A stretch of DNA of 64,000 nt from contig NZ_CAHJXL010000002.1 in the NCBI RefSeq assembly GCF_903645315.1, positions 546,934 to 610,933 of the forward strand, in the 5' to 3' direction. Shown here in pieces: positions 1 through 64,000 of this stretch (positions within the stretch are counted from its first letter, which is position 1; every line of letters starts with the position of its first letter). Under the pieces are notes generated by a model. The model searched no databases. It was not told the origin of the DNA and saw only the letters and a list, made by a program, of their open reading frames with translations. A program made the translations under genes and the position numbers. This DNA comes from Victivallis sp. Marseille-Q1083 (GTDB taxonomy: Bacteria; Verrucomicrobiota; Lentisphaeria; Victivallales; Victivallaceae).

Positions 1-184
1 GCTCGCCGAACAACAACGGGGGAAAGGGGGAATATGCTCAATTTGCAAAAAAACGACAATATCCGACTCTGAAAATAAAAACTTCCGAATCTTCTGAACA
101 TTTCTCGACGATTCGAAAGTTTCATGCAACATTCAGGTTAGTTGCCGGTACAATAACCCTGCAACAGGATTTCGTGTGGAGAAT

Positions 185-274
185 ATGGAAACGGGCGAAA
201 TCAAAAAATATCTTTTTGAGCCTAATGGCGATGTGCGCATAGAGCCCGGAACAGAAGAAGATATGGTTGAATAA
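185..274 (+). CDS. possible short ORF, 29 aa
   Basis: A 29-codon ATG-to-TAA frame starts METGEIKK and ends EEDMVE. It is preceded by a weak purine stretch (GTGGAG) and followed within 30 bases by a hairpin terminator. The product is acidic and resembles no family I know. It may be a leader or a small accessory protein of the island. Coding status is uncertain because the frame is so short. The remaining bases from 1 to 184 show no convincing gene. Confidence 0.25.
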   Translation: METGEIKKYLFEPNGDVRIEPGTEEDMVE

Positions 275-299
275 AATTTCTGTCGAAATATCGTTTCAT

Positions 300-324
300 C
301 CCCGGTTACGTATGGTAGCCGGGG
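300..324. terminator. bidirectional hairpin terminator
   Basis: A 9-bp GC-rich stem (one G-T pair) with a 7-base loop is followed by an AT-rich stretch. It lies between the end of the short plus-strand frame and the end of the minus-strand gene at 330-794, where a shared terminator is expected. Confidence 0.5.
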
Positions 325-329
325 ATAAT

Positions 330-794
330 TTATATCTTTTGAGAAACTCCGTAGCTCCGCTGATGCGGTATCCGTTCATTACAGAACTGTGGTTTTGTCA
401 GATTCAGAACCCATTGATCCAGATGTTTCATCTCATCAGTTGAATTGTTTACTGTGATACGGATGTTGTCAATCTGTTCGACAGGTGACATGGAATGAGA
501 TGTCCAAAGTCGCCTGATTACAGACAGGAGATCGGCAAGGTCGTATCGTCCGTATCCATCGCAGATGAAGAGGAAGAGGATATAGTGTTTTCCATATGGA
601 TCATAATGCCAGCAGTAAGTCGGGATGAATGCTTTCCGATTCAACGTGATCTTAAGAGAGTTCAGGTATTTGGAGAACTCTCCGCCATTGATCGCATGGA
701 ACCGATAGATTCCAACAGATACGGATTCGTACCTGGCAAGATAGCGTTCAATGATGTTGTGGGTTATGCTTTGCAATGGGTGTGATTCTGTCAT
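330..794 (-). CDS. short Gp2/YagK-YfjJ-like protein
   Basis: A 154-aa protein starting at an ATG with an AAGGAG site upstream. The middle carries a tract (TYCWHYDPYGKHYILFLF) followed by a spaced I..LW segment. The layout matches the inovirus Gp2/YagK-YfjJ C-terminal family, where Y.W...HYH..L precedes a W-containing helix. It is shorter and more divergent than the 214-aa relative at 38799-39443 and lacks the second histidine. Gp2-like proteins are associated with phage and plasmid replication, but their biochemical role is poorly defined. Being at the left edge of the accessory region, it may belong to the mobile element's own genes. Family assignment is by pattern only. Confidence 0.45.
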   Translation of the reverse strand: MTESHPLQSITHNIIERYLARYESVSVGIYRFHAINGGEFSKYLNSLKITLNRKAFIPTYCWHYDPYGKHYILFLFICDGYGRYDLADLLSVIRRLWTSHSMSPVEQIDNIRITVNNSTDEMKHLDQWVLNLTKPQFCNERIPHQRSYGVSQKI

Positions 795-1016
795 GGCATT
801 TCTCCTTGAGGTGTGTTAATTGAGCTCAAAAATACAGTGTCAGAGTTATTCTCTGCATAGGATTGTTCTTATTTTATCAGTGTATTTCATTCCAATTTCA
901 CGTATATATAACCACGTGACAGCAGGCTGAAGAGATCGGCCTGAACCTTATCAACGGCCCTTCCGGTCTTTCGGGATCGGAGGGGCTTGTTATTTTCAAC
1001 ATCACGGAGGTTGTGT

Positions 1017-2369
1017 ATGAAGATTGAAGTGAACAAAAATGAATTGGAAAGAGCGTTGATCGCGCTCGGGAAACTGATCAGTCGGATGTCTCCGATTCCG
1101 AAGCATAAATCCCTGCTGCTCGAATGCAAGGATGGCAAAGTCTGTTTCAGCACCCGTTCCCCATCTGAACAGATGACATTCCGGACGGCGTGTGCTGGAG
1201 AAGTCGAGTTCCGCTGTATCGTGGGATTCGATGAGTTCCGGGATGCGGTTCGCGGATACCGGAACAAAGTGCTTGAGATCGAAGACAACGAAGGAACTCT
1301 GCGAGTCGGGGAAAGAACTCTGTTGCCGATGTCCGGTGTGGAGTGGCGGGTTCCCGATGAGGGTGAACACTGCTCTGTCAGCGAGCTGCCGAAGGACTTT
1401 GTCGCTCTGTTTGCTGCGGCATCTCCGCTTGTTGACCGGAACAACCCTCGCAAGGTCTTGCAGGGGATCAACCTCTGCCGGGAGGGGATCACTACGACCA
1501 ACGGAAGAGAGCTGCTGAACATCTACGTTCCGCTGAATGTGGATGACTTCACGATACCGCTTCCATTGGCTCTGATGCAGACCAAGACAGCGGAATCCGG
1601 TACGCTCTGCACGTGGACGGACAGAATCGGGAAGAGGTGCCGCATCGAAACGGAACACTGGGTCTGGTATGCGGAAGGTTTGGAGGGAAACTATCCGAAC
1701 TGGAAACAGGTCATCCCCTCGCAGAAGGCATTGGTCCGTTCGGTATCGTTCCTGCCGGAGCGTGGTCAGCAGCTTGAAATCTTCCTCAAGAACGTTCCTG
1801 ATCAGCCTCCGCATAATCCAGTGGAGCTGTACCAGAGCGATGATCCGGGGTATCTGAACATTCTCGCTGGCGAGATGCACACCAGCATAGCGGCGGAGTT
1901 CATCGGCAACTGGAACGATGTTTCGATCAAACTCAACAAGCACGCGCTTCTTCGGCTGCTGTCGGAGGGGCATACGAAGATAGAGGCATGTGACGGACAT
2001 TTCCCGATCCTTGCAACCGGAGGCACGGGACATTATATCACGATACCGTTATATCAGCCGAAAACTCAAGAACCCAAAACCATTCAAACTCAAACGGAGG
2101 AACCTAAAATGGAAAACAATGAAATGAGAGTCGTGTCCGCCCCTGTGCAGACGGTCGTCCGCAACTCGGAACCTGTTCCCGAAGCGGTTGATCCGATGGA
2201 GGAACTGAACCATGGTCTCGACGAGCTGCGCGGCAGGCTCAAGCTGCTGCTCGATGAAACCGGTGTCCTGACCCGCAAGGTCAAGGAGGCAGTGCTCAAA
2301 CAGAAGCAGAAGGAGCGGGATTTCATCCTCGCCAAGCGTGCCATCGAACGGATCAAAATGGCGATCTGA
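1017..2369 (+). CDS. DNA polymerase III beta-clamp-like protein with C-terminal coiled coil
   Basis: The product is 450 aa. I chose the ATG at 1017 because GGAGG lies six bases upstream and the protein then begins MKIEVNKNELERAL, like DnaN. Residues 1-120 resemble clamp domain 1 (KHKSLLLECKDGKVCFSTRS). Residues about 140-250 resemble domain 2 (QGINLCREGITTTNGRELLN). A third segment runs to about residue 350. Unlike chromosomal DnaN (about 370 aa), an extra tail of about 100 aa follows, with a charged helix (LDELRGRLKLLLDETG, then KQKQKERDFILAKRAIERI) likely to form a coiled coil. It heads a plus-strand run of genes including a PD-(D/E)XK nuclease, so I infer a role in replication or repair of the mobile element. 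Clamp fold is likely; whether it forms a ring is unknown. Confidence 0.6.
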   Translation: MKIEVNKNELERALIALGKLISRMSPIPKHKSLLLECKDGKVCFSTRSPSEQMTFRTACAGEVEFRCIVGFDEFRDAVRGYRNKVLEIEDNEGTLRVGERTLLPMSGVEWRVPDEGEHCSVSELPKDFVALFAAASPLVDRNNPRKVLQGINLCREGITTTNGRELLNIYVPLNVDDFTIPLPLALMQTKTAESGTLCTWTDRIGKRCRIETEHWVWYAEGLEGNYPNWKQVIPSQKALVRSVSFLPERGQQLEIFLKNVPDQPPHNPVELYQSDDPGYLNILAGEMHTSIAAEFIGNWNDVSIKLNKHALLRLLSEGHTKIEACDGHFPILATGGTGHYITIPLYQPKTQEPKTIQTQTEEPKMENNEMRVVSAPVQTVVRNSEPVPEAVDPMEELNHGLDELRGRLKLLLDETGVLTRKVKEAVLKQKQKERDFILAKRAIERIKMAI

Positions 2370-2397
2370 CCGCATCACACAGAAGAAACACACAACC

Positions 2398-2431
2398 GAA
2401 GGGACGGAAGCTTGACCGCTTCCGTCCCTTC
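2398..2431. terminator. perfect 14-bp hairpin
   Basis: Two perfect 14-base arms (GAAGGGACGGAAGC and its complement) flank a 6-base loop and are followed by TCATTT. It sits between the clamp-like gene and the next gene, 20 bases before the latter's start, so it may attenuate read-through. Confidence 0.6.
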
Positions 2432-2451
2432 TCATTTATGGAGGTGAAACT

Positions 2452-2883
2452 ATGTTGAAACTCAATGCGTCGTATTCCAAGAAGGTTCCCGCCGGGGAAG
2501 AGTATTCAAGCCAGAGCTATCATGCGTCGGTCGAGGTTGAACTTCCGGACGGATTGTCCGGGGAAGCTCTCCAAGCCCGTATTCATGAAACGTTCGATCT
2601 GGTACGGAACTCGGTCGAAGCGGAACTGCACGGAAATGATCCCCGTAATTACGGTACTTATCCGGCTTCAAACGGGCCGAAAAACGCTCCTCAAGGCAGG
2701 AGAGCAGGAGACCGTCAGAACGACGGTCCGGCGAGTCCGAAACAACTTTCGTATCTGCTTGATCTGGCTCGTCAGCGTGGCGTGACACCGCAGCAGATCG
2801 CAGCCCGGTTCCAGGTTCCGGATGTGCGTCAGTTGTCCCGTCAGCAGTGTTCTAATCAGATCAATGAATGGAGGGCTGCGTGA
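2452..2883 (+). CDS. hypothetical protein, plasmid/phage type
   Basis: A 143-aa protein with GGAGGTGAAACT just before its ATG. The first 65 residues are predicted beta-rich (SYHASVEVELPDGLSG). After a polar linker comes a C-terminal helical module, SPKQLSYLLDLARQRG, then LSRQQCSNQINEW. That K-Q-L-x-Y-L-L...S-x-x-I pattern recurs in small plasmid and phage proteins of unknown role. Its stop overlaps the next start as TGATG, so the two genes are translationally coupled and probably work together. Confidence 0.6.
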   Translation: MLKLNASYSKKVPAGEEYSSQSYHASVEVELPDGLSGEALQARIHETFDLVRNSVEAELHGNDPRNYGTYPASNGPKNAPQGRRAGDRQNDGPASPKQLSYLLDLARQRGVTPQQIAARFQVPDVRQLSRQQCSNQINEWRAA

Positions 2884-3686
2884 TGGCGACCATTGACGAA
2901 CTGCGACAGGAACCGCACTGGTCGTATTCTGCGTTGAATACGTACCTCAACATCTGCCAGTTGCAATACTTCTACCGTTACGTGGAACAGGCCGAGGTCG
3001 AGCGGACTTCGGTCTGCTTTCCGTTCGGCAAGGCGTTTCATGCGGCATTGACCGCCCAGGCGTGGGAGTGTATGATGGGAAACTCTCTACGGCAGGATGA
3101 GCTTGTGGAGCGTTTCGCAGAGGCGTTCAAAATCGAAGCCGAAGCGACGCCGAACCTGATCTACAAGGAGGGAGAGAACTTCGACACAATAATCGATCTT
3201 GCAACGAAAATGCTGGATGCGGCGCTGGCGAACTGGACGGACTACTACACGATCAAGGGAGTCGCGCAGGCATTCAAGTTTGATGTTCCCGGTCTGGACA
3301 AGCCTCTGATCGGTGAGTTCGATCTCATCGTTCAGGATGGACGGGATGCCTGTATCGTGGACTGGAAAACCTCGGCGAGTCGCTGGCCTGCCGGGAAAGC
3401 CGACCGCGATCTTCAGGCGACCGTATTCAGCTATGCCTACGAGAAGCAGAATGGCACGGCTCCGCTCTTTCGGTTCGATGTGATTACCAAGACGAAGAAT
3501 CCGGGATGTGAATCGCACTACACCAGTCGCGGTTTTCACGACTTCCGGCGCTTCGAGGTGTTGGCAAACCGGGCGCAGGATGCGATCAACAAAGGCGTGT
3601 TCCTGCCCAATGAAACATCGTTTGCCTGCGGCGAGTGTCCCTATCGGGATCGTTGCAGACAGTGGCATCTGAAGGAATGGAGGTGA
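2883..3686 (+). CDS. PD-(D/E)XK nuclease, RecB/Cas4-like
   Basis: The product is 267 aa. The start at 2883 overlaps the previous stop and has GGAGGG seven bases upstream; an earlier in-frame ATG at 2868 is less well placed. The N-terminus (WSYSALNTYLNICQLQYFYRY) is the usual opening of PDDEXK_1 proteins (S-x-L-x-x-Y..CP..Y). Catalytic motifs are visible as GEFDLIV followed by IVDWKTS (D..D-x-K). The C-terminus has FACGECPYRDRCRQW, whose cysteines, together with the single N-terminal cysteine, could bind an iron-sulfur cluster as in AddB, Cas4 and RecB-like nucleases. It lies between the small coupled gene and a DUF932 gene. A role as exonuclease in element recombination is inferred. Confidence 0.8.
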   Translation: MATIDELRQEPHWSYSALNTYLNICQLQYFYRYVEQAEVERTSVCFPFGKAFHAALTAQAWECMMGNSLRQDELVERFAEAFKIEAEATPNLIYKEGENFDTIIDLATKMLDAALANWTDYYTIKGVAQAFKFDVPGLDKPLIGEFDLIVQDGRDACIVDWKTSASRWPAGKADRDLQATVFSYAYEKQNGTAPLFRFDVITKTKNPGCESHYTSRGFHDFRRFEVLANRAQDAINKGVFLPNETSFACGECPYRDRCRQWHLKEWR

Positions 3687-3687
3687 G

Positions 3688-4416
3688 ATGATGGGATTGA
3701 CGATGTGTGAAGGGAAGTTCGTCGGACGTGACGAGATCGCAATGGTTCCGACTCCGACCGCTACCGCGAGCTGGAAGCCGGTTCCTCATAGCGAGGTGAT
3801 CGACGCTGTAACCGATGTGGTCAAAGCGCATCGCTGGACGATCCTTGAGGAACAGTACGGCTTGGCCCGTGACGGACAGCGAATGTTCGGCATGATCCGG
3901 CTCAACAAAAGTTCGAGCATGGAGTGGAGCCGCTGTATCGGCATCCGCAACAGCCACGATCGCACGATTGCGGTTGGTCTGTCAGCGGGGATCAGTGTCC
4001 ACGTGTGTAGTAATTTGTGCTTCGGAGGAAGTACGGTTCTGAAGCGTCGGCATACCTCCTGGATCGAACTGAACGGTCTGGTTCTGGAAGCGGTGAACGC
4101 TCTGGAACTGGAGTTTCTGACATTGGAAAACGTAGCAGAGGAGTTGAAGATCGATGAACTCAATGATGATGAAGTTCGTGCTTCGCTGGTGGTGGCGGCG
4201 GAACGTCAGGCGATTCCGTCGTGCGATATTCTGACTGTCTGGAAGGAGTTCAAACATCCCCGGCATGAGGAGTTCGCCGAACCGACCCGGTGGAGCTTGT
4301 TGAACGCCTTCACCGAAACCGCCAAGAAGTACAGTCCTGCCCGTGCCGACCAGTGCTACCGCAGTCTGACCCGACTGTTCGGACTGGACGGCAAACCGGC
4401 GGAGCTGTGGAAATAG
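3688..4416 (+). CDS. DUF932 (phage/plasmid-like) protein
   Basis: A 242-aa protein starting ATGATG just after GGAGGTGAG, with one base between it and the nuclease stop. Residues 20-110 (VPHSEVIDAVTDVVKAHRW, then SRCIGIRNSHDRTIAVGL) and the end (RWSLLNAFTETAKKYSP) match the DUF932 / plasmid-like TIGR03299 layout. Members are common on plasmids, phages and integrative elements near replication and recombination genes. Function is unknown. It closes a tightly spaced set of clamp-like, small, nuclease and DUF932 genes and is followed by hairpin terminators. Confidence 0.7.
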   Translation: MMGLTMCEGKFVGRDEIAMVPTPTATASWKPVPHSEVIDAVTDVVKAHRWTILEEQYGLARDGQRMFGMIRLNKSSSMEWSRCIGIRNSHDRTIAVGLSAGISVHVCSNLCFGGSTVLKRRHTSWIELNGLVLEAVNALELEFLTLENVAEELKIDELNDDEVRASLVVAAERQAIPSCDILTVWKEFKHPRHEEFAEPTRWSLLNAFTETAKKYSPARADQCYRSLTRLFGLDGKPAELWK

Positions 4417-4442
4417 TCCACGGGTATTCACCCTGGCACGCC

Positions 4443-4502
4443 CTCTGTCGGAAGTGGTGTAAACGACAGAGTACCTCGCACCCCGGCGGCTTCGGTCGCC
4501 GG
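4443..4502. terminator. two hairpins after the DUF932 gene
   Basis: Two short perfect stems are present: CTCTGTCG/CGACAGAG (4443-4450 with 4464-4471) and CCGGCG/CGCCGG (4483-4488 with 4497-4502). The second is followed by TTTTA. Together they probably end the operon starting at 1017. Confidence 0.5.
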
Positions 4503-4532
4503 TTTTATCAACTGAAAAAAGGAGTCGTTACT

Positions 4533-4844
4533 ATGGCGAAAGTCTTTTGTCCGAACTGTGCTTCGATTGCGAATCCGCTTCATCGGGCCAGTACGGTTGG
4601 AACCGCAACCGGGATTACCGCAGGAGGAGCCGTTGTGATTGTCGGCATGGTTCGCGGTGCTCGTGCCGGAAGCGCGTTGGGAGTTGTCGGCACGACCATC
4701 GGAGCTGTCGCGGGAGGAATCCTGAATCTCCTCTGGGGTGTCACCTCCGGAGGTCTGCTCGGTGCTCAGGCTGGCAAGCTGATCGATGAAAACGTGATCG
4801 GATTGTACCACTGTCCCAAGTGTCATCTGCGATTCAAGGCATAA
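4533..4844 (+). CDS. small zinc-ribbon protein with glycine-rich membrane segment
   Basis: A 103-aa protein starting at 4533 after AAAAAAGGAG. It opens with CPNC and closes with CPKC, two half zinc ribbons at the two termini. Between them lies a Gly/Ala/Val-rich stretch (residues about 21-80) with G-x-x-x-G repeats, typical of glycine-zipper membrane helices. A longer in-frame extension upstream has no ribosome site and runs into the terminators, so I rejected it. A membrane-anchored zinc-binding protein is the best description; the function is unknown. Confidence 0.6.
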   Translation: MAKVFCPNCASIANPLHRASTVGTATGITAGGAVVIVGMVRGARAGSALGVVGTTIGAVAGGILNLLWGVTSGGLLGAQAGKLIDENVIGLYHCPKCHLRFKA

Positions 4845-4851
4845 GTGCAAT

Positions 4852-5004
4852 ATGATTGATGAAATTCATTGTCCTGACTGCAACTCGATCCGTTGCATCC
4901 CGTGGGATGACGGATGGATCTACTGCTCCTGTGGTACAGAGTTCGATGTGCCGAGACCAGAAGAGGCGTTTCCGGAGACATCCGAATCGGAAGAATGCGA
5001 ATAA
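4852..5004 (+). CDS. 50-aa zinc-ribbon microprotein
   Basis: A short frame from ATG at 4852 to TAA at 5002-5004. It encodes MIDEIHCPDCNS, then RCIPWDDGWIYCSCG, and an acidic tail. The spacing CxxC...CxC, with a fifth cysteine between the two pairs, fits a single zinc ribbon. It begins seven bases after the stop of the glycine-zipper protein, so the two are probably co-transcribed. The next sequence is the end of an insertion element, which may have truncated the original operon. Confidence 0.5.
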   Translation: MIDEIHCPDCNSIRCIPWDDGWIYCSCGTEFDVPRPEEAFPETSESEECE

Positions 5005-5016
5005 TCTGCAAAATGT

Positions 5017-5696
5017 AAAGGGGCTGTTGCAAAACCTCATAAGGTATGCGACAGCCCCTTTTTCTTTTGAATATCGGTAAAATTGTGTATAATAAGGTAT
5101 GATCAGGAGATGACCATGGCTTATTTTACAAATTTTCAGGATTATTTGTTCCTTTGCTCAGATCTATCATCTGAGGAAAAGCAGAAACTCGATAATTATC
5201 TCTGGATTTTAGAGTACTCGGGCGTAAGTCGAATAATAGCAGAAAAAGTAACGAAAAGCATCGAAAAAGGCGGAAGACCATCTCATAATCCGTTTCGTTT
5301 ATTTTCCGCCATATTATTTGCATTTTCTAAACATTCGGGAAGTCTTCGGCGCATTGAAGACAGCATTCGATTTGACACACGTTTCATGTATTTAATGGAA
5401 CAAAAGGTTCCGTCATATTCCACGATTTCCAGGTTTTGCAACAACATAGTTGTTGCAAGACAGCGAGAAATATTCTCATGTATCATGAAAGAGATTGTTC
5501 GAAAATATAACATTGACATATCTGAAGTCTTTATCGACGGAACAAAGCTTGAAGCCAATGCCAATAAATATAAATTCGTCTGGAAGCCTAGAAAAAAGCA
5601 TGATAAGCTAAACGAAGGCCTCAGATCAATTATTTCTGCCTATTTTCATTTGCCGCCAGGGAAAAAAGAATTTATGGGTCTTCACGGGAATTTGTG
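5017..5696 (+). mobile_element. left fragment of an IS1182-type element
   Basis: It starts with AAAGGGGCTGTTGC, which pairs with GCGACAGCCCCTTT at 5049-5062. The hairpin serves both as an element end and as a terminator. The transposase frame begins near 5110 (MTMAYFTNFQDYLF) and shows the IS1182 N-terminal domain (RPSHNPFRLFSAILFAFS, then RFDTRFMYLM, then FIDGTKLEANANKYKFVWK). It loses similarity at about 5690, after roughly 195 residues, where unrelated DNA begins; full-length transposases are 450-550 aa. The DDE domain is missing, so this is dead DNA. Confidence 0.75.
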
Positions 5697-6881
5697 GGTA
5701 AATCAGCGTGAGATACATCAGAACCCGTCGTCAGTCAAGCGGCAATCCGACATAACCGCTCCCGTTGGTCGCTTTTATTCCGTTTGCCGTTTGACAGCCG
5801 CCAGAACCTGATGTGAATACGGCTTTTGCCGGTTCGGAAGGAAAAATGACTTTTTTCATCCGAACCATTGAATAAAAATAGCGCATGGCGTAATATTTTG
5901 TTACCACACAATCTATTACGAGGAACCATGCGCCTGAAAACTATACTCAACTACGGTCTGAAATTCAAATGCTTTTGTATCGGGAAATCGGAATTTAACG
6001 AAAAGAAAGATTCCATTATCGTGGAAATAAAGGCTCGAACCAATAGCAAACGGATGGTTGACCGGATTATGCAGTGTGACATCCTCCATGCGGATGAGAC
6101 ATTCATCAAATTGATGGTCAAGGGGGCAAAGAAGTGCAAGCAGGCTTACTTGTGGTGCCGATTGACTGGAGTCGGGCCGCCAATGATCGCTTTTCACTTT
6201 TCGCCATCCCGATCCCGGGATGTTGCAGAAAGTCTGCTCGGAGATTACTCCGGAACAATCATCAGAGATTCTTACGCGGCCTATGAAAAACTGGACTGCG
6301 AGGTTGCCTGTTGCTGGGCGCATGTCCGGCGACGCTTTCTGCAAGCCGTTGAAAACGGATATGGAAAAGCTGAGCCTCTGTTGAAAATTATACAGGAACT
6401 CTACCAAATTGAGCGTGTTGCAAAAGAGCGGGCGGAAAAGAAGGGTACGGAAACCGCACTCTTTCAAGAGCGGAAAAATGTACGTCGGCAGTCGCAGAAG
6501 TTCGTCCGGGAATTTTTTGAGCAGTGCCGGGTACTCAAGGAGTCGGAACGGCCGACCTCCCTTGTCGCCCAAGCCGTCTCTTATGCCCTGAATATCGAAG
6601 AGGAGCTCAAAAAATTCCTGAAGGATTCCAGACTGAATATCGACAACAACCCGGCCGAACGCCTCAACCGGGGAATTGCGATCATCCGAAAGAACTGCCT
6701 CTTTGCCGGAAACGAAGCCGGTGGGCAGCGTCTCGCAATCCTGTATTCATTCGCTGCAACATGCAAAGCGAACGGCATCTGCTTTCGCAAGTGGCTCGAA
6801 GACGTTCTGCCGCGTTTGAATTCCACTCCGGCAGGACAGATTGATTCGCTGATCCCAGAGGCAAAGCAAAGTTGTCAATGA
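5697..6881 (+). pseudogene. chimeric transposase remnant: ISL3-like N-terminus joined to IS66 TnpC
   Basis: An open frame runs to 6881. From the ATG at 5928 (GAGG just upstream) the first 45 residues (MRLKTILNYGLKFKCF, VEIKARTNSKR) look like the start of ISL3-family transposases, which would continue into a CxxC zinc finger. At about 6055 the sequence changes to the IS66 TnpC catalytic region: LHADETFIKLM, RDSYAAYEKL, CCWAHVRRRF, NIDNNPAERLNRGIAIIRKN, then FAATCKANGI. The normal TnpC N-terminus (zinc finger and coiled coil) is absent, as are tnpA and tnpB. An inverted repeat (GCGCATGG/CCATGCGC) brackets the start region. The fusion joins two broken transposases in frame, probably by deletion. 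Confidence 0.65.
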
Positions 6882-6908
6882 GCTCAGGCTCATTATTATG
6901 AAGAGAGA

Positions 6909-6940
6909 ATGCCGTCTGGTGCTCAAACGCCAGACGGCAT
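6909..6940. terminator. perfect 11-bp hairpin terminator
   Basis: ATGCCGTCTGG and its exact complement flank a 10-base loop, with CATTTTCT following. It terminates transcription out of the IS66-like remnant. Confidence 0.7.
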
Positions 6941-6989
6941 CATTTTCTCCTAGCTCTAATTTTTTTCCAAAGCTCTCCGCGATATCTCC

Positions 6990-7047
6990 CCTCACCATGG
7001 GGCTCACTGGGCATACACCCTCACCATGGGGCTCACTGGGCATACAC
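6990..7047. repeat. 29-bp unit, two perfect tandem copies
   Basis: A 29-base unit beginning CCTCACCATGGGGCTCACTG is repeated exactly, head to tail, between the IS66 remnant and the left inverted repeat of the defence cassette. There are only two copies and no spacer, so it is not a CRISPR array. Bases 7048-7200 show no supported gene. Confidence 0.8.
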
Positions 7048-7200
7048 CGCACAGCGGAAAATATTGTTATGGAAAAACGCCTATGCAGACATTCTTGGAT
7101 TCCTTGTCTCTTGCAAAAGAGAAAATGTTGCAGTATAGTAACGACATTCCAAACCAAAAGAAAATATGACAGATCGTCAGATGATGTCGTAACTTCTACA

Positions 7201-7280
7201 AATCATATCTGCCGGGCGTTTTTGGCTAGCCGGTCGAGCCCATGCTCATATTCCGGCGGATTTTCGGTACGCGCCCACAT
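7201..7280. repeat. left copy of 80-bp inverted repeat bounding the defence cassette
   Basis: The 80 bases starting AATCATATCTGCCGGGCG match the reverse complement of 31884-31962 at about 71 of 80 positions by eye. They include exact blocks of 10 bases at the outer end, TTCCGGCGGA in the middle, and about 19 bases at the inner end (TTTCGGTACGCGCCCACAT). The inner end is 12 bases beyond the stop of the last operon gene. This looks like one terminal inverted repeat of a mobile cassette; no transposase matching it is seen. Confidence 0.8.
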
Positions 7281-9153
7281 TTAAATTACTGTTCATAATT
7301 CATTATGTAGCACTTTGAGAAATTCTGCTTGTGCTGAAGCTGACATTTTCTTGAAACGCTCTAACAACCATTCTATTTCCTTTGAATCAAGGAAATGTTC
7401 AATCTGTTGCCTCAAAGAAGTCAACAACTCCGCGTTGACCTCAAGATCAACGTATTGCGGAGGCGCATCCAAGTCCGAACGCAATTCGTTCCCTTGCGCA
7501 ATGGTCATAGCTGAAAGATTTTCTAATCTACTTTGAATTTCATTCAACCAGTCTGTTGCGGCATTTTGTCTAAATGCCTCACACGTTCCTTGCAACAATA
7601 CAAATGCCTTCTCTAAATCCCACGGAAGTTCATATTCTGCAAAGCGTGTCAAGAAGTTTTCTTTAGTAGTCTTTATTTGTGCCTTGAAATCTGCAGTTGA
7701 TATTCCCAAAAATTGTAACTTATGAAGGCTATCTAGATAGAACTCAGTTGCAGACCGCATATTTCTGAAATCATCCTCATCTCTGCTGAAACCTGAATAT
7801 AAATGTTCCAAATCTAACGAACGACTACGCAACTCATCAGCAGATTGCGGGGAGAGTTCCGTTTCCCAAATAGAACTAGCATTATCTTCAATTTTTTTCC
7901 GGTGCAACTCAAGGCTTCTGTTTAGTTCCTTTAGCAGAGCAATTTTTTCTTCAAGTTCTCCAACTAGCTGAGCATTTTGCAATTTGGTCATTATTTGTCT
8001 GGAAGTCGTCAACAACTTCCCATGTCCCTTTAATGAATCTTGAAGGACCTTTAATTCTGCTAAAGTAATATTCTTCGGAAACGAACTATTATTTGCAAGC
8101 CATATATTCACATCTGTCAATGCTTGCTGACATTCAGCTACTTGCTCAAAACTTTTACTAATTCTTGTGTAATATTGCTCAAGTTGTACGCATTGTTCTG
8201 TCAGGTCAAGCTCTTTTAGATTTCGTCCAGTTTTTTCAATAAGTTTAGAACGAAATTCTGTCAATGCGGCTTGGCTACGGTTCACTGGTCGTTGCGAGAC
8301 TAACCACGTTGAAAAATTTTGGATGATAATTTGTTTGGCAGTCAGAATCTGATCTGCTAAATATGAATAATCTTCCTGACGCCACATCGGATCGTCTGTT
8401 TTTTTCTTACCGTAGCTTTGCAATAGGGAAGCACCATAACTCAAATTAAAAACATCTTCTTGAGTCTTTGCACGCTCGATAATATTAAAAGCCTTTTCTT
8501 CTTTTTCATCAAATTCATCAATTTTTCTTTGAGCTTCTTCCGCAAGAGCGTGCAATTCTCTAGCTTTCCATTTAATTGTTCTTGGAATTTGAATTCTAGT
8601 TTCTAAATCATTTGCTTTGGTGGCAAATTCAATTCTGGCTGCGTATGAGCAAGCATTACCCCAGTCGTTTAACAACTGTTCCCATTCGGAATCATTGTTT
8701 TCGGTCTTAAAAAGATTGATTGCAGATAGAGCTTTAATCGATAAGATATTTGCGTCAAACAATCTTGCGTACATGTTTTGCCAGTCCGTATGTTGACCGT
8801 TTTCTTCGGCAAAAATGATATTCTTTCTTGTTTGAACATAAACAGAAAACAAAAGTCCTGCTGACGCAATATTAGCACCATACGGAGAGGCACAAGCCAT
8901 TTCTATAGCAGATGCACAATTAAGTCCTTCCTGGTTTCCATATAATATTTTATCCCACTCCATTACAATTGCTCTTGCATTAGGCTGAGCAGGTTGAGCA
9001 TTGATCGAACCGTCCTTGTTAAAGATCTTCCACGCTTCTTTCAATACGGAATTTGCACGGTTTTGTTGACGTTGTGGCATTGTTTGAATTTTGCCGTAAG
9101 AGAAATCATCCAAAAGCAACGCTCTGGTGAATTCTCCACAGTCTACAGCCGCA

Positions 9154-10522
9154 CACGCCTGTCCTAACAAACTTTTGAAAGGGTGAAAAAAGTGGAGCCA
9201 ACTTGTCCGTAATAGTATATTACGGTTGCCTAAACCACAAGGAGGCTCCGTAATGAAGAATACATCAGTCAGTCTTTTTCGTCAAGTGTTGGATTTGATA
9301 CCGAAGCGAGAATTTGAAGAAATAGTCATGAAACACAATGGAGACAAGCGAAAACAGTCCTTTGACAGTTGGGCACATTTTGTGTCGATGATCTTCTGCC
9401 AGTTGGCGCAGGCCAATAGTCTGCGAGAGATTTGCGGAGGTTTGAAAACCTGCGGAGGCAAGTTGAATCATCTTGAAGTGGAATCCGCTCCAACCAAATC
9501 CAACTTGTCGTACGCCAATGCCCATCGCTCTCCGAAAATGTTCGGCGATATTTTCCATATGCTTCTGGGACACTGCCATGCAATTGCGCCACGGCATGAG
9601 TTTTCGTTTCCCAAGAAACTTTACAGTCTCGACGCAACGCTGATTGAGCTTTGCGTTAAAGTTTTTCCATGGGCAACCTATCGGCAAACCAAAGGGGCAA
9701 TCAAGCTCAATATGCTGTTGGATCACGATGGTCATCTTCCCGTGTTCGTTGATTTCACCAATGGAGATGTTCATGAGGTAAACAGCGCCAGACGAATGGA
9801 ACTCCCGCGTGACAGCATGGTGGTTTGTGATCGCGGATACGTTGATTTTTCCATGCTGTATAATTGGAATCTCTCCGGTGTGGATTTTGTCACGCGCCTC
9901 AAGACCAATACGACCTACGACATCCCGGAATACGATGTCAAGCAATATCCCGGAACCGTTTTGAGCGATGAAGTCATTTTTCTGCGTGGTTCGCAAGACA
10001 AATATCCGGAACGTCTCCGCAAAGTGGTCGTCTGCGATGTGGAAAACCATCGGACATTGACCTTGCTAACCAACAATTTTGAGCTGGACGCACAAACGAT
10101 CGGCGACATCTATAAGGCTCGCTGGCAAATCGAAAGCTTTTTCAAGATGCTCAAGCAGAACTTCAAGATCAAAACGTTTATCGGCACCAGCGAAAATGCG
10201 GTTCGGATTCAAGTTTGGACAGCGCTTATCGCTATTTTGCTGACCAAGTACCTGAAGTTTTTGTCGAAAGCGCAATGGCATTTTTCAACCCTGGTCACTT
10301 TCCTGAAATGGAATCTATTTGTTTACCGCGACTTGCGCCAATGGCTGGATCAACCATTTACCAAACCACCGGAGCCGGAATCATTTCAACCAGAGTTCGC
10401 TTTTTAGGACAGCAGATTTACAACAAAGGGGGGCTACTTTTGAGAATTGGTGTGAAATAGATGAAAATGAGGGGGCGTAATCAGAAAATTACGCCATTTT
10501 GAAAATTGTTAGGACAGGTGTG
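9154..10522 (+). mobile_element. IS4-family element, copy 1 (1369 bp)
   Basis: Ends are CACGCCTGTCCTAACAA on the left and, inverted, CACACCTGTCCTAACAA on the right. Both sides carry the exact 9-bp target duplication ACAGCCGCA (9145-9153 and 10523-10531). It is inserted in the second ATPase gene and is nearly identical to the copy at 10993-12361, so both moved recently. Confidence 0.93.
9253..10407 (+). CDS. IS4-family transposase, copy 1
   Basis: The product is 384 aa, from the ATG at 9253 with GGAGG upstream. It has an N-terminal DUF4372-type domain (SLFRQVLDLIPKREFEEIV), then the DDE catalytic core: first Asp in SLDATLIEL, second in VVCDRGYVDF, and Glu in the IS4 signature YKARWQIESFFKMLKQN. 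It differs from copy 2 at three residues (LEVES/LGVES, CVK/CIK, YNW/YKW). It appears intact and is presumably active on both copies and on related ends. Confidence 0.93.
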   Translation: MKNTSVSLFRQVLDLIPKREFEEIVMKHNGDKRKQSFDSWAHFVSMIFCQLAQANSLREICGGLKTCGGKLNHLEVESAPTKSNLSYANAHRSPKMFGDIFHMLLGHCHAIAPRHEFSFPKKLYSLDATLIELCVKVFPWATYRQTKGAIKLNMLLDHDGHLPVFVDFTNGDVHEVNSARRMELPRDSMVVCDRGYVDFSMLYNWNLSGVDFVTRLKTNTTYDIPEYDVKQYPGTVLSDEVIFLRGSQDKYPERLRKVVVCDVENHRTLTLLTNNFELDAQTIGDIYKARWQIESFFKMLKQNFKIKTFIGTSENAVRIQVWTALIAILLTKYLKFLSKAQWHFSTLVTFLKWNLFVYRDLRQWLDQPFTKPPEPESFQPEFAF

Positions 10523-10992
10523 ACAGCCGCATTAGTCCTACTTGACCTGTAATTGTCAAATGGAAATGGTAATACCTTGGAATAAATCTTTTCAAATATA
10601 AAACTGGCTATTTGGGTAAGGCGAGATGGAAGTGCATCCCCGGGAAAAGTAGTCACAAAATTACGTTGCAAAAGCGCTTGCTTTATTTCCTCTTTTAAGG
10701 CTTCAATGCGTCTCTCTCGATGGATAGAAGCTATTTTTCCATAAAGTTCGCCTTCTTGTGGAGAAAGTTTTTCAATAATGTCTATCTCTGACATTATTTT
10801 ACCGACTTCTCCCGAATCATGAAGCAAGGCAAGAACAACAGGTACATGAGTATGTCCGGTCTGCTTTGCACATTTTCGCAGAACATTTTGAGCTTGCAAT
10901 TTGATGTCTTCTATTGATTCGTGTTCTGACACATAGCAATAAAAAATTATTCCTCGCGGAGTGTCAACTTGACAGAATTTTATGCTGTCCAT

Positions 10993-12361
10993 CACGCCTG
11001 TCCTAACAAACTTTTGAAAGGGTGAAAAAAGTGGAGCCAACTTGTCCGTAATAGTATATTACGGTTGCCTAAACCACAAGGAGGCTCCGTAATGAAGAAT
11101 ACATCAGTCAGTCTTTTTCGTCAAGTGTTGGATTTGATACCGAAGCGAGAATTTGAAGAAATAGTCATGAAACACAATGGAGACAAGCGAAAACAGTCCT
11201 TTGACAGTTGGGCACATTTTGTGTCGATGATCTTCTGCCAGTTGGCGCAGGCCAATAGTCTGCGAGAGATTTGCGGAGGTTTGAAAACCTGTGGAGGCAA
11301 ATTGAATCATCTTGGAGTGGAATCCGCTCCAACCAAATCCAACTTGTCGTACGCCAATGCCCATCGCTCTCCGAAAATGTTCGGCGATATTTTCCATATG
11401 CTTCTGGGACACTGCCATGCAATTGCGCCACGGCATGAGTTTTCGTTTCCCAAGAAACTTTACAGTCTCGACGCAACGCTGATTGAGCTTTGCATTAAAG
11501 TTTTTCCATGGGCAACCTATCGGCAAACCAAAGGGGCAATCAAGCTCAATATGCTGTTGGATCACGATGGTCATCTTCCCGTGTTCGTTGATTTCACCAA
11601 TGGAGATGTTCATGAGGTAAACAGCGCCAGACGAATGGAACTCCCGCGTGACAGCATGGTGGTTTGTGATCGCGGATACGTTGATTTTTCCATGCTGTAT
11701 AAATGGAATCTCTCCGGTGTGGATTTTGTCACGCGCCTCAAGACCAATACGACCTACGACATCCCGGAATACGATGTCAAGCAATATCCCGGAACCGTTT
11801 TGAGCGATGAAGTCATTTTTCTGCGTGGTTCGCAAGACAAATATCCGGAACGTCTCCGCAAAGTGGTCGTCTGCGATGTGGAAAACCATCGGACATTGAC
11901 CTTGCTAACCAACAATTTTGAGCTGGACGCACAAACGATCGGCGACATCTATAAGGCTCGCTGGCAAATCGAAAGCTTTTTCAAGATGCTCAAGCAGAAC
12001 TTCAAGATCAAAACGTTTATCGGCACCAGCGAAAATGCGGTTCGGATTCAAGTTTGGACAGCGCTTATCGCTATTTTGCTGACCAAGTACCTGAAGTTTT
12101 TGTCGAAAGCGCAATGGCATTTTTCAACCCTGGTCACTTTCCTGAAATGGAATCTATTTGTTTACCGCGACTTGCGCCAATGGCTGGATCAACCATTTAC
12201 CAAACCACCGGAGCCGGAATCATTTCAACCAGAGTTCGCTTTTTAGGACAGCAGATTTACAACAAAGGGGGGCTACTTTTGAGAATTGGTGTGAAATAGA
12301 TGAAAATGAGGGGGCGTAATCAGAAAATTACGCCATTTTGAAAATTGTTAGGACAGGTGTG
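10993..12361 (+). mobile_element. IS4-family element, copy 2 (1369 bp)
   Basis: It has the same length and ends as copy 1, inserted in the same orientation 470 bases away. The 9-bp duplication GCTGTCCAT flanks it exactly (10984-10992 and 12362-12370). Because the duplications differ, these are two independent insertions, not a duplicated block. Confidence 0.93.
11092..12246 (+). CDS. IS4-family transposase, copy 2
   Basis: The product is 384 aa and identical to copy 1 except for three substitutions. All DDE residues and the Y..RW.IE.FFK signature are kept. It is full length with the same ribosome site and is presumably functional. Recombination between the two copies would delete the middle segment of the interrupted ATPase gene. 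Confidence 0.93.
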   Translation: MKNTSVSLFRQVLDLIPKREFEEIVMKHNGDKRKQSFDSWAHFVSMIFCQLAQANSLREICGGLKTCGGKLNHLGVESAPTKSNLSYANAHRSPKMFGDIFHMLLGHCHAIAPRHEFSFPKKLYSLDATLIELCIKVFPWATYRQTKGAIKLNMLLDHDGHLPVFVDFTNGDVHEVNSARRMELPRDSMVVCDRGYVDFSMLYKWNLSGVDFVTRLKTNTTYDIPEYDVKQYPGTVLSDEVIFLRGSQDKYPERLRKVVVCDVENHRTLTLLTNNFELDAQTIGDIYKARWQIESFFKMLKQNFKIKTFIGTSENAVRIQVWTALIAILLTKYLKFLSKAQWHFSTLVTFLKWNLFVYRDLRQWLDQPFTKPPEPESFQPEFAF

Positions 12362-14332
12362 GCTGTCCATATGTTGTGAAATCATATTTTCTGCTAGCCG
12401 TCGGAAAATACTCCAATAGGTAGGACGACTATCAAAAATCCATTCAGAAGACAAAATCTTCTGTTCATTTGCAAAATCACACTCAATATCGTGAATATAT
12501 TCAGGAACCAGTTGCGCTTTTTGCACAAACAGCTTTTCTTGTTGTTCCGAATCATATTCTGTAGCAATTTTGTGGCGTAAAAACTTCAGAAATTGGGATT
12601 TTGAAACACTGTCTCCAATAATATCAAACTGATGGAATGATTCATCCCAAGAAACAATATTAAGTTCTTCTTCCAAATTCTTTAATATTGCTTCCAATTC
12701 ATAGGCAGCTATTCCAGAGAAAGCAGATAAGGCAGTAATCGCCTCACTCCTGCTAGAGGCCTTCAAGCGAGTTATGGACAGGAGGACAATGCTCCGAAGA
12801 GTTAAAATGTCTTCAAAAGATAAGTGTTGTCGGTGTTTTTCATAAACCGACTGATACGATTGAACTATTGCATTATGTCCTGACTGTTCTTCTACATCTA
12901 AAAACTCACTTTGCAATTCAGATGTCCACAGTCTAACAGGAGGCAAGGTTGTACAGTGGGTGGAAAATTCAAATTCAGTATTATCCTCTAATGCTGCTTT
13001 TAACAGCGACAGGGCTGAACGCTGTTGCAGATATTGGCCTCCGGCAGATAAATGGAAAAGCAGCCATACAGATAATGGAGACAGTGGCCAACACCCGTGT
13101 CCAATAACTCGACTGAACATATCTTCTGAGTTCCAGAGAGAATGGTTTCTTGCATCCGGATACCAGTTTTGAAGTTGAGCAAAGGTTGACTTGATGGTGT
13201 TTGGATCAATATTTACAACATTCGTATTTTTAAGCAAAAGGCTGGCGATCAAGGTTTCAAGATTTATTGAAAGATACAATTTTTCAGAAGATTGAAATCT
13301 TGTGATAAAACGACGTATGTCGTTTTTGAACTCAGTAGGAAGTCGTTGCTCGTAGGCTTTCAATTCATATTGAATGAACCCGATAAAGGATAATTTACCA
13401 GAATTTTCCTGTATCCCCTCATAAAGCTGCTGCAATGCGCCATTACCAGCGATTTGGCTTTTGGTTGTTGCAAATTCTAAATAGCGACCAAATTCATCAA
13501 ATAAAATCAAGACTTTTGAAAACGGTTTGTCATCACCGACATATTGGACAACAAGTTGTTTCAGCACATCTTTAGCTGTTTCATCGCCGATCGCTTTTAA
13601 CGGTATTCCGAGGGTTGCCAAGAAATCATGCACTCTTGCATATATTGTTTCATCATATGCCGCAAGTTTGTCATAAATCACACTCATGTCAGAAATATCC
13701 AGTTCAAGCAGAAGAGGCTGAAGCAATGACGCATCAAAGTTTTTCAGAATACTAGCTGCATGGGTAAAGCGTTGCCGCAATTCTTCCAGTGGCTCGGTGG
13801 AAATCTTTAGTGCTTGCAGTTTTGTTTTTGCTTGAGCAAGAATTTCAGAACTCAAATCAAAATTATTCATTCCGTTTAAGGTAATAACCAGAGTTTTACC
13901 ATTTAATTCAGATAATAATTTTCGAGTCTGCTCGGCAATGGATTTATCTGCGATTGCAATATTATCAATAATTTTATTTTTCACCTGTTCATCAGATGAT
14001 TCCAGCAACTGCGATAACGTAAGGGCAATATGAGATTTCCCACTGCCAAATCCTGCAATGGCTAATGTAAAAGGTTGTCCTGAATAGTTTGTTAAGTTTC
14101 CAAGTATATTTTTGAAGAAAGAAGCACTGTCAATCAGACGATGTCCTGTATTTGAAACATCTCTTTGGGCTACCCCATGATAAGCAGGTCCATGAAACAC
14201 AAATGCTTCAGAAACCTGTTTGGCTTTTTCAGGATCAGAGACAATCCAGTCTACATCAATAGCCCCATTAAACAAGCGAGCAATATCAAACTTAACAACC
14301 TCATTCAGAACAGGCATTATTTTAATCCTCCG

Positions 14333-15156
14333 TTAAATAAAATCTTCATAGAGTCGTTTCCACAAACTTTCAGAAGTCGTTTTACTACATACAATCCACG
14401 GATGCATATGCCGATCTATAGAAAATATACCCTTTTGTTCAAGCATTGTCAGAACTTGTTGTGATTCGCCGAGAGTCCAACCTGTTATGCTGCGAAAGCC
14501 ACAGAACTCCTCTAGCTCATCTACAGTTATTTGGCCACCTGCACGTTTATTTCTTTCAATAGCATCTATCATCCAAGCAGCATAACCAATAGCAAAACTA
14601 CTATCAATCGGTGCTTTTTCACGTTTCCACCTTCCTGAAAAATCTTTAATTGCACCACATTTTTGAAATGAATTCTCGTCAGAGTACATCCTAAATGTTG
14701 GACCTAGTGATTTCCCATCGGATGCTCCAATCATCGGGCATATCCATTTTTCCAAAGTTTCCTGATCAAATCTATCTCCAAGGATATCCTTGCCATTCCA
14801 GAAAACTTGATACCACGTTTCCGCCCCATCTTCTTTATTGCAGAGATACAAATGAGCAATCCACTGGGTTAATGCTTCTCTAAAGAATTTATCTTCAAGT
14901 AATACTGCTCTGCCAAAGAAAGTAAGAGCGAGTCTTCCGTCTTCAACCTTTACAAGATGCATTGCAAGGCAATAATCAGCAGTCGGCAAGGCTTTTCCAC
15001 TAGAGGAATACCTGTTGCATCTGCGATTGCTTGCATATCGAGCTCGCCGTTGTCAGCTGCGTATTTCAATAATGCGCCAAGATATTGTTTTTCTGGAATA
15101 AATGTACGATGAAAATTCCGGGCTAAACGTTTGCTTTTATTTTTTGCAGTAGCCAT
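14333..15156 (-). pseudogene. second DUF4007-like (SspB-like) protein, frameshifted
   Basis: The start at 15156 overlaps the stop of the large HerA-like gene as TAATG. The first frame reads KRLARNFHRTFIPEKQYL and AIADATGIPL. It then shifts near 15000 into a second frame that continues SGKALPTADYCLAMHLV and ends at 14333. Adding one base near CCTCTAGTGG restores a 274-aa protein with the uninterrupted stretch ATGIP-L-SGK. In DUF4007-type proteins from phosphorothioation loci I recall a TGIP..SSGK motif at this point, so I place it there; this is recollection, not a search. No convincing slippery heptamer is present, so mutation (or a sequencing error) is likelier than programmed frameshifting. 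Confidence 0.6.
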
Positions 15157-18100
15157 TAAAAACCTCTTTCTGCCAAGGAGGAAATTTTGATTTTATGGAC
15201 CTCAACTCTCATCTCACCTGTTTTTTCATTGAGGACAGGGCCGATGGATAAGCATTCGCCTTTTTGCAAAGACATAAGTTTTGCCTTCCATTGTTCTTTA
15301 GTTCCTGAATTTGCAACCTGCATAACCAGTTCAGCGTATTGATTTGCCTCTGGCGCATTAGGTCCAAAGAACAACTTATGTCCTGCTTGGAACAATCTCG
15401 CTTGTTGATCTTTATCCAAGTTACTTAAAGTCTGTGTTGCAGCAATAAGACACAATCCAAACTTTCGTCCTTCTGTGAGGATTTTACCCAGGGGAGCTTC
15501 TAATTTTTGATCAAGATTCTGGACTTCATCGAGTACAATTACTTTAGGAGTCTTTTCGGTACTTGAATTACATGCATATGCGTAAAGATCCCAAAGAATA
15601 AACTCAATCAATATTCTTGATGTTTCCTTATCCACCCCTGCCAATTGGAATACATGACACAAGTGTTGCTTGTCATCAAAAATTCCTTGCCAACTAGAGT
15701 TCTGCTCATTCGTAAACGGATGTTCAGAAACGAATGGCTTTAACTTACTGATGACAGTTTGCACTGTCCCTTTTTTGTGAACTCCATCATCAAGATAGCT
15801 TTCCCAAATCGGCATGAGACGTTCCAAATTCATTTGTCCCGACTCTACACCATCATAGATTGCATCAATTAAGATGCTGGCTTGCTGATCTCCCATATTA
15901 TAAACAGAGTTAAAAATGGAGGTTACACGTTTTGCGACATCCATAGAATTGTTTTCGATGAAGTAACCACCGCCAACATCTTGCTTTTGCTTCAAAAATG
16001 GATCAAGAGGAAGTTTATTTGCTTTAACAAATCGTTGTCCTGGTCTCAGAGCATTAGACGTTGCAGATTCCAGCTGATTGGGCAAAAATCCATTGGTATA
16101 ATCTACAATAAGACTGTTTTGCTTCTGTCTGCCAAATTCACACAAAATTGTCTGAATAGCATAGGTTTTTCCCATTCCAGAACTGCCAAATATAAGTAGA
16201 TGACGGTTGTTCAATTTAGGATGTCCAAATTCCCAATAGAAGTCTCTGCCATTTTCTTTCCCCAAGAAAATTCGTTGTGGAATCTCATGCTGAGGCCCCG
16301 GAACAGCGGGGGGCTGTTCAATGGTTTTACCATCCTCGTCATTCCCGTCAGCCGTTGAGGCTGAATCATCTATTGAATCATTCCCAGAACTCACAGGTGG
16401 CTCATCTTCAGGAATAACAGGTTCAATGACTGGCGGAGCTACGATTACCTCTTCCTCCTCTTCTGGTTCAATCTCGTCCTGTGGACGTTCCTCAATATCG
16501 GTAGCAGTTGAAGAAGATGGTTTAAGAGTAACCATCTTTCCATCCCAATCTCTAATGGGAGATTCCATGCCGTTGCAAATATTCTTTATGAATTGATAAC
16601 CAATGGAATAAACCTGCACTTCGTAGTTTTCATTGTTGGACTCAATATCCCAACATTCAATTTCGTCCATTCCCGGTTGCTTGCTGTCCGTCCAGAATGC
16701 AAAAACACCGGCAGTCCAGGAAATTTCAAAATCACCGGCTGACAAACGTTCCATTGCCGCCAGGAATATTTCTTCATTCTGAACATTTTTTGCGCTGCAA
16801 GCAATCAATCTATGAAGCTGCAAATACCAGTAGCGTCCATCTGGCACTTCTTGGCCATTCACTCTGGGGCGGAATGCCTTAATAAGTACATCAAGTCCAT
16901 TCTGAATTTGCTCTTTAGCCTTATCCAAAACAGCACTGTTCTCCTTGACCATCTTGCATTCGATCATGGTCATCTTGAAGGCGAATTTTCCCGAAGGGGT
17001 AATATCTGCCCGCATCCACAATAAATCAGGATGTGTTTTATCGTCAGGAGAACTCAAATCGAACCAATGACGATATGCATCGATAGAAAATATCTGATTG
17101 CACAAGTGTTCGCCGGAGGTGAGCGGCAGAAGTTTATAAATCAGGCTGTAAGCCAACAAGTCACACCGGTAATAGCTCGGACCGAGCGCTCTGATCATAG
17201 ACAGACCGGAAAGTTTTTGTGCTTCACCTACCAATTGCTCAACGATAACAATATCCTCTGCCTTGCTACCATAGGAGAAAGTATTTTTGAAATTATTCCG
17301 GAGATTAATTTTCAGGTCAGCAAAAGAGAATTGCTGAGTTGAAATAGTATAATTACTTTCTCCGTGGACACCAACGCCAGAACCAAAACCTATGAGTTCA
17401 CGCTCTTTGCCTTGATCTTTGTAAGTAGGACTTATTTCTTTCAACAATTTATCATCAATATTGGCATCAATGCATACAATCCATTCGGCGGCTTCATGTG
17501 CGGCATCAATGATTCTCTGCCATTCTGCAAAATTGCCTGTTCCGAGAATAACATGGTATTGATCCGTTTTCGTATATTGATTTTTCAGGCGCGCCATAAT
17601 TTCAGTATGGTCCGCGTTTATTCTGAATTGCCGGTTGCTAATAATTTGAGTTCGAGTTAGCTTCTCATCAGGAGTCGCTTGTGAGCAGAAGGACTTTTCC
17701 AGTATCGGGAATTTCAACACATCCCGAGTATTGTCATAAGCGGCAACTGGCTTAAATTTATTTTCATCCTGTCCTGCTGCAATGAAGTTATAGAACACAA
17801 AAATATCGCAGTCGAAATCTTCACGCAAAATTTTTTCAAATTGTGCACGGTTGTTAGTTGTTGAAACAATGCGATGCGCCACAGACAATGAACAATAGGA
17901 GTAGTATTTCAACTTATCTTCATTTTCTGCCGCTTCCCAGCGCTCCTGCCACTCTTCAAGATAGTTGGCAATACCTGTATCGTCAGCGAAGTCAGAGAAC
18001 AACACCAATGATACTGCATATTTTTGTCCATTTTTCATTTGATCAGGGTTGATCCACTTCTTCAGATAACTATTCAACGCAGAAAGCACAGGTTGAATAT

Positions 18101-20429
18101 CATCATTCCGATAGACAGCAAGGCAAATGCCGTCACGGGCGTGAGGATGCATTACTCGGTAATCATTGAGGATTCTCAAGAGCAGTTTTGACTCTCGTGT
18201 TTCCTTGAAAATCTCTGTATCGCTGATATCATCCTCATCTATGTGATCATAGCGAGTTATCAGGCGAGTTGCAATTGAAGATGTTGGATCGGTATGCTTA
18301 TTCAAGATACGATGAAGTAAATTTTTGCCTCTGACATCTATACTTAACACACCATTGGCATCGGTTAACAAGCCCCCAAGCGGCATTTGAATTTCTGCCA
18401 TATCAACATAGTACTGCCACCGGTTTTCTTTGAAACTGGGTTTATCACTTGCCAATGCTTCATTAACCAGAGTGGAAAATGCACGCGTCAGGAATACGCA
18501 CTGAGCATGAACCATCTCTATTAAACTGGGATGCAAAATGGTGATGACGGCATCTTTCTCGTATGGCCGAACTCCCCAAATATCAATATCTTGATTGCGG
18601 TGATCACCGATGACCAAAAATGCTCGGAATAACATCGCCGCCAATTTTGTGGAATTCTGATATTTTTCTTCTTTGACAAAGTGTTCTGCTGCCTGATGAT
18701 AAGAGTCTATAAGAGCCGATGCTTTTTCTCTCAAAGCAGAGTAAAAACCGTTATTTTTTGCATTTGAGATGAACTGCTTATAGTCAAAAGCAATTTTTTC
18801 CAGATCTATTTTTAATTCATCCGGATGTTGAGTGCGCCATGTCTCTGTAAACAGGTTCTCCATGAAAGGCGTTGCTCCAGGATGGGAATCACTGTCATTG
18901 ATACAATGTAGCAATATCCGGCAAATTTCATCCTCATCTTTAGCGGCCATCAATTCCTGATAGTAGTTCAGATGAAAGACCGGAATGGGATAAAGCCAGT
19001 CGGCATTGTGCTCTGCAATATTTTTGTGTGCAAGAGTTATCAGATCGGATGCCAAGCGGTAGGGGTGAATTTCTGGCAGGCAAAGAGCAAAATTGAAATC
19101 TTCATCCATGTCTTCAGATGAGAGTTGTTCCAATGTAACTTGAAATTCAAAATAAGGCTCACCGGTCTTTGATGACTCATAAGCGATAGTATCGTTCAGC
19201 AGTTCACAGGATATCTCTGTGGTGTCGCCATCTTTATTCTGGAAAATTTGGATATATTTTTCCAAAAATGCGTCCAACCCACCAAGCATTTGAGTAAGTA
19301 ATTGCTGTGCTTTCTCACTTTGATTCATGTCATCTGCGCAACAATCATGGCGGAATTTTTTACCGGTCAGAACAACCTTGGTGATATTATGAGTTTTTGC
19401 TTTTCCAAGAGCAATATAAATAGCGTGCAAAAACACCTCAAGAGGAGAACCGTAAAGTTTTTTTACAGTTTGTTTATCCGTTTTTTCCTTTTTAGGCTTA
19501 TATTTCAGAATATCTTCCCAGATAAAAACAAAATCGCATTTGTTCAGAAGCTGCTTGGATCCTGCATCGTTTTCCGCGATGTAAAGTTTCAAAGCATCGA
19601 AGAATTCTTCTTCAGACTCAAAGGATGCGATCTGTTCCGGCTGAATATCTTTTTGTGCTTCTGAAATAAATTTATCAATACGTTTCAATGCATCTTCGCG
19701 CTTGGAAGGCTCAAGGAAGCTGTTGTAACTGAAAAAGTCCTTTGCACTGCTGGAATAATATCTAAAAGATTCTTTGCGTTTGCTTTGATACACACAGTTG
19801 CTGAGATTAGGAAGCCCGAATGAGTCTAATTGCGCGAGCAGCTCGCGGATAGCCTCCTTGGCAGAAGTTCCATCTATTTCCGCATTCTCCAGAAATGCGG
19901 AGATTTTTAATATGTCATAACGTGCTGACAGTTCTTTAAGAATATTATCTGCTTGTTCAAGTTCAGCTTCGCCGAATTGTATATTGTGTTCATTAAAAAA
20001 ATCATCCAACCATCCGGCAAAACTTTGTTTCAGCTGGGCATTCCACAGATTGTAAAAATCGCACTGGTGGAAGTCTGATAAACTGCCTTTATCTGTTACT
20101 TTTGCAGAACCTACCAGGATTAGCAGAGAATTTTTATCACTGGTATTGATTGCGTTGCGTAATCCAGTCAAACTTCCGGACACCCAATAACCGTTAACCT
20201 TTACATCAGCTTGCTCTTGGGCAGTCCACTCTTCGGCAAGTTCATGAGCTACCTTGAAGTCCAAATGGATGTCATTTCCGGAACAATATTTGTCCAGACG
20301 ATTTGCCAATTCCAGTGTTTCTTTGGCAGGCAAGCTGGGAATCATCATCTGAAAACGGTTGCCTGTGCCAGGAATAGCTTTCAGCTGTCCATCAATATAA
20401 TTAACAACGCTTTTAATATAGTATTTCAT
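15156..20429 (-). CDS. 1757-aa HerA/FtsK-type ATPase (SspH/DptH-like)
   Basis: This is a very large protein. About 1,320 residues of mixed alpha/beta sequence without recognised motifs come first. An acidic, proline-rich linker follows (about residues 1340-1400; EPEEEEE). Then comes a HerA/FtsK-like P-loop ATPase: Walker A GSSGMGKT near residue 1410, Walker B VIVLDEVQNLD near 1630, and a following AATQTLSNLD sensor-like segment. Size, architecture and position after two smaller genes fit DptH/SspH of phosphorothioation-dependent restriction modules (DndFGH, SspFGH). Its ATG overlaps the previous stop (TAATG) and its stop overlaps the next start in the same way, so it is embedded in a coupled operon. 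Predicted role: DNA translocase or nuclease-associated effector. The frame is intact. Confidence 0.65.
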   Translation of the reverse strand: MKYYIKSVVNYIDGQLKAIPGTGNRFQMMIPSLPAKETLELANRLDKYCSGNDIHLDFKVAHELAEEWTAQEQADVKVNGYWVSGSLTGLRNAINTSDKNSLLILVGSAKVTDKGSLSDFHQCDFYNLWNAQLKQSFAGWLDDFFNEHNIQFGEAELEQADNILKELSARYDILKISAFLENAEIDGTSAKEAIRELLAQLDSFGLPNLSNCVYQSKRKESFRYYSSSAKDFFSYNSFLEPSKREDALKRIDKFISEAQKDIQPEQIASFESEEEFFDALKLYIAENDAGSKQLLNKCDFVFIWEDILKYKPKKEKTDKQTVKKLYGSPLEVFLHAIYIALGKAKTHNITKVVLTGKKFRHDCCADDMNQSEKAQQLLTQMLGGLDAFLEKYIQIFQNKDGDTTEISCELLNDTIAYESSKTGEPYFEFQVTLEQLSSEDMDEDFNFALCLPEIHPYRLASDLITLAHKNIAEHNADWLYPIPVFHLNYYQELMAAKDEDEICRILLHCINDSDSHPGATPFMENLFTETWRTQHPDELKIDLEKIAFDYKQFISNAKNNGFYSALREKASALIDSYHQAAEHFVKEEKYQNSTKLAAMLFRAFLVIGDHRNQDIDIWGVRPYEKDAVITILHPSLIEMVHAQCVFLTRAFSTLVNEALASDKPSFKENRWQYYVDMAEIQMPLGGLLTDANGVLSIDVRGKNLLHRILNKHTDPTSSIATRLITRYDHIDEDDISDTEIFKETRESKLLLRILNDYRVMHPHARDGICLAVYRNDDIQPVLSALNSYLKKWINPDQMKNGQKYAVSLVLFSDFADDTGIANYLEEWQERWEAAENEDKLKYYSYCSLSVAHRIVSTTNNRAQFEKILREDFDCDIFVFYNFIAAGQDENKFKPVAAYDNTRDVLKFPILEKSFCSQATPDEKLTRTQIISNRQFRINADHTEIMARLKNQYTKTDQYHVILGTGNFAEWQRIIDAAHEAAEWIVCIDANIDDKLLKEISPTYKDQGKERELIGFGSGVGVHGESNYTISTQQFSFADLKINLRNNFKNTFSYGSKAEDIVIVEQLVGEAQKLSGLSMIRALGPSYYRCDLLAYSLIYKLLPLTSGEHLCNQIFSIDAYRHWFDLSSPDDKTHPDLLWMRADITPSGKFAFKMTMIECKMVKENSAVLDKAKEQIQNGLDVLIKAFRPRVNGQEVPDGRYWYLQLHRLIACSAKNVQNEEIFLAAMERLSAGDFEISWTAGVFAFWTDSKQPGMDEIECWDIESNNENYEVQVYSIGYQFIKNICNGMESPIRDWDGKMVTLKPSSSTATDIEERPQDEIEPEEEEEVIVAPPVIEPVIPEDEPPVSSGNDSIDDSASTADGNDEDGKTIEQPPAVPGPQHEIPQRIFLGKENGRDFYWEFGHPKLNNRHLLIFGSSGMGKTYAIQTILCEFGRQKQNSLIVDYTNGFLPNQLESATSNALRPGQRFVKANKLPLDPFLKQKQDVGGGYFIENNSMDVAKRVTSIFNSVYNMGDQQASILIDAIYDGVESGQMNLERLMPIWESYLDDGVHKKGTVQTVISKLKPFVSEHPFTNEQNSSWQGIFDDKQHLCHVFQLAGVDKETSRILIEFILWDLYAYACNSSTEKTPKVIVLDEVQNLDQKLEAPLGKILTEGRKFGLCLIAATQTLSNLDKDQQARLFQAGHKLFFGPNAPEANQYAELVMQVANSGTKEQWKAKLMSLQKGECLSIGPVLNEKTGEMRVEVHKIKISSLAERGF

Positions 20430-22060
20430 TATTTACCACCCCTACAGAAAGGATTTTTTACCAAGGAACATGAGTCAGACAATGTGATCAGCATTCCAGA
20501 AGCCTCCAACATTCGTTCCAAGAATTGCGAATCGACAGCATTGAAATCGAGTTGCTCCTTTCGATTTTGCCAATCAGGAGATTCTGCCAATGCGCTTTCG
20601 TCAAATACAAATCCAAAGTGGTTCGCAATATTCTGCTTGAAACGTTCCAATGTCATCCGTTGTGTAGGCACGAGGGAAAGGACGAAAAATCGCAACAACT
20701 TGTCGGTCAGAACAAAACGAGCCTTGCCGCCACGCCGGGGAACGATTAAACCAATACTCTTTCCCACACGGCTGTACAGCTTATGACCGTATGTTTTATC
20801 TGCTTCTTTATAAACTCTTTCTTGTTTACCATCAAGCGTCGAAATGTTTTCTTTTATTTGCGGAATGCGTATCGCTTTGTATATACTAAGACAGATGTCA
20901 GAGAGTGTATTCTGAGAAATTTCACGACGTTTTCTGCAGCTTTCATCTATTTCAGAGAAAAACAGACGGAAATTTAATCCATCACCACAGGAAACTCCAT
21001 CACGATATCGATAGCTTTGTGCGGCTAGAGAACGCATCAACTGCATGGCACAGACCATTTGCAAAAGATCAACTGTTTCCATAAGATCTGTTTGTGCTTG
21101 CAATATCCGCAAAAGTTCAATAGCGAAAAGATATCCTTCATGCCATCCTTCTTCTGGACACCAACCACATGTAATCTGACGTTGCCTATCGTGAATTGAA
21201 TCTGTCGCATTAGCTGTACTTTGATCAGCCTGACGATCAATAAAATCAGCCAGTTCGTTTAATTCTTTTGGAGTTTTCTCAAAAAATTTATATAATGCTC
21301 CTTGCAGTTTATCGTAAAGCATTTTGGGAGCTTGTTCGTGGGGCAACAAAAATTCCCATCGTCCTGTATCCTTAAGCCAAGTTGTTATTTTAACAGGCTC
21401 TTGATGAAATGCATTATTCAGTTGAAGAAAAAGTAATTCTCCGCCACGAGCCAGAAACCGATGTTGATTTTGTGTAAACAAACTATTAAAATTATCCAAA
21501 ACATCTTGCCAACAAAGCAGTTTTTCTGATTTTCTCGCTACAGTTTCATTCCAAATCAATTCTCCGCTAAGAACACCCTCACAGAATGGCAGAAAATTTT
21601 GAGCGCACCAAGTACGTTGAGCACCATTTCCCCAAAAGCCAAGGAATAAATTATTTAGCAAGATAAGAGCTTCATCTTTTTGCCCATCATCAGCATAAAT
21701 TTTTTCCTTCATTTTTTTCCATAATTCTTGACAATGTTGCCGATGGGTTGCATGACGAGTCTCAAGACGAGATGCTCCAAGGAATGTGAAAAGTTTTAAA
21801 TTTAATCTTGCCTTAGGAGAATATGAAAGCTCTTCATAAGCCCATTCTTGCAATTTTTCCCATGCTGGAAAATATCCCGAAAAATTGTCTCCAGCTATCG
21901 CTTTTTGAGAAGAAAGTAACAATAAAAATTCGGATAGTAACTCGACAGGATGTTGTTCGCTAGAAAAACGTCGTCCGAATAACTGGATCGCGGGATTTCC
22001 ATCTTCTTTTTGTTCTGTATTGCAAATCCCTCTTGGAAAATCAGGAATATAATTAGTCAT
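20429..22060 (-). CDS. unknown 543-aa protein in SspG/DptG position
   Basis: I chose the ATG at 22060 because GGAGG lies six bases upstream and it overlaps the preceding stop by eight bases; the longer frame has no ribosome site. The protein begins MTNYIPDFPRG and is largely alpha-helical. I see no P-loop, nuclease or zinc motif. A positively charged segment (GKSIGLIVPRRGGKARFVL) lies near the C-terminus. Its place between a P-loop protein and a HerA-like ATPase matches DptG/SspG, whose function is also unclear. The assignment rests on synteny alone. Confidence 0.5.
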   Translation of the reverse strand: MTNYIPDFPRGICNTEQKEDGNPAIQLFGRRFSSEQHPVELLSEFLLLLSSQKAIAGDNFSGYFPAWEKLQEWAYEELSYSPKARLNLKLFTFLGASRLETRHATHRQHCQELWKKMKEKIYADDGQKDEALILLNNLFLGFWGNGAQRTWCAQNFLPFCEGVLSGELIWNETVARKSEKLLCWQDVLDNFNSLFTQNQHRFLARGGELLFLQLNNAFHQEPVKITTWLKDTGRWEFLLPHEQAPKMLYDKLQGALYKFFEKTPKELNELADFIDRQADQSTANATDSIHDRQRQITCGWCPEEGWHEGYLFAIELLRILQAQTDLMETVDLLQMVCAMQLMRSLAAQSYRYRDGVSCGDGLNFRLFFSEIDESCRKRREISQNTLSDICLSIYKAIRIPQIKENISTLDGKQERVYKEADKTYGHKLYSRVGKSIGLIVPRRGGKARFVLTDKLLRFFVLSLVPTQRMTLERFKQNIANHFGFVFDESALAESPDWQNRKEQLDFNAVDSQFLERMLEASGMLITLSDSCSLVKNPFCRGGK

Positions 22061-24323
22061 TTGAGACCTCCAACTTATCACCTTCCATACGCAAGCGCTG
22101 TTGACATAATTCATAAGTGTTATTTTGTTTTAGTAAAACAAGGCCATCATCATTTGGCAAAGCACAGCGTTTGAGCACATCCGTTTTGAATTTTTCCAAT
22201 CGATCAATATAGGAGCTTTGTAGGACCGAGCTAATTCCACCATTTTTACGATGTGCAATATAGTCAAGGAATGGCAATGTTAATTCCAAATCGATGCCTT
22301 TGCAGATAGCTTTACCCTGCAGAATAACAACATTGCTCTCAAATTTAATGCTGAAGTTTTCAGTGAAATTAATCTTCCCTAACACAACCTGTGCACTTTG
22401 GCGGATGTTGTGTTGTCTGCGCGCAAGAGTGATATACAGTGATTTCCCATTGGATTTACTGCCGTCAGGAATACGGACTCCACAAAAGTGCTCTTGCAAA
22501 ACCTGAAACAGTTGATTAAGCAATTTAGTTCGCTTTTCAAAAGCCAACTCTCCTTGTTGGTGCCAGTTATTATACTGTAACAGCATTTCCGAATTTAAAA
22601 AGGCTCCCAGAAATTTCTCAAAATTTGCTCGTGTTGATTCCGAAGGCGTATGAAGGAAGTAAAACATTCTACGAATTTGCCGCCTTGCCATTGCTCCGTC
22701 CGAATTATTGGATTCTGGATCAATTTCAATATTGGCTTCTCTACTCACTTTATTATAATATTTTTCCAACTCCGGAATATTCAGAGTAATAGATCCCTTT
22801 TGTCCCTCTAGCCAGAAGTAACGTTCAACACTGGAGGCAAAACGGGACTCGAAATTTTGTGCTTTTATAACCTTAACTGATTTTAACTGTTCTGCACGAT
22901 AATCTGCTGCATTTGCATTGTCTCCGAAAAAGTGGTTAAAGAAGAAATAATCCCCTGCGTTGTCGTGAAATCTTGCACCAGCAACAGCTTGTTCCATAAT
23001 TTGTGAACAATTATAGCCAGAACAGAGCATGTATGAAAAATGAGCACTAATCTGCCGCATTGTAAGTCGACTTCCGTACGCAGAAATACGTTCTAGTAAC
23101 AAGCCGAGTCTTTCCAAGATAACGGAATCATACTGTTGTATCAACGACACATTGCGCAAAATAGGACAACCTTTAGCAAACGAACATTGCTGACATTTTT
23201 CCCAGCCGGGGGCATGAATCATCTTTTGCCACAGTTTTTTTGCAATATCAATATTGTTTCGTAAAGCAAGGTTATAGACGGAAAAAATAATGTTTTCGAT
23301 TACCAAGTTCTTTCCTCGAGAGGAATCCATTGCCTCTAACACACGGTCTTCCCATAACATTTTTTGATTGCTGTCACAATTATTCAAAATCAGAGAAAGC
23401 AGACTGCCTGTGTTTGATACCAGCACAAAACGGCGTTGATTGCTTTTTATTTCTTTCCAAAGTTGCATCTGTTCTTCCCGACTCCATTCGCTAAGGTCTT
23501 TTACAATGGTAATCGGAATTCCACCGTAGTTCAACTCCTCTTTTGCCTGCAATCCGGCATCAAGGGACAAATCTGCAGGCAATTGCTTAATCCGCTTATA
23601 CACCTCCAAGGCAATTGTTGATTTACCATCTCCTGCATGGCCGGTAAGAATAATATGTTTGTTGAGACCTTGTGTTGTCAAAATTGAGTATATTTCATCG
23701 ACAAGAGGATGCGATATATGAATTTGACAAAATTGGGCTTCTTGAGCTTGCTTTTCTGCTAAAGCTCCGTCGCTGTTGCCATCAAGCGAATTAAGGGAGT
23801 TTATATATGAAACAAAAGAATTTCCTGTAAGCATTTTTTCAATCTTTACAATAGCCATCCCCTCTGCTGTAGACGTAACTTTTTCTACTGATGAACTCAA
23901 ATGTTTAACCAAGAAGGATTTCAATATATTTCTGCGCTCTGCAGTTGTTAACAATTGAAACATTTCATCTGATAATACTGCATTTTTTACAATTTCCTTT
24001 AATTGTCCCGGTCCACCAACTGTATGAGTGCTTTCAAGGACGAGTTCCATTCCATCTTGAGGTACTAATGACCAGAAAGATTGACTTCGTAAATGGAAAA
24101 ATGGAGCGTAAGAACGATCCCGATCGTTGGCAGATGCAAATTGCCTAAACCTATTTGTAAAAGCTGTTTTCAGAATATCATTGTAAAATATTTGCGCTGA
24201 CTGAAAAATTCCTTGTTCAAAAAGGTCAACGACTGCGAGTAATAACAAAGCTTTGTGAGGACGAAAATTCCCCGCATTTGTTCCCATTTTTTCGATTTCA
24301 ATGAACAGTTCTGAAGATGGCAT
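22053..24323 (-). CDS. P-loop ATPase with sulfur-binding-like N-terminal domain (SspF/DptF-like)
   Basis: A 756-aa protein starting eight bases after the cysteine desulfurase stop. Residues 15-90 carry RPHKALLLLAVVDL and later PFFHLRSQSFWSLVP. That pattern (PHK.LLL... then HL...W.L) recalls the sulfur-binding/HNH-associated domain of ScoMcrA-type phosphorothioate-dependent nucleases. Walker A is GHAGDGKST (228-236). A cysteine cluster, KCQQCSFAKGCP, near residue 375 may bind zinc. DptF/SspF proteins are P-loop ATPases with comparable cysteines. The fusion would let the restriction module read phosphorothioate marks directly. Family assignment is by pattern; the sulfur-binding role is inference. 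Confidence 0.6.
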   Translation of the reverse strand: MPSSELFIEIEKMGTNAGNFRPHKALLLLAVVDLFEQGIFQSAQIFYNDILKTAFTNRFRQFASANDRDRSYAPFFHLRSQSFWSLVPQDGMELVLESTHTVGGPGQLKEIVKNAVLSDEMFQLLTTAERRNILKSFLVKHLSSSVEKVTSTAEGMAIVKIEKMLTGNSFVSYINSLNSLDGNSDGALAEKQAQEAQFCQIHISHPLVDEIYSILTTQGLNKHIILTGHAGDGKSTIALEVYKRIKQLPADLSLDAGLQAKEELNYGGIPITIVKDLSEWSREEQMQLWKEIKSNQRRFVLVSNTGSLLSLILNNCDSNQKMLWEDRVLEAMDSSRGKNLVIENIIFSVYNLALRNNIDIAKKLWQKMIHAPGWEKCQQCSFAKGCPILRNVSLIQQYDSVILERLGLLLERISAYGSRLTMRQISAHFSYMLCSGYNCSQIMEQAVAGARFHDNAGDYFFFNHFFGDNANAADYRAEQLKSVKVIKAQNFESRFASSVERYFWLEGQKGSITLNIPELEKYYNKVSREANIEIDPESNNSDGAMARRQIRRMFYFLHTPSESTRANFEKFLGAFLNSEMLLQYNNWHQQGELAFEKRTKLLNQLFQVLQEHFCGVRIPDGSKSNGKSLYITLARRQHNIRQSAQVVLGKINFTENFSIKFESNVVILQGKAICKGIDLELTLPFLDYIAHRKNGGISSVLQSSYIDRLEKFKTDVLKRCALPNDDGLVLLKQNNTYELCQQRLRMEGDKLEVSND

Positions 24324-24331
24324 AATATTCC

Positions 24332-25480
24332 TTATAATGACGGGAGGGTTTTCAAGGTTGTAATTAGTTCTGAAACAAAACTTCTAATATCTTTTTTAGT
24401 AGTAAAAATACTTGTCGATATTCTTACTGAACGTTTGGAAACTTCTTCTAGGCATCCCATTGATTGTAGAACATACGAAGCTCCAATAGCTCCGCTATTA
24501 CATGCGGAACCACTACTTATGCAAAATAAAGGCATATTGGCAATTAAAATATCTGCTGGGAGCCCTGGAATTGCAACATTAGTTGTATTGGGTAGCCGGT
24601 TCGCACTTTTTCCATGGATAATGCATCCTGGTATGTTGATAAGCAACTCCTTTTCCAGTAATTTTTGCAACTTTGAAAAATGATCTATTCGTTGAGATAA
24701 GTTTGAAACAACCTCTTCTACAGCGGTAGCAAGTCCAACAATTCCAGGCAAATTATGAGTTCCGGGATGCACATCATGTTCCTGGCCTCCTCCGACAAAG
24801 GGCAGTGTGTAGGGCCATGATTTAAATCCCCCACGTAAATACAAGATTCCTGTTCCTTGAGGTCCGTGAATTTTATGCCCGCTGAAAGTAGTAATGTCAA
24901 AATCTTGTTTACTCATTTCAAGATTGTCTTTGCCCAATCCTTGCACAGCATCACAATGAAAAATAGCCCCTGCATTATGAGCCATTTCACATAATTGAGA
25001 AACTGGTTGAATAACCCCTGTCTCATTATTGGCGTATTGGCAAGATACAAGGACTGTATTATTTGATATAAGCTCTGAGGCTTGCTTTAGGTCAACAACA
25101 CCGTCTTGTGTTACAGGCATTTCAACAACTTCAAACCCCAATGCCTCCAGCGCTCTGGCACTCAATAAGACAGATTTGTGTTCAATAGAACTGATTACAA
25201 TACGCCGCTTGCCTGGATTGCTTTTTAATAAACTTAAGAAAATCCAGTTATTTCCTTCTGTTGCACCGGAATTAAAAAATATCTCGGACTTACGACAAGC
25301 AAGAGCGGCAGCGACTCGTTCCCGGGATTCTTCAAGCAAACGATAAGCTTGTCTTCCTATAAAGTGCTGACTTGATGCATTTCCCCATTGTTCTTTCATG
25401 CACACGCGAACAGCTTCTTGTACTTTATAAGAACAAGAGGTTGTTGCATTATTGTCCAAGTATATTATTTTATCTCTCAT
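24332..25480 (-). CDS. cysteine desulfurase (IscS/DndA/SspA-like)
   Basis: A 382-aa class V aminotransferase-fold PLP enzyme that takes sulfur from cysteine. Seen: YLDNNATT at the start, SGATEGNN, EHKSVL, HCDAVQGLGK, the PLP lysine in SGHKIHGPQG (about residue 203), and the catalytic-loop cysteine in SSGSACNSG (about 327). The start at 25480 forms an ATGA overlap with the PAPS-reductase-like stop; a GTG nine bases earlier is less likely. Placement inside a DNA-sulfur-type operon suggests it supplies sulfur for phosphorothioation, like DndA or SspA, rather than housekeeping Fe-S assembly. The frame is intact. Confidence 0.88.
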   Translation of the reverse strand: MRDKIIYLDNNATTSCSYKVQEAVRVCMKEQWGNASSQHFIGRQAYRLLEESRERVAAALACRKSEIFFNSGATEGNNWIFLSLLKSNPGKRRIVISSIEHKSVLLSARALEALGFEVVEMPVTQDGVVDLKQASELISNNTVLVSCQYANNETGVIQPVSQLCEMAHNAGAIFHCDAVQGLGKDNLEMSKQDFDITTFSGHKIHGPQGTGILYLRGGFKSWPYTLPFVGGGQEHDVHPGTHNLPGIVGLATAVEEVVSNLSQRIDHFSKLQKLLEKELLINIPGCIIHGKSANRLPNTTNVAIPGLPADILIANMPLFCISSGSACNSGAIGASYVLQSMGCLEEVSKRSVRISTSIFTTKKDIRSFVSELITTLKTLPSL

Positions 25481-26286
25481 AAGTGACACATCAAACAGGG
25501 CGTTTCCCCGTCATCCTCTGTTTCAAACACATCTTTTAATTTTAAATGAGCTTGATTTTTCTTTGCATAAAGTTGTTGTTTTGCGTGTTGTTCCTTTATG
25601 GCAGCAACTCTTTCTGGACGCGCTAACTCCGCAAGGCTTTCGTTTTGTATCCAGGTAAATCTTTCTCCTGTAATAGGATCAATCTTTTCATAATCCATCG
25701 CCTGCTTGAAGAGATCTGGATGACGCTCCAATAAACCAACCCACTCAATTCGTTGCTGAAAAAAGCAAAAGAAACATCCCGAACGAGAGCGCCACTCATA
25801 GTAGGCGGGAACACCCAGTCCAGCCTCTTCTAAAATACGAAAAACATCGGCTTTTCTAATGTTTCCTTCAACGAACGGGAATACAGTTTTTATATTAGGT
25901 TTAGTTGAAATATAACCCGTTCTGTGTGGTTCATCAGCTCGAATTCCAACGTAACTTATAACCGCATCCGTTCCAATGTATTCTTCATAAGGAACAAGTT
26001 TCAAACATTCAGTACACCAACGAGACTGAACAGACGGCAAGTAGCCTCGCTTTAATTTTAGTATTTCATCAAAACCATAGCCTGATTTATACTTTAATGT
26101 ATGAATTGGCTTTCCCAAATATTGACTTAAGCGTTGCATGTATTCATATGTTTCGTCCAATTCTTTTTCAGTATCACAAAAAACATATTCCATTTCCGGT
26201 ACTTTATCTTTCATGTACACGGCCAACGCTGATGAATCCTTTCCTCCGGAAAGCGCTAATATATGCCTGACTTTCTTTTCGCTCAT
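25477..26286 (-). CDS. PAPS-reductase-like PP-loop protein (SspD/DndC-like)
   Basis: A 269-aa protein of the adenine-nucleotide alpha-hydrolase fold. The PP-loop LALSGGKDSSAL is at residues 11-21. Two CxxC pairs, WCTEC (C91, C94) and GCFFCF (C171, C174), could hold the 4Fe-4S cluster known in DndC; a third pair, CLMC, is at the end. DndC/SspD uses ATP to activate the DNA backbone for sulfur transfer. ATGA overlaps couple it to the ATPase before it and the desulfurase after it, which argues for DNA sulfur chemistry over assimilatory sulfate reduction. Intact. Confidence 0.85.
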   Translation of the reverse strand: MSEKKVRHILALSGGKDSSALAVYMKDKVPEMEYVFCDTEKELDETYEYMQRLSQYLGKPIHTLKYKSGYGFDEILKLKRGYLPSVQSRWCTECLKLVPYEEYIGTDAVISYVGIRADEPHRTGYISTKPNIKTVFPFVEGNIRKADVFRILEEAGLGVPAYYEWRSRSGCFFCFFQQRIEWVGLLERHPDLFKQAMDYEKIDPITGERFTWIQNESLAELARPERVAAIKEQHAKQQLYAKKNQAHLKLKDVFETEDDGETPCLMCHL

Positions 26287-29200
26287 TTTTCATCCTCCCG
26301 ATCAAGTTCTTCAATGCATGCCAACAATGCAGCTCGGGTAACAGCGGTATTTTGACCTTGCGGGAATTGTTTTTTCAAAACCGATTTGAGTTGTTCGACC
26401 TGCTTCTGTTCTGCCTTTGTTAAAACTCCGCTGCTTTTTGCGTAAGGGCGGTATGCCTCAAGGAACAACTGAGCTTTTCCTGCGGCAATACCCGGAAAGT
26501 TTTTAATATCCAATGAAGTCCAATTTTTCAACGGAACAGATACCATGTATCCCATTACTGCATCAGCCTTATTCCAATCGCCCATTGTATTTGCAACATT
26601 CTGCAGAAACGGAATCAATTCAGTATTTGTTACCTTGGGAGCAAGGAAACAAGCTCTTTCATAGAGCATATTCCAGCCTTCTTGAGAATTTGGCAATTTA
26701 CAGGATTCAAGCAGAATTCCACGCTGAGTTTTCAGCAAATTAGGCAACAGCGCCGCGAGTTCTCCTAAACAATAGTTCAATTGCTTGAAATACTGCTCAA
26801 AGTCAGCATCGTTTCCATCTTCTTCTGAAATCGGAGGTAATCCGAATACCTTCGGCAAATCAACAAACAATAGCTTTTCCGGAGATTTTGCAACATCAAA
26901 TGCTTGGCGGAAATCTCTTGTTTGTTCAGAAACCGCATTGGTGTTTTTTGCATATTTTGAGAGTGATCCCAGCATCTTATACAGATACTTGACGATATCA
27001 CTGACTGCTTGTTCCGTGTGCAGACCATTGGCAAGTCGTTCCACAATTTTTTTACGCATGCCGACAATCTTTGCTCCCGCAATAGCAAAAAGATCAGGAC
27101 GGCGTACAAGCAGTTCAAAATGTGCATCCTGCGGATCAGGCAGGAAAGAGCCTTCTTGATACAAGGTCACTTCTTTACGGTTCAAAACATAAAATGCCGT
27201 AAGAATTATAGGCATAATTCCATCAAGCATACCGTAGGGCGGTGCACTTAACTGCTTGTAAAGATCGTTCAACAATATGGGGTTTTCTGCAGCAAACACC
27301 ATGTTTTCAATTTTTTTCCAACAAGAGTAGAGGTTGGTTGTATTGTCTTTTTCGGGGACTGCCAATTGCCAAATCCCGTCAATTTTTTTGTGTATTCCAG
27401 ACTGATAAAGAAGGCCTTCATAAATACTGCGATCGGGAGGAAAACCGGTAATACCCAAAAATTGTCGTGCAACTGCATCCGGACGATTCAGATGTTTGAT
27501 GAGGTTGTTTCGTGCGGCAGCCGCTTGATTGGAAATAGCTTGTTTGTTGATCATTTCGTTGAGCACACACGGAGAATCCGGATAGAGTGTATCGCAAACT
27601 CTTGAAAGTAAAATAGACACATCTTTACCGCTACTCATTTCCTGTTGTTCGCCGTTCCAAACCCACTTGCAATTGCTGCCCAAAGGAGCCGGGCGTGGAT
27701 CAGTCAGGCTTATCTGCAACTGAGCAACCTTTTGTTTGGCTTCTGCCTGCCGTAAATCAATTTCTCGTTGAGCAATGCGGTCATCACGAAGTTCTTCGGT
27801 ATTGTCAACAATCCATTTCAACCGCTGAACTTCATACAGTGCCGCCCGCAATTCATCGATGTTTTGGGGAATCGCAAAAAGAATTGTTGAGTTTTCTGCC
27901 GACAGTTTTTTACCTTCTTCAATGAAGGTATCCATCGTTGCATCACTACCGGCAAAACAGATCAAAACTTGTCCACAGGCATCTCCAATGCCTTTTTTAT
28001 CACTAAAGACCTGCATTAAATCATCCGGAGAATCAACATAATCTACAGCAAAATAACGCAATGCCCCTGTACGAAAGCTGTGTCTTTTGGCAATAATGGG
28101 GCGTGGCGGCAGGGCGTTTCGCAATGGTTGTGCCAATGCAAAACCGCTTCTGCCAAGAGCTTTATCTGCTCTTTCTGCACACTCAATCAAATCAACATCA
28201 CTACCTTCCCAAACGCAGTAAGAGTCGCTGAATTTTCGATACACCAGAATCGATTGCGTCAGCAATTTCTGTAAATTGCAACTCACCTTACCAAGAGCAT
28301 ACTCAATCAATACTGAAGAAGCTTTTAAGTTGCTTTGCTTGCCAAGCGAACTTAAAACAGCAACAACCTTTACTACAGTTTGCTCCTGATCTGAAAGGTT
28401 TTTACTGTTTAATATATCATTGGCTTCCAAAAATATTTTGCCGTGAGGATGATGGCTCAACTGTGTTTCATAGTTGGTGATAAGGTAATCAAACAACCAG
28501 TCCAATCCCAGAAGGCTTTCTACATCAGCAGAATTTATGAAAGACTGAAAACTATGCGGTTCATTGCTGGCAAGAAATGTAAAGATGGAACGCTCATTTT
28601 GGCCGAAACGCCTAAAAAGCAAAGGTAATGCCAATAATGCCAAAGGATGAATTGGCCACGCTGCAGAAACATATTTGCGGAATTCCTCTAGAGACAATCC
28701 AGAAATCGAATGCAGGGTAAGTGCAATACCTTTACTGATCAGTTCATCAAAATCATTTTTGCAGTAGCCTGAGCGTAATTTTTCATCACGTTCAATAGCA
28801 CCTGCAAGCAACTGTAATTGGGCCGCTGGAGTTTCGATAAAAGACATTGGCGTAAACCGACCCTGTATTTTATTGAACTCATTTTTCGTTTTGACATCGT
28901 GGATATCATCTACATAATTGCCAAAACTTTGGTGCAACATTCCCAAAAACAATATTGGATTTCTCTCGCTGCGCGATGCAGCTTCAGACAAATCCTGCAA
29001 CAGATTGATATCGGTTTCTTTTTTGTTGAAATAGGCTTCTTCAAAGACTTTTCCAAACTCATCAAAAATGAAAAATAATCCTCGATATTCATCTTTTACT
29101 GCAAGTTCAGCGATTTCCTCCACTAAACGAATAGCTGTTTTGGAATCTTTACAAACTCTCAACGCTTCAACTTGCGGAGCAATTTGATCGCGCAAAGGAA

Positions 29201-29621
29201 TTTCCAGTTCATCAAAAGTTTCAGCTAACAAGGTCGCCACAGAAGCACGTCTGGCGGTCACGGGTAAAACAAGAAACCCGTATTTAGAACCATCTGCTCC
29301 AAAAATGTTGTTCCAGAGAGTTTGAGCAAAGTTCTTGTCTACCGCTTTTAATTGTTTCCAAGCATAGCCGCCTTGATCTTGCAACAGATGATAGAGCAAC
29401 AAGCCAAAAGAAGACTTACCTGTACCATAGGGACCTGTTAAGGTGAATGCTCGATCTGTTATATTTTGCGTAAAACTGTCAGAAATTTGCGCCAAGGTTT
29501 GCACTACCAATGGAGTAATAATATAGCCATCCAACCCCTTGGCTCGTTTTAAATCTCGAGCAATATTGACAGAACGTAAAAAGCGCCTGCGAACGCTGAT
29601 AATTTTATTCAAAGGAGTCAT
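26283..29621 (-). CDS. 1112-aa DEFG-type P-loop ATPase (SspC-like)
   Basis: The product is a large ATPase. Walker A is TGPYGTGKSS (62-71) and Walker B is LFFIFDEFGK (182-191). Further on are SERNPILFLGMLHQSF (sensor-like) and long helical C-terminal regions. Its start overlaps the stop of the DUF4007 gene and its stop overlaps the PAPS-reductase-like start, each as ATGA. DUF4007, large ATPase, PAPS-like enzyme is the SspB-C-D order. The DEFG Walker B extension is shared with the operon's last ATPase, suggesting the two are distant paralogs. BrxC is an alternative family, but no other BREX gene is present. The frame is intact. Confidence 0.7.
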   Translation of the reverse strand: MTPLNKIISVRRRFLRSVNIARDLKRAKGLDGYIITPLVVQTLAQISDSFTQNITDRAFTLTGPYGTGKSSFGLLLYHLLQDQGGYAWKQLKAVDKNFAQTLWNNIFGADGSKYGFLVLPVTARRASVATLLAETFDELEIPLRDQIAPQVEALRVCKDSKTAIRLVEEIAELAVKDEYRGLFFIFDEFGKVFEEAYFNKKETDINLLQDLSEAASRSERNPILFLGMLHQSFGNYVDDIHDVKTKNEFNKIQGRFTPMSFIETPAAQLQLLAGAIERDEKLRSGYCKNDFDELISKGIALTLHSISGLSLEEFRKYVSAAWPIHPLALLALPLLFRRFGQNERSIFTFLASNEPHSFQSFINSADVESLLGLDWLFDYLITNYETQLSHHPHGKIFLEANDILNSKNLSDQEQTVVKVVAVLSSLGKQSNLKASSVLIEYALGKVSCNLQKLLTQSILVYRKFSDSYCVWEGSDVDLIECAERADKALGRSGFALAQPLRNALPPRPIIAKRHSFRTGALRYFAVDYVDSPDDLMQVFSDKKGIGDACGQVLICFAGSDATMDTFIEEGKKLSAENSTILFAIPQNIDELRAALYEVQRLKWIVDNTEELRDDRIAQREIDLRQAEAKQKVAQLQISLTDPRPAPLGSNCKWVWNGEQQEMSSGKDVSILLSRVCDTLYPDSPCVLNEMINKQAISNQAAAARNNLIKHLNRPDAVARQFLGITGFPPDRSIYEGLLYQSGIHKKIDGIWQLAVPEKDNTTNLYSCWKKIENMVFAAENPILLNDLYKQLSAPPYGMLDGIMPIILTAFYVLNRKEVTLYQEGSFLPDPQDAHFELLVRRPDLFAIAGAKIVGMRKKIVERLANGLHTEQAVSDIVKYLYKMLGSLSKYAKNTNAVSEQTRDFRQAFDVAKSPEKLLFVDLPKVFGLPPISEEDGNDADFEQYFKQLNYCLGELAALLPNLLKTQRGILLESCKLPNSQEGWNMLYERACFLAPKVTNTELIPFLQNVANTMGDWNKADAVMGYMVSVPLKNWTSLDIKNFPGIAAGKAQLFLEAYRPYAKSSGVLTKAEQKQVEQLKSVLKKQFPQGQNTAVTRAALLACIEELDREDEK

Positions 29622-29768
29622 TTTGTATTCCTCCCGTAATATTTTTTCAGCAGGTCATCTGCATATTGTGATGCACTTTTCTTGCCGTTTACGTCGTAGT
29701 TTATGGTAGCCAGTCCTGCCGTCTCGCTTACAAGAAGTTTTCTTTTTGTTATTTTTTCAAGTTCAACC

Positions 29769-31074
29769 CACTGCTGTCCGGTAAAAAATTCAGCATAGAA
29801 ACTCGTTGAAAAGTTCGAGTTGTTCGGGAGCATTCCAATCCGGCGGCTTCGTAATGGTTTTGCGGTTCAGAGCGAGGACTTCGAGCAGGGAAAGATTCTG
29901 CATAAGCGTCTCGCGGATTCGGTTCGTTAATTCCGAGAGGCTGAGCTTGAATCCATGCAGGAATTTGATGTATGCGACCAAAAGATAATGGATAAGCGCG
30001 ACATAGATTTGCGTCATGACGGCGTTTTCACTGGTTCCAAGAAAGCTCTTGATTTTGAGATTTTGCTTGATCCATTTGAAGAAGATTTCGATCTGCCAAC
30101 GCTGTTTATAAATTCCGGCAATGCTCGCTGCCGCCAGTTTGAAGTTGTTGGTAATGAAGCGGTATGTTTTTCCGGTCGATTCATCCAGGAACTCAATCAG
30201 CCTCAGTTCTCCGGGATATTTTCTTGCTGATTGATATCCGGTAAACCACACGGCTTCATCCCGCAAAACCCCACGTTTTTCATTTGCCTCCCGATGCTGT
30301 CCGAGAAACTCAATTTTTGCATTGTCTTTCAGTCTCGTGACAAAATAAGCCTCGCTGTCCGCAATGTGTTGAAACCAGTTCAGATCATAGTATCCTTTGT
30401 CAAAGGTGTAGATGCTGTCCGGAACGATGATAATGTTCTCTCGTGCCGCTCGAATATCTGCTATTTTCCCGTTGCTCAGCATCACAAAGCAGGGCAGATT
30501 TCCGGATAGATCAAGCTCGGTATGAAGTTTGATAGCACCCTTGTTTTTACGATAATGCGCCCAATCGTAAAGATTTAGGCACAGATCAATCGTCGTGCTG
30601 TCAATCGCGTACAGCGGATTGTGGAATCGGAACTTGTGCGAGGGCGCACATTTCAAAGCCCGGTCAAGAATTTCCTCAAACAACGCCTTGAATATCTCCG
30701 GATCACGTCGATTCATCGCTTCGGACAAGGTCGATTTTGGAACAACCTCCATGCCGAGGTGATACAGCCGATCATGGTTTGCAAGAAGACCGTTTTCAAT
30801 TTCTCGCAAGGAGTCTTTGCCCGTAATTTGCGCGTAAAGGCACGTCAAAAACTGCCGCCATGCGGTAAAATGTTTGCAATAGCGGTCGCCGGATAAGTTT
30901 TCTACGGATTTCTCAAAACGATGTCTCGGTATGAAATTGAAAAGCTGCTGAAAGATGCTACTGTAATGCATTGTCGGGACTTTCTTGTTCAATATTATGG
31001 GTTTGAGCTCTTCTAATATAGAACAAGTCCCGATTTTAACAATCAAGTCCGGAAACTTTTACCGGACAGTAGTG
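29769..31074 (-). mobile_element. IS4-family element, second type (1306 bp)
   Basis: Ends are CACTGCTGTCCGGTAAAA and, inverted, CACTACTGTCCGGTAAAA. The exact 9-bp duplication AGTTCAACC lies at 29760-29768 and 31075-31083. It is inserted in the DUF4007 gene in the same direction as that gene. It is related to, but distinct from, the pair at 9154-12361. Confidence 0.93.
29790..30971 (-). CDS. IS4-family transposase
   Basis: The product is 393 aa, starting MHYSSIFQQLFNFIPRHRFE at 30971; the upstream extension to 31046 overlaps the element end and looks non-coding. It has a DUF4372-like N-terminus and the catalytic residues in AIDSTTIDL, YTFDKGYYDL and YKQRWQIEIFFKWIKQN. It is full length with no frameshift, so probably functional. 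It shares domain order with the transposase at 9253 but low identity. Confidence 0.92.
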   Translation of the reverse strand: MHYSSIFQQLFNFIPRHRFEKSVENLSGDRYCKHFTAWRQFLTCLYAQITGKDSLREIENGLLANHDRLYHLGMEVVPKSTLSEAMNRRDPEIFKALFEEILDRALKCAPSHKFRFHNPLYAIDSTTIDLCLNLYDWAHYRKNKGAIKLHTELDLSGNLPCFVMLSNGKIADIRAARENIIIVPDSIYTFDKGYYDLNWFQHIADSEAYFVTRLKDNAKIEFLGQHREANEKRGVLRDEAVWFTGYQSARKYPGELRLIEFLDESTGKTYRFITNNFKLAAASIAGIYKQRWQIEIFFKWIKQNLKIKSFLGTSENAVMTQIYVALIHYLLVAYIKFLHGFKLSLSELTNRIRETLMQNLSLLEVLALNRKTITKPPDWNAPEQLELFNEFLC

Positions 31075-31883
31075 AGTTCAACCATATAATCCATCAGAAC
31101 ACCTTCATTGAGCTTGAATATTTGACCGGGACTTCCTGCATCATAAAGACAATTCTGGACATTGATACTTGTCTGTCTACCGATTTTTTCAATAAATTTT
31201 AGTATTGCAAAGCCAACAAGCTCTGACGGCAAGTTCTGTTTGCCGCCGATATTAAATCGGTAGAGGTCTTGCTGCGAAGTTCCCTGAATCAATTCCAAAC
31301 TCAAAAACGGGGAGTCAAAATTTTCCTCTCCTGCTTTTGCGCGTGTCCCCGCATAATTGCGTACAAAGCAGTCGATATCGCGTTCAATTGTACTTGCAGA
31401 AACACTGCAAGCGTTGCTTTGGATGGAGTGCTGCAAATCGCGTTTGGTAAACTCAGGTTTATTCCATTTGTAAAAAGCGAAGTGCCAGCTAGACCATGTA
31501 TCTTCAGGGAGCAAGGCTCGTTGCATCAAAGACCAGTGCAGTAACCACAATGTGGCATCATCCTCCAAATACGGATCATTGCCTTCAACAAAATCTTTTT
31601 CCCCAAAAATAAATTTACCAAGAGTGGTAAGTCCCATCAATCCATTGCCGATATCAGTCAACAAACCTGTTTGAGTGCACCAATATTTGATACTCTCAAC
31701 CATATTTTTGCCGACACCAAGTTGAATCAATACATCATCTTCCAAGAAGCCATGTGGATTCTTTTGAATCAATCGAACTCCTTTTTCCAACCACCCGTAA
31801 CGGAAGACAAATGTTTGATGTCCTGAAAATTTATATTTCATATGTAAACCCGTCGTTATTTTTTTCATTTTCCGTCAATATAC

Positions 31884-31962
31884 ATGTGGGCGCGTACCGA
31901 AATCCGCCGGAATTTGAGCATGGGCTCTACCGGACAACCCAAAACGTCCGACAGATATGATT
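31884..31962. repeat. right copy of 80-bp inverted repeat
   Basis: This is the reverse complement of 7201-7280 at about 71 of 80 positions. Its inner end (ATGTGGGCGCGTACCGAAA) is 15 bases upstream of the operon's first possible start codon. The operon promoter must therefore be within this repeat or outside it. Confidence 0.8.
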
Positions 31963-32461
31963 TTATCAGTCGGTTTTGAATTTGAAAATGATGATTTTTC
32001 ATAGGGCATAAAAAAGTTTCCTGCATTGGTTGTGACTTTGAAATCCACGATGAGATCACCTGTTGACCAATTCTTTTCCCTTACGCGTAGGCAATATGAT
32101 CGTATCCGGGTCTAAACATCGTGTTGCAGTCGTTGTTTCCGCCGCAGGAAAGTAAAAGGATCCTCCTTATTGGAAAATCATCATTTATTTACTTGTCCAG
32201 TGCGACATTCGGTATCATAGCCTCCTGTTAGATTGATGAATTTTAAGAACATCTGTAATATATGGGATGTTCGCAACTTTTTCAAATCACATCGTTACAA
32301 TTACTGAAAGAATATTCGCCTTGACAGTGTTCAGCTGCCTCCAATCTATCCCCCGTAAGACAGTAGAGCAGAGATGTTCAAAACAGACGGTTTGGAGATC
32401 GAAAGTCCCTGTTCCAGCAGTGATAAAAGCAGACGTTTTCAGCTTCGTTGCAATAGATAGT
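31963..32461. other. intergenic region without a supported gene
   Basis: About 500 bases between the cassette boundary and the next hairpin. On the minus strand two GGAGG-like sites occur (near 32160 and 32220), but the frames after them are under 15 codons. Base composition and lack of long frames suggest eroded DNA, possibly old transposon sequence. Confidence 0.5.
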
Positions 32462-32500
32462 TGTTCCCACCTGAAGACTGGCGGTCTTCAGGTGGGAACA
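32462..32500. repeat. perfect 17-bp hairpin, 5-base loop
   Basis: TGTTCCCACCTGAAGAC and its exact complement flank TGGCG. No T-run follows, so it is not a classical terminator on the plus strand. It lies 74 bases before the AAA/DUF1703 gene. The form is like the hairpin next to the group II intron at 34412-34449. Confidence 0.7.
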
Positions 32501-32573
32501 GAACTCATCGCAGTCTTGTCGTGTCTATGCTTGAAAATCACCGGAATCGTTGTATAGTAAGATATTGGAGGAT

Positions 32574-34142
32574 ATGACAGTGAAAAGATTGACCAGTTTT
32601 ACATACTCTTTTGAGAAACTCCGTAATGGCGGATGTCTCTATGTTGATAAGACGGAGTCCATCTGGAAGTTGATTCAGCCAACTCAGGAGGGATACTTCC
32701 TGTCACGTCCCCGCCGTTTCGGAAAGTCGTTGACGGTTTCCACTCTCAAAGCGATCTTTGAAGGACGCAGGGAGCTGTTCGACGGCTTGGCGATCTCAAA
32801 GAAAGAATACGACTGGAAACCGTATCCGACTATTCATTTGAGTTTCGGTGACTATAGCGTTGTCTCCGATCCCGTGAAAGAATTGCCTGAATATTTGCAG
32901 ACCAAACTTCAGGAGATCGCATCCGCTTATTCCATTGCGTTGACGAACGCGACTCCGGGACTTTGCTTTGGGGAATTGATTGATGAACTGGCAAAAAATG
33001 ACCAGGTGGCAATTCTCATTGATGAATATGACAAGCCGATTTTGGATAATATAACAAGTTCTCAAATAACGAAAGTCCAGAGAATTTTAAAAGGATTCTT
33101 CAGCGTTCTTAAAGAACGCAATGCCAAAGAACGCTTTCTGTTTATTACCGGTGTCAGCAAGTTTTGTCATGTATCGCTGTTCTCGGACCTCAACAATTTA
33201 ACCGATATTACGATGCACCGCGACTATGCAACGATGTTCGGTTATACGCAAGCGGAACTGGAACACTATTTCAGTGATCGGATCGAAGCAACTGCACAGG
33301 CTCAGAATGTCCCGGTGGAGGAGCTGAAACGGAAGCTCAAGGCGTGGTATGACGGCTACTGTTTCGAGGAGACTTCGGAAACGGTCTACAACCCGGTGTC
33401 CATAGCGAAGTTCTTTGAGAATGACGGCAAGTTCGACAACTACTGGTTCGCCACCGGAACGCCTTCGTTCCTGATGGAGCTTGCCAAAAAGACTGATTTC
33501 AACTTTGAGGATGCGGTATCAAGAGCGGTTCCCGGCGTGACATTCGATGCGTTCGAGATTCCCAATATCGACCCTGTAACGCTGTTGTTGCAGACGGGGT
33601 ATCTGACGATCAAATCCAGCGAGATTCGTTTCAACAAACGCTGGTTCTGGCTCGACTTCCCGAATGAGGAGGTCGCAGAATCTTTCAGTACCTATCTGCT
33701 GAACAGCTACGTAGGCAGAACACAGCGGGAGGTCAGCAGCTTTTCCGCTGATCTGGCGACCGCGTTCCTGGAGGGCAATCTGAATCAGGCGAGGAAGGTT
33801 CTCGAATCGTTCTTTGCCGGAGTGCCTTATACGATCCACAAGAAAAGCGAAGCGACGTTCCAGACTGTCTTCTATGCGATCTTCCGGCTGCTCGGGTTCA
33901 ATGTCGAAGCGGAGTCCTGCACGAACGATGGGCGGATCGATGCGGTTGTCCAGACGGATGATCACATCTATCTGTTTGAGTTCAAGCTGGACGATGACGA
34001 TACCGCGTTGTCGCAGATCAAGGACAAAGCCTACTTCAAGAAGTATCTTCAGTCCTCGAAGAAGATCACGCTGATCGGAGTCAACTTCGATTCGGAGAAA
34101 GGCCAGCTCATCGACTGGCAGACCGAGGATGTCGTAGAGTAG
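32574..34142 (+). CDS. AAA-ATPase-like / PD-(D/E)XK (DUF1703) protein
   Basis: The product is 522 aa from the ATG at 32574, with GGAGG just upstream. A TTG at 32550 also lies in frame, and a GTG at 32580 is better spaced. Residues 10-60 (FEKLRNGGCLYVDKTESI, then FLSRPRRFGKSLTVSTL) are the AAA-ATPase-like domain with Walker A RPRRFGKS; LIDEYDKPILD is Walker B. The C-terminus (DGRIDAVVQTDDHIYLFEFKLD) is the PDDEXK_9 nuclease core with D...E-x-K. These proteins are abundant in gut Bacteroidota and PVC genomes, mostly on mobile DNA. Their biological role is not settled. No partner gene is adjacent. After the stop, about 270 bases to the next hairpin show no supported gene. Confidence 0.85.
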   Translation: MTVKRLTSFTYSFEKLRNGGCLYVDKTESIWKLIQPTQEGYFLSRPRRFGKSLTVSTLKAIFEGRRELFDGLAISKKEYDWKPYPTIHLSFGDYSVVSDPVKELPEYLQTKLQEIASAYSIALTNATPGLCFGELIDELAKNDQVAILIDEYDKPILDNITSSQITKVQRILKGFFSVLKERNAKERFLFITGVSKFCHVSLFSDLNNLTDITMHRDYATMFGYTQAELEHYFSDRIEATAQAQNVPVEELKRKLKAWYDGYCFEETSETVYNPVSIAKFFENDGKFDNYWFATGTPSFLMELAKKTDFNFEDAVSRAVPGVTFDAFEIPNIDPVTLLLQTGYLTIKSSEIRFNKRWFWLDFPNEEVAESFSTYLLNSYVGRTQREVSSFSADLATAFLEGNLNQARKVLESFFAGVPYTIHKKSEATFQTVFYAIFRLLGFNVEAESCTNDGRIDAVVQTDDHIYLFEFKLDDDDTALSQIKDKAYFKKYLQSSKKITLIGVNFDSEKGQLIDWQTEDVVE

Positions 34143-34411
34143 AATATGATACTTGCCTGATTGTGTGGTTTGACTGTAATATATTAATAATAAACAGGTT
34201 ACAATTATTTTATATTTGCTCTCCATGTAGATGTTGATTGTGTAAACCGGGGTAGTTGTCAAGATGGAAGATGCCCTGAAATGACTTACTGGAACAGCTC
34301 ATTTCGATGGTCGTAGGCTACCGGGCAGAGATGGTCAAATCAGCATCGTCAGCAAATCCAGCATCCCTGCTGCACTGGGCATATTCATAGCTTCACCAGA
34401 AACAAATGGTC

Positions 34412-34449
34412 GATCATCAGTTGGAGGCCGTTGCCTCCAACTGATGATC
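34412..34449. terminator. perfect 16-bp hairpin at the intron 5' junction
   Basis: GATCATCAGTTGGAGG and its exact complement flank CCGTTG. The group II intron begins two or three bases later. Without the intron, this hairpin would lie directly after the TAA of the minus-strand gene at 36350-36763, so it was probably that operon's terminator. Confidence 0.75.
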
Positions 34450-34451
34450 TT

Positions 34452-36350
34452 GTGTGTACGCCCGGCATGGGTGATAACTTGACGGTGAAAGTCCGTTACA
34501 GACTTGGCAGTAGGAACTGTTAGCTTAAGGCAAGGGTGTCCACCGCGAGGTGGAATCTGAAGGAAGTCGGCGGCAAATTCCCGGCCTGACGAACAGAAAG
34601 TACATATAAGGCATTTGCAAGGCGGACGAGCTTGCACAACAAAGCGAAGTCCAATACTGCCCGAACCTTGTGGTGTAGATGTACCAGGCGCCTGGGATGA
34701 AAGTTATCGCTCTTATCCGGGGAGATCTCAACGGTATGAATGAAGCCGTGAATGCATGGTAATTTCAACCCGTACAGTGATGTGCGGCTGAACGTTGAGA
34801 AGTCAGCAGAGGCCATAGTACCGTGTTTTTTTTTTTACGGGAAGGGCCGAACAGTAGTCGATCTTTCGCAAGTGAAAGGTGCAGCATGTGTAGAGAGCAG
34901 AAAATCCGGAAACGGAACTGCCCGGGGATGGATAGGCTGGAAGCCGAAGAGAATCCGGGAGTGCGGAGCATGCTTACGCGGGAAACTGAAGCGAAAGACG
35001 GTGCTGATTTGTTTGAACGCATCCTTGAGCGTAACAACCTCAACCGTGCGTACAAGCAAGTCAAGAGAAACGGCGGAGCGCCGGGCGTGGACGGAATGAC
35101 CGTTGACGACCTGTTGGCGTATCTGTGCGAACACAAGGAAAGTTTCCTTGAAAATCTCCGAACCGAAACGTATCGCCCGCAACCGGTGCGCCGGGTTGAA
35201 ATCCCGAAACCGGACGGGGGGATACGGATGCTTGGTGTTCCAACGGGCATGGATCGGATGATTCAACAGGCAATATCGCAGGTCCTCTGCCCGATATTCG
35301 AGGAGGAATTTTCAGAAAACAGCTACGGTTTCCGACCGGGGCGTAGCGCTCATCAGGCCATCCGGCAAGCACGGAAATACTACAATCAAGGCTATCGGCG
35401 GGTTGTCGATCTTGACTTGAGCAAGTATTTCGACACCATGAACCATGAGCTGTTGATGGAAATGTTGCGGGCCAAAATCTCTGATCAACGAGTTTTGTGC
35501 CTGATTAAACGCTACTTGAAGAGCGGAGTCATGATCAATGGCGTGGTGACGCGAACGGAAGAAGGCAGTCCACAGGGCGGCAATCTTTCGCCATTGCTGA
35601 GCAACATCTACCTGACCGCTTTCGACCGGGAATTGGAACGCCGTGGACACAAGTTCGTACGATATGCGGACGATGTCAACATCTACGTCAGAAGTCAACG
35701 CGCCGCCGAACGCGTACTTGCGAGCAGCAGACGGTTTCTTGAAGCGAAATTGAAACTCAAAGTAAACGAATCCAAAAGTAAAGCGGGAAGTCCGCTGAAG
35801 CTGAAGTTTCTCGGCTTCGCACTGCGAAGTACGACGAAAGGACAGGCCGGAATTCGAATACACGAGAAGTCTATAGACCGCTTCAAAGCCAAGGTTCGCG
35901 AGCTGACCCGAAGGAATCAGGGAAATTCGGTGGAATATATGCTGTACAAACTTCGGCAATATACCGTCGGATGGCTCGGATACTATGCGATTGCGGACAT
36001 GAAGATGTTTATGCAAAACATGAATGAATGGATTCAACGGAAAATTCGGACGTATGTTTGGAAACAGTGGAAACGAGTACGGACACGATTTACGCGACTG
36101 CAATCGTTGGGTATTTCCGAGGGAAAAGCGTGGGAATGGGCGAATACGAGGAAAGGCTACTGGCATATTGCCCGTAGTTGGATTTTACATCGTGTATTGC
36201 CGTCTCAACGCATTGCCGAAATAGGGTATGACGATATCCTACTTCGGTACAAAGCGTTGCACTCAAGCTGCTGAACCGCCGTATGCCGAACGGCACGTAC
36301 GGTGGTGTGAGAGGACGCCCGGCCAACTAATGACCGGGCTCCTACTCGAT
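34452..36350 (+). mobile_element. group II intron inserted at a hairpin
   Basis: The 5' end is GTGTGTACGCCC, fitting the GUGYG start. A typical structured leader of about 430 bases follows, then the encoded protein. Next comes a domain V hairpin (36276-36307; CCGTATGCC, loop GAAC, GGCACGTACGG), then domain VI with a bulged CTAAT, and the 3' end CTACTCGAT. Insertion beside a stem-loop is the habit of hairpin-targeting (class C and related) introns. Exact ends could be off by a few bases. Confidence 0.88.
34886..36274 (+). CDS. ltrA: group II intron reverse transcriptase/maturase
   Basis: The product is 462 aa from the ATG at 34886 (AAAGG seven bases upstream). Reverse transcriptase blocks are present: AYKQVKRNGGAPGVDGMT, FRPGRSAHQAIRQARKYY, VVDLDLSKYFDTMNHELL, GSPQGGNLSPLLSNIYL and the catalytic VRYADDVNIYV. 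A maturase domain follows (YTVGWLGYYAIADMKMF, then WKQWKRVRTRFTRL). No HNH endonuclease domain follows, so mobility probably relies on structured or replicating DNA. It looks intact. Confidence 0.95.
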   Translation: MCREQKIRKRNCPGMDRLEAEENPGVRSMLTRETEAKDGADLFERILERNNLNRAYKQVKRNGGAPGVDGMTVDDLLAYLCEHKESFLENLRTETYRPQPVRRVEIPKPDGGIRMLGVPTGMDRMIQQAISQVLCPIFEEEFSENSYGFRPGRSAHQAIRQARKYYNQGYRRVVDLDLSKYFDTMNHELLMEMLRAKISDQRVLCLIKRYLKSGVMINGVVTRTEEGSPQGGNLSPLLSNIYLTAFDRELERRGHKFVRYADDVNIYVRSQRAAERVLASSRRFLEAKLKLKVNESKSKAGSPLKLKFLGFALRSTTKGQAGIRIHEKSIDRFKAKVRELTRRNQGNSVEYMLYKLRQYTVGWLGYYAIADMKMFMQNMNEWIQRKIRTYVWKQWKRVRTRFTRLQSLGISEGKAWEWANTRKGYWHIARSWILHRVLPSQRIAEIGYDDILLRYKALHSSC

Positions 36351-36763
36351 TATTGAGGTTTCACGTTGAAGTTGACCATGCCAGATTTCAGGAAGGTATC
36401 GAAGATAGAGTTACGCCACGCCTAGTCAAGCTCGGTCATGGTTTCCTGTAATGTCAAGTCCTTCAGCGTACCAGAGCGATTGGTGAAGTGCGGATTCCCG
36501 TCTTCGTCAACAGTGCATTTCGCTGTCTCCAGAAAGTCGCCGATTTCTTTCCAGCAGTAAGTGTTTCCCGCTTGTTGCTGAAAATACCGGATGAGTTGCT
36601 TTCTGCTCTCAGGGGCAACCACGCAGTTCGGCATCTTCATGACGAAGTCAATCTGATGCTCAGAAGCGTCGCCTTCGCACTCAGGCGTTATCGGGTCAGT
36701 CGCTGTATCGGAACCATCCTCTTGCAAGCGGGAACCGTCAATGTCGCTTTTACGTTTGTTCAT
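36350..36763 (-). pseudogene. small hypothetical protein with in-frame amber codon
   Basis: The frame reads from MNKRKSDIDG to a TAG at 36422-36424. The same frame continues AWRNSIFDTFLKSGMVNF to TAA. That tail aligns with the end of the neighbouring protein at 36785-37138 (VWQKSLESLVGSNGMI), so the original product was about 137 aa. The core (PESRKQLIRYFQQQAG, then TVDEDGNPHF) also aligns with that neighbour. The change could be a nonsense mutation or, less likely, suppressed amber. Function unknown. Confidence 0.55.
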
Positions 36764-36784
36764 GGTAAGTTATCCCCTGTCCGG

Positions 36785-37138
36785 TTATTTGATTTCACAT
36801 TTGATCATGCCGTTGCTTCCAACCAAGGATTCCAGACTCTTCTGCCAGACCTCTTCGGTCCACGACGAAAGCACTGACAACGGACAGATACTCAAATTCC
36901 CGGTCAATGAACCTTCAATCCGCAGGTTTCCCACTTCGTCAATTTCATAGTTCAGGTTATTGAAGAAGGGACGCAGCTTCTCGCCTTCTTGGGTTGCTCC
37001 GGAATGGATGTAGTCGATGAAGTGATCTGCTGCCTGTTTGCGTGCAGCCGGTTCTGTAATGACTCTTGGCATCTCAAGAACCATTTCAGCGGTTTTGACA
37101 TTCTCTTGTTTGACTTCTGGATTAACATGTTGATTCAT
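36785..37138 (-). CDS. hypothetical protein, paralog of the next gene
   Basis: A 117-aa protein with AGGAAAAAA before its ATG. Central motifs PAARKQAADHFIDYI and YEIDEVGNLRIEGSL are shared with the gene 21 bases downstream, so the pair arose by tandem duplication. It is soluble, acidic and without cysteines. Members of an island operon starting at 39443. No known family recognised. Confidence 0.6.
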   Translation of the reverse strand: MNQHVNPEVKQENVKTAEMVLEMPRVITEPAARKQAADHFIDYIHSGATQEGEKLRPFFNNLNYEIDEVGNLRIEGSLTGNLSICPLSVLSSWTEEVWQKSLESLVGSNGMIKCEIK

Positions 37139-37509
37139 TTTTTTCCTGTTTCTTTTAGGGAGTTTTATCTTCGGGTAGCCTCATGCCGCCCGTTCATTAC
37201 ATGACCATGAGCAATTATTTTTTACAACGCTTTCCTTCGTGAGCTTTGGAGAGAGCCATTCCCGAACCCTTCCGGGTGTTTGTTTTACAGATGCCGCACA
37301 TATGGATTGCTAAAAACAGTGCTCCCTGCCAAGTATTCCCCAATTAGCCTTGGCCACTTGGTACACGTGGCTAATTTGCCTATTCTTACTGCTTCAAAGA
37401 CAAGCAATTGCAGGCATAAAAGCGTCTCCTTTTGACTGACATGCAGCCGGAATGAAATCAATCGTATCCCCCTCCGAAATAGAAGGCTTCGGAGGGAGGG
37501 AGATTTGTA
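37139..37509. other. 370-bp gap with terminator hairpin
   Basis: No frame is supported here. A stem CCCTCCGAA/TTCGGAGGG (37470-37496) lies just past the stop of the minus-strand gene at 37510 and probably terminates or attenuates it. The rest may carry a promoter for the paralog pair. Confidence 0.5.
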
Positions 37510-37911
37510 TCAGTCTTTCAGAATGAATGCCTGGGGAAGGCGTTCCGTCAGCACGGCATCCTGCCAGCGATTCCGGAGGAAGCTGTACAGCTTATTCTGA
37601 TCTTCCTCGCTCAGGGATTCCGATTGGAGCGGAACTGTGTCAATGTAAAACACGCAGTAAAATTGCTCCTTTTCTGCATTCCTCGTCACATCGGTCATGA
37701 TCCGTTTGCAATAGGCTCTTCCGCTTGTCGCAATCGTATCAGGAATGCAGGCTGCGAAATCCATGAAGACGCCGATCTGTTCATTGCTGGAAAGCATCAG
37801 TCGATCTGGGAATGTGACGGCAAGGCGCAGCTGGTTGGGTGTTGGGGACTGCTTGACTTCCTGAGTAACATGAGAAATCAGGCCGGGAATCGTGTAGACA
37901 TTTTCGGACAT
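37510..37911 (-). CDS. hypothetical 133-aa protein
   Basis: I chose the ATG at 37911 (MSENVYTIPGLI) because GGAAGG lies seven bases upstream; the longer frame to 38103 has no ribosome site and an unlikely composition. The protein is mixed alpha/beta, with FCVFYID-like strands (EQFYCVFYIDTVPL) and a helical end (LYSFLRNRWQDAVL). No family is recognised. It sits between the repeat protein and the paralog pair on the same strand. Confidence 0.5.
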   Translation of the reverse strand: MSENVYTIPGLISHVTQEVKQSPTPNQLRLAVTFPDRLMLSSNEQIGVFMDFAACIPDTIATSGRAYCKRIMTDVTRNAEKEQFYCVFYIDTVPLQSESLSEEDQNKLYSFLRNRWQDAVLTERLPQAFILKD

Positions 37912-38111
37912 GGTGTCCTTCCTTTCTGGGCTTTCCGCCCGTAGTGATTTATTGGCCTCGAACCATCCGGGGCACATTATGTTCATCATACAAAAAATAT
38001 AAAAATACCGTTCACGAGCCGGTGCACCGTAGATCAGGATGCCTTCCCGATGCCAGAGAGAACGATCAAGATCCCTGCTGTGACAGGGATCATATCGCCC
38101 CATTTACAGAA

Positions 38112-38780
38112 CTACAGAGACAGGTCGTCATCGAACTTGAGATGACGGAACGGATGCCTGACCAGATCGATCAGCTTCCGGAACTGCTCACCGTTGCGTA
38201 TCCGTGACTTCAATTTCGGAAGGAGGTTGAGTCTGCGCCAGTCCTCATCGCTGAACTGGTCAAGGCACGGGCACTCCGTCAGCAATTCAGCGGAACTGTA
38301 AAGGATGCTCCACCACATCGGTTTCGTAAACTTCTCCTTACAGGGGCAGTGAGTCCAAAGTCGTGGGTTGTGCTTGACGACCCAGAACCAGTCGCCCAGA
38401 GTGAAGTCATGCGTATCGATGTCTGTGCTGAAATAACTGTCACTCGCCAGTAACCCACTCCGTATAGCCGGATAATCCGGGATTTCGCAGTAATGCAACA
38501 AGGTCGGTTGGTGTTGTAACAGTCGTTGCCATTTAGCAGGGGTGAAATCCTTCCAGCACGTACACCGCCATGCAAGCGATGGCTGTTTTTCAAGAACGAT
38601 GAGCCACTCGTCAGTGGTAAACTCGGAGAAGGGGCAGAGTTCCTGAAGCTCCGGGTGTCGGGAGACGATGCGTGCCCACTGCTTCGGAGAAAGCGGAGCG
38701 GAAACGGATGCCTCCTCCGGGGTAAATGCTGCACAGTTCCATTCCAGATTGAGAAATACGTTCAGTTCTTGTTCGGTCAT
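38112..38780 (-). CDS. tryptophan/cysteine repeat protein
   Basis: A 222-aa protein with five or six degenerate repeats of about 27 residues. The pattern is hydrophobic-S/T-x3-W-x2-I/L-L/V-x3-P-x-L-x3-C, for example FTTDEWLIVLEKQPSLAWRC and FTPAKWQRLLQHQPTLLHYC. Such W-P-C repeats occur in proteins from gut PVC and Bacteroidota genomes; they probably stack as short helices. No enzyme motif is seen. It is 18 bases after the Gp2-like gene, so co-transcribed; a protein-interaction role is a guess. Confidence 0.6.
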   Translation of the reverse strand: MTEQELNVFLNLEWNCAAFTPEEASVSAPLSPKQWARIVSRHPELQELCPFSEFTTDEWLIVLEKQPSLAWRCTCWKDFTPAKWQRLLQHQPTLLHYCEIPDYPAIRSGLLASDSYFSTDIDTHDFTLGDWFWVVKHNPRLWTHCPCKEKFTKPMWWSILYSSAELLTECPCLDQFSDEDWRRLNLLPKLKSRIRNGEQFRKLIDLVRHPFRHLKFDDDLSL

Positions 38781-38798
38781 GGTGATTGCCTTTCATGG

Positions 38799-39443
38799 TT
38801 ATTTTTGAATGCGGGATGAGAATACTTCCCGCTGGTGCTTGGGTGAGGAGTCCTTCTGGTTGACTTTGGCAAGGTAGCTGCAACGACGGAAACACTGGTC
38901 GTATTTGCATTCATATTCGGGATCATCCTTTCGGAGCATGACACCGTTTTCCTGCGGTTGCCCTTGCCGGTTCCTCATACAATCGTCGATTAGTCCGTAG
39001 CTGGTTGCCCGTCCTGCGTCATTATGCTTCGGAGACAGATTCAGCGTCTTTTCCCATAACCGTTCCGCTGTCTGAATATGGTCGTGGATGCTCTGTGTCT
39101 TATGTCCGTTCATCATCAAAGCAACGTGATAGTGCTGATGTTTCTCTCTGGAACATTCCCGGACTGCGATATACGCCGGGTCGTAACCCGCTCTCTTACG
39201 GTTCTTGATGAAGGTCTCCTGAAACTGACTGAAGAGTTCGTTGTCATTCGGATGCCCGTAGCCTTGGGGGAATCGGACATCATACCGCATAAAGAAGGTT
39301 TTACTGTGACGGTTGCTCATGTCGGTCATCAGTTGATCGATCTTCTCCAATATCGACTCTTTGCATCCAAGCTGCTTGGCTTTATCCGTCATGATGGGAT
39401 GTCCCTGGTACTGGTCTTCGTAGGTGATTCTTTCGTTTCTCAT
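38799..39443 (-). CDS. inovirus Gp2 / YagK-YfjJ C-terminal family protein
   Basis: A 214-aa protein. Family marks are in order: FFMRYDVRFPQGYG (strand with R-D-R), FKNRKR-like linker, AYIAVRECSREKHQHYHVAL (Y..vrE...HYH), a W-containing helix (AERLWEKTLNL), and FRRCSYLAKVNQKD at the end. The fold resembles replication-initiator-like proteins encoded by filamentous phages and cryptic prophages. The H-x-H-Y-H tract could bind metal, but catalysis is unproven. It leads a minus-strand operon of small genes. A shorter relative lies at 330-794. Confidence 0.8.
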   Translation of the reverse strand: MRNERITYEDQYQGHPIMTDKAKQLGCKESILEKIDQLMTDMSNRHSKTFFMRYDVRFPQGYGHPNDNELFSQFQETFIKNRKRAGYDPAYIAVRECSREKHQHYHVALMMNGHKTQSIHDHIQTAERLWEKTLNLSPKHNDAGRATSYGLIDDCMRNRQGQPQENGVMLRKDDPEYECKYDQCFRRCSYLAKVNQKDSSPKHQREVFSSRIQK

Positions 39444-39510
39444 GATGTTGCCTTTCTCTTGTTATTATTCTGCTTTGGTTACTGTTTATTCTGTTTCTCT
39501 TTGTGTAGGG

Positions 39511-39554
39511 ATGAGCCCCCCGGTGATGTCTAAAGCCCTCACCGGGGGGCTCAT
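39511..39554. terminator. perfect 16-bp GC-rich hairpin
   Basis: ATGAGCCCCCCGGTGA and its exact complement flank a 12-base loop, in the 380-bp gap between divergent transcripts (39444-39823). It precedes the Gp2-like gene on the minus strand, so it could be a leader attenuator, or the end of a transcript lost from this locus. Nothing else coding is seen in the gap. Confidence 0.65.
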
Positions 39555-39760
39555 ATAGGTACTACCATTTACCTGCTTTTGATAATGTGAAACATGCCTG
39601 CTGGCGCGGGAGCTTTCGATCCACGATCTCCTGCGTAGCGTAGATGGTGCTTTGACCGGATTATTCCCCACATAGGATATACGACACGATTATGTAATTA
39701 ATTCATATTTACCAGTTTCCCAACAAAACATGAAGAATCAAAGAGGTTGAGGTTACAATG

Positions 39761-39788
39761 TTGCATTCTTCAAACTGTGTGCTATATT
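39761..39788 (+). promoter_or_regulatory. sigma-70-like promoter for the DUF3791/DUF3990 operon
   Basis: TTGCAT and TATATT are separated by 16 bases, 36 bases upstream of the first gene's ATG. Confidence 0.5.
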
Positions 39789-39823
39789 GATGCTAAGTAA
39801 ACGAAACTATCGAGGTTTAACGC

Positions 39824-40042
39824 ATGAGTAAGTCCGCTCTTGAATTTGCCATTTTCTGCATCGAGGCAGTTGCGCAGAAACTGCACTTACCCGGCAACCG
39901 AGTGTACGATATGCTTGCGAAGCAATCCGATATTTTGAATACCTATCTGATTCCTTCTTTCGATGTGCTTCATACGCAAAGCAAGCAGTATATAGTCGAT
40001 GATATTCTGTCATTGATGCGGGAACGCGGGGTGTTATCGTGA
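39824..40042 (+). CDS. DUF3791 protein, antitoxin-like
   Basis: A 72-aa helical protein. The motif YLIPSFDVLHTQSKQYIVDD is typical of DUF3791, small proteins regularly paired with DUF3990. It overlaps the DUF3990 gene by four bases (ATGA type), so translation is coupled. In this pairing it is presumed to be the antitoxin, by analogy; I know no direct proof. The third gene at 40523 is a second member of the same family. Confidence 0.75.
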   Translation: MSKSALEFAIFCIEAVAQKLHLPGNRVYDMLAKQSDILNTYLIPSFDVLHTQSKQYIVDDILSLMRERGVLS

Positions 40043-40536
40043 TTGAAGTGTATCATGGTTCTTTTATGGAAATCCGCAAGCCGGATATCGCGTTTTCGCG
40101 GCAAACCCTTGACTTCGGAAGAGGTTTTTATATCACTCCACTTCGGGAACAGGCGGTCAGATGGGCGTTGCGTTGGCAACGACGTGGCAAGAAAGCCATC
40201 GTCAACACATATGTTTTCGATGACAGTTCCGATGCGCTGGGGAAACTTCGAGTGAAGGATTTCCCGGAATACGATTCTTCCTGGCTGCATTTCATTATGG
40301 AGAACCGGAGCGGACAAGCATCGGAATCTTACGACATCATTCGTGGTGGAGTGGCTAATGATAAGGTATTCAACACGCTGGAACTGTTCTTCGATGGTTT
40401 GATTTCCGAAGAGGAGGCATTGGGGCGACTGAAGTTTGAAAAGCCGAATCACCAGATCTGCATCTGTCGTCAGGATTTAGTGGATCGGCTTCTGGTATTC
40501 CAATCATCCGAAGAGGTGTCTGATGGAAGCCAATAG
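40039..40536 (+). CDS. DUF3990 protein, ADP-ribosyltransferase-like toxin candidate
   Basis: A 165-aa protein beginning MIEVYHGSFMEIRKPD, then RQTLDFGRGFYITPLREQAVRWA. The Y-H-G-S and D-F-G-x-G-F-Y-x-T elements are DUF3990 hallmarks; the family is grouped with ADP-ribosyltransferase folds, where these would shape the NAD pocket. Coupled to DUF3791 genes on both sides. A toxin or phage-responsive effector role is inferred from family context. Confidence 0.75.
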   Translation: MIEVYHGSFMEIRKPDIAFSRQTLDFGRGFYITPLREQAVRWALRWQRRGKKAIVNTYVFDDSSDALGKLRVKDFPEYDSSWLHFIMENRSGQASESYDIIRGGVANDKVFNTLELFFDGLISEEEALGRLKFEKPNHQICICRQDLVDRLLVFQSSEEVSDGSQ

Positions 40537-40735
40537 CGTTCTATTGCAGAAGAAATATGCCCGGATTGTTGCGTTGTTCGCAGAACAGATGCAGCTTACC
40601 CTTGATGAGGCGCTGGAGTTTTTCTATCGTTCAGAAACCTATCAGGAACTGCGCGATGGAATTGCCGATCTGCACTGCCGAAGCGATCAGTATATTGTAG
40701 ATGAACTGAAACTCGAATTTCAGTCTGCAAAATAA
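40523..40735 (+). CDS. second DUF3791 protein
   Basis: A 70-aa protein overlapping the DUF3990 stop by 14 bases. DEALEFFYRSETYQELRDG and RSDQYIVDELKLEF match DUF3791; it shares S-x-Q-Y-I-V-D-[DE] with the first protein. An antitoxin gene on each side of a toxin is unusual and suggests a three-part unit or divided neutralisation and regulation tasks. Confidence 0.7.
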   Translation: MEANSVLLQKKYARIVALFAEQMQLTLDEALEFFYRSETYQELRDGIADLHCRSDQYIVDELKLEFQSAK

Positions 40736-40882
40736 CTGATTCTTAAAATCCATTCTTTCAAGTTATAGAAAAGCGTAATATACTTCGCTGTCTATATGTT
40801 TTCCATTCTGATTTATGGATTGAGTTGTCTATTATTCGTGCCAATTTTGCAATATTAATCTCGTTTTATATATGTATTACGT

Positions 40883-40912
40883 TTGAAAAAGTAGATTGTG
40901 TGATACTATATT
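40883..40912 (+). promoter_or_regulatory. sigma-70-like promoter for the DUF4143 ATPase
   Basis: TTGAAA and TATATT are separated by 18 bases, 24 bases before the ATG at 40937. The spacer end GTGTGATAC resembles the one upstream of 39824. Confidence 0.45.
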
Positions 40913-40936
40913 GCCGTAAAAGAAAACCGGGAGATT

Positions 40937-42283
40937 ATGGAAATGATTGAGCGATTCATTCTGAAAGATTTAATTGCTTGGAAAAGCTCTTCTTATCGAA
41001 AACCGTTGATTCTGCGAGGAGTACGGCAATGTGGAAAGACTTGGATTCTTCAAGAATTCGGCAGGCAACATTTTGAAAACACTGCCTATTTCAATTTCGA
41101 GCGGCAGAATCGTTTAGGAGAAGTCTTTTCTGGTGAGCTTGATCCTAAGCGAATTTTGCTTGAGCTCGGTGTGCTGGCGCACCAGAAAATAGAGCCCGGC
41201 AAGACGTTGGTCATTTTCGATGAGATTCAAGCATGTCCCCGGGCGTTGACCTCACTCAAATATTTTTGTGAGGAGACTCCGGAATACCATATCGCTGCTG
41301 CAGGCTCCCTGCTGGGGATCGCACTTGCAGCAACGGATGGTTTCCCTGTGGGTAAGGTAAATTTTCTGGAGTTGACGCCATGCTGCTTTGCAGAATATTT
41401 GCAGACAGTGGATTCATCGTTGTTTGAATATACCAATTCACTTGTTTCGCCCGAACCGATTCCAGGAATATTCGAAGAGCGTCTGGCAAAACATTTGAAC
41501 GAATATCTGACCATCGGCGGCATGCCTGCCGTGCTTGAATCCTACCTGTCGAATCATGATCTTTCGCAAGCGGAGAATATTCTGGAAGACATTTTGAAAA
41601 CGTATGAGCTGGACTTTTCCAAACATGCTCCGGTCAGAGATATTCCAAAACTCTTTTTGTTGTGGAAATCAATTCCGCAGCAGCTGGCGCGTGAAAACGC
41701 CCGGTTCATTTACGGAGAGGTGAAAAATGGAGCACGCGCAAAAGATCTTGAGAATGCGTTGCGTTGGCTGGAGAGTGCCAGCTTGATTCACAGGATCACC
41801 CGGATTGAGAAACCGGAGATACCATTGAATGCTTACGAGGATCGCAAAAGCTTCAAACTCTATCTTGCTGATGCAGGATTGCTCCGGAAACTGGCGGAGA
41901 TACCGGCGGCTTCCATTTTGGTGAATCCGGATATTTTCCGTGAATACCGGGGACGGTTGGCAGAGAACTTCGTCCTTCAGCAGTTGGTTGCCATGCGATT
42001 TTCTCCCATTCATTACTGGACCAGCGGGAATCTGGCGGAAGTGGATTTTGTAATACAGGATACTGTCGAGGTTATACCGGTTGAAGTGAAATCAGGATTA
42101 AACGTCAAAGCCAAGAGTCTTAAAAGCTATCGTGAAAAGTACCATCCCAAACAGGCACTCCGCTTTTCCATGCAGAACCTGAAATTGGATGACGGCCTGC
42201 TGAATGTCCCGTTATATCTGATCCATCGATTTCATGATTTTCTACATACTGAAACACGGAATGACAAGAATGGAGAAATGTGA
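40937..42283 (+). CDS. AAA_14 / DUF4143 ATPase
   Basis: The product is 448 aa. Walker A is ILRGVRQCGKTW (residues about 26-37) and Walker B is TLVIFDEIQACPRAL. IAAAGSLLGIAL follows, as usual in this family. The C-terminal DUF4143 half has RLAENFVLQQL and YWTSGNLAEVDFVI then EVIPVEVKSG, a PD-(D/E)XK-like core. These single-gene ATPases are common on mobile DNA in gut bacteria; function unknown. It is the last gene before the putative att site. GGAG is seven bases upstream of the start. Confidence 0.88.
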   Translation: MEMIERFILKDLIAWKSSSYRKPLILRGVRQCGKTWILQEFGRQHFENTAYFNFERQNRLGEVFSGELDPKRILLELGVLAHQKIEPGKTLVIFDEIQACPRALTSLKYFCEETPEYHIAAAGSLLGIALAATDGFPVGKVNFLELTPCCFAEYLQTVDSSLFEYTNSLVSPEPIPGIFEERLAKHLNEYLTIGGMPAVLESYLSNHDLSQAENILEDILKTYELDFSKHAPVRDIPKLFLLWKSIPQQLARENARFIYGEVKNGARAKDLENALRWLESASLIHRITRIEKPEIPLNAYEDRKSFKLYLADAGLLRKLAEIPAASILVNPDIFREYRGRLAENFVLQQLVAMRFSPIHYWTSGNLAEVDFVIQDTVEVIPVEVKSGLNVKAKSLKSYREKYHPKQALRFSMQNLKLDDGLLNVPLYLIHRFHDFLHTETRNDKNGEM

Positions 42284-42301
42284 TTATAAATACTGTTTTT
42301 C

Positions 42302-42473
42302 TTCCCCGTTTCTTCCCCATTTTGACTTGAAAAAACGTTGAAAAATGGTATGTTTATTTGTCTTCAAATTGACAGGGAAGCAGGTTTGATTCCCGGTTTG
42401 GAGATTGGCTGATTGGCATGTAAAAGTTCCCCATTTCTTCCCCGGGGAAAGGGATTTTCCCCGTTTTTTCCCC
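42302..42473. promoter_or_regulatory. three helically spaced pairs of TTCCCC
   Basis: TTCCCC occurs at 42302, 42312, 42427, 42438, 42457 and 42468. Each pair is spaced 10-11 bases, one helical turn, all in the same direction. The last lies about 100 bases from the putative att core. This suits arm-type sites for an integrase or excisionase, or a repressor operator. The rest of 42284-42567 holds no gene. Confidence 0.5.
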
Positions 42474-42567
42474 ATAAAAGGGAAATCGGAAACCTGTGGA
42501 AGAAGTGCTATAAAGTGCCAAACTTGAGCGTGGAATGCTTAAAAACACGGAATTTTGAGGCGTAATC

Positions 42568-42599
42568 GGAGTGTCCGGTCACCCCCACCAGCTCCACCA
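42568..42599 (+). other. putative att site: 3' end of a tmRNA (ssrA) gene
   Basis: The sequence CCCACCAGCTCCACCA ends exactly like bacterial tmRNA (3' half of the T stem, acceptor strand, CCA). The bases before it cannot form the T stem, and no tmRNA body is upstream, so only the 3' end is present. That is what integration into ssrA leaves at the far end of an island. Given the direction, the island is to the left. Confidence 0.55.
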
Positions 42600-42611
42600 T
42601 TTTTGAAGTCA

Positions 42612-42653
42612 AAAACCAGTAGTAATCAATGAGTTACTGCTGGTTTTCTTTTT
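42612..42653 (+). terminator. hairpin terminator, probably of the original ssrA
   Basis: AAAACCAGTAGTAA pairs with TTACTGCTGGTTTT (one G-T), followed by CTTTTTG. It starts 12 bases after the CCA, the right place for the tmRNA terminator. Confidence 0.75.
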
Positions 42654-42854
42654 GTCTGAAATACGTGAAAAAACCTGCAAAAACCCGCTTTTTGATGCAA
42701 AAAAAATAAAAAGTCCCGCATTTTTTACGCATTTTTCGGGGCCGTTTTTGGATGTAATTTCCTGTCTTAACTTTGTATAGCTTAAAGATTTACCATGTCT
42801 GCTAAAATAGTATTTTTTGGCTATACTCGGAAAAAAACGTTATTTTCACACCAC

Positions 42855-42880
42855 CACGGAACCAATATTGGTTCCGTGGT
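42855..42880. repeat. perfect 26-bp palindrome
   Basis: CCACGGAACCAAT is joined directly to its complement without a loop. An outer pair, ACC and GGT, extends it imperfectly. It could be an operator for a dimeric regulator or a cruciform site. The flanks 42654-43020 hold no gene. Confidence 0.7.
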
Positions 42881-42960
42881 CAGGTGGTCTGGTTTCTACG
42901 TATTTGCAAGATAAATTACCAAATACGAAGGAAACCAAGAATGTGCCAGCAACCCACTTA

Positions 42961-43857
42961 GAATTTATCCCTAAATAACAGTTGAAAACATGAAAAATAT
43001 TGCTATATTATCATCAAACACTAGAAGGAGAATATGGCAATGAATTCGTGGGAAGTCTCTGATACTTTTTGGTCGAAGGTCGAACCTTTGATTCCTCGTG
43101 CAAGGCGTGATAGCAATCGGGAGTATCAGCGTCGTCGCGGAGCGGGACGCAAACCGTTGGAAGCGCGTCGAGTATTTGAGGGTATCGTGTATGTTTTGCG
43201 AACGGGAATACAATGGAAAGCGCTTCCCCGCGAATACGGGAGTTCAAGCAGCATACATCGTTATTTTCAGCGCTGGTCGAAAGCCGGATTGTTTCAAAAA
43301 TTGTGGAAGAAAGGTTTGGCGGAATACGATGAATTGGAAGGGATTTCCTGGCGTTGGCAAAGTATCGACGGAGCAATGAACAAAGCCCCATTGGCCCGGG
43401 AAGCAGTAGGTCCCAATCCCACAGACAGGGGAAAAAAATGGGACCAAACGTCACGTTCTCGTAGACGAGCGTGGCATCCCGTTGTCAATAGTCGTAACCG
43501 GAGCAAATCGGAATGATGTTACGCAAGTGAATGCCGTTTTGAGCGCAAGAATGAGAAAGCCGCGAGTAAGAACAAAGCAGAATCTTTGTGCGGATGCCGG
43601 TTATACCGGCTCTGGAGAAGTTATGAAGGCGTACCGATATATTCCGCACATCAGACCGCGAGGAGAGGAGAAAATTGCAGTCAGGCAAGGTTATAAAGCT
43701 CGACGTTGGATTGTGGAAGTGGCCCATTCATGGTTCAATCGCTTCAGAAAACTTCTGGTGCGTTTTGAAAAAACACATGCCGCATATGAAGCATTGTTTC
43801 AACTGGCGGCATGCATGATTATTTATAAAAAACTTGCAGTTATTTAGGGATAAGTTC
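42961..43857 (+). mobile_element. IS5-family (IS427-like) element
   Basis: The ends carry inverted GAATTTATCCCTAAATAAC and GAACTTATCCCTAAATAAC, with TTA at both outer borders, compatible with a short target duplication. Length is about 0.9 kb. It is inserted just right of the island boundary. Confidence 0.85.
43034..43847 (+). CDS. IS5-family transposase in two frames
   Basis: ORF A (43034-43516) starts MAMNSWEVSDTFWSKVEPLIP and includes the first catalytic Asp in WQSIDGAMNKAPL. ORF B (to 43847) carries the second Asp in LCADAGYTG and the Glu in RWIVEVAHSWFNRFRKL. The frames meet at a run of seven A at 43432-43438 within NPTDRGKK-GTKRHV. IS427-group elements commonly make the full protein by frameshifting on such an A-run, so this may be active rather than mutated. 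AAGGAG lies upstream of the start. Confidence 0.85.
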
Positions 43858-44038
43858 TTAATGAATTCTGCGAAATATGGGCTAATCAGAAAAATATCCT
43901 ACGTTCGAGCAGACGGGAACGCTGACTTGGCGTTTGAGAGGACATAAGACGGGTTTTGAAGTTCAAATAAAGCGCAACGAGGTAAGCCGCTCGTTCCAAA
44001 GAGGTTTGGTTGATTGAAAATTCTGTGATATCTGGTTA

Positions 44039-44340
44039 TTACGCCACGTCAGCAAACGAACGGAAACGACAGATTTTATCCGGCAACTTCATAACTGCTG
44101 CCGCCGCGAGCGCCGTCAACGCCAAAGTTACGTGCGCAATTGTCATCTGATTGCGGATAGACCGATAGTTGAAATGGGTGAGCTGCTCGACTTCACGATC
44201 ACCCAGCCGTGAAAAATATCGCTCAACTTCGGTTCGTTTGGCGTAAGTTTCCTTAAAGGACCTGCTCTGACGGGGAACTTCGGCGCGAAGGTTTTCCGGT
44301 GTAATGTATGTGGTACATCCATAACGCTCTTTCGAACAGA
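44039..44340 (-). pseudogene. C-terminal fragment of a DDE transposase
   Basis: The frame reads CTTYITPENLRAEV, KETYAKRTEVERYFSRLGDR and MTIAHVTLALTALAAAAV, then TAA at 44039. The Y-A-K-R-T-E-V-E-R-x-F segment is the catalytic Glu region of an IS5/IS1182-like transposase. It is cut sharply near 44340, where unrelated sequence begins. No N-terminal half is nearby. Between 43858 and 44038 nothing is supported. Confidence 0.6.
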
Positions 44341-44699
44341 TTAGTTATATAAACTGTTAAAAATAAATAAGATAAATGGATTCAAAGGATCCACGCCTTG
44401 TTTCAAATACGGAGAAAGAGAAAGCGAAGCATAACCTAAATCATAGATTTTAAGCTCAAGAGTTAAATTTTGGGACTTGCAAAACGCTAAAATATACGCT
44501 TCAATTAAGTGCCGGACAAAATCTCCGGCGGAAAGAAATCGCACATGAACGAACAGAATATACCACCCAACATTAAGGCAGCCATCCGTCTTCCCACTAC
44601 TGCCGCCATCAGACGTATCCAGAAAAAACAAACCGCTGTCATTCTCTCGACGAAGTCAAACATGGCAACTCAGCGCTGATTGTTACATGGAAAGATAAC

Positions 44700-44912
44700 A
44701 TGAATCCTATGCCACCTGTTTTCCACGCCGGTATGACTTCAATAGACCGCCCAATTGGAAGAATTCCATGATCTCTCCGTCCGCATCCTGTGACCATGGA
44801 TTTATCATTCGACCGCCAATACCGGAATGCGGACGGACGCTCATGATTGTAATACTCGATGAACTGTGTAACGGCATAACACAACTGCACCTCGTTGCTG
44901 GTCGAGACATTC
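44700..44912 (-). pseudogene. integrase-core (rve) transposase C-terminal fragment
   Basis: One frame gives CYAVTQFIEYYNHERP and the neighbouring frame continues HSGIGGRMINPWSQ. The joined reading is the usual Y-N-x-E-R-P-H ending of IS3/IS481-type integrase cores, with a small insertion (repeated CCGT) causing the shift. It is a decayed element. Confidence 0.6.
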
Positions 44913-44944
44913 GGCCTTCAATGTTTTGATAAAGGGGTTACTTG

Positions 44945-45185
44945 AAAAAGTAAACGCACGTTTGTCAAATTAACAACCCTCGCCCTCAAAAATTTATGCA
45001 TTCAGTTAGCCAAAGCGGTAAAAAGGCATAGAATTTCTCTCTAGCCGCAACTGGAAAGTTTACTTTTTGTGCGTTTTCCCTGATAAAAAGACAACAATCC
45101 CCCGTGGTGTTACGTTGAATGCGACTCCCTTCTTTGCGACAAACTAAATGCAACCTGTCTATTTTCTGCGGTGCGTTTACTTTTT
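44945..45185. repeat. 241-bp segment with perfect 15-bp inverted ends (MITE-like)
   Basis: AAAAAGTAAACGCAC at 44945-44959 is exactly inverted at 45171-45185. A third related motif (TTTACTTTTTGTGCG) lies inside. There is no coding capacity. It could be a miniature element or the ends of the decayed element beside it. Confidence 0.6.
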
Positions 45186-45239
45186 TAATTGACCTCTGGA
45201 AAATTTTTTAGTAAAAATGCTGTTTTTTTAATTTGGGGA

Positions 45240-45268
45240 TTGACATTGGGAATTTTTTTCGCTATACT
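45240..45268 (+). promoter_or_regulatory. strong sigma-70 promoter
   Basis: TTGACA, 17 bases, TATACT: close to consensus, 54 bases upstream of the exported-protein gene at 45323. Confidence 0.75.
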
Positions 45269-45322
45269 ATCTTCCCGGTTTTGCATAAATTTGCGGAATC
45301 GGGTATAGCAAAAGGCAATAAG

Positions 45323-45772
45323 ATGAATTTTCTGACCTGGAGTTTCCGGTCCGGGGCCTGTTTGTTGGCGGGAGGCGTCCTTATGGTCGGTTTTGACGGT
45401 TGCAAGGAGAACGGCGGTGGTGGTGACGCCGAGGCTAAAATTTTCTTTTTCATAAATGATGAAGAAAAAGACGGCGGTGGCGGATATGATGCCGGAACAC
45501 TGAATAATTACACCGTCCACCACGAAGGGCTTTCCTTCTCGGTGAAACAGATTCATGCCGATCCGGACGGGGATTTACTCGTGCCCGGCAATGTTATAAT
45601 TGCCGGCGAAGAAACGATGTTTCAACAATGCGGAACCTACGATATTACCATCAATGACAATGGCGTGGTTTACCGTTTTCCGAATTTTGTCTACCAAGGG
45701 GAACAAAATCGTTTCATCGCCCGCGGGCGGGGATGGAGTATGTACATTTCCCGGGATGACTGGAAACAATAG
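45323..45772 (+). CDS. small exported protein, possible lipoprotein
   Basis: The product is 149 aa from the ATG at 45323. The N-terminus has basic residues, a hydrophobic stretch (CLLAGGVLMVGF) and then DGCKENGGGG. The cysteine after G could be lipidated, although the lipobox is imperfect. The mature part has a Gly/Asp-rich linker and a beta-rich domain (YDITINDNGVVYRFPNF). No family recognised. It sits 17 bases ahead of another exported-protein gene, driven by the promoter at 45240. Confidence 0.6.
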   Translation: MNFLTWSFRSGACLLAGGVLMVGFDGCKENGGGGDAEAKIFFFINDEEKDGGGGYDAGTLNNYTVHHEGLSFSVKQIHADPDGDLLVPGNVIIAGEETMFQQCGTYDITINDNGVVYRFPNFVYQGEQNRFIARGRGWSMYISRDDWKQ

Positions 45773-45789
45773 CGATCAGGATCGATGAA

Positions 45790-46770
45790 ATGATGTCGAA
45801 TATATTCATAAAAGAATACCTGATCGGTCTTTTATTCACGGGGCTGTTTGTTTCGGCCAATGCGGGCAGCGCTCCGGAGCGGCAATTGCTTGAGGCAATG
45901 GAACGCAATCGTGCCGCGTCTTATACCGTGACGCTGGCCAATCCTTATCGTGAAATTACCGGGGAGAGTGATTTGATTCCCTATGCTCCGGATTGGGTGT
46001 TTTACCGTTTTTATCGCAATGGCGAATTATTTTTGCGGCTTGAGGAACGAAAAGACGGTCAACTGGTAGGCGCCTATGTGAAAAACAGCGAAGGGATTTT
46101 CGGCTTTTATTCGAATGGTTTCGCTGCCGAAATCCTTGATGTGCCGCCGTTGTGGTATCCAGAATTGATTCATTTGGAAACGCCGGCCGATGAATTGGCA
46201 ATCTGTTCTTTTGAAGAAACAACGGTGAGAATCGGTTCGGAAAATTATACCAAAATCAGTGTGATAACGCCCAGAAATGCCGGTGATATCCAAAAACTTA
46301 CCGGAGAAGCTCAGGGTGAATTCAAGAAGAGGTGGAAATATTATAAAGAAAATCGTCCCTTTGTCCGGGAATTTTTTATCGGTTCAAATGGCCTGATCCA
46401 AATCCTCCGTCACTACAATTATGCCGGCAAATTGATTTTTGATCTCAATTTGGCAGGAATGGAATTGCTGGCTGGGCCGGAGGATTCGCTTTTTGCCACG
46501 CCTCCCGACCTGAAAGGGTTTTTTATCAACCGCAGCAGCTTCGGGCAACGAACGCTGTCCTTGATGATTGAACGGCAAAAACCATCGATCTGGTCCGGTA
46601 TCGGGCAATGGTTTGCCAAAGCATGCAGGATCGGATCTCCGGAATTCATCAACGGCTGTTCTGTTCTTTTAACATTGGCGGGGATCGGAGGAATCGGATT
46701 GGTGTGCACAGTCAGATTGCACAACCGGCGCCGTGCCGAGGCCGGAAAGCGCGGCGGCCGGAAACACTGA
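45790..46770 (+). CDS. exported protein with C-terminal membrane helix
   Basis: The product is 326 aa. A signal peptide (YLIGLLFTGLFVSANA, predicted cut before GSAPE) precedes a long periplasmic domain with repeated strands (VFYRFYRNGELFLRLEER, GIFGFYSNGFAAEIL). A C-terminal helix (VLLTLAGIGGIGLVCTV) is followed by a basic tail. The layout is reminiscent of LolA/RseB-like lipid-binding folds, but that is a weak impression. Same operon as the gene at 45323; ends at a terminator shared with the convergent chitinase-like gene. Confidence 0.6.
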   Translation: MMSNIFIKEYLIGLLFTGLFVSANAGSAPERQLLEAMERNRAASYTVTLANPYREITGESDLIPYAPDWVFYRFYRNGELFLRLEERKDGQLVGAYVKNSEGIFGFYSNGFAAEILDVPPLWYPELIHLETPADELAICSFEETTVRIGSENYTKISVITPRNAGDIQKLTGEAQGEFKKRWKYYKENRPFVREFFIGSNGLIQILRHYNYAGKLIFDLNLAGMELLAGPEDSLFATPPDLKGFFINRSSFGQRTLSLMIERQKPSIWSGIGQWFAKACRIGSPEFINGCSVLLTLAGIGGIGLVCTVRLHNRRRAEAGKRGGRKH

Positions 46771-46779
46771 AATCATTTC

Positions 46780-46813
46780 ACCCGGCGGGAAACCGAAGCA
46801 CTCCCTGCCGGGT
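46780..46813. terminator. bidirectional terminator between convergent genes
   Basis: ACCCGGC-GGGA pairs with TCCC-T-GCCGGGT around an 11-base loop. It lies in the 80-bp gap between the ends of the exported protein and the GH18 genes. Confidence 0.65.
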
Positions 46814-46850
46814 CTATTGTTTGGCAGGCGCCTTGCTCTTTTATCGTTCA

Positions 46851-47927
46851 TTATTCATTGCGATTCAGGAAATCCCTCCGGGCCTGAACCATTGCCTGGG
46901 TCAGCGGCTGGCTGCCGTCGGCCAATAAGTCGCGGTTCATCGCCCAGCAGAAAACGCCGCCGTAGCCATTTTCCAGGTAATAAGTGGTTTTGTCGTAAAT
47001 ACTTTGCGGAGAATCATAGATGACGAATTCCCGGCGATCCGGCCCGAACGCCCAAACGCCGCAGGATTCCGGCTCGTATTCACGTTGCCAGTCTTCACTG
47101 TAATCCAGCGCCTCGCGATAAGTGATCTGTCGCCAGTTTTCATCCGGCACTTCGACAAACCGTTCGGTATCCCGGAAATAATTGCCGTAGAATGGCAGCC
47201 CGATGATCAGTTTCGAGCGCGGCATTCCGACGACATTTTCCAGATAGGTGAGCTGATCGACCGAACTGACCCGGGCCGGATCGGCCGGGTTGGCAAAACG
47301 CGGCGCATGATAGTTCGACGTTCCCCAGCCCAGATCATAACACATCACATTGACATAATCCAGGCAATCGCGCATGACGGCGAAATCATTGTATTTCAGC
47401 GACCAGTCTCCCGGCGGCAGCGCCGTCGTCAGGAGATAATGCCGGCCGTTCCGGCGTCCCAGCTCATCCAGTGCGGTCCGCAGCGCTTTGATCGTCGCCG
47501 ACCATTGCTTGCCCAGCGGTTCGGTGTTGGGATGCTCCCAATCGACATCCACGCCGTCATAACCGTTCTTTTCGACGTAATCAATCACCTGGGCAACGTA
47601 GGCGTCAATTTCCTGCTCCGTCCCGGTAAAGCAACCGAACGGAGTGGTGCCGCCGAGGGAAATCAGCGCCCTTTTGCCTTGTTTCCCGGCGTGGGCGGCG
47701 AGGGCGGGATCCGGTTCCCGGTCGGCGGTCAGCAACAAATTGCCGTCCGCATCGGCTATCAGAAAAGCGTTGAAATAAAGGTCATAGGCCGGATCGATCC
47801 GTTCCAGCGGATAATGTCCGTCGTAATAGCCGCCGAGCAGTGGCTCCAAACGTCCGTCCGGCGAGGTTGTGCAGCCGGCCAGCAGCAGGAGCAGCATCCC
47901 GCCCAAAGACAAGGTGATTTTCTGCAT
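46851..47927 (-). CDS. GH18 chitinase-like lipoprotein
   Basis: The product is 358 aa. A lipoprotein signal (LLLLLAGC, cysteine 19) is followed by a TIM-barrel domain of glycoside hydrolase family 18. Conserved blocks: ALISLGG, the catalytic YDGVDVDWEHP (final E the proton donor), YVNVMCYDLGWG, KLIIGLPFYGNYF, and GGVFCWAMNRD near the end. The D-x-x-D-x-D-x-E motif is complete, so activity on beta-1,4-N-acetylglucosamine polymers is likely; substrate is unknown. It is the last gene of the minus-strand group, 29 bases after the ABC-F gene. Confidence 0.9.
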   Translation of the reverse strand: MQKITLSLGGMLLLLLAGCTTSPDGRLEPLLGGYYDGHYPLERIDPAYDLYFNAFLIADADGNLLLTADREPDPALAAHAGKQGKRALISLGGTTPFGCFTGTEQEIDAYVAQVIDYVEKNGYDGVDVDWEHPNTEPLGKQWSATIKALRTALDELGRRNGRHYLLTTALPPGDWSLKYNDFAVMRDCLDYVNVMCYDLGWGTSNYHAPRFANPADPARVSSVDQLTYLENVVGMPRSKLIIGLPFYGNYFRDTERFVEVPDENWRQITYREALDYSEDWQREYEPESCGVWAFGPDRREFVIYDSPQSIYDKTTYYLENGYGGVFCWAMNRDLLADGSQPLTQAMVQARRDFLNRNE

Positions 47928-47956
47928 GATTCTTCTTCTCCTGTCGATTTGCTCAA

Positions 47957-49921
47957 TTAGTCCTGGTGAATTTGGGCGTTCAGGGCCAGCAGTTCTTCCA
48001 GTTTTTCGAAAGCCTGTTCCCAGCGCGCCGTCGTCTGTTCGGTTTCCAGCTTCAACCCATTCAACTTTTTATTCAGTTCGGCAAAATCAAGGCCGGAAGC
48101 CTGACTGCTCAACTGGGCGATGATGGCCTTCTGCTCCTGCTCCAGAGTTTCGAGCTGTTTTTCCAGCCGGGTGACTTCCTGTTCCGCCCGCCGTTTGTCG
48201 GCCGCCAGCGCCTGCCGCTTCTGAGCCCGTTCCCGCCGTTTCTCCCTGGAATTGTCGAAGACGATATTCTCTTTTTCAGCGGCTTTGCCGGCCGTCGCAG
48301 CCGGGGCGTTTTCTTCGGCCGTCTTTTGCAGGTAGTAATCGTAATTGCCGAAATATTTCTTGATGGTCGGCGGCCGCATCGCCACGATCGTCGTCGCCAC
48401 CTGGCGGACGAATTCGATGTCATGGCTGACCAGACACAGGGTGCCGCGGTAAGCCTGCAGCACTTTCTGCAATGCTTCCCGGGCGGCGATATCCAGGTGA
48501 GTGGTCGGTTCATCCAGCACCAGCAGATTCGGCGGGTTGACGAAAATGCGGGCGAAGCAGAGGCGGATTTTTTCGCCGCCGGAGAGCACTTTGCACAGTT
48601 TATGGCTGTCGTCACCGCTGAAACCGAAACTGCCCAGCACTCCGGGGATCATATTCAACGGGAAATCGCGCCTGGCGGCGCCGCGCACCACGTCGTAGGC
48701 CGATTGCTCCGGCTCCAGGAGGTCGGCAAACTCCTGCGCCTGATAACCGATGACCACGTTGTGGCCGATGACGACCCGCCCGGATTGCGGAATATTCCGG
48801 CCGGTCAGAAGTTTCAGCAAGGTACTTTTGCCGGTGCCGTTGTAACCGACGATGGCGATTTTATCACCGTGGTCGATTTGCAGCGTAGTGTCGACGATCG
48901 TCGGCTCTTTGCCTGGATAGGCGAAAGTGACCTGCTCCAGGCGGGCGGCTTCCGCGCCGCACGGCGGCGGCTCCGGCAGGCGAATGCTGCCGGAATAACT
49001 CAATTCATCCGGCACGACGACATCCTGGATGCGATCGAGCTGCTTCTGCCAGCTCTGGGCCTGGGATGCTTTGGAACTTTTGGAGCGGAAGCGGTCGATG
49101 TTGCGCTGCAGCTCCTTCTTTTTGCGGTCGATGTTGCGTTTGGCGGCTTCCAGGCTGACTCGCCGGTTCTCGCGCTCCGACCGGTAAAAATCGTAATTGC
49201 CGGGATAGCGCGTCACTTGGCCGGCGTTGATTTCCAGCGTGATATCGGTCAGTTTGTTCAAAAGGAAACGGTCGTGGGAAATCAGCAGCATCGTGCCGCG
49301 GAAACCGTTGAGAAAACGGCAGAGCCATTCCACCGCCGGGATGTCCAGATAGTTCGACGGTTCGTCGAGCAGCAGGATATCCGGGCGGGCGATCAGCGTC
49401 CTGGCCAGCATGCTGCGCATCTGCCAGCCGCCGCTGAAACTTTTCAGCGGCCGCTCGAAATCCGTCGTCGCAAATCCAAGCCCGCACAACGCCGATTCCG
49501 CATCGGAGCGCATGTGATAACCGCCGAGATGTTCGAATTGCGTCTGCAATTCGCCGTGGCGCTTCAAAAGCGTTTCGGTATCCGTCACACCGCCTTCATG
49601 CAGCCGTTGTTCGAGTTCGTGCAGTTCTTCGCCGATGCGGCGAAGCTCCGGCATCGAATCGGCGGTAAAATCCAGCAGGGTCTGTCCCGGACTGTAGTCC
49701 GGCAGTTGCTGATGCAGATAGCCGATGCGCTGGCCTTTCGGCAGCGTCACTTTGCCGCGGTCCGGCGACAGTTCTCCGGTAATGATGCCGAACAAGGTGC
49801 TTTTGCCGGCGCCGTTCGGTCCGACCACGCCGATGCGGTCGCCCGGGTTGATGCGGAAACTGACGGCATCCAGCAACTGCTGTTCGCCGTACCCTTTGGA
49901 AATTTCAGCAAAATCAATCAT
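47957..49921 (-). CDS. ABC-F family ATPase
   Basis: The product is 654 aa with two ABC cassettes and no membrane segments. The first has GPNGAGKST, LKSFSGGWQMR and LLDEPSNYLD; the second has GYNGTGKST, VLSGGEKIR and LVLDEPTTHLD. A linker with arginine/lysine-rich helices (KKKELQRNIDRFRSKSS) lies between them and a coiled-coil tail follows (KRRAEQEVTRLEKQLETLE). Such proteins act on the ribosome (Uup, YheS, EttA groups). The long C-terminal coil is nearest to Uup/YheS. Two bases separate it from the kinase stop. Confidence 0.93.
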   Translation of the reverse strand: MIDFAEISKGYGEQQLLDAVSFRINPGDRIGVVGPNGAGKSTLFGIITGELSPDRGKVTLPKGQRIGYLHQQLPDYSPGQTLLDFTADSMPELRRIGEELHELEQRLHEGGVTDTETLLKRHGELQTQFEHLGGYHMRSDAESALCGLGFATTDFERPLKSFSGGWQMRSMLARTLIARPDILLLDEPSNYLDIPAVEWLCRFLNGFRGTMLLISHDRFLLNKLTDITLEINAGQVTRYPGNYDFYRSERENRRVSLEAAKRNIDRKKKELQRNIDRFRSKSSKASQAQSWQKQLDRIQDVVVPDELSYSGSIRLPEPPPCGAEAARLEQVTFAYPGKEPTIVDTTLQIDHGDKIAIVGYNGTGKSTLLKLLTGRNIPQSGRVVIGHNVVIGYQAQEFADLLEPEQSAYDVVRGAARRDFPLNMIPGVLGSFGFSGDDSHKLCKVLSGGEKIRLCFARIFVNPPNLLVLDEPTTHLDIAAREALQKVLQAYRGTLCLVSHDIEFVRQVATTIVAMRPPTIKKYFGNYDYYLQKTAEENAPAATAGKAAEKENIVFDNSREKRRERAQKRQALAADKRRAEQEVTRLEKQLETLEQEQKAIIAQLSSQASGLDFAELNKKLNGLKLETEQTTARWEQAFEKLEELLALNAQIHQD

Positions 49922-49923
49922 AA

Positions 49924-52488
49924 TTATTTATTGTTCTCAGGTAATTCAATGACATAACGAAAACCGATATCGGTTTCACTGTCGCCAGTATGGGTACTGG
50001 CGGCGCAACGGGCGAAACCGGCGTCGGTTTTGAAACTGGCCCCTTTGACCACGTACAAGCCGCCGTGGTTCGGTTTGCGGACAAATTCCCGTACGTTACC
50101 GCACATGTCGGCGACGCCGTAAATCGAACGGTCCTGTGGGAAAGCGTTGACCGGGGCGCCGAACGGAAATTGCCCGGACGACTTATGAACGGCGGTCAAC
50201 GCCGCTTCCGGCTGGAATTGCTCTCCCCAGATATAAGTGCGGCCGTCCACGCCCCGCGCCGCCTTTTCCCATTCCTGCGGCGTCGGCAGCCGGTAACGCA
50301 GACCGGTCGTTTTCGTGCGCCAGCGACAATAAGCCTCCGCCGCTTCACCGGTGATGCCGGTTACCGGCATGTTCGGCGCAAAGGGGGAACGCAGCTCGCC
50401 GCCGGCGTCCCAGGCGTCCGTATACTGCCGGTCGGCATCGGGAAATTTCGCCATATATTTCGCCTGGTCCTTCGGCGCCTGGCGCCGCCAGAATTCCAGA
50501 TATTCGGCAAAAGTCACTTCATAGCGGCCGATAAAATACCCCGGCAGCGTGGCGTTGCCGTTGTTCGGCAGCAAATTGGAAACGTTGCCGAAAGAGAACG
50601 GTCCGGCCGGAATATAAACGGTGTTGTTTGGAATGTTGGCCGGGATTTCGATGTTCAGTTCAACCGGCTTGGAACTGCGCAGGCTGGCCGGATATTTGAT
50701 CACCGATTTTCCCGGCAATTGGACCAGAAACAGGTAACTGCCTTCCGGTAGCACCGTCTGCAGCGGTGTGGTTCCCAGTTGGGTAGCCGCTTCAAGCGGC
50801 TGGTCCGGAATGAGCTGTTGATAGAAAATCAGCGATTCCGGCACGCTGGTGTTGATGGAGACCTGGCACTCTTCGGCGATGATGTCCCGCAGCGGACCGG
50901 CCTGCGCCTGGTCGGCGGCGATGATCGTGTTGTAAGCGTCGAGACTGCGTTTCCGCAGCCGGTCGGCCAGTTGGCGGACCATCGCCAAATTGTCCGTCAG
51001 CGTGTAGTAATTCAAGCGCCTGGAATAAATTTCGACGATGCTGGAAGTGACGCCGGCCGAATCGTAACCGGCCATTTCAAGCTGGGAAAGCAGTTCCAGC
51101 GCCGATTCGTAGAAATTTTCAAATTCCGTCTGCTGCACTTTCAACTGCTCCGCCAACTGCAGGAATTGTTCTTCGCTGATATCGTCGCTCTTTAACTTCT
51201 GCTGCAGTTGCGAATAGGTGTTCAGTGCCCGTTCATAGGCGATATTGCCGTAAAAAATATTGTGATTGGCCGGAATCAACCTCGATTCGAACTGGGCGAT
51301 CTGCTCATAGCGCAATGCCGTAAAAACCCCCAATGCCGTGAAAAAGGCGATGATCAAGGCCAGCGGCACTACCGGATGGCGGCGGACCAGTTTGGTGAAC
51401 CGGTAAAACGGCGGCGGTGAATAGGCCGAAACCGGATAATTGTCCATGAAATTCCGGACGTCGCCGATCAGAGCCTGCACCGTCGGATAACGGTCGCTTT
51501 TCACACGCGCCATCGCTTTGAGGCAGATTGCTTCCAACTCACGGGGAATCTTGCGGCGCGGCGCCCGGCGGCGCGGCGGCAGGAAATCGCCATTGACCGC
51601 CTGCTGCAGCACCTGGTTGATCTCCGCGTTATCGGGAAAGGGGGTCGGCTTGCCGGTCAGGATCGAGTACAGAATCGCTCCCAAACTGTAGATATCGGTC
51701 TGCGAATCGATTTCATCGGACAGGCCGGCCACCTGTTCCGGCGCCATATAGGCCGGAGTGCCGCTGATCGATCCTTTGTGCGTCGCCGTGGCGTCCGGAT
51801 CGTCCGTTTCGTTGTTTTCACTCAATTCGGTATCGAGGCTGATTTTTTTGCCGGCTTCCGAAGAATCGTTTTCGGCCTGGTATTTGACCAGCCCCCAGTC
51901 CATGACGAAAACTTCGCCGTAATCCCCCAGCATGATGTTGGCCGGTTTCAGGTCGCGGTGAATGATGCCTTTGCTGTGAGCGAAAGCCACGCCGTTGCAG
52001 GCGGAAAGAAAAATTTCCAGCAGGCGGTACAGTGAATATTTGCGCTGGTATTCCCGGTCGCCGGCGTCGATTTTTTTCAACACCAACCGGAGGGTCTGGC
52101 CGATGACCCGTTTCATCGTGAAATAGGCGCCGACGTCATCGAAGACGCCCAGTTGATGGACCGGCACGATATTGGGATGGTCGATCTGCGCCGTCGCTCT
52201 GGCTTCCCGGATGAAGCCGTCGATGAATTTCGTATTGTTGCGATAGGCCGGACGGAGGATTTTCAGGGCGATTTCCCGGTTCAACACCGGTTCGCGGGCG
52301 GAAAAAACCGTCCCGATGCCGCCGAGACCGATGGTGGTGATATCCTGATAGCGGCCGATGGTATTGTCGCTGGTCAGACCGAGAATCCGTTTCAATTCCT
52401 CAATCGATACCGGCCGGTCGGAATTCAAGTCCTCGACGAGTACCGTTCCGCCGGTCAAGTTGTCAAAAATAGCCGAGCGATCTTCCAT
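49924..52488 (-). CDS. membrane Ser/Thr kinase fused to FGE-sulfatase (SUMF1-like) domain
   Basis: The product is 854 aa. The kinase domain (about 45-320) has GLGGIGTVFSA, ALKILRP, HRDLKPANIML, DWG (MDWGLVKY) where most kinases have DFG, and GTPAYMAPEQ. A membrane helix (VVPLALIIAFFTALGVF) follows near 375, then an outside helical region. A C-terminal formylglycine-generating-enzyme-like domain follows (IPAGPFSFGN, YFIGRYEVTFAEYLEF, RYRLPTPQEWEKAARG, DMCGNVREFV). DWG kinases fused to such domains are a habit of PVC bacteria. FGE-like domains in this setting usually bind rather than oxidise. It lies after an ExbB-like and coiled-coil pair, suggesting one signalling unit. Confidence 0.9.
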   Translation of the reverse strand: MEDRSAIFDNLTGGTVLVEDLNSDRPVSIEELKRILGLTSDNTIGRYQDITTIGLGGIGTVFSAREPVLNREIALKILRPAYRNNTKFIDGFIREARATAQIDHPNIVPVHQLGVFDDVGAYFTMKRVIGQTLRLVLKKIDAGDREYQRKYSLYRLLEIFLSACNGVAFAHSKGIIHRDLKPANIMLGDYGEVFVMDWGLVKYQAENDSSEAGKKISLDTELSENNETDDPDATATHKGSISGTPAYMAPEQVAGLSDEIDSQTDIYSLGAILYSILTGKPTPFPDNAEINQVLQQAVNGDFLPPRRRAPRRKIPRELEAICLKAMARVKSDRYPTVQALIGDVRNFMDNYPVSAYSPPPFYRFTKLVRRHPVVPLALIIAFFTALGVFTALRYEQIAQFESRLIPANHNIFYGNIAYERALNTYSQLQQKLKSDDISEEQFLQLAEQLKVQQTEFENFYESALELLSQLEMAGYDSAGVTSSIVEIYSRRLNYYTLTDNLAMVRQLADRLRKRSLDAYNTIIAADQAQAGPLRDIIAEECQVSINTSVPESLIFYQQLIPDQPLEAATQLGTTPLQTVLPEGSYLFLVQLPGKSVIKYPASLRSSKPVELNIEIPANIPNNTVYIPAGPFSFGNVSNLLPNNGNATLPGYFIGRYEVTFAEYLEFWRRQAPKDQAKYMAKFPDADRQYTDAWDAGGELRSPFAPNMPVTGITGEAAEAYCRWRTKTTGLRYRLPTPQEWEKAARGVDGRTYIWGEQFQPEAALTAVHKSSGQFPFGAPVNAFPQDRSIYGVADMCGNVREFVRKPNHGGLYVVKGASFKTDAGFARCAASTHTGDSETDIGFRYVIELPENNK

Positions 52489-52506
52489 GCCACCGTGATT
52501 TCCGGA

Positions 52507-54363
52507 TTAATTTTGCCGCTGCCGGACTTTGGCGTCCAGCAACTTGTATTGATCCTGCAACTTTTGCAACGTTTGGCTGAATTGCCGGAAATATTCCTCC
52601 TGAGCAGTCTTGGTCGTCGGAACGATTTCAGTTCCTTCCAGCGAAAACTGATCAGGAAAGACAAAGCATTTGGCTTCCTGCTTGCGGCCCATGTCGAAAT
52701 TTTCAATGCCGACGACCACCCCGACGAAATCGCCCTGCTTGGTCATGACGATATCGCCAATATCGGCTTTCAATTCGCTGCCGGCCAACCGGGTGGAGTT
52801 GCGGATATACAAATATTCATCGTCGGCGGCCATGCTCATCGAACAGCGCACCTCCAATGGCGCACTGTCTTTGCCGAACGAATCCTTTTTGAACAGGTAC
52901 AGCTCATGCAATCCGCGTTTTTTCAATTCCGAAACTGTCAGCAGGTTCAACTGCGCGGCGCTGATTTGAGGCGCTTCCAGCATACCGACCCGGACATCTT
53001 CCTTGACGGCATACAATGCTCCGGCCGGCACGCTGGCGGTTGTATTTTCCGCTTCCGGCGGCAGCCACTGGGAACTCAGGTCGTAGACCTTGCCGTAGGC
53101 TTCCGGCACGTTGAGCATATCGGTCAACAAACGCAGGGCGCTGATCAGGAAATTCTTGCCGCCGACCGCCACCACCGGCAAAAAGAAACTTTTCCGGACG
53201 GCGTGATCGAGCAGCAGCCGGCGGTCCTTCAAGTTGAAATCCAGCCGGACCGTCGAATCGGCGTATTTTTCATAAACATCGCTGCGCAGGCGTTCTTCGG
53301 CCAGCGCCAATTGCTCCCGGGTATTGTCCAGCTCCGTCTGCCGGGTGGCGATCTCCCCCTCCAGCCGGGCGATATTCGTTTTCGCCTGGTTCAACTCCGT
53401 CTCAGTTGCCGTTTTGGCATTGGTCAATGCCTTCAATTCGCCTTTCGCCCGGGTCAAGTCCGACACTGCATTTTTCAAAACGTTCTGCAAGTTTTCCAAT
53501 TGTTTTTTGTGGTCGGACAATTCCAGGTCGCGGGTATAGATCGACCGCTGGGTCGTTTCCAGCCGGCTGCGGGCATCGGCCAGCTCCTTTTCCGTCGCGC
53601 TGAGTTTACCCTGCATGAAAGAATAACTCAGCTCGGCATCCTTGAGTTTGCCGTCCGTCTCGACGATGCGGTTGGTCGCCGTCGTCAACTGCCCCCGGGC
53701 GGCAGTCAATTCGCCGGAGGCGGTTTCCAGTTGGGCGGTGGTGGTGTCCAGGGCATTTCTGGTGTTCTGCAATTCATTGCCGGTTGCCAGCAGCTCCTGC
53801 TGCTTGGCCGCCAGTTCCTGAGAGGTCTGTTCCAATTGGTGGGTCGCGGTTTGGTATTGTTGCTGCAGCGCCGCCAGGTCGCCGGACGCGGTCTGGTATT
53901 GCCGGCGGACCTGTTCGAGTTCGGTATTGACATCGGCTTTTTCCAACGCCAGCAACTCCCGGGCGCGGCGCTCTTCGCTCAACATCTGCTGCAATTCTTC
54001 GGCCGACAATTCGCCCAGATTTTCCGGCGACAGCGCCAATTGCTTTTCCAGATAGGTCAATTTCTCCTTCGCCTCGCTGAGTTCCCGGTTCAACTGCTCC
54101 AGTTGCCTGGCGCGTTCTTCGTCAAACCCCAACTCCTGTTGCTGCTTCAGCAAGGCAGCCCGGGCCGCTTCCAATTTTTCCATCTGTTTGCGCAATTCGG
54201 TGATAATCACCTGCGAGGTATAGGTGTCGATGCCGGCTTCGGCGCTGCCGCCGCTGCGGGCGCTCAAACTGCCGTCGCCCAGGGTGGGAGACAGGCCGGG
54301 CATCATCGACAGCATCGACAGGACGATGAAGTCGCAGATTACGACCATGATCGAACGATTCAC
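52507..54363 (-). CDS. membrane-anchored long coiled-coil protein
   Basis: The product is 618 aa starting at a GTG preceded by GGGAG. An N-terminal helix (IMVVICDFIVLSMLSMM) anchors it, like TolR/ExbD/MotB proteins. Residues about 60-370 are a nearly unbroken coiled coil rich in Gln, Leu and Ala. The C-terminal 200 residues form a mixed alpha/beta domain (FFLPVVAVGGKNFLISALRLL, GDIVMTKQGDFVGVVVGIEN) reminiscent of a degenerate trypsin-like fold without a visible catalytic triad. Its gene lies between an ExbB-like protein and the kinase. Confidence 0.7.
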   Translation of the reverse strand: MNRSIMVVICDFIVLSMLSMMPGLSPTLGDGSLSARSGGSAEAGIDTYTSQVIITELRKQMEKLEAARAALLKQQQELGFDEERARQLEQLNRELSEAKEKLTYLEKQLALSPENLGELSAEELQQMLSEERRARELLALEKADVNTELEQVRRQYQTASGDLAALQQQYQTATHQLEQTSQELAAKQQELLATGNELQNTRNALDTTTAQLETASGELTAARGQLTTATNRIVETDGKLKDAELSYSFMQGKLSATEKELADARSRLETTQRSIYTRDLELSDHKKQLENLQNVLKNAVSDLTRAKGELKALTNAKTATETELNQAKTNIARLEGEIATRQTELDNTREQLALAEERLRSDVYEKYADSTVRLDFNLKDRRLLLDHAVRKSFFLPVVAVGGKNFLISALRLLTDMLNVPEAYGKVYDLSSQWLPPEAENTTASVPAGALYAVKEDVRVGMLEAPQISAAQLNLLTVSELKKRGLHELYLFKKDSFGKDSAPLEVRCSMSMAADDEYLYIRNSTRLAGSELKADIGDIVMTKQGDFVGVVVGIENFDMGRKQEAKCFVFPDQFSLEGTEIVPTTKTAQEEYFRQFSQTLQKLQDQYKLLDAKVRQRQN

Positions 54364-54386
54364 TTTCTGACTCTCCCGTAGTTGAC

Positions 54387-54914
54387 TTATTTATGGTCCT
54401 GGACCAGCAGCCTGGAGCGCATCGGGTAGAGCAGTGTCAGGCGCAGAATGATGCTGAAAACAATGCCGACCAGCGTGGAAGAATAAGCGATCAACAGGCT
54501 GCCGGGACTGAAGGTCATCACCACGAAGGAACTGACCGTGCCGAACAAACCGATGTACAGCGGCAAATCGAAAAAGATATCGGCATTTTTCAACTGCTTG
54601 AATTTCAAATCGACCGAGTCGGCGCTGACTTTGATGCGGCCGATGATCCACTGGGCGGCCAGCAGGGCGGCAAACTGCAGCACGAATAGACCGATGAAGA
54701 TGAAAAAGGATATTTGACCGACCAGTTCATTGCGCTCCGCCAGTTGCTGGCGGGCCTGCTGGGTGAGTTCTCCGATGGCCGGCGCGCTTCCGGCGATGAA
54801 TTGGGAACGGAACGCATCGTAGTGGTTGAAACAGTAGAACATCGCCAGTACGAACACGATGCAGACGATCGCGATAATGCCGCTGACCACAAACCGGATA
54901 TTGCCTTTTTTCAT
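54387..54914 (-). CDS. MotA/TolQ/ExbB-like membrane protein
   Basis: The product is 175 aa. I chose the ATG at 54914 (AAGGA upstream) over an earlier TTG. Helix 1 is FVVSGIIAIVCIVFVLAMFY, helix 2 is FFIFIGLFVLQFAALLAAQW, and the C-terminal pair (LPLYIGLFGTVSSFVVMTF and YSSTLVGIVFSIILRLTLL) matches the G-L-x-G-T-V...T-x-x-G signature of ExbB/TolQ/MotA channel subunits. It is the first gene of the operon. With the following TolR-like coiled-coil protein it could form a force-generating or mechanical link complex. Assignment is by pattern. Confidence 0.65.
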   Translation of the reverse strand: MKKGNIRFVVSGIIAIVCIVFVLAMFYCFNHYDAFRSQFIAGSAPAIGELTQQARQQLAERNELVGQISFFIFIGLFVLQFAALLAAQWIIGRIKVSADSVDLKFKQLKNADIFFDLPLYIGLFGTVSSFVVMTFSPGSLLIAYSSTLVGIVFSIILRLTLLYPMRSRLLVQDHK

Positions 54915-54975
54915 CTTTTCCTTGAACCTCAAAACTGAACTCTTTGTTTCCGCCGCATAAAAAACCCGAGGGGGT

Positions 54976-55004
54976 AAAGTACAACGGTCCTAGACAATAG
55001 TCAA
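54976..55004 (-). promoter_or_regulatory. promoter for the ExbB-like/kinase operon
   Basis: On the minus strand, TTGACT (55004-54999) and TACTTT (54981-54976) are 17 bases apart, about 60 bases upstream of the ATG at 54914. Confidence 0.55.
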
Positions 55005-55142
55005 GCGGCGAAAGTTTGATTTTTATTCGCCACTTTCACCGAAAACCGTTGAAAAAGCCGGGGCGGGATTTGCGAAAAAGCCGTTTGGCATGTAAAGTGT
55101 GTGATAACTGTGACAAACAATGGAAAGAACAGCTCAGTTTTC

Positions 55143-56234
55143 ATGAAGACGCTTAATTTATATGTAACCCGCAGCTTCCTGGTGACATTTTGCATGTCGA
55201 TCGGTATCCTGACTTTTGCGATGACCGGGGCCAGGCTGGTGGAAATCCTTGATCTGGTGGCGCAGGGCATTCCGGTTTCGGTCTTTTTCACCTTCGTCTG
55301 GTATACGCTGCCGATCGTCTTGACGTTCACCGTGCCGTGGGCGGCGCTGGTGGCGGTGATGCTGGTGTTCGGCCGGCTTTCCGCCGATTCGGAAATTACC
55401 GCGATGCGGGCCTGCGGTGTCTCGATTCTGCAAATCGTCTCGCCGATTTTGCTGATTACGTTTCTGCTGACGCTGGTATGCCTTTACCTGCAGATCGAAG
55501 TCGGACCGCCGATGCTCGGCCGGTCGCGGGAATTGACCAGCGACACGCTGATCGATCAGCCGATGGCGATGTTCAAGCCGGGCCAGCAGATTCGTTACAG
55601 CAACTACATCATTTACGTCGACAACAAAACGGCGGAAGACGAAGTGACCGGCATCCAGATCTATGTCGTCGACAATCCCGACGACAATGTGCCGCCGATC
55701 GATTATTCGGCGGCGCGGGCGAAATTGCTCGTCGACCGGGAGCGGGAGGTGATGACTGTCCGGATGTACGATTGCTTGTTGATGGACAAGAGCACGACGC
55801 CGGAAACCCGGATGAATTGCGAGACGATGGAATTCGAAGTCAATTACGGCAAAGAACGCAATTCCACCCGCATTCTGGTCCGGCCCAAGTATATGACGCT
55901 GAATGAACTGCTGGCCCGCATCAAGATTGAAAAACAGTACAATCGCGATGCCACGTCGATGGAGATCGAATTGAACCAGCGTATCGCTTTTGCGCTGTCG
56001 CCGATCGCTTTTCTGCTGCTCGGTCTGCCGCTGGCGATCCAGACTTCCCGCCGGGAGACGGCGGTCGGGCTGTTTCTCAGCGTGCTGCTCGCCGGTTTTT
56101 TCTTTTTTGCGATCATTCTGTTCGAATCGCTGGATTCCTATCCGAAGCTGTATCCGCAATACTTGCTGTGGGTGCCGAACCTGCTTTATCAATTCGGCGG
56201 CGCCTTTATGATTTACCGGATTTCCCAGCGTTAG
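55143..56234 (+). CDS. LptF/LptG family permease
   Basis: The product is 363 aa. The ATG at 55143 (MKTLNLYVTRSFL) gives the normal family start; an upstream GTG frame is less likely. Two blocks of three membrane helices flank a periplasmic beta-jellyroll-like domain (residues about 125-270; GQQIRYSNYIIYVDN). The end LPLAIQTSRRE and WVPNLLYQFGGAFMIYR is typical. LptF/G with LptB drive lipopolysaccharide from the inner membrane to the LptC-A-D bridge. Only one of the pair is in the window. A peptide-binding-protein gene follows after 39 bases. Confidence 0.88.
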   Translation: MKTLNLYVTRSFLVTFCMSIGILTFAMTGARLVEILDLVAQGIPVSVFFTFVWYTLPIVLTFTVPWAALVAVMLVFGRLSADSEITAMRACGVSILQIVSPILLITFLLTLVCLYLQIEVGPPMLGRSRELTSDTLIDQPMAMFKPGQQIRYSNYIIYVDNKTAEDEVTGIQIYVVDNPDDNVPPIDYSAARAKLLVDREREVMTVRMYDCLLMDKSTTPETRMNCETMEFEVNYGKERNSTRILVRPKYMTLNELLARIKIEKQYNRDATSMEIELNQRIAFALSPIAFLLLGLPLAIQTSRRETAVGLFLSVLLAGFFFFAIILFESLDSYPKLYPQYLLWVPNLLYQFGGAFMIYRISQR

Positions 56235-56273
56235 CATATTGGAGAGGAAAATAATTTTGAGGAGGGTCGCGAT

Positions 56274-58127
56274 ATGAACGGAAACGGATATTTGAAACTG
56301 GTTCTGACGGTTTTGACGGTGGCGGTCATCGCCTTGGGCGTCATGCTGATCAATGCGGTCGACCGCATGCACGCCAGCCATCTGGCGGTGGTCGATAAAC
56401 TGACCGAATTTCAGGAGTTGCTGCACAATACGCCGGGACCGGCCTGGGAAGCCAGGGAATTTCAGGTTGCGCCGGTCGAAGCGCCGATCGCCAACCGGGA
56501 ATTTTACGATCCGAACGCCGTGCCGGGCGGCCGGCTGATTTCGGCGATTTCCGCCGAAACCGACAATCTGAATTATTTGATTTGCAATGAATCCAATGTC
56601 AGTATATTCAACGCGTTGTGCAATGATTCGCTCGGGGCCCGCAATTATGAGCATCCGGAGCAGTTTGAGCCGCTGCTGGCGGAATCCTGGACCGTGTCGG
56701 AAGACGGCAGGACGATCCACATTAAGTTGCGCAAGGGCATTCTCTGGCACGATTTCACCGATCCGGTCAGCGGCAAGCGCTGGAGCAATGTCGAAGTGAC
56801 CGCCGACGACTTTCTGTTCTTTCTGGAAGTGCTGCGCAATCCCCAGGTCAATTGCGCTCCGCTGCGCGCTTATTTTCAGGATCTCGAATCCATCACGAAA
56901 ATCAATGATTATGAGTTTGTCGTCAAGTGGAAGAATCAATACTTCCGGACTTTGGAATTGACACTCGGCCTGTCGCCGATGCCGCGCCATCTGTACCACG
57001 ATTACGACGGCCCGTTCGACGGGGAAAAATTCAATCTGGATCATTTGCGCAACCGGATTATCGTCGGTTGCGGCCCGTATCGTTTCGTCCGCTGGGATAA
57101 AGATCAGCGGCTGCTGTTCACCCGTTTCGAGAAATATTTCGGCGCCCAATACGGCATTGCGCCGCCGTTGAAGGATTTGGCGTTCGAAGTCATCAAACAT
57201 CCGAACACCCAGTATCAGTCATTGCTGGCCGGCTCACTGGATTGGCTGGGCCTGACGCCGGAACAGTGGACGAACCGGATCAGCGGCGACAAGCGGTTCG
57301 AGGAAGGCGGGGATTTGCGCAAAATCCAGTATCTGGCCCAGGCTTACAGTTATATCGGCTATAATTTGCGGAATCCGTTGTTTCAGGACAAGCGGGTGCG
57401 GCAGGCATTGACTTACCTGGTGGACCGCGAAAAAATCAAGAAAGACGTTTATCTCGATTTGGCGCAGATCATTTCCGGACCGTTTTTCTACGACAGCCCC
57501 TACAACGATCCGTCGATCAAGCCTTACCCGTTCGATGTCGAAAAAGCCAAAGCGCTGCTGAAAGCGGCCGGCTGGAGCGATACCGACGGCGATGGCATCC
57601 TGGACAAGGATGGCAGGAAGTTCGAATTTGCGATGATGCAGATTGCCGACCAGCCGATTCAGCAGCGGATGCTGCCGATCATCAAGGAAGATATGGCCAA
57701 AGCCGGCATCGACATGAAAATCAGTACGTTCGAGTGGTCGGTGTATCTGCAGAAACTCAACGAACGCAGTTATGACGCCTGCACATTGGCCTGGACGATG
57801 CCGTTCGAAGCGGACCCGTATCAGGTTTGGCACTCCTCCCAGGCGGATTTGCCGGACGGCAGCAATCATATCGGCTTTAAAAATCCCGAAGCGGACCGCT
57901 TGATCGAAGAAATCCGCCGCACCACCGATGTCGGGGTGCGGATTGAATTGTGCCATCAGTTTCAGGCGCTGCTGCACGAGGAACAGCCCTATACCTTTTT
58001 GTTTTCACCGTATGCGTTGCTGGCGGTTTCCGGCCGGTATGAGAACGTACGGGTTTTTGCCGACGGAGTGCCGAAGCTGATTTTGTGGGTGCCGAAGGAC
58101 AAGCAATTGCGGATTCCGGGCCTTTGA
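56274..58127 (+). CDS. ABC-transporter peptide-binding protein (SBP family 5)
   Basis: The product is 617 aa with an excellent ribosome site (GAGGAGGG). An uncleaved-looking N-terminal helix (LVLTVLTVAVIALGVMLI) anchors it. Family marks: FEPLLAESWTVSEDGRTIHI, LRKGILWHDF, ADDFLFFLEVL, NRIIVGCGPYRFVRWD, GSLDWLGLTPEQW, and KRVRQALTYLVDREKI. OppA/DppA-like proteins bind peptides or other small molecules in the periplasm. No permease or ATPase genes are next to it, so its transporter partner is elsewhere. A spacer of about 180 bases follows before dapB with no recognised riboswitch. Confidence 0.88.
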   Translation: MNGNGYLKLVLTVLTVAVIALGVMLINAVDRMHASHLAVVDKLTEFQELLHNTPGPAWEAREFQVAPVEAPIANREFYDPNAVPGGRLISAISAETDNLNYLICNESNVSIFNALCNDSLGARNYEHPEQFEPLLAESWTVSEDGRTIHIKLRKGILWHDFTDPVSGKRWSNVEVTADDFLFFLEVLRNPQVNCAPLRAYFQDLESITKINDYEFVVKWKNQYFRTLELTLGLSPMPRHLYHDYDGPFDGEKFNLDHLRNRIIVGCGPYRFVRWDKDQRLLFTRFEKYFGAQYGIAPPLKDLAFEVIKHPNTQYQSLLAGSLDWLGLTPEQWTNRISGDKRFEEGGDLRKIQYLAQAYSYIGYNLRNPLFQDKRVRQALTYLVDREKIKKDVYLDLAQIISGPFFYDSPYNDPSIKPYPFDVEKAKALLKAAGWSDTDGDGILDKDGRKFEFAMMQIADQPIQQRMLPIIKEDMAKAGIDMKISTFEWSVYLQKLNERSYDACTLAWTMPFEADPYQVWHSSQADLPDGSNHIGFKNPEADRLIEEIRRTTDVGVRIELCHQFQALLHEEQPYTFLFSPYALLAVSGRYENVRVFADGVPKLILWVPKDKQLRIPGL

Positions 58128-58305
58128 AAATCGGGGAAACATACCGAAAACTAAATCAATATACATCCCTGCCGAGAGGAAGGAAGGCGGCGCTGGCGGC
58201 ATGAAATTCCACGGAGCAGGGGCACCGGAAAGCGTCCGACGCTTGATCAAGGCTCATCGCGGAGCCGGGCAGGCCGCTTGCCGGCGAAATCAGGAGTGAA
58301 TTTTT

Positions 58306-59118
58306 ATGTTCAGAGTTGTCATTGTCGGAGCCGCCGGCCGGATGGGGCGGCGTTTGGTCGCCAACGTTTTGGACGCGGCTGATTGCGAGTTGGCGGGCGC
58401 AACCGAAATCGTCGGGTCGCCTTTTCTCGGCAGCGATGCCGGTGAACTGGCCGGTTGCGGGCATTGCGGGGTGGCCGTCGGCGATGATCTGGCGGCGGCG
58501 GTAAAAAATGCCGATGTCGTGATCAATTTCAGTACCGGCGGCGTTATCGAGGCAACCCGGACGGCGACGTCAGCCGGTTGTGCGGCGGTCATCGGTACGA
58601 CCGCATTGGAAGACGGGGAGAAGCGGCAATTGCGGCAAATGGCCGATCAGGGGGCGCGGATTGTTTTTGCCCCCAATATGAGTGTGGGAGTCAACCTGCT
58701 TTTCCATTTATGCCGGGAAGTGGCCGGTATTCTGGGCGAAGATTACGACATTGAAGTGATCGAAATGCACCACAACCAGAAGAAGGATGCTCCCAGCGGG
58801 ACGGCGGTTCGTTTGGCCGAAGTCATTTGCGAGGCGCATGATTGGGAATACGACGAAGTGGTGCGCAACGGGCGGGCCGGTCTGGTCGGGGCCCGTACCA
58901 GAAATGAAATCGGGATGCATGCACTGCGCGGCGGTGATGTCGTCGGCGACCATACGGTGATTTTCGCCACCGGCGGCGAACGGTTGGAATTGACCCACAA
59001 GGCGTCCAGCCGGGATACCTTCGCCCGGGGAGCGTTGCGGGCGGCCCGCTTTTTGATGACGGCCGAAGCCGGATTGTATGATATGCAGGATGTGCTGAAT
59101 TTGCGGGAACGGAAATAG
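58306..59118 (+). CDS. dapB: 4-hydroxy-tetrahydrodipicolinate reductase
   Basis: The product is 270 aa, the normal length. The NAD(P)H-binding start is VVIVGAAGRMGRRL, with INFSTGGVIEAT and GTTALED; the substrate/catalytic block EMHHNQKKDAPSGTA contains the conserved histidines and lysine. It makes tetrahydrodipicolinate on the way to meso-diaminopimelate and lysine. AGGAG lies upstream. lpxB follows six bases after the stop, so the two cell-envelope genes are co-transcribed. Confidence 0.97.
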   Translation: MFRVVIVGAAGRMGRRLVANVLDAADCELAGATEIVGSPFLGSDAGELAGCGHCGVAVGDDLAAAVKNADVVINFSTGGVIEATRTATSAGCAAVIGTTALEDGEKRQLRQMADQGARIVFAPNMSVGVNLLFHLCREVAGILGEDYDIEVIEMHHNQKKDAPSGTAVRLAEVICEAHDWEYDEVVRNGRAGLVGARTRNEIGMHALRGGDVVGDHTVIFATGGERLELTHKASSRDTFARGALRAARFLMTAEAGLYDMQDVLNLRERK

Positions 59119-59124
59119 ACGCCG

Positions 59125-60297
59125 ATGAATGCCGTGAAATCCAGGCGGATCTGGATCTTTTCCGGGGAAGCCTCCGGGGATATCTACGGAGCCAGGCTGG
59201 CGACGGAGCTGCGCCGGCTCGGCACTTTGCGCGGTGAGACGATCGAGGTCGCCGGCATGGGCGGTCCGAAAATGCGGGCGGCCGGAGTGGAGATCGTCGT
59301 CGATTCCACCGAATTGGGGGTCGTCGGCATCGTTGAAGTGATCAAGCATCTTTTCACTTTCATCGGAATATTCCGGAAACTGGTCGGCCGTCTGGCCGAA
59401 GTCCGGCCGGATGCGATCGTTCTGATCGATTATCCGACCTTCAACATGATGATCGCCCGCCAGGCGCATAAACTGGGAATTCCGGTCATCTGGTATGTCA
59501 GTCCGCAGGTGTGGGTCTGGCACAGGAGCCGCATTTACAAGCTGGCCAAATATTGTCGGAAAATGATGGTCATTTTTCCGTTTGAAGTGGAAGTGTACCA
59601 ACCGACGACGCTGGATACGGAATTCGTCGGCCATCCGTTGCTGGATATCGTCCGGGAAAGACACGATCCGGCGATTCAGCGCGACCCCGATCTGGTCGTG
59701 TTGCTGCCCGGCAGCCGGACGATGGAAGTGACCAGGGTGTTCAAGCCAATGCTGGAAACCGCCCTGGTTCTGCACCGGAAATATCCGGCGCTGCGGTTCG
59801 TCATGTCGGCGCCGCGGGAGAAGATGCTGAAATTGTGCGAACAGATTTACGCCGAGTTCCGGACCAGGCACCCGGAGGCCGATTTGCCGCTGCAACTGGT
59901 CTGCGGCGAGACCAGTTTCTATCAGCAGGCGGCCGGTACCGGCATTGCCGCTTCCGGGACGGTGACGGTGGAATCGGCGATTGCCGGATTGCCGCTGGTG
60001 GTTGTTTACCGCTTGAATATCATTACCTTATTGTTATTCTCACTGGTAGTCAAACTGTACCGCGGTTTTTTTACGATGACCAATATCATCGCCGACAAAG
60101 AAGTTTTCGAAGAATTTTTGCAGCATCACGTCTGCCCGGCCGAACTGGTGCCGGCTTTCGAGCGAATCATGCCGGGCGGCCCGCGGCGGGCGGAGGTGGA
60201 AGAAGGGATGGCGCAGGTCAAAGCGCTGTTGTCGCCGCCGGGCTGTGCTGCCGATACCCGGGCGGCCGAAGCGGTGTTGGAAACCCTGGAAAAATAA
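59125..60297 (+). CDS. lpxB: lipid-A-disaccharide synthase
   Basis: The product is 390 aa. Markers: IFSGEASGDIYGARL at the start, GMGGPKMRAAG, VLIDYPTFNMMIAR, PVIWYVSPQVWVW, FPFEVEVYQ, LLPGSRTMEV, and ASGTVTVESAIAGLPLVVVYR (donor site). The enzyme condenses UDP-2,3-diacylglucosamine with lipid X to form the lipid A disaccharide, confirming an LPS-making Gram-negative. Its end is only six bases from the convergent mtaB end. Confidence 0.97.
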   Translation: MNAVKSRRIWIFSGEASGDIYGARLATELRRLGTLRGETIEVAGMGGPKMRAAGVEIVVDSTELGVVGIVEVIKHLFTFIGIFRKLVGRLAEVRPDAIVLIDYPTFNMMIARQAHKLGIPVIWYVSPQVWVWHRSRIYKLAKYCRKMMVIFPFEVEVYQPTTLDTEFVGHPLLDIVRERHDPAIQRDPDLVVLLPGSRTMEVTRVFKPMLETALVLHRKYPALRFVMSAPREKMLKLCEQIYAEFRTRHPEADLPLQLVCGETSFYQQAAGTGIAASGTVTVESAIAGLPLVVVYRLNIITLLLFSLVVKLYRGFFTMTNIIADKEVFEEFLQHHVCPAELVPAFERIMPGGPRRAEVEEGMAQVKALLSPPGCAADTRAAEAVLETLEK

Positions 60298-60303
60298 CGG
60301 CGG

Positions 60304-61602
60304 TCAAGGTCGGCAGGGAATCCCCAGCAGGTTTTCACTGTCGCCGGCGATGGTCACCGGGACAATGCGCCGCAGTGGAACTGCGGCGGCATGGATTTGC
60401 AGATAATTGTCGCTCCAGCCCACCGCCAGTCCGTCGCGGTCCGTCCGTTCGAAAATGACCGGCAGGGTTTTGCCGAGCTGGCCGGCCGCAAATTCCCGTT
60501 TCTGGCGGTCGGTTATTTTTTTCAGATAGTCGTAACGTTCCTTGACTGCCGGGGAAGGCACTTGATCGGGCATGGTCGCCGCCGGAGTGCCCCGGCGCGG
60601 CGAATAACTGAAAATATGGGTGTTGGCGAACCGCAGTTGTTCGATCAGAGCGCAGCTTTCCAGAAAATATTTTTCCGTTTCTCCCGGAAAACCGACGATG
60701 ACGTCAGTCCCGATATGGATATCCGGAAGCAATTGCCGGGCGCGTTGGACGAATTCGGCGTATTCTTCGGCCGTATAGTGACGGTTCATTGCCCGCAGAA
60801 TAGCGTTGCTGCCATGCTGCAGCGACAAATGCAGAAAACGACAGAGGCGCGCTTGGCGGCTCATCGTTTCCAGCAGCGTCATATTGTCCGGATGCGGTTC
60901 GGTTGAACTCAGGCGAATCCGGAAATCCCCGGGCAGGGCGCAAAGTTCATCCAGCAATCGGCTCAGCGTTTTGCCGTGATCGCGGTAGGCGCAGACATTG
61001 ACGCCGGTCAGAACGATTTCCGGAAAGTGCCGGTCGATCAACTGCCGGCATTCGGCCAGCACTTCCGCCGCATCCCGCGAACGTTCCGGACCGCGGGCAT
61101 ACGGCACGATGCAGTAGCTGCAGAAATTGTTGCAGCCTTCCTGGATTTTGACGAAAGCCCGGCTGCGGAACGGAAAACGTCCGGCGGCACGTTCCCGAAA
61201 AACCTCCGGCGGCTGGCCCAGGCTCAGCGCCATCCCGCTGTGAGTCGGTTGACCATTCAAATAATCCGTCACCAATTCGCTCAATCGGCGCTTTTCCGGA
61301 TTGGTCAGGATGACATCGACGCAATTCTCCCGCTGCCAGCAATCGCGATCGATTTCCGCGCTGCAGCCGGTGACGATGATCAGCGCGCCGGGATGCTGCT
61401 TGCGGAATTTATGCGCCGCCTGCCGGCTCTTCTGCGCCGCCGTGCCGGTCACGGTGCAACTGTTGATGATCAGCAAATCGAGCTGGCCGGCCGAACCGGG
61501 TTCCATCAGGCTGTACCCCATCCGGTTCAGCCGGTCGCACAACAGGGCGCTGTCGGCTTGATTCAAACGGCAGCCCAGCGTAAAGACGGCAGCGGTTTTC
61601 AT
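60304..61602 (-). CDS. mtaB: tRNA (t6A37) C2-methylthiotransferase MtaB-type
   Basis: The product is 432 aa. The N-terminal UPF0004 domain has LGCRLNQADS, INSCTVT and VTGCSAE, with the three cluster cysteines. The radical SAM motif is EGCNNFCSYCIVPYARG (CxxxCxxC); a TRAM-like end follows. It adds a methylthio group to t6A37 of tRNA. LGCRLNQ is more like MtaB than MiaB or RimO. The start overlaps the preceding membrane-protein stop (ATGA). Confidence 0.92.
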   Translation of the reverse strand: MKTAAVFTLGCRLNQADSALLCDRLNRMGYSLMEPGSAGQLDLLIINSCTVTGTAAQKSRQAAHKFRKQHPGALIIVTGCSAEIDRDCWQRENCVDVILTNPEKRRLSELVTDYLNGQPTHSGMALSLGQPPEVFRERAAGRFPFRSRAFVKIQEGCNNFCSYCIVPYARGPERSRDAAEVLAECRQLIDRHFPEIVLTGVNVCAYRDHGKTLSRLLDELCALPGDFRIRLSSTEPHPDNMTLLETMSRQARLCRFLHLSLQHGSNAILRAMNRHYTAEEYAEFVQRARQLLPDIHIGTDVIVGFPGETEKYFLESCALIEQLRFANTHIFSYSPRRGTPAATMPDQVPSPAVKERYDYLKKITDRQKREFAAGQLGKTLPVIFERTDRDGLAVGWSDNYLQIHAAAVPLRRIVPVTIAGDSENLLGIPCRP

Positions 61603-62915
61603 GGCTGGACCGACTCCGGCACGGCGGCCGCTTCGCCGGCTTTGAAAATCAGATAATGCCGGTACGGTTCGACCGTCATCAGCCAGACGACCATCAAACC
61701 GGCAAGGCCGAGGCCGAGGTAAAGGAAACGCCGTTCCACCTGTTTGAAGAATTTGCCGCCTTTGAAGGCGACGACCGTCAGGCAGGCCAGCAACAGCGAT
61801 GGCGTCAGCAACGGCAAAGCGAAATCGGATTGGATCCGCTTCAAATACAGTTCAAAAAGCCATAAACCGGCCAGCGCCGCCGGCGCCGTCAGCCGGTAAA
61901 GCCACAATGCGATACTGCTCCATTGCCGGAAACGCGGCTGGAAATCCGGGTTGGCAAAGAGGGTTGCCGCCAGCAGGGAACCGGACAGTAAGACCATTAG
62001 CAAAGCCTCGGCGCGGCACGGCCAGACCAGCGGCCAGGCCAGCGGCCAGGCCAGCAAACTCAGCGTAAACCATTGGAAAGCGATTTTGACCAGCCGGGAA
62101 GCCGGGCGGTACGAGCGCCGGAAAAGCATCAGCAGCCAGAGAGCGACCGCAATCAAAACGGTCGGGAAGGCCGCGGCGATCCTCCACAGTTCAAGCGGAA
62201 TGTCCAGTTGGTCAAAATCGAAACTCGACAATTGAGTGAGCCCCGGACTGGCGAATATCACCCGGCTCAACAGCAGAGCGGCGGCATAAAGCGCCAGGAC
62301 AACTGCGGTCCGAGTGTGAAGGTTTCCGGCGAAAATAACGACGGTCAGCAGCAGCAATGCCGCCGGCGGCAGAAAATTGGGGAGGAACGGGTAACACAGC
62401 AGGGAAACGGGAACGAAAAAAGCAAACCGCTGTTTCGGCGAACGCGAGGTTGCCAGCATCGCATAGAGTAACGCGGTCAAAAACAGTGCGGCGAAAAAAA
62501 TGTCATTGGGCTGGCGCAGCCAATCGATTGCCAGGCAATTGCCGAGCAACAACAGCACGCTGAAGATGCCGAAGCGCATGGCCAATCGTTCGCCGAGCAG
62601 ATAGAGGAACAGCACCGTCAAAACGCCGGCCAGGATGGTCGGCAGCAACAGCAGCAGCAAATTGTCACTGCCGCCGAAGAGCCGGCTGATGCCCAGTTCG
62701 ACCAGCAGGAAACTGTCGGCTTGGAATGTTTTATCATCCAGCACAATATTCCAGCCGTGCACTTCCGCCCGGTCGATCAGCCCGGGCAGCAGCGCATTGC
62801 CGCTCATCGCCGCGGTATAACGGTAACTGCCGGCGGCGGCGATCAACAAAGTCAGCAGCAGCAAGGCGCCGATCACTTTGCCGCGAAAATTGGCGACCGT
62901 GCTGGTATCGATCAT
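61599..62915 (-). CDS. multi-pass membrane protein, unknown
   Basis: The product is 438 aa with roughly ten to eleven hydrophobic helices. An early loop after helix 1 contains GLIDRAEVHGWNIVLDDKTF, where polytopic GT-C glycosyltransferases carry an acidic residue; this is only suggestive. Short 12-base DNA repeats at about 62025-62055 produce LAWPLAWPLVWP. Coupled by ATGA overlaps to proA and mtaB, but no functional link is apparent. Family not recognised. Confidence 0.65.
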   Translation of the reverse strand: MIDTSTVANFRGKVIGALLLLTLLIAAAGSYRYTAAMSGNALLPGLIDRAEVHGWNIVLDDKTFQADSFLLVELGISRLFGGSDNLLLLLLPTILAGVLTVLFLYLLGERLAMRFGIFSVLLLLGNCLAIDWLRQPNDIFFAALFLTALLYAMLATSRSPKQRFAFFVPVSLLCYPFLPNFLPPAALLLLTVVIFAGNLHTRTAVVLALYAAALLLSRVIFASPGLTQLSSFDFDQLDIPLELWRIAAAFPTVLIAVALWLLMLFRRSYRPASRLVKIAFQWFTLSLLAWPLAWPLVWPCRAEALLMVLLSGSLLAATLFANPDFQPRFRQWSSIALWLYRLTAPAALAGLWLFELYLKRIQSDFALPLLTPSLLLACLTVVAFKGGKFFKQVERRFLYLGLGLAGLMVVWLMTVEPYRHYLIFKAGEAAAVPESVQP

Positions 62916-64000
62916 TCGCGGATCTGCCCGTCGCCGCGCACCAGATATTTATAGGAGGTCAGCTCATTGACGCCCATCGGACCTCTGGCATGCAGTTTGT
63001 CGGTGCTGATGCCGATTTCGGCGCCCATGCCGAATTCGCCGCCGTCGGTAAAACGGGTCGAGGCGTTGTGATAAACCGTCGCCGAATCGACCATCGCCAG
63101 AAAATAATCGGCATTTTCCTGACGGTTCGTCAAGATGCCGTCGCTGTGCCTGGATCCGTAATGATTGATATGCTCCACCGCTTCTTTGACGCCATCGACA
63201 ATTTTGACCGCCAGGATATAATCCAGATATTCGGCGAAATAGTCCGCTTCGGTCGCCGGCAGCGCCGTCGGCACCAGCTTTTGAAATTCCATGCCGCCGC
63301 GCAATTCGACGTGATGTTTTTTCATCGCTTTCAGAAACGGCGGTAAAAACTCCGGCGCTATCTGCCGGTCGATCAGCAGCGTTTCCAGCGCATTGCAGAC
63401 ACCGGGCCGCTGACATTTGGCATTTTCGATGATTTTGACCGCCATGTCGATGTCACAGTCCCGATCGACGAACAGGTGGCAGACGCCTTTATAATGTTTG
63501 ATTACCGGAATGGTCGACTGCTCGACCACCGCCCGGATCAGCCCTTCGCCGCCGCGCGGAATGATCAGATCGAGGTATTGATCCATTTTCAACAGGAATT
63601 GTACGGCTTGGCGGTCGGTCCACGGCACCAGTTGTACCGCGCCGTCCGGCATGCCGCAGACGACACCGGCCCGGTTCATGATCTGGGCCAGCGTTTGGTT
63701 GGAATGAAACGCTTCCGAACCGCCGCGCAGGATGACCGCGTTGCCGGCTTTCAGGCAGATGCCGGCGGCATCGACCGTGACATTCGGGCGGGACTCGTAA
63801 ATGATGCCGATGACGCCGATCGGCACGCTGACCTTGTCGATGCGCAGGCCGTTCGGCCGGTAGATGCTGGACAACACCTTGCCGACCGGGTCCTCCTGGG
63901 CGGCGACCTGCCGCAAACCGTCGGCCATGCCTTTGAGGCGTTTGTCGTCGAGCTGCAGGCGATCCAGCATCGCGGCCGACAGGCCGTTCTTGCGGCCGTT
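62912..64000 (-). CDS. proA: gamma-glutamyl phosphate reductase, partial
   Basis: 363 codons are visible; the 5' end lies beyond the window (the frame continues to base 64000 as NGRKNGLSAAMLDRL). Features: VPIGVIGIIYESRPNVTVDA, LRGGSEAFHSN, LIIPRGGEGLI, the catalytic cysteine in KCQRPGVCNALETLL, and FTDGGEFGMGAEIGIS near the end. It reduces gamma-glutamyl phosphate in proline synthesis. About 50 residues are missing. Confidence 0.95.
   Translation of the reverse strand, partial: NGRKNGLSAAMLDRLQLDDKRLKGMADGLRQVAAQEDPVGKVLSSIYRPNGLRIDKVSVPIGVIGIIYESRPNVTVDAAGICLKAGNAVILRGGSEAFHSNQTLAQIMNRAGVVCGMPDGAVQLVPWTDRQAVQFLLKMDQYLDLIIPRGGEGLIRAVVEQSTIPVIKHYKGVCHLFVDRDCDIDMAVKIIENAKCQRPGVCNALETLLIDRQIAPEFLPPFLKAMKKHHVELRGGMEFQKLVPTALPATEADYFAEYLDYILAVKIVDGVKEAVEHINHYGSRHSDGILTNRQENADYFLAMVDSATVYHNASTRFTDGGEFGMGAEIGISTDKLHARGPMGVNELTSYKYLVRGDGQIRE

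What the first reader, a model, noticed from the sequence alone, without database searches (positions are those of the whole stretch)
7201..31962. Nine-gene phosphorothioation-type defence operon packed between inverted repeats
Seen: one minus-strand operon with overlapping starts and stops, coding for DUF4007, DEFG ATPase, PAPS-reductase-like, cysteine desulfurase, sulfur-binding-like/P-loop, unknown, HerA-like ATPase, a second DUF4007-like and a second DEFG ATPase. Known: DUF4007/ATPase/PAPS-like/desulfurase corresponds to SspB-C-D-A, and P-loop/unknown/HerA-like corresponds to SspF-G-H or DptF-G-H. Inference: modification and restriction modules sit in one operon with an extra DUF4007/ATPase pair, which I have not seen described.
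Basis: partly seen in the sequence, partly recalled or inferred. Interest (0 to 1): 0.88.

Follow-up and report, generated by a model that had tools for sequence, protein, structure and literature searches.

The report
Nine-gene DNA-sulfur defence operon, broken here
This is a broken copy of a bacterial anti-virus gene cluster thought to tag the cell's own DNA with sulfur and attack untagged DNA; intact relatives suggest that its two 'extra' genes belong to the attacking half and link two known defence families.

Summary
The operon is real. Against PADLOC, B1, C1 and D match SspB/C/D strongly, A matches SspA and DndA equally, F and G match SspF/G moderately, and H is closer to DndH. The 'extra' pair is a diverged DUF4007 (B2) and a ~1400-aa ATPase (C2); intact relatives of it match no NCBIfam family. 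In this genome B1, B2 and C2 are broken by insertion sequences or a frameshift.

The pair is not a local oddity. A C2-seeded scan gave 46 loci; 43 hold this C2 type, and 40 of 43 have H upstream. Seeded on G instead, 13 of 13 strong hits have B2 after H. Five canonical SspFGH loci lack it. B2/C2 distances follow F/G/H more than the writer. The pair's relatives sit in BREX type-4 loci. F carries a sulfur-binding domain; in one BREX-4 locus that domain is fused to the second DUF4007.

Best reading: B1-C1-D-A write phosphorothioate, and F-G-H-B2-C2 is a five-part restriction arm: a new variant of a known kind. Function is inferred, not assayed.

The parts
31877..31963 (.). right arm of an 88-nt imperfect inverted repeat just upstream of B1
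   Evidence: two copies found in the genome
31059..31868 (-). B1 = SspB (DUF4007), C-terminus cut off by an IS
   Evidence: DUF4007 9.2e-71, SspB 2e-73, PDB SspB 6juf/6lb9 2e-33; tail beyond the IS
29761..31082 (-). IS with DDE transposase (ORF 29790-31046) and terminal inverted repeats, inserted in the end of B1
26283..29621 (-). C1 = SspC ATPase, open
   Evidence: SspC 2.4e-266
25477..26286 (-). D = SspD, PAPS-reductase-like sulfur transferase, open
   Evidence: SspD 5.8e-110, PF01507 1.9e-10
24332..25489 (-). A = cysteine desulfurase (SspA/DndA/NifS type), open
   Evidence: NifS 1.7e-108 and DndA 5.1e-86, both below cut-off, in NCBIfam
22053..24323 (-). F = SspF-like with N-terminal sulfur-binding domain (residues ~15-142) and P-loop, open
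   Evidence: PDB 8h0l 3.5e-20; SspF 1.5e-28 over 191-473; NF045808 1.7e-8, below cut-off
20429..22114 (-). G = SspG-like, open
   Evidence: SspG 1.2e-23
15156..20429 (-). H = DndH/SspH-like, PD..ExK nuclease motif (P1134, D1135, E1157, K1159) plus HerA/FtsK ATPase, open
   Evidence: DndH 4.5e-54; motif conserved in at least 92% of 37 H; PDB 7es4 DptH weak, 0.0045
14333..15156 (-). B2 = second, diverged DUF4007, frameshifted in this genome
   Evidence: intact homologue L009/L011 385-1218
7293..14317 (-). C2 = second ATPase (~1400 aa when intact), interrupted by two IS copies
   Evidence: open over 1367 residues to the contig end in L009/L011
10993..12361 (+). IS copy 1 in C2 (transposase 11065-12246), 9-bp target duplication
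9154..10522 (+). IS copy 2 in C2 (transposase 9226-10407), 9-bp target duplication
7200..7287 (.). left arm of the 88-nt inverted repeat, just after the C2 stop

Best explanation
A phosphorothioation restriction-modification system with two arms. The writer (B1 = SspB, C1 = SspC, D = SspD, A = desulfurase) puts sulfur into the host DNA backbone at a short motif. The restriction arm has five parts. B2 and C2 form a second DNA-binding/ATPase pair that finds or holds the target DNA. F carries a sulfur-binding domain that reads whether phosphorothioate is present. G is probably a DNA-binding subunit. H cuts and pumps DNA with its PD-(D/E)xK nuclease and HerA/FtsK motor. DNA on which the scanner finds the motif but F finds no sulfur is damaged; sulfur-tagged DNA is spared. 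In this Lentisphaerota genome the system is probably dead or dying, because B1, B2 and C2 are broken. Shown here: gene content, order, domains, conserved motifs, recurrence across phyla, phylogeny and co-divergence. Inferred: all activities, the complexes and the scan-and-check step.
For: Family matches. Sulfur-binding domain on F with the pocket H-K/R and P kept (pocket residues from passages of PMC6224610). H nuclease and HerA motifs conserved in 37 H. The genes recur in several phyla: 27 loci, the window included, hold B1, C1, D, F, G, H, B2 and C2 (orders). B2 follows H in 13 of 13 strong G-seeded hits, and B2/C2 is absent from the fetched stretches of 5 of 5 canonical SspFGH loci. One clade each for B2 of F-G-H loci (51 rows, 99*) and C2 (47 rows, 100*). 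Distance correlation of B2 with H 0.93, G 0.90, F 0.89, against 0.62-0.72 with the writer. Sulfur-binding domain fused to the BREX-4 second DUF4007 in G1777. Canonical SspFGH damages non-PT DNA and is toxic without the writer (PMC8092258: first part of Results and one section read).
Against: No assay. In 11 of 42 genomes no SspC was found, most of them fragmented MAGs. The sulfur-binding domain was found in 20 of 35 F rows, so it is not universal: it is weak or undetected in the gammaproteobacterial F, undetected in the 1368-aa F of G605, and missing from the ~590-aa F of Clostridia and Acinetobacter. G410 has the same F-G-H clade with an 862-aa protein in place of B2/C2 on its contig. In the H tree the Priestia DndH, which has no B2/C2 neighbour, falls inside the nine-type H on a long branch, so the pair may not be original to this H clade. 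In 5 loci besides the window C2 is in more than one frame (J017, J032, J033, L046, G1481), and its distances then rest on one piece.
Confidence: 0.7

Rival explanations
1. B2/C2 is a second targeting pair of the writer: it shares SspD and SspA with B1/C1 and adds a second modified motif.
For: B2 is a DUF4007 and C2 an SspC-like ATPase by profile comparison; SspB/SspC are writer subunits in known systems (PMC8092258).
Against: B2/C2 distances follow F/G/H more than B1/C1/D; B2 follows H in 13 of 13 strong G-seeded loci; in Acinetobacter L041 the writer B1-C1-D is on the other strand while B2/C2 stay with F-G-H; in BREX-4 loci the pair precedes PglZ/BrxL.
Confidence: 0.12
2. F-G-H-B2-C2 is a stand-alone capture or restriction system that only travels with a phosphorothioation writer and does not depend on its mark.
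For: No SspC found in 11 of 42 genomes; DndFGH has been argued to be a stand-alone system (PMC10853773: abstract, section list and sections 21-22 seen), and H here is DndH-like; BRC systems combine HerA, DUF4007 and a BrxC-like ATPase, with no PT gene among the listed components (PMC12839542 section 36).
Against: SspC on the same contig within 25 kb in 20 of 42 genomes and elsewhere in 11 more; sulfur-binding domain on many F.
Confidence: 0.15
3. The second pair is a decaying local duplicate of SspB/SspC without a function of its own.
For: Both genes are broken in this genome.
Against: Open, long-diverged copies in several phyla, each one clade; no meaningful BLAST match between B1 and B2 or C1 and C2.
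Confidence: 0.02

Closest known systems
SspABCD-SspFGH (PMC8092258)
   Same: SspB, C, D, A writer plus F, G, H restriction genes; in the literature it damages non-PT DNA
   Different: The 5 canonical loci found here have F-G-H without B2/C2 in the fetched stretches, and none of their F (610-634 aa) gave a sulfur-binding hit. F and G here match PADLOC Ssp models only moderately and H is closer to DndH; canonical H form a separate clade (5 rows, 100*).
BREX type 4, Thermomicrobium roseum kind (L005, L007, L054, L055, G1777)
   Same: SspB-SspC-SspD, then a second DUF4007 and a large ATPase related to B2/C2, plus a desulfurase
   Different: The pair is followed by PglZ and BrxL, not preceded by F-G-H; no PglZ or BrxL was found in the operon here
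DndABCDE-DndFGH
   Same: H is DndH-like: nuclease motif plus HerA/FtsK motor, and the Priestia DndH falls among nine-type H in the tree, on a long branch
   Different: The writer uses SspB/SspC, not DndD/DndE; Priestia DndFGH (L077) has no B2/C2 in the 26 kb seen
BREX-related capture (BRC) systems (PMC12839542, section 36)
   Same: HerA/FtsK, DUF4007 and a BrxC-like ATPase together
   Different: BRC has PglZ and no PT writer; the two C2 scanned have no Pfam DUF6079 hit at E 0.01

Membership tests
SspABCD-SspFGH | SspB-SspC-SspD writer genes | tested here: met
SspABCD-SspFGH | F-G-H cassette with P-loop F and HerA/FtsK H | tested here: met
   F and G match moderately, H is closer to DndH
SspABCD-SspFGH | three-gene restriction cassette, no further partner | tested here: not met
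   B2/C2 follow H here and in most relatives surveyed
SspABCD-SspFGH | PT-dependent phage restriction | not testable with these tools
   needs an assay; this copy is broken
BREX type 4 | PglZ and BrxL | tested here: not met
   no such gene found in the operon
BREX type 4 | second DUF4007/ATPase pair as in T. roseum (seen here; not a published criterion) | tested here: met
   hhalign E 1.2e-32 and 7.3e-47
DndABCDE | DndD ABC-ATPase and DndE | tested here: not met
   the writer ATPase is SspC; no DndD/DndE hit among the operon's proteins
BRC system | PglZ effector with DUF6079 | tested here: not met
sulfur-binding domain (SBD) | similarity to a solved SBD, and sulfur-pocket H, K/R and P | tested here: met
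   pocket from passages of PMC6224610
sulfur-binding domain (SBD) | binds phosphorothioated DNA | not testable with these tools
   needs a binding assay

The most novel reading that the evidence does not exclude
B2-C2 is an exchangeable interrogation head shared by PT-based Ssp and BREX-4 restriction arms. It is a paralogue of the writer's own SspB-SspC, so writer and restriction arm find the same motif with paired DNA readers, and a sulfur-binding domain (on F in many Ssp loci, on the second DUF4007 in some BREX-4 loci) checks the mark. This would give PT systems a site-by-site comparison and could help explain how sparse sulfur marks protect a genome.
Probability: 0.35. Interest if true: 0.85.

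Novelty: new variant of a known kind. Interest (0 to 1): 0.68.

Why it matters
How PT restriction tells tagged from untagged DNA when only part of the sites carry sulfur has been called not understood (PMC7461809, passages; PMC11931770 passages give about 10-15% of sites modified). A recurrent five-gene restriction arm with its own DNA-binding/ATPase pair and, in many loci, a built-in sulfur-binding domain is a direct, testable candidate for that sensor. It also links Ssp and BREX type 4 through a pair whose F-G-H-type members matched no NCBIfam family.

Tried and rejected
Considered and dropped: recent local duplicate; second writer pair; membership in BREX-4 or BRC (no PglZ or BrxL found). 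No useful lead came from: plasmid tblastn with the C-terminal C2 piece (no match); PDB searches with C2 and B2 profiles (nothing up to 0.01; one chance hit at 0.33); folding of the two repeat arms (z about -0.5); a viral-contig scan for a 19-nt core of the repeat (0 matches); a search of 252 genomes for BREX-4 C2 (2 hits, one of them the known G104). Of 23 loci compared for flanking repeats, inverted matches over 25 nt appear in the window and in one other Lentisphaerota locus that is listed twice (J017, G1089); J047 has a 21-nt one at E 0.005; the L021 row is an artefact of its gene order.

Rows dropped or double: L009/L011 and L010/L043 are the same contigs; G1089 is the same locus as L017 and counts twice among the 35 F. 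Of the 15 F without the sulfur-binding domain, three (L021, L028, L045) begin at the edge of the fetched stretch and one (J032) has it in a separate frame; two of the 20 with it are weak (G304, L068, E about 5e-4). L018 and others were left out of some trees; two C1 pieces were dropped by the tree program. One row of the DUF4007 tree, L075_11173, sits on the B1 side on a very long branch although its position suggests a BREX-4 second DUF4007. G100's SspC on another contig lies beside it, so that writer may serve a BREX-4 system. In some searches at most three candidates per genome were scored. The tables were typed by hand.
Full report
WHAT IS THERE. The finding's coordinates hold one minus-strand operon: B1 (DUF4007, SspB), C1 (SspC), D (SspD), A (desulfurase), F, G, H, B2 (second DUF4007) and C2 (second ATPase). 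PADLOC models support B1, C1 and D strongly; A matches SspA and DndA alike; F and G match moderately; H is best as DndH. The open pieces of B2 and C2 give weak SspB/SspC hits or none. Their intact homologues in the closest relative match no NCBIfam family at E 0.001, and the intact B2 just passes the Pfam DUF4007 cut-off (29.3 against 27 bits).

STATE OF THIS COPY. Three of nine genes are broken. An IS (29761-31082) cuts B1: the ORF ends inside the IS end, and a tail similar to the C-termini of other B1 proteins reappears beyond it. B2 has a frameshift near 15.0 kb. C2 is interrupted by two IS copies of 1369 bp with 9-bp target duplications, 99.6% identical over 1352 bases. Intact B2, and C2 open to the contig end, exist in the closest relative found (G030, the same 5336-bp contig as JAFVPG010000278, Lentisphaeria bacterium RGIG5270, 'Sheep_Colon'; C2 87% identical). 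The window's host is in the same family and so probably a Lentisphaerota. The six other genes are open. Canonical SspFGH is toxic without the writer (PMC8092258), so loss of B1 together with B2/C2 fits a restriction arm that must be disarmed when the writer fails; this is inference.

INVERTED REPEATS. An 88-nt repeat of 87.5% identity brackets the operon, and a search of the 4.82-Mb genome found these two copies only. I saw no target duplication outside it by eye. Of 23 loci compared, an inverted match over 25 nt also appears in one other Lentisphaerota locus, listed twice. So it may mark a mobile unit in this lineage but is not general.

IS THE SECOND PAIR REAL? A scan of 84,980 species genomes with a C2 alignment returned 46 loci. 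43 of 46 hold the window's C2 type; H lies upstream in 40 of 43, and the other three (L034, L043, L048) begin at a contig edge. The remaining three (L054-L056) carry the BREX-4 type of the pair. Because that scan was seeded on C2, I repeated it seeded on G (alignment A3) in groups of 395, 387 and 391 genomes (at most three candidates per genome scored). The 13 genomes with a strong G (E below 1e-130), the window's own included, all have B2 after H; seven were new to the survey. Three weak G hits (E about 1e-17: G885, G1088, and a second locus in G076) are canonical SspFGH and lack the pair in the stretches fetched. So do two canonical loci (G347, G225) among 369 genomes of the class of Acinetobacter searched with one PADLOC SspG model. 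In that search 5 genomes matched: G090 and G304 have the pair, and G410 has the same kind of F-G-H without it on its contig.

WRITER LINKAGE. Among 42 genomes with this C2 type, a true SspC is on the same contig within 25 kb in 20, on another contig in 11, and not found in 11. Many are fragmented MAGs. 27 loci carry all eight tested families B1, C1, D, F, G, H, B2 and C2; in three of them (L066-L068) B2/C2 come from the neighbouring stretch of the same contig, and some genes are split. The order B1-C1-D-(A)-F-G-H-B2-C2 is seen in named loci of Desulfobacterota, Acidobacteria, Verrucomicrobia, Lentisphaerota, Sumerlaeota and some Bacillota. Four named Clostridia loci and G1481 have D-B1-C1-A-F-G-H-B2-C2, L021 has F-G-H-B2-C2-D-B1-C1-A, and Acinetobacter L041 has A-F-G-H-B2-C2 facing B1-C1-D.

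PHYLOGENY. In the DUF4007 tree (96 rows) B1 and B2 separate at 99*, and B2 of F-G-H loci is one side of a branch (51 rows, 99*); one long-branch row, L075_11173, sits against its expected side. In the ATPase tree (91 rows) C2 of F-G-H loci is one side of a branch (47 rows, 100*). B1 and C1 of nine-gene loci mix with those of BREX-4 and canonical loci, so writer modules seem to be exchanged. Canonical H form their own clade (5 rows, 100*). The nine-type H do not form a strict clade: G410 and the Priestia DndH (end branch 2.7) fall among them. Profile comparison: B2 with B1 E 8.3e-16, B2 with BREX-4 B2 1.2e-32, C2 with C1 1.8e-26, C2 with BREX-4 C2 7.3e-47. Across 27 loci the distance correlations of B2 are 0.93 (H), 0.90 (G), 0.89 (F), against 0.69, 0.72, 0.62 for B1, C1 and D. 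The B2/C2 group follows F/G/H more than the writer by 0.24 (bootstrap 0.09 to 0.44). C2 is represented by one piece where it is split.

DOMAINS. F residues 16-142 match the solved sulfur-binding domain SBDHga1 (8h0l, 3.5e-20). Pocket residues named for ScoMcrA (H116, R117 or K, P165; passages of PMC6224610) are kept: H followed by K or R, and the P, occur in every F row of the domain alignment that covers them. The domain was found in 20 of 35 F rows (caveats in Tried and rejected). Four F of 1496-1542 aa and one split in two frames were seen (G659 has one of 1503 aa); the two scanned with Pfam carry NERD and protein-kinase domains between the sulfur-binding domain and the P-loop. In a BREX-4 locus (G1777, L110-L111) a 422-aa open frame joins the sulfur-binding domain (19-142) to the second DUF4007 (147-407). 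Adhaeribacter L055 has both parts in a broken frame; the other five BREX-4-type loci (L005, L007, L008, L054, L056) gave no hit, so 2 of 7. H keeps P1134-D1135, E1157-x-K1159 and the HerA motifs in at least 92% of 37 proteins. C2 keeps Walker A and B.

MECHANISM. Established for the canonical system: SspFGH with an SspBCD writer protects against phage, each of F, G and H is needed, and SspFGH alone damages DNA of PT-lacking cells (PMC8092258). Inferred here: B2-C2, a paralogue of the writer's DNA-binding/ATPase pair, positions the restriction arm on DNA; F, where it has the domain, checks for sulfur; H translocates and cuts untagged DNA. I give 0.7 to 'dedicated part of the restriction arm' and less to the scan-and-check step.

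COMPARISON WITH PRINT. SspABCD-SspFGH is known. What I saw of PMC12839542 (sections 34 and 36 and passages) names one DUF4007 and one SspC-like ATPase in BREX type 4, and PMC11931770 passages name a brxPCZL set. The searches listed no paper that I could see to describe the F-G-H-B2-C2 module or a sulfur-binding domain on SspF; the one paper holding both terms (PMC9239176, passages) mentions them apart. Most listed papers were not opened. Supplements and the BREX-4 preprint (Yuan et al.; seen only as a reference) were not readable, so absence from print is not proven.

Noticed in passing
L110+L111 (G1777), also L055:7894-9193: BREX-4 locus in which the second DUF4007 is fused to an N-terminal sulfur-binding domain, open in G1777 and frame-broken in Adhaeribacter.
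   Followed up: partly
L057:1-3834, L071:4-3849 (minus strand): SspF-like proteins of ~1500 aa with sulfur-binding, NERD and protein-kinase domains before the P-loop; PMC12839542 passages give PglW of BREX type 2 an N-terminal NERD too; its kinase is recalled.
   Followed up: partly
L038:1705-8730: In Thiocapsa imhoffii a block of BrxD-like ATPases and a BrxHI-like helicase (Shango-like hits SngB/SngC; the system name is recalled) sits between H and B2 on the same strand; L036 and L051 have ORFs of similar sizes there, not scanned.
   Followed up: partly
L090:6088-8673 (minus strand): 862-aa protein with only a weak HNH_repeat hit stands where B2/C2 would be after H in G410; a possible substitute.
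   Followed up: partly
L005, L007, L054, L055: BREX-4 loci of this kind hold two DUF4007/ATPase pairs; the T. roseum second ATPase has no PADLOC or Pfam hit at E 0.01.
   Followed up: partly
G076 contigs C11 and C18 (L109, L058, L027): Desulforhabdus sp. TSK carries both a canonical SspBCD-FGH locus and a nine-type locus.
   Followed up: yes
G1088 stretch (L108): A 432-aa protein with a sulfur-binding domain (147-230) lies just after a canonical SspFGH set.
   Followed up: no
window 34539-36350: Group II intron with reverse transcriptase/maturase next to the operon.
   Followed up: no
window 5868-6881 and 32550-34142: IS66-type transposase on one side and an AAA-ATPase_like/PDDEXK_9 protein on the other side of the operon.
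   Followed up: no
L026:8332-9850: A ParA-like gene and a DUF4435 fragment lie between B2 and C2 in one Desulfobacterales locus.
   Followed up: no
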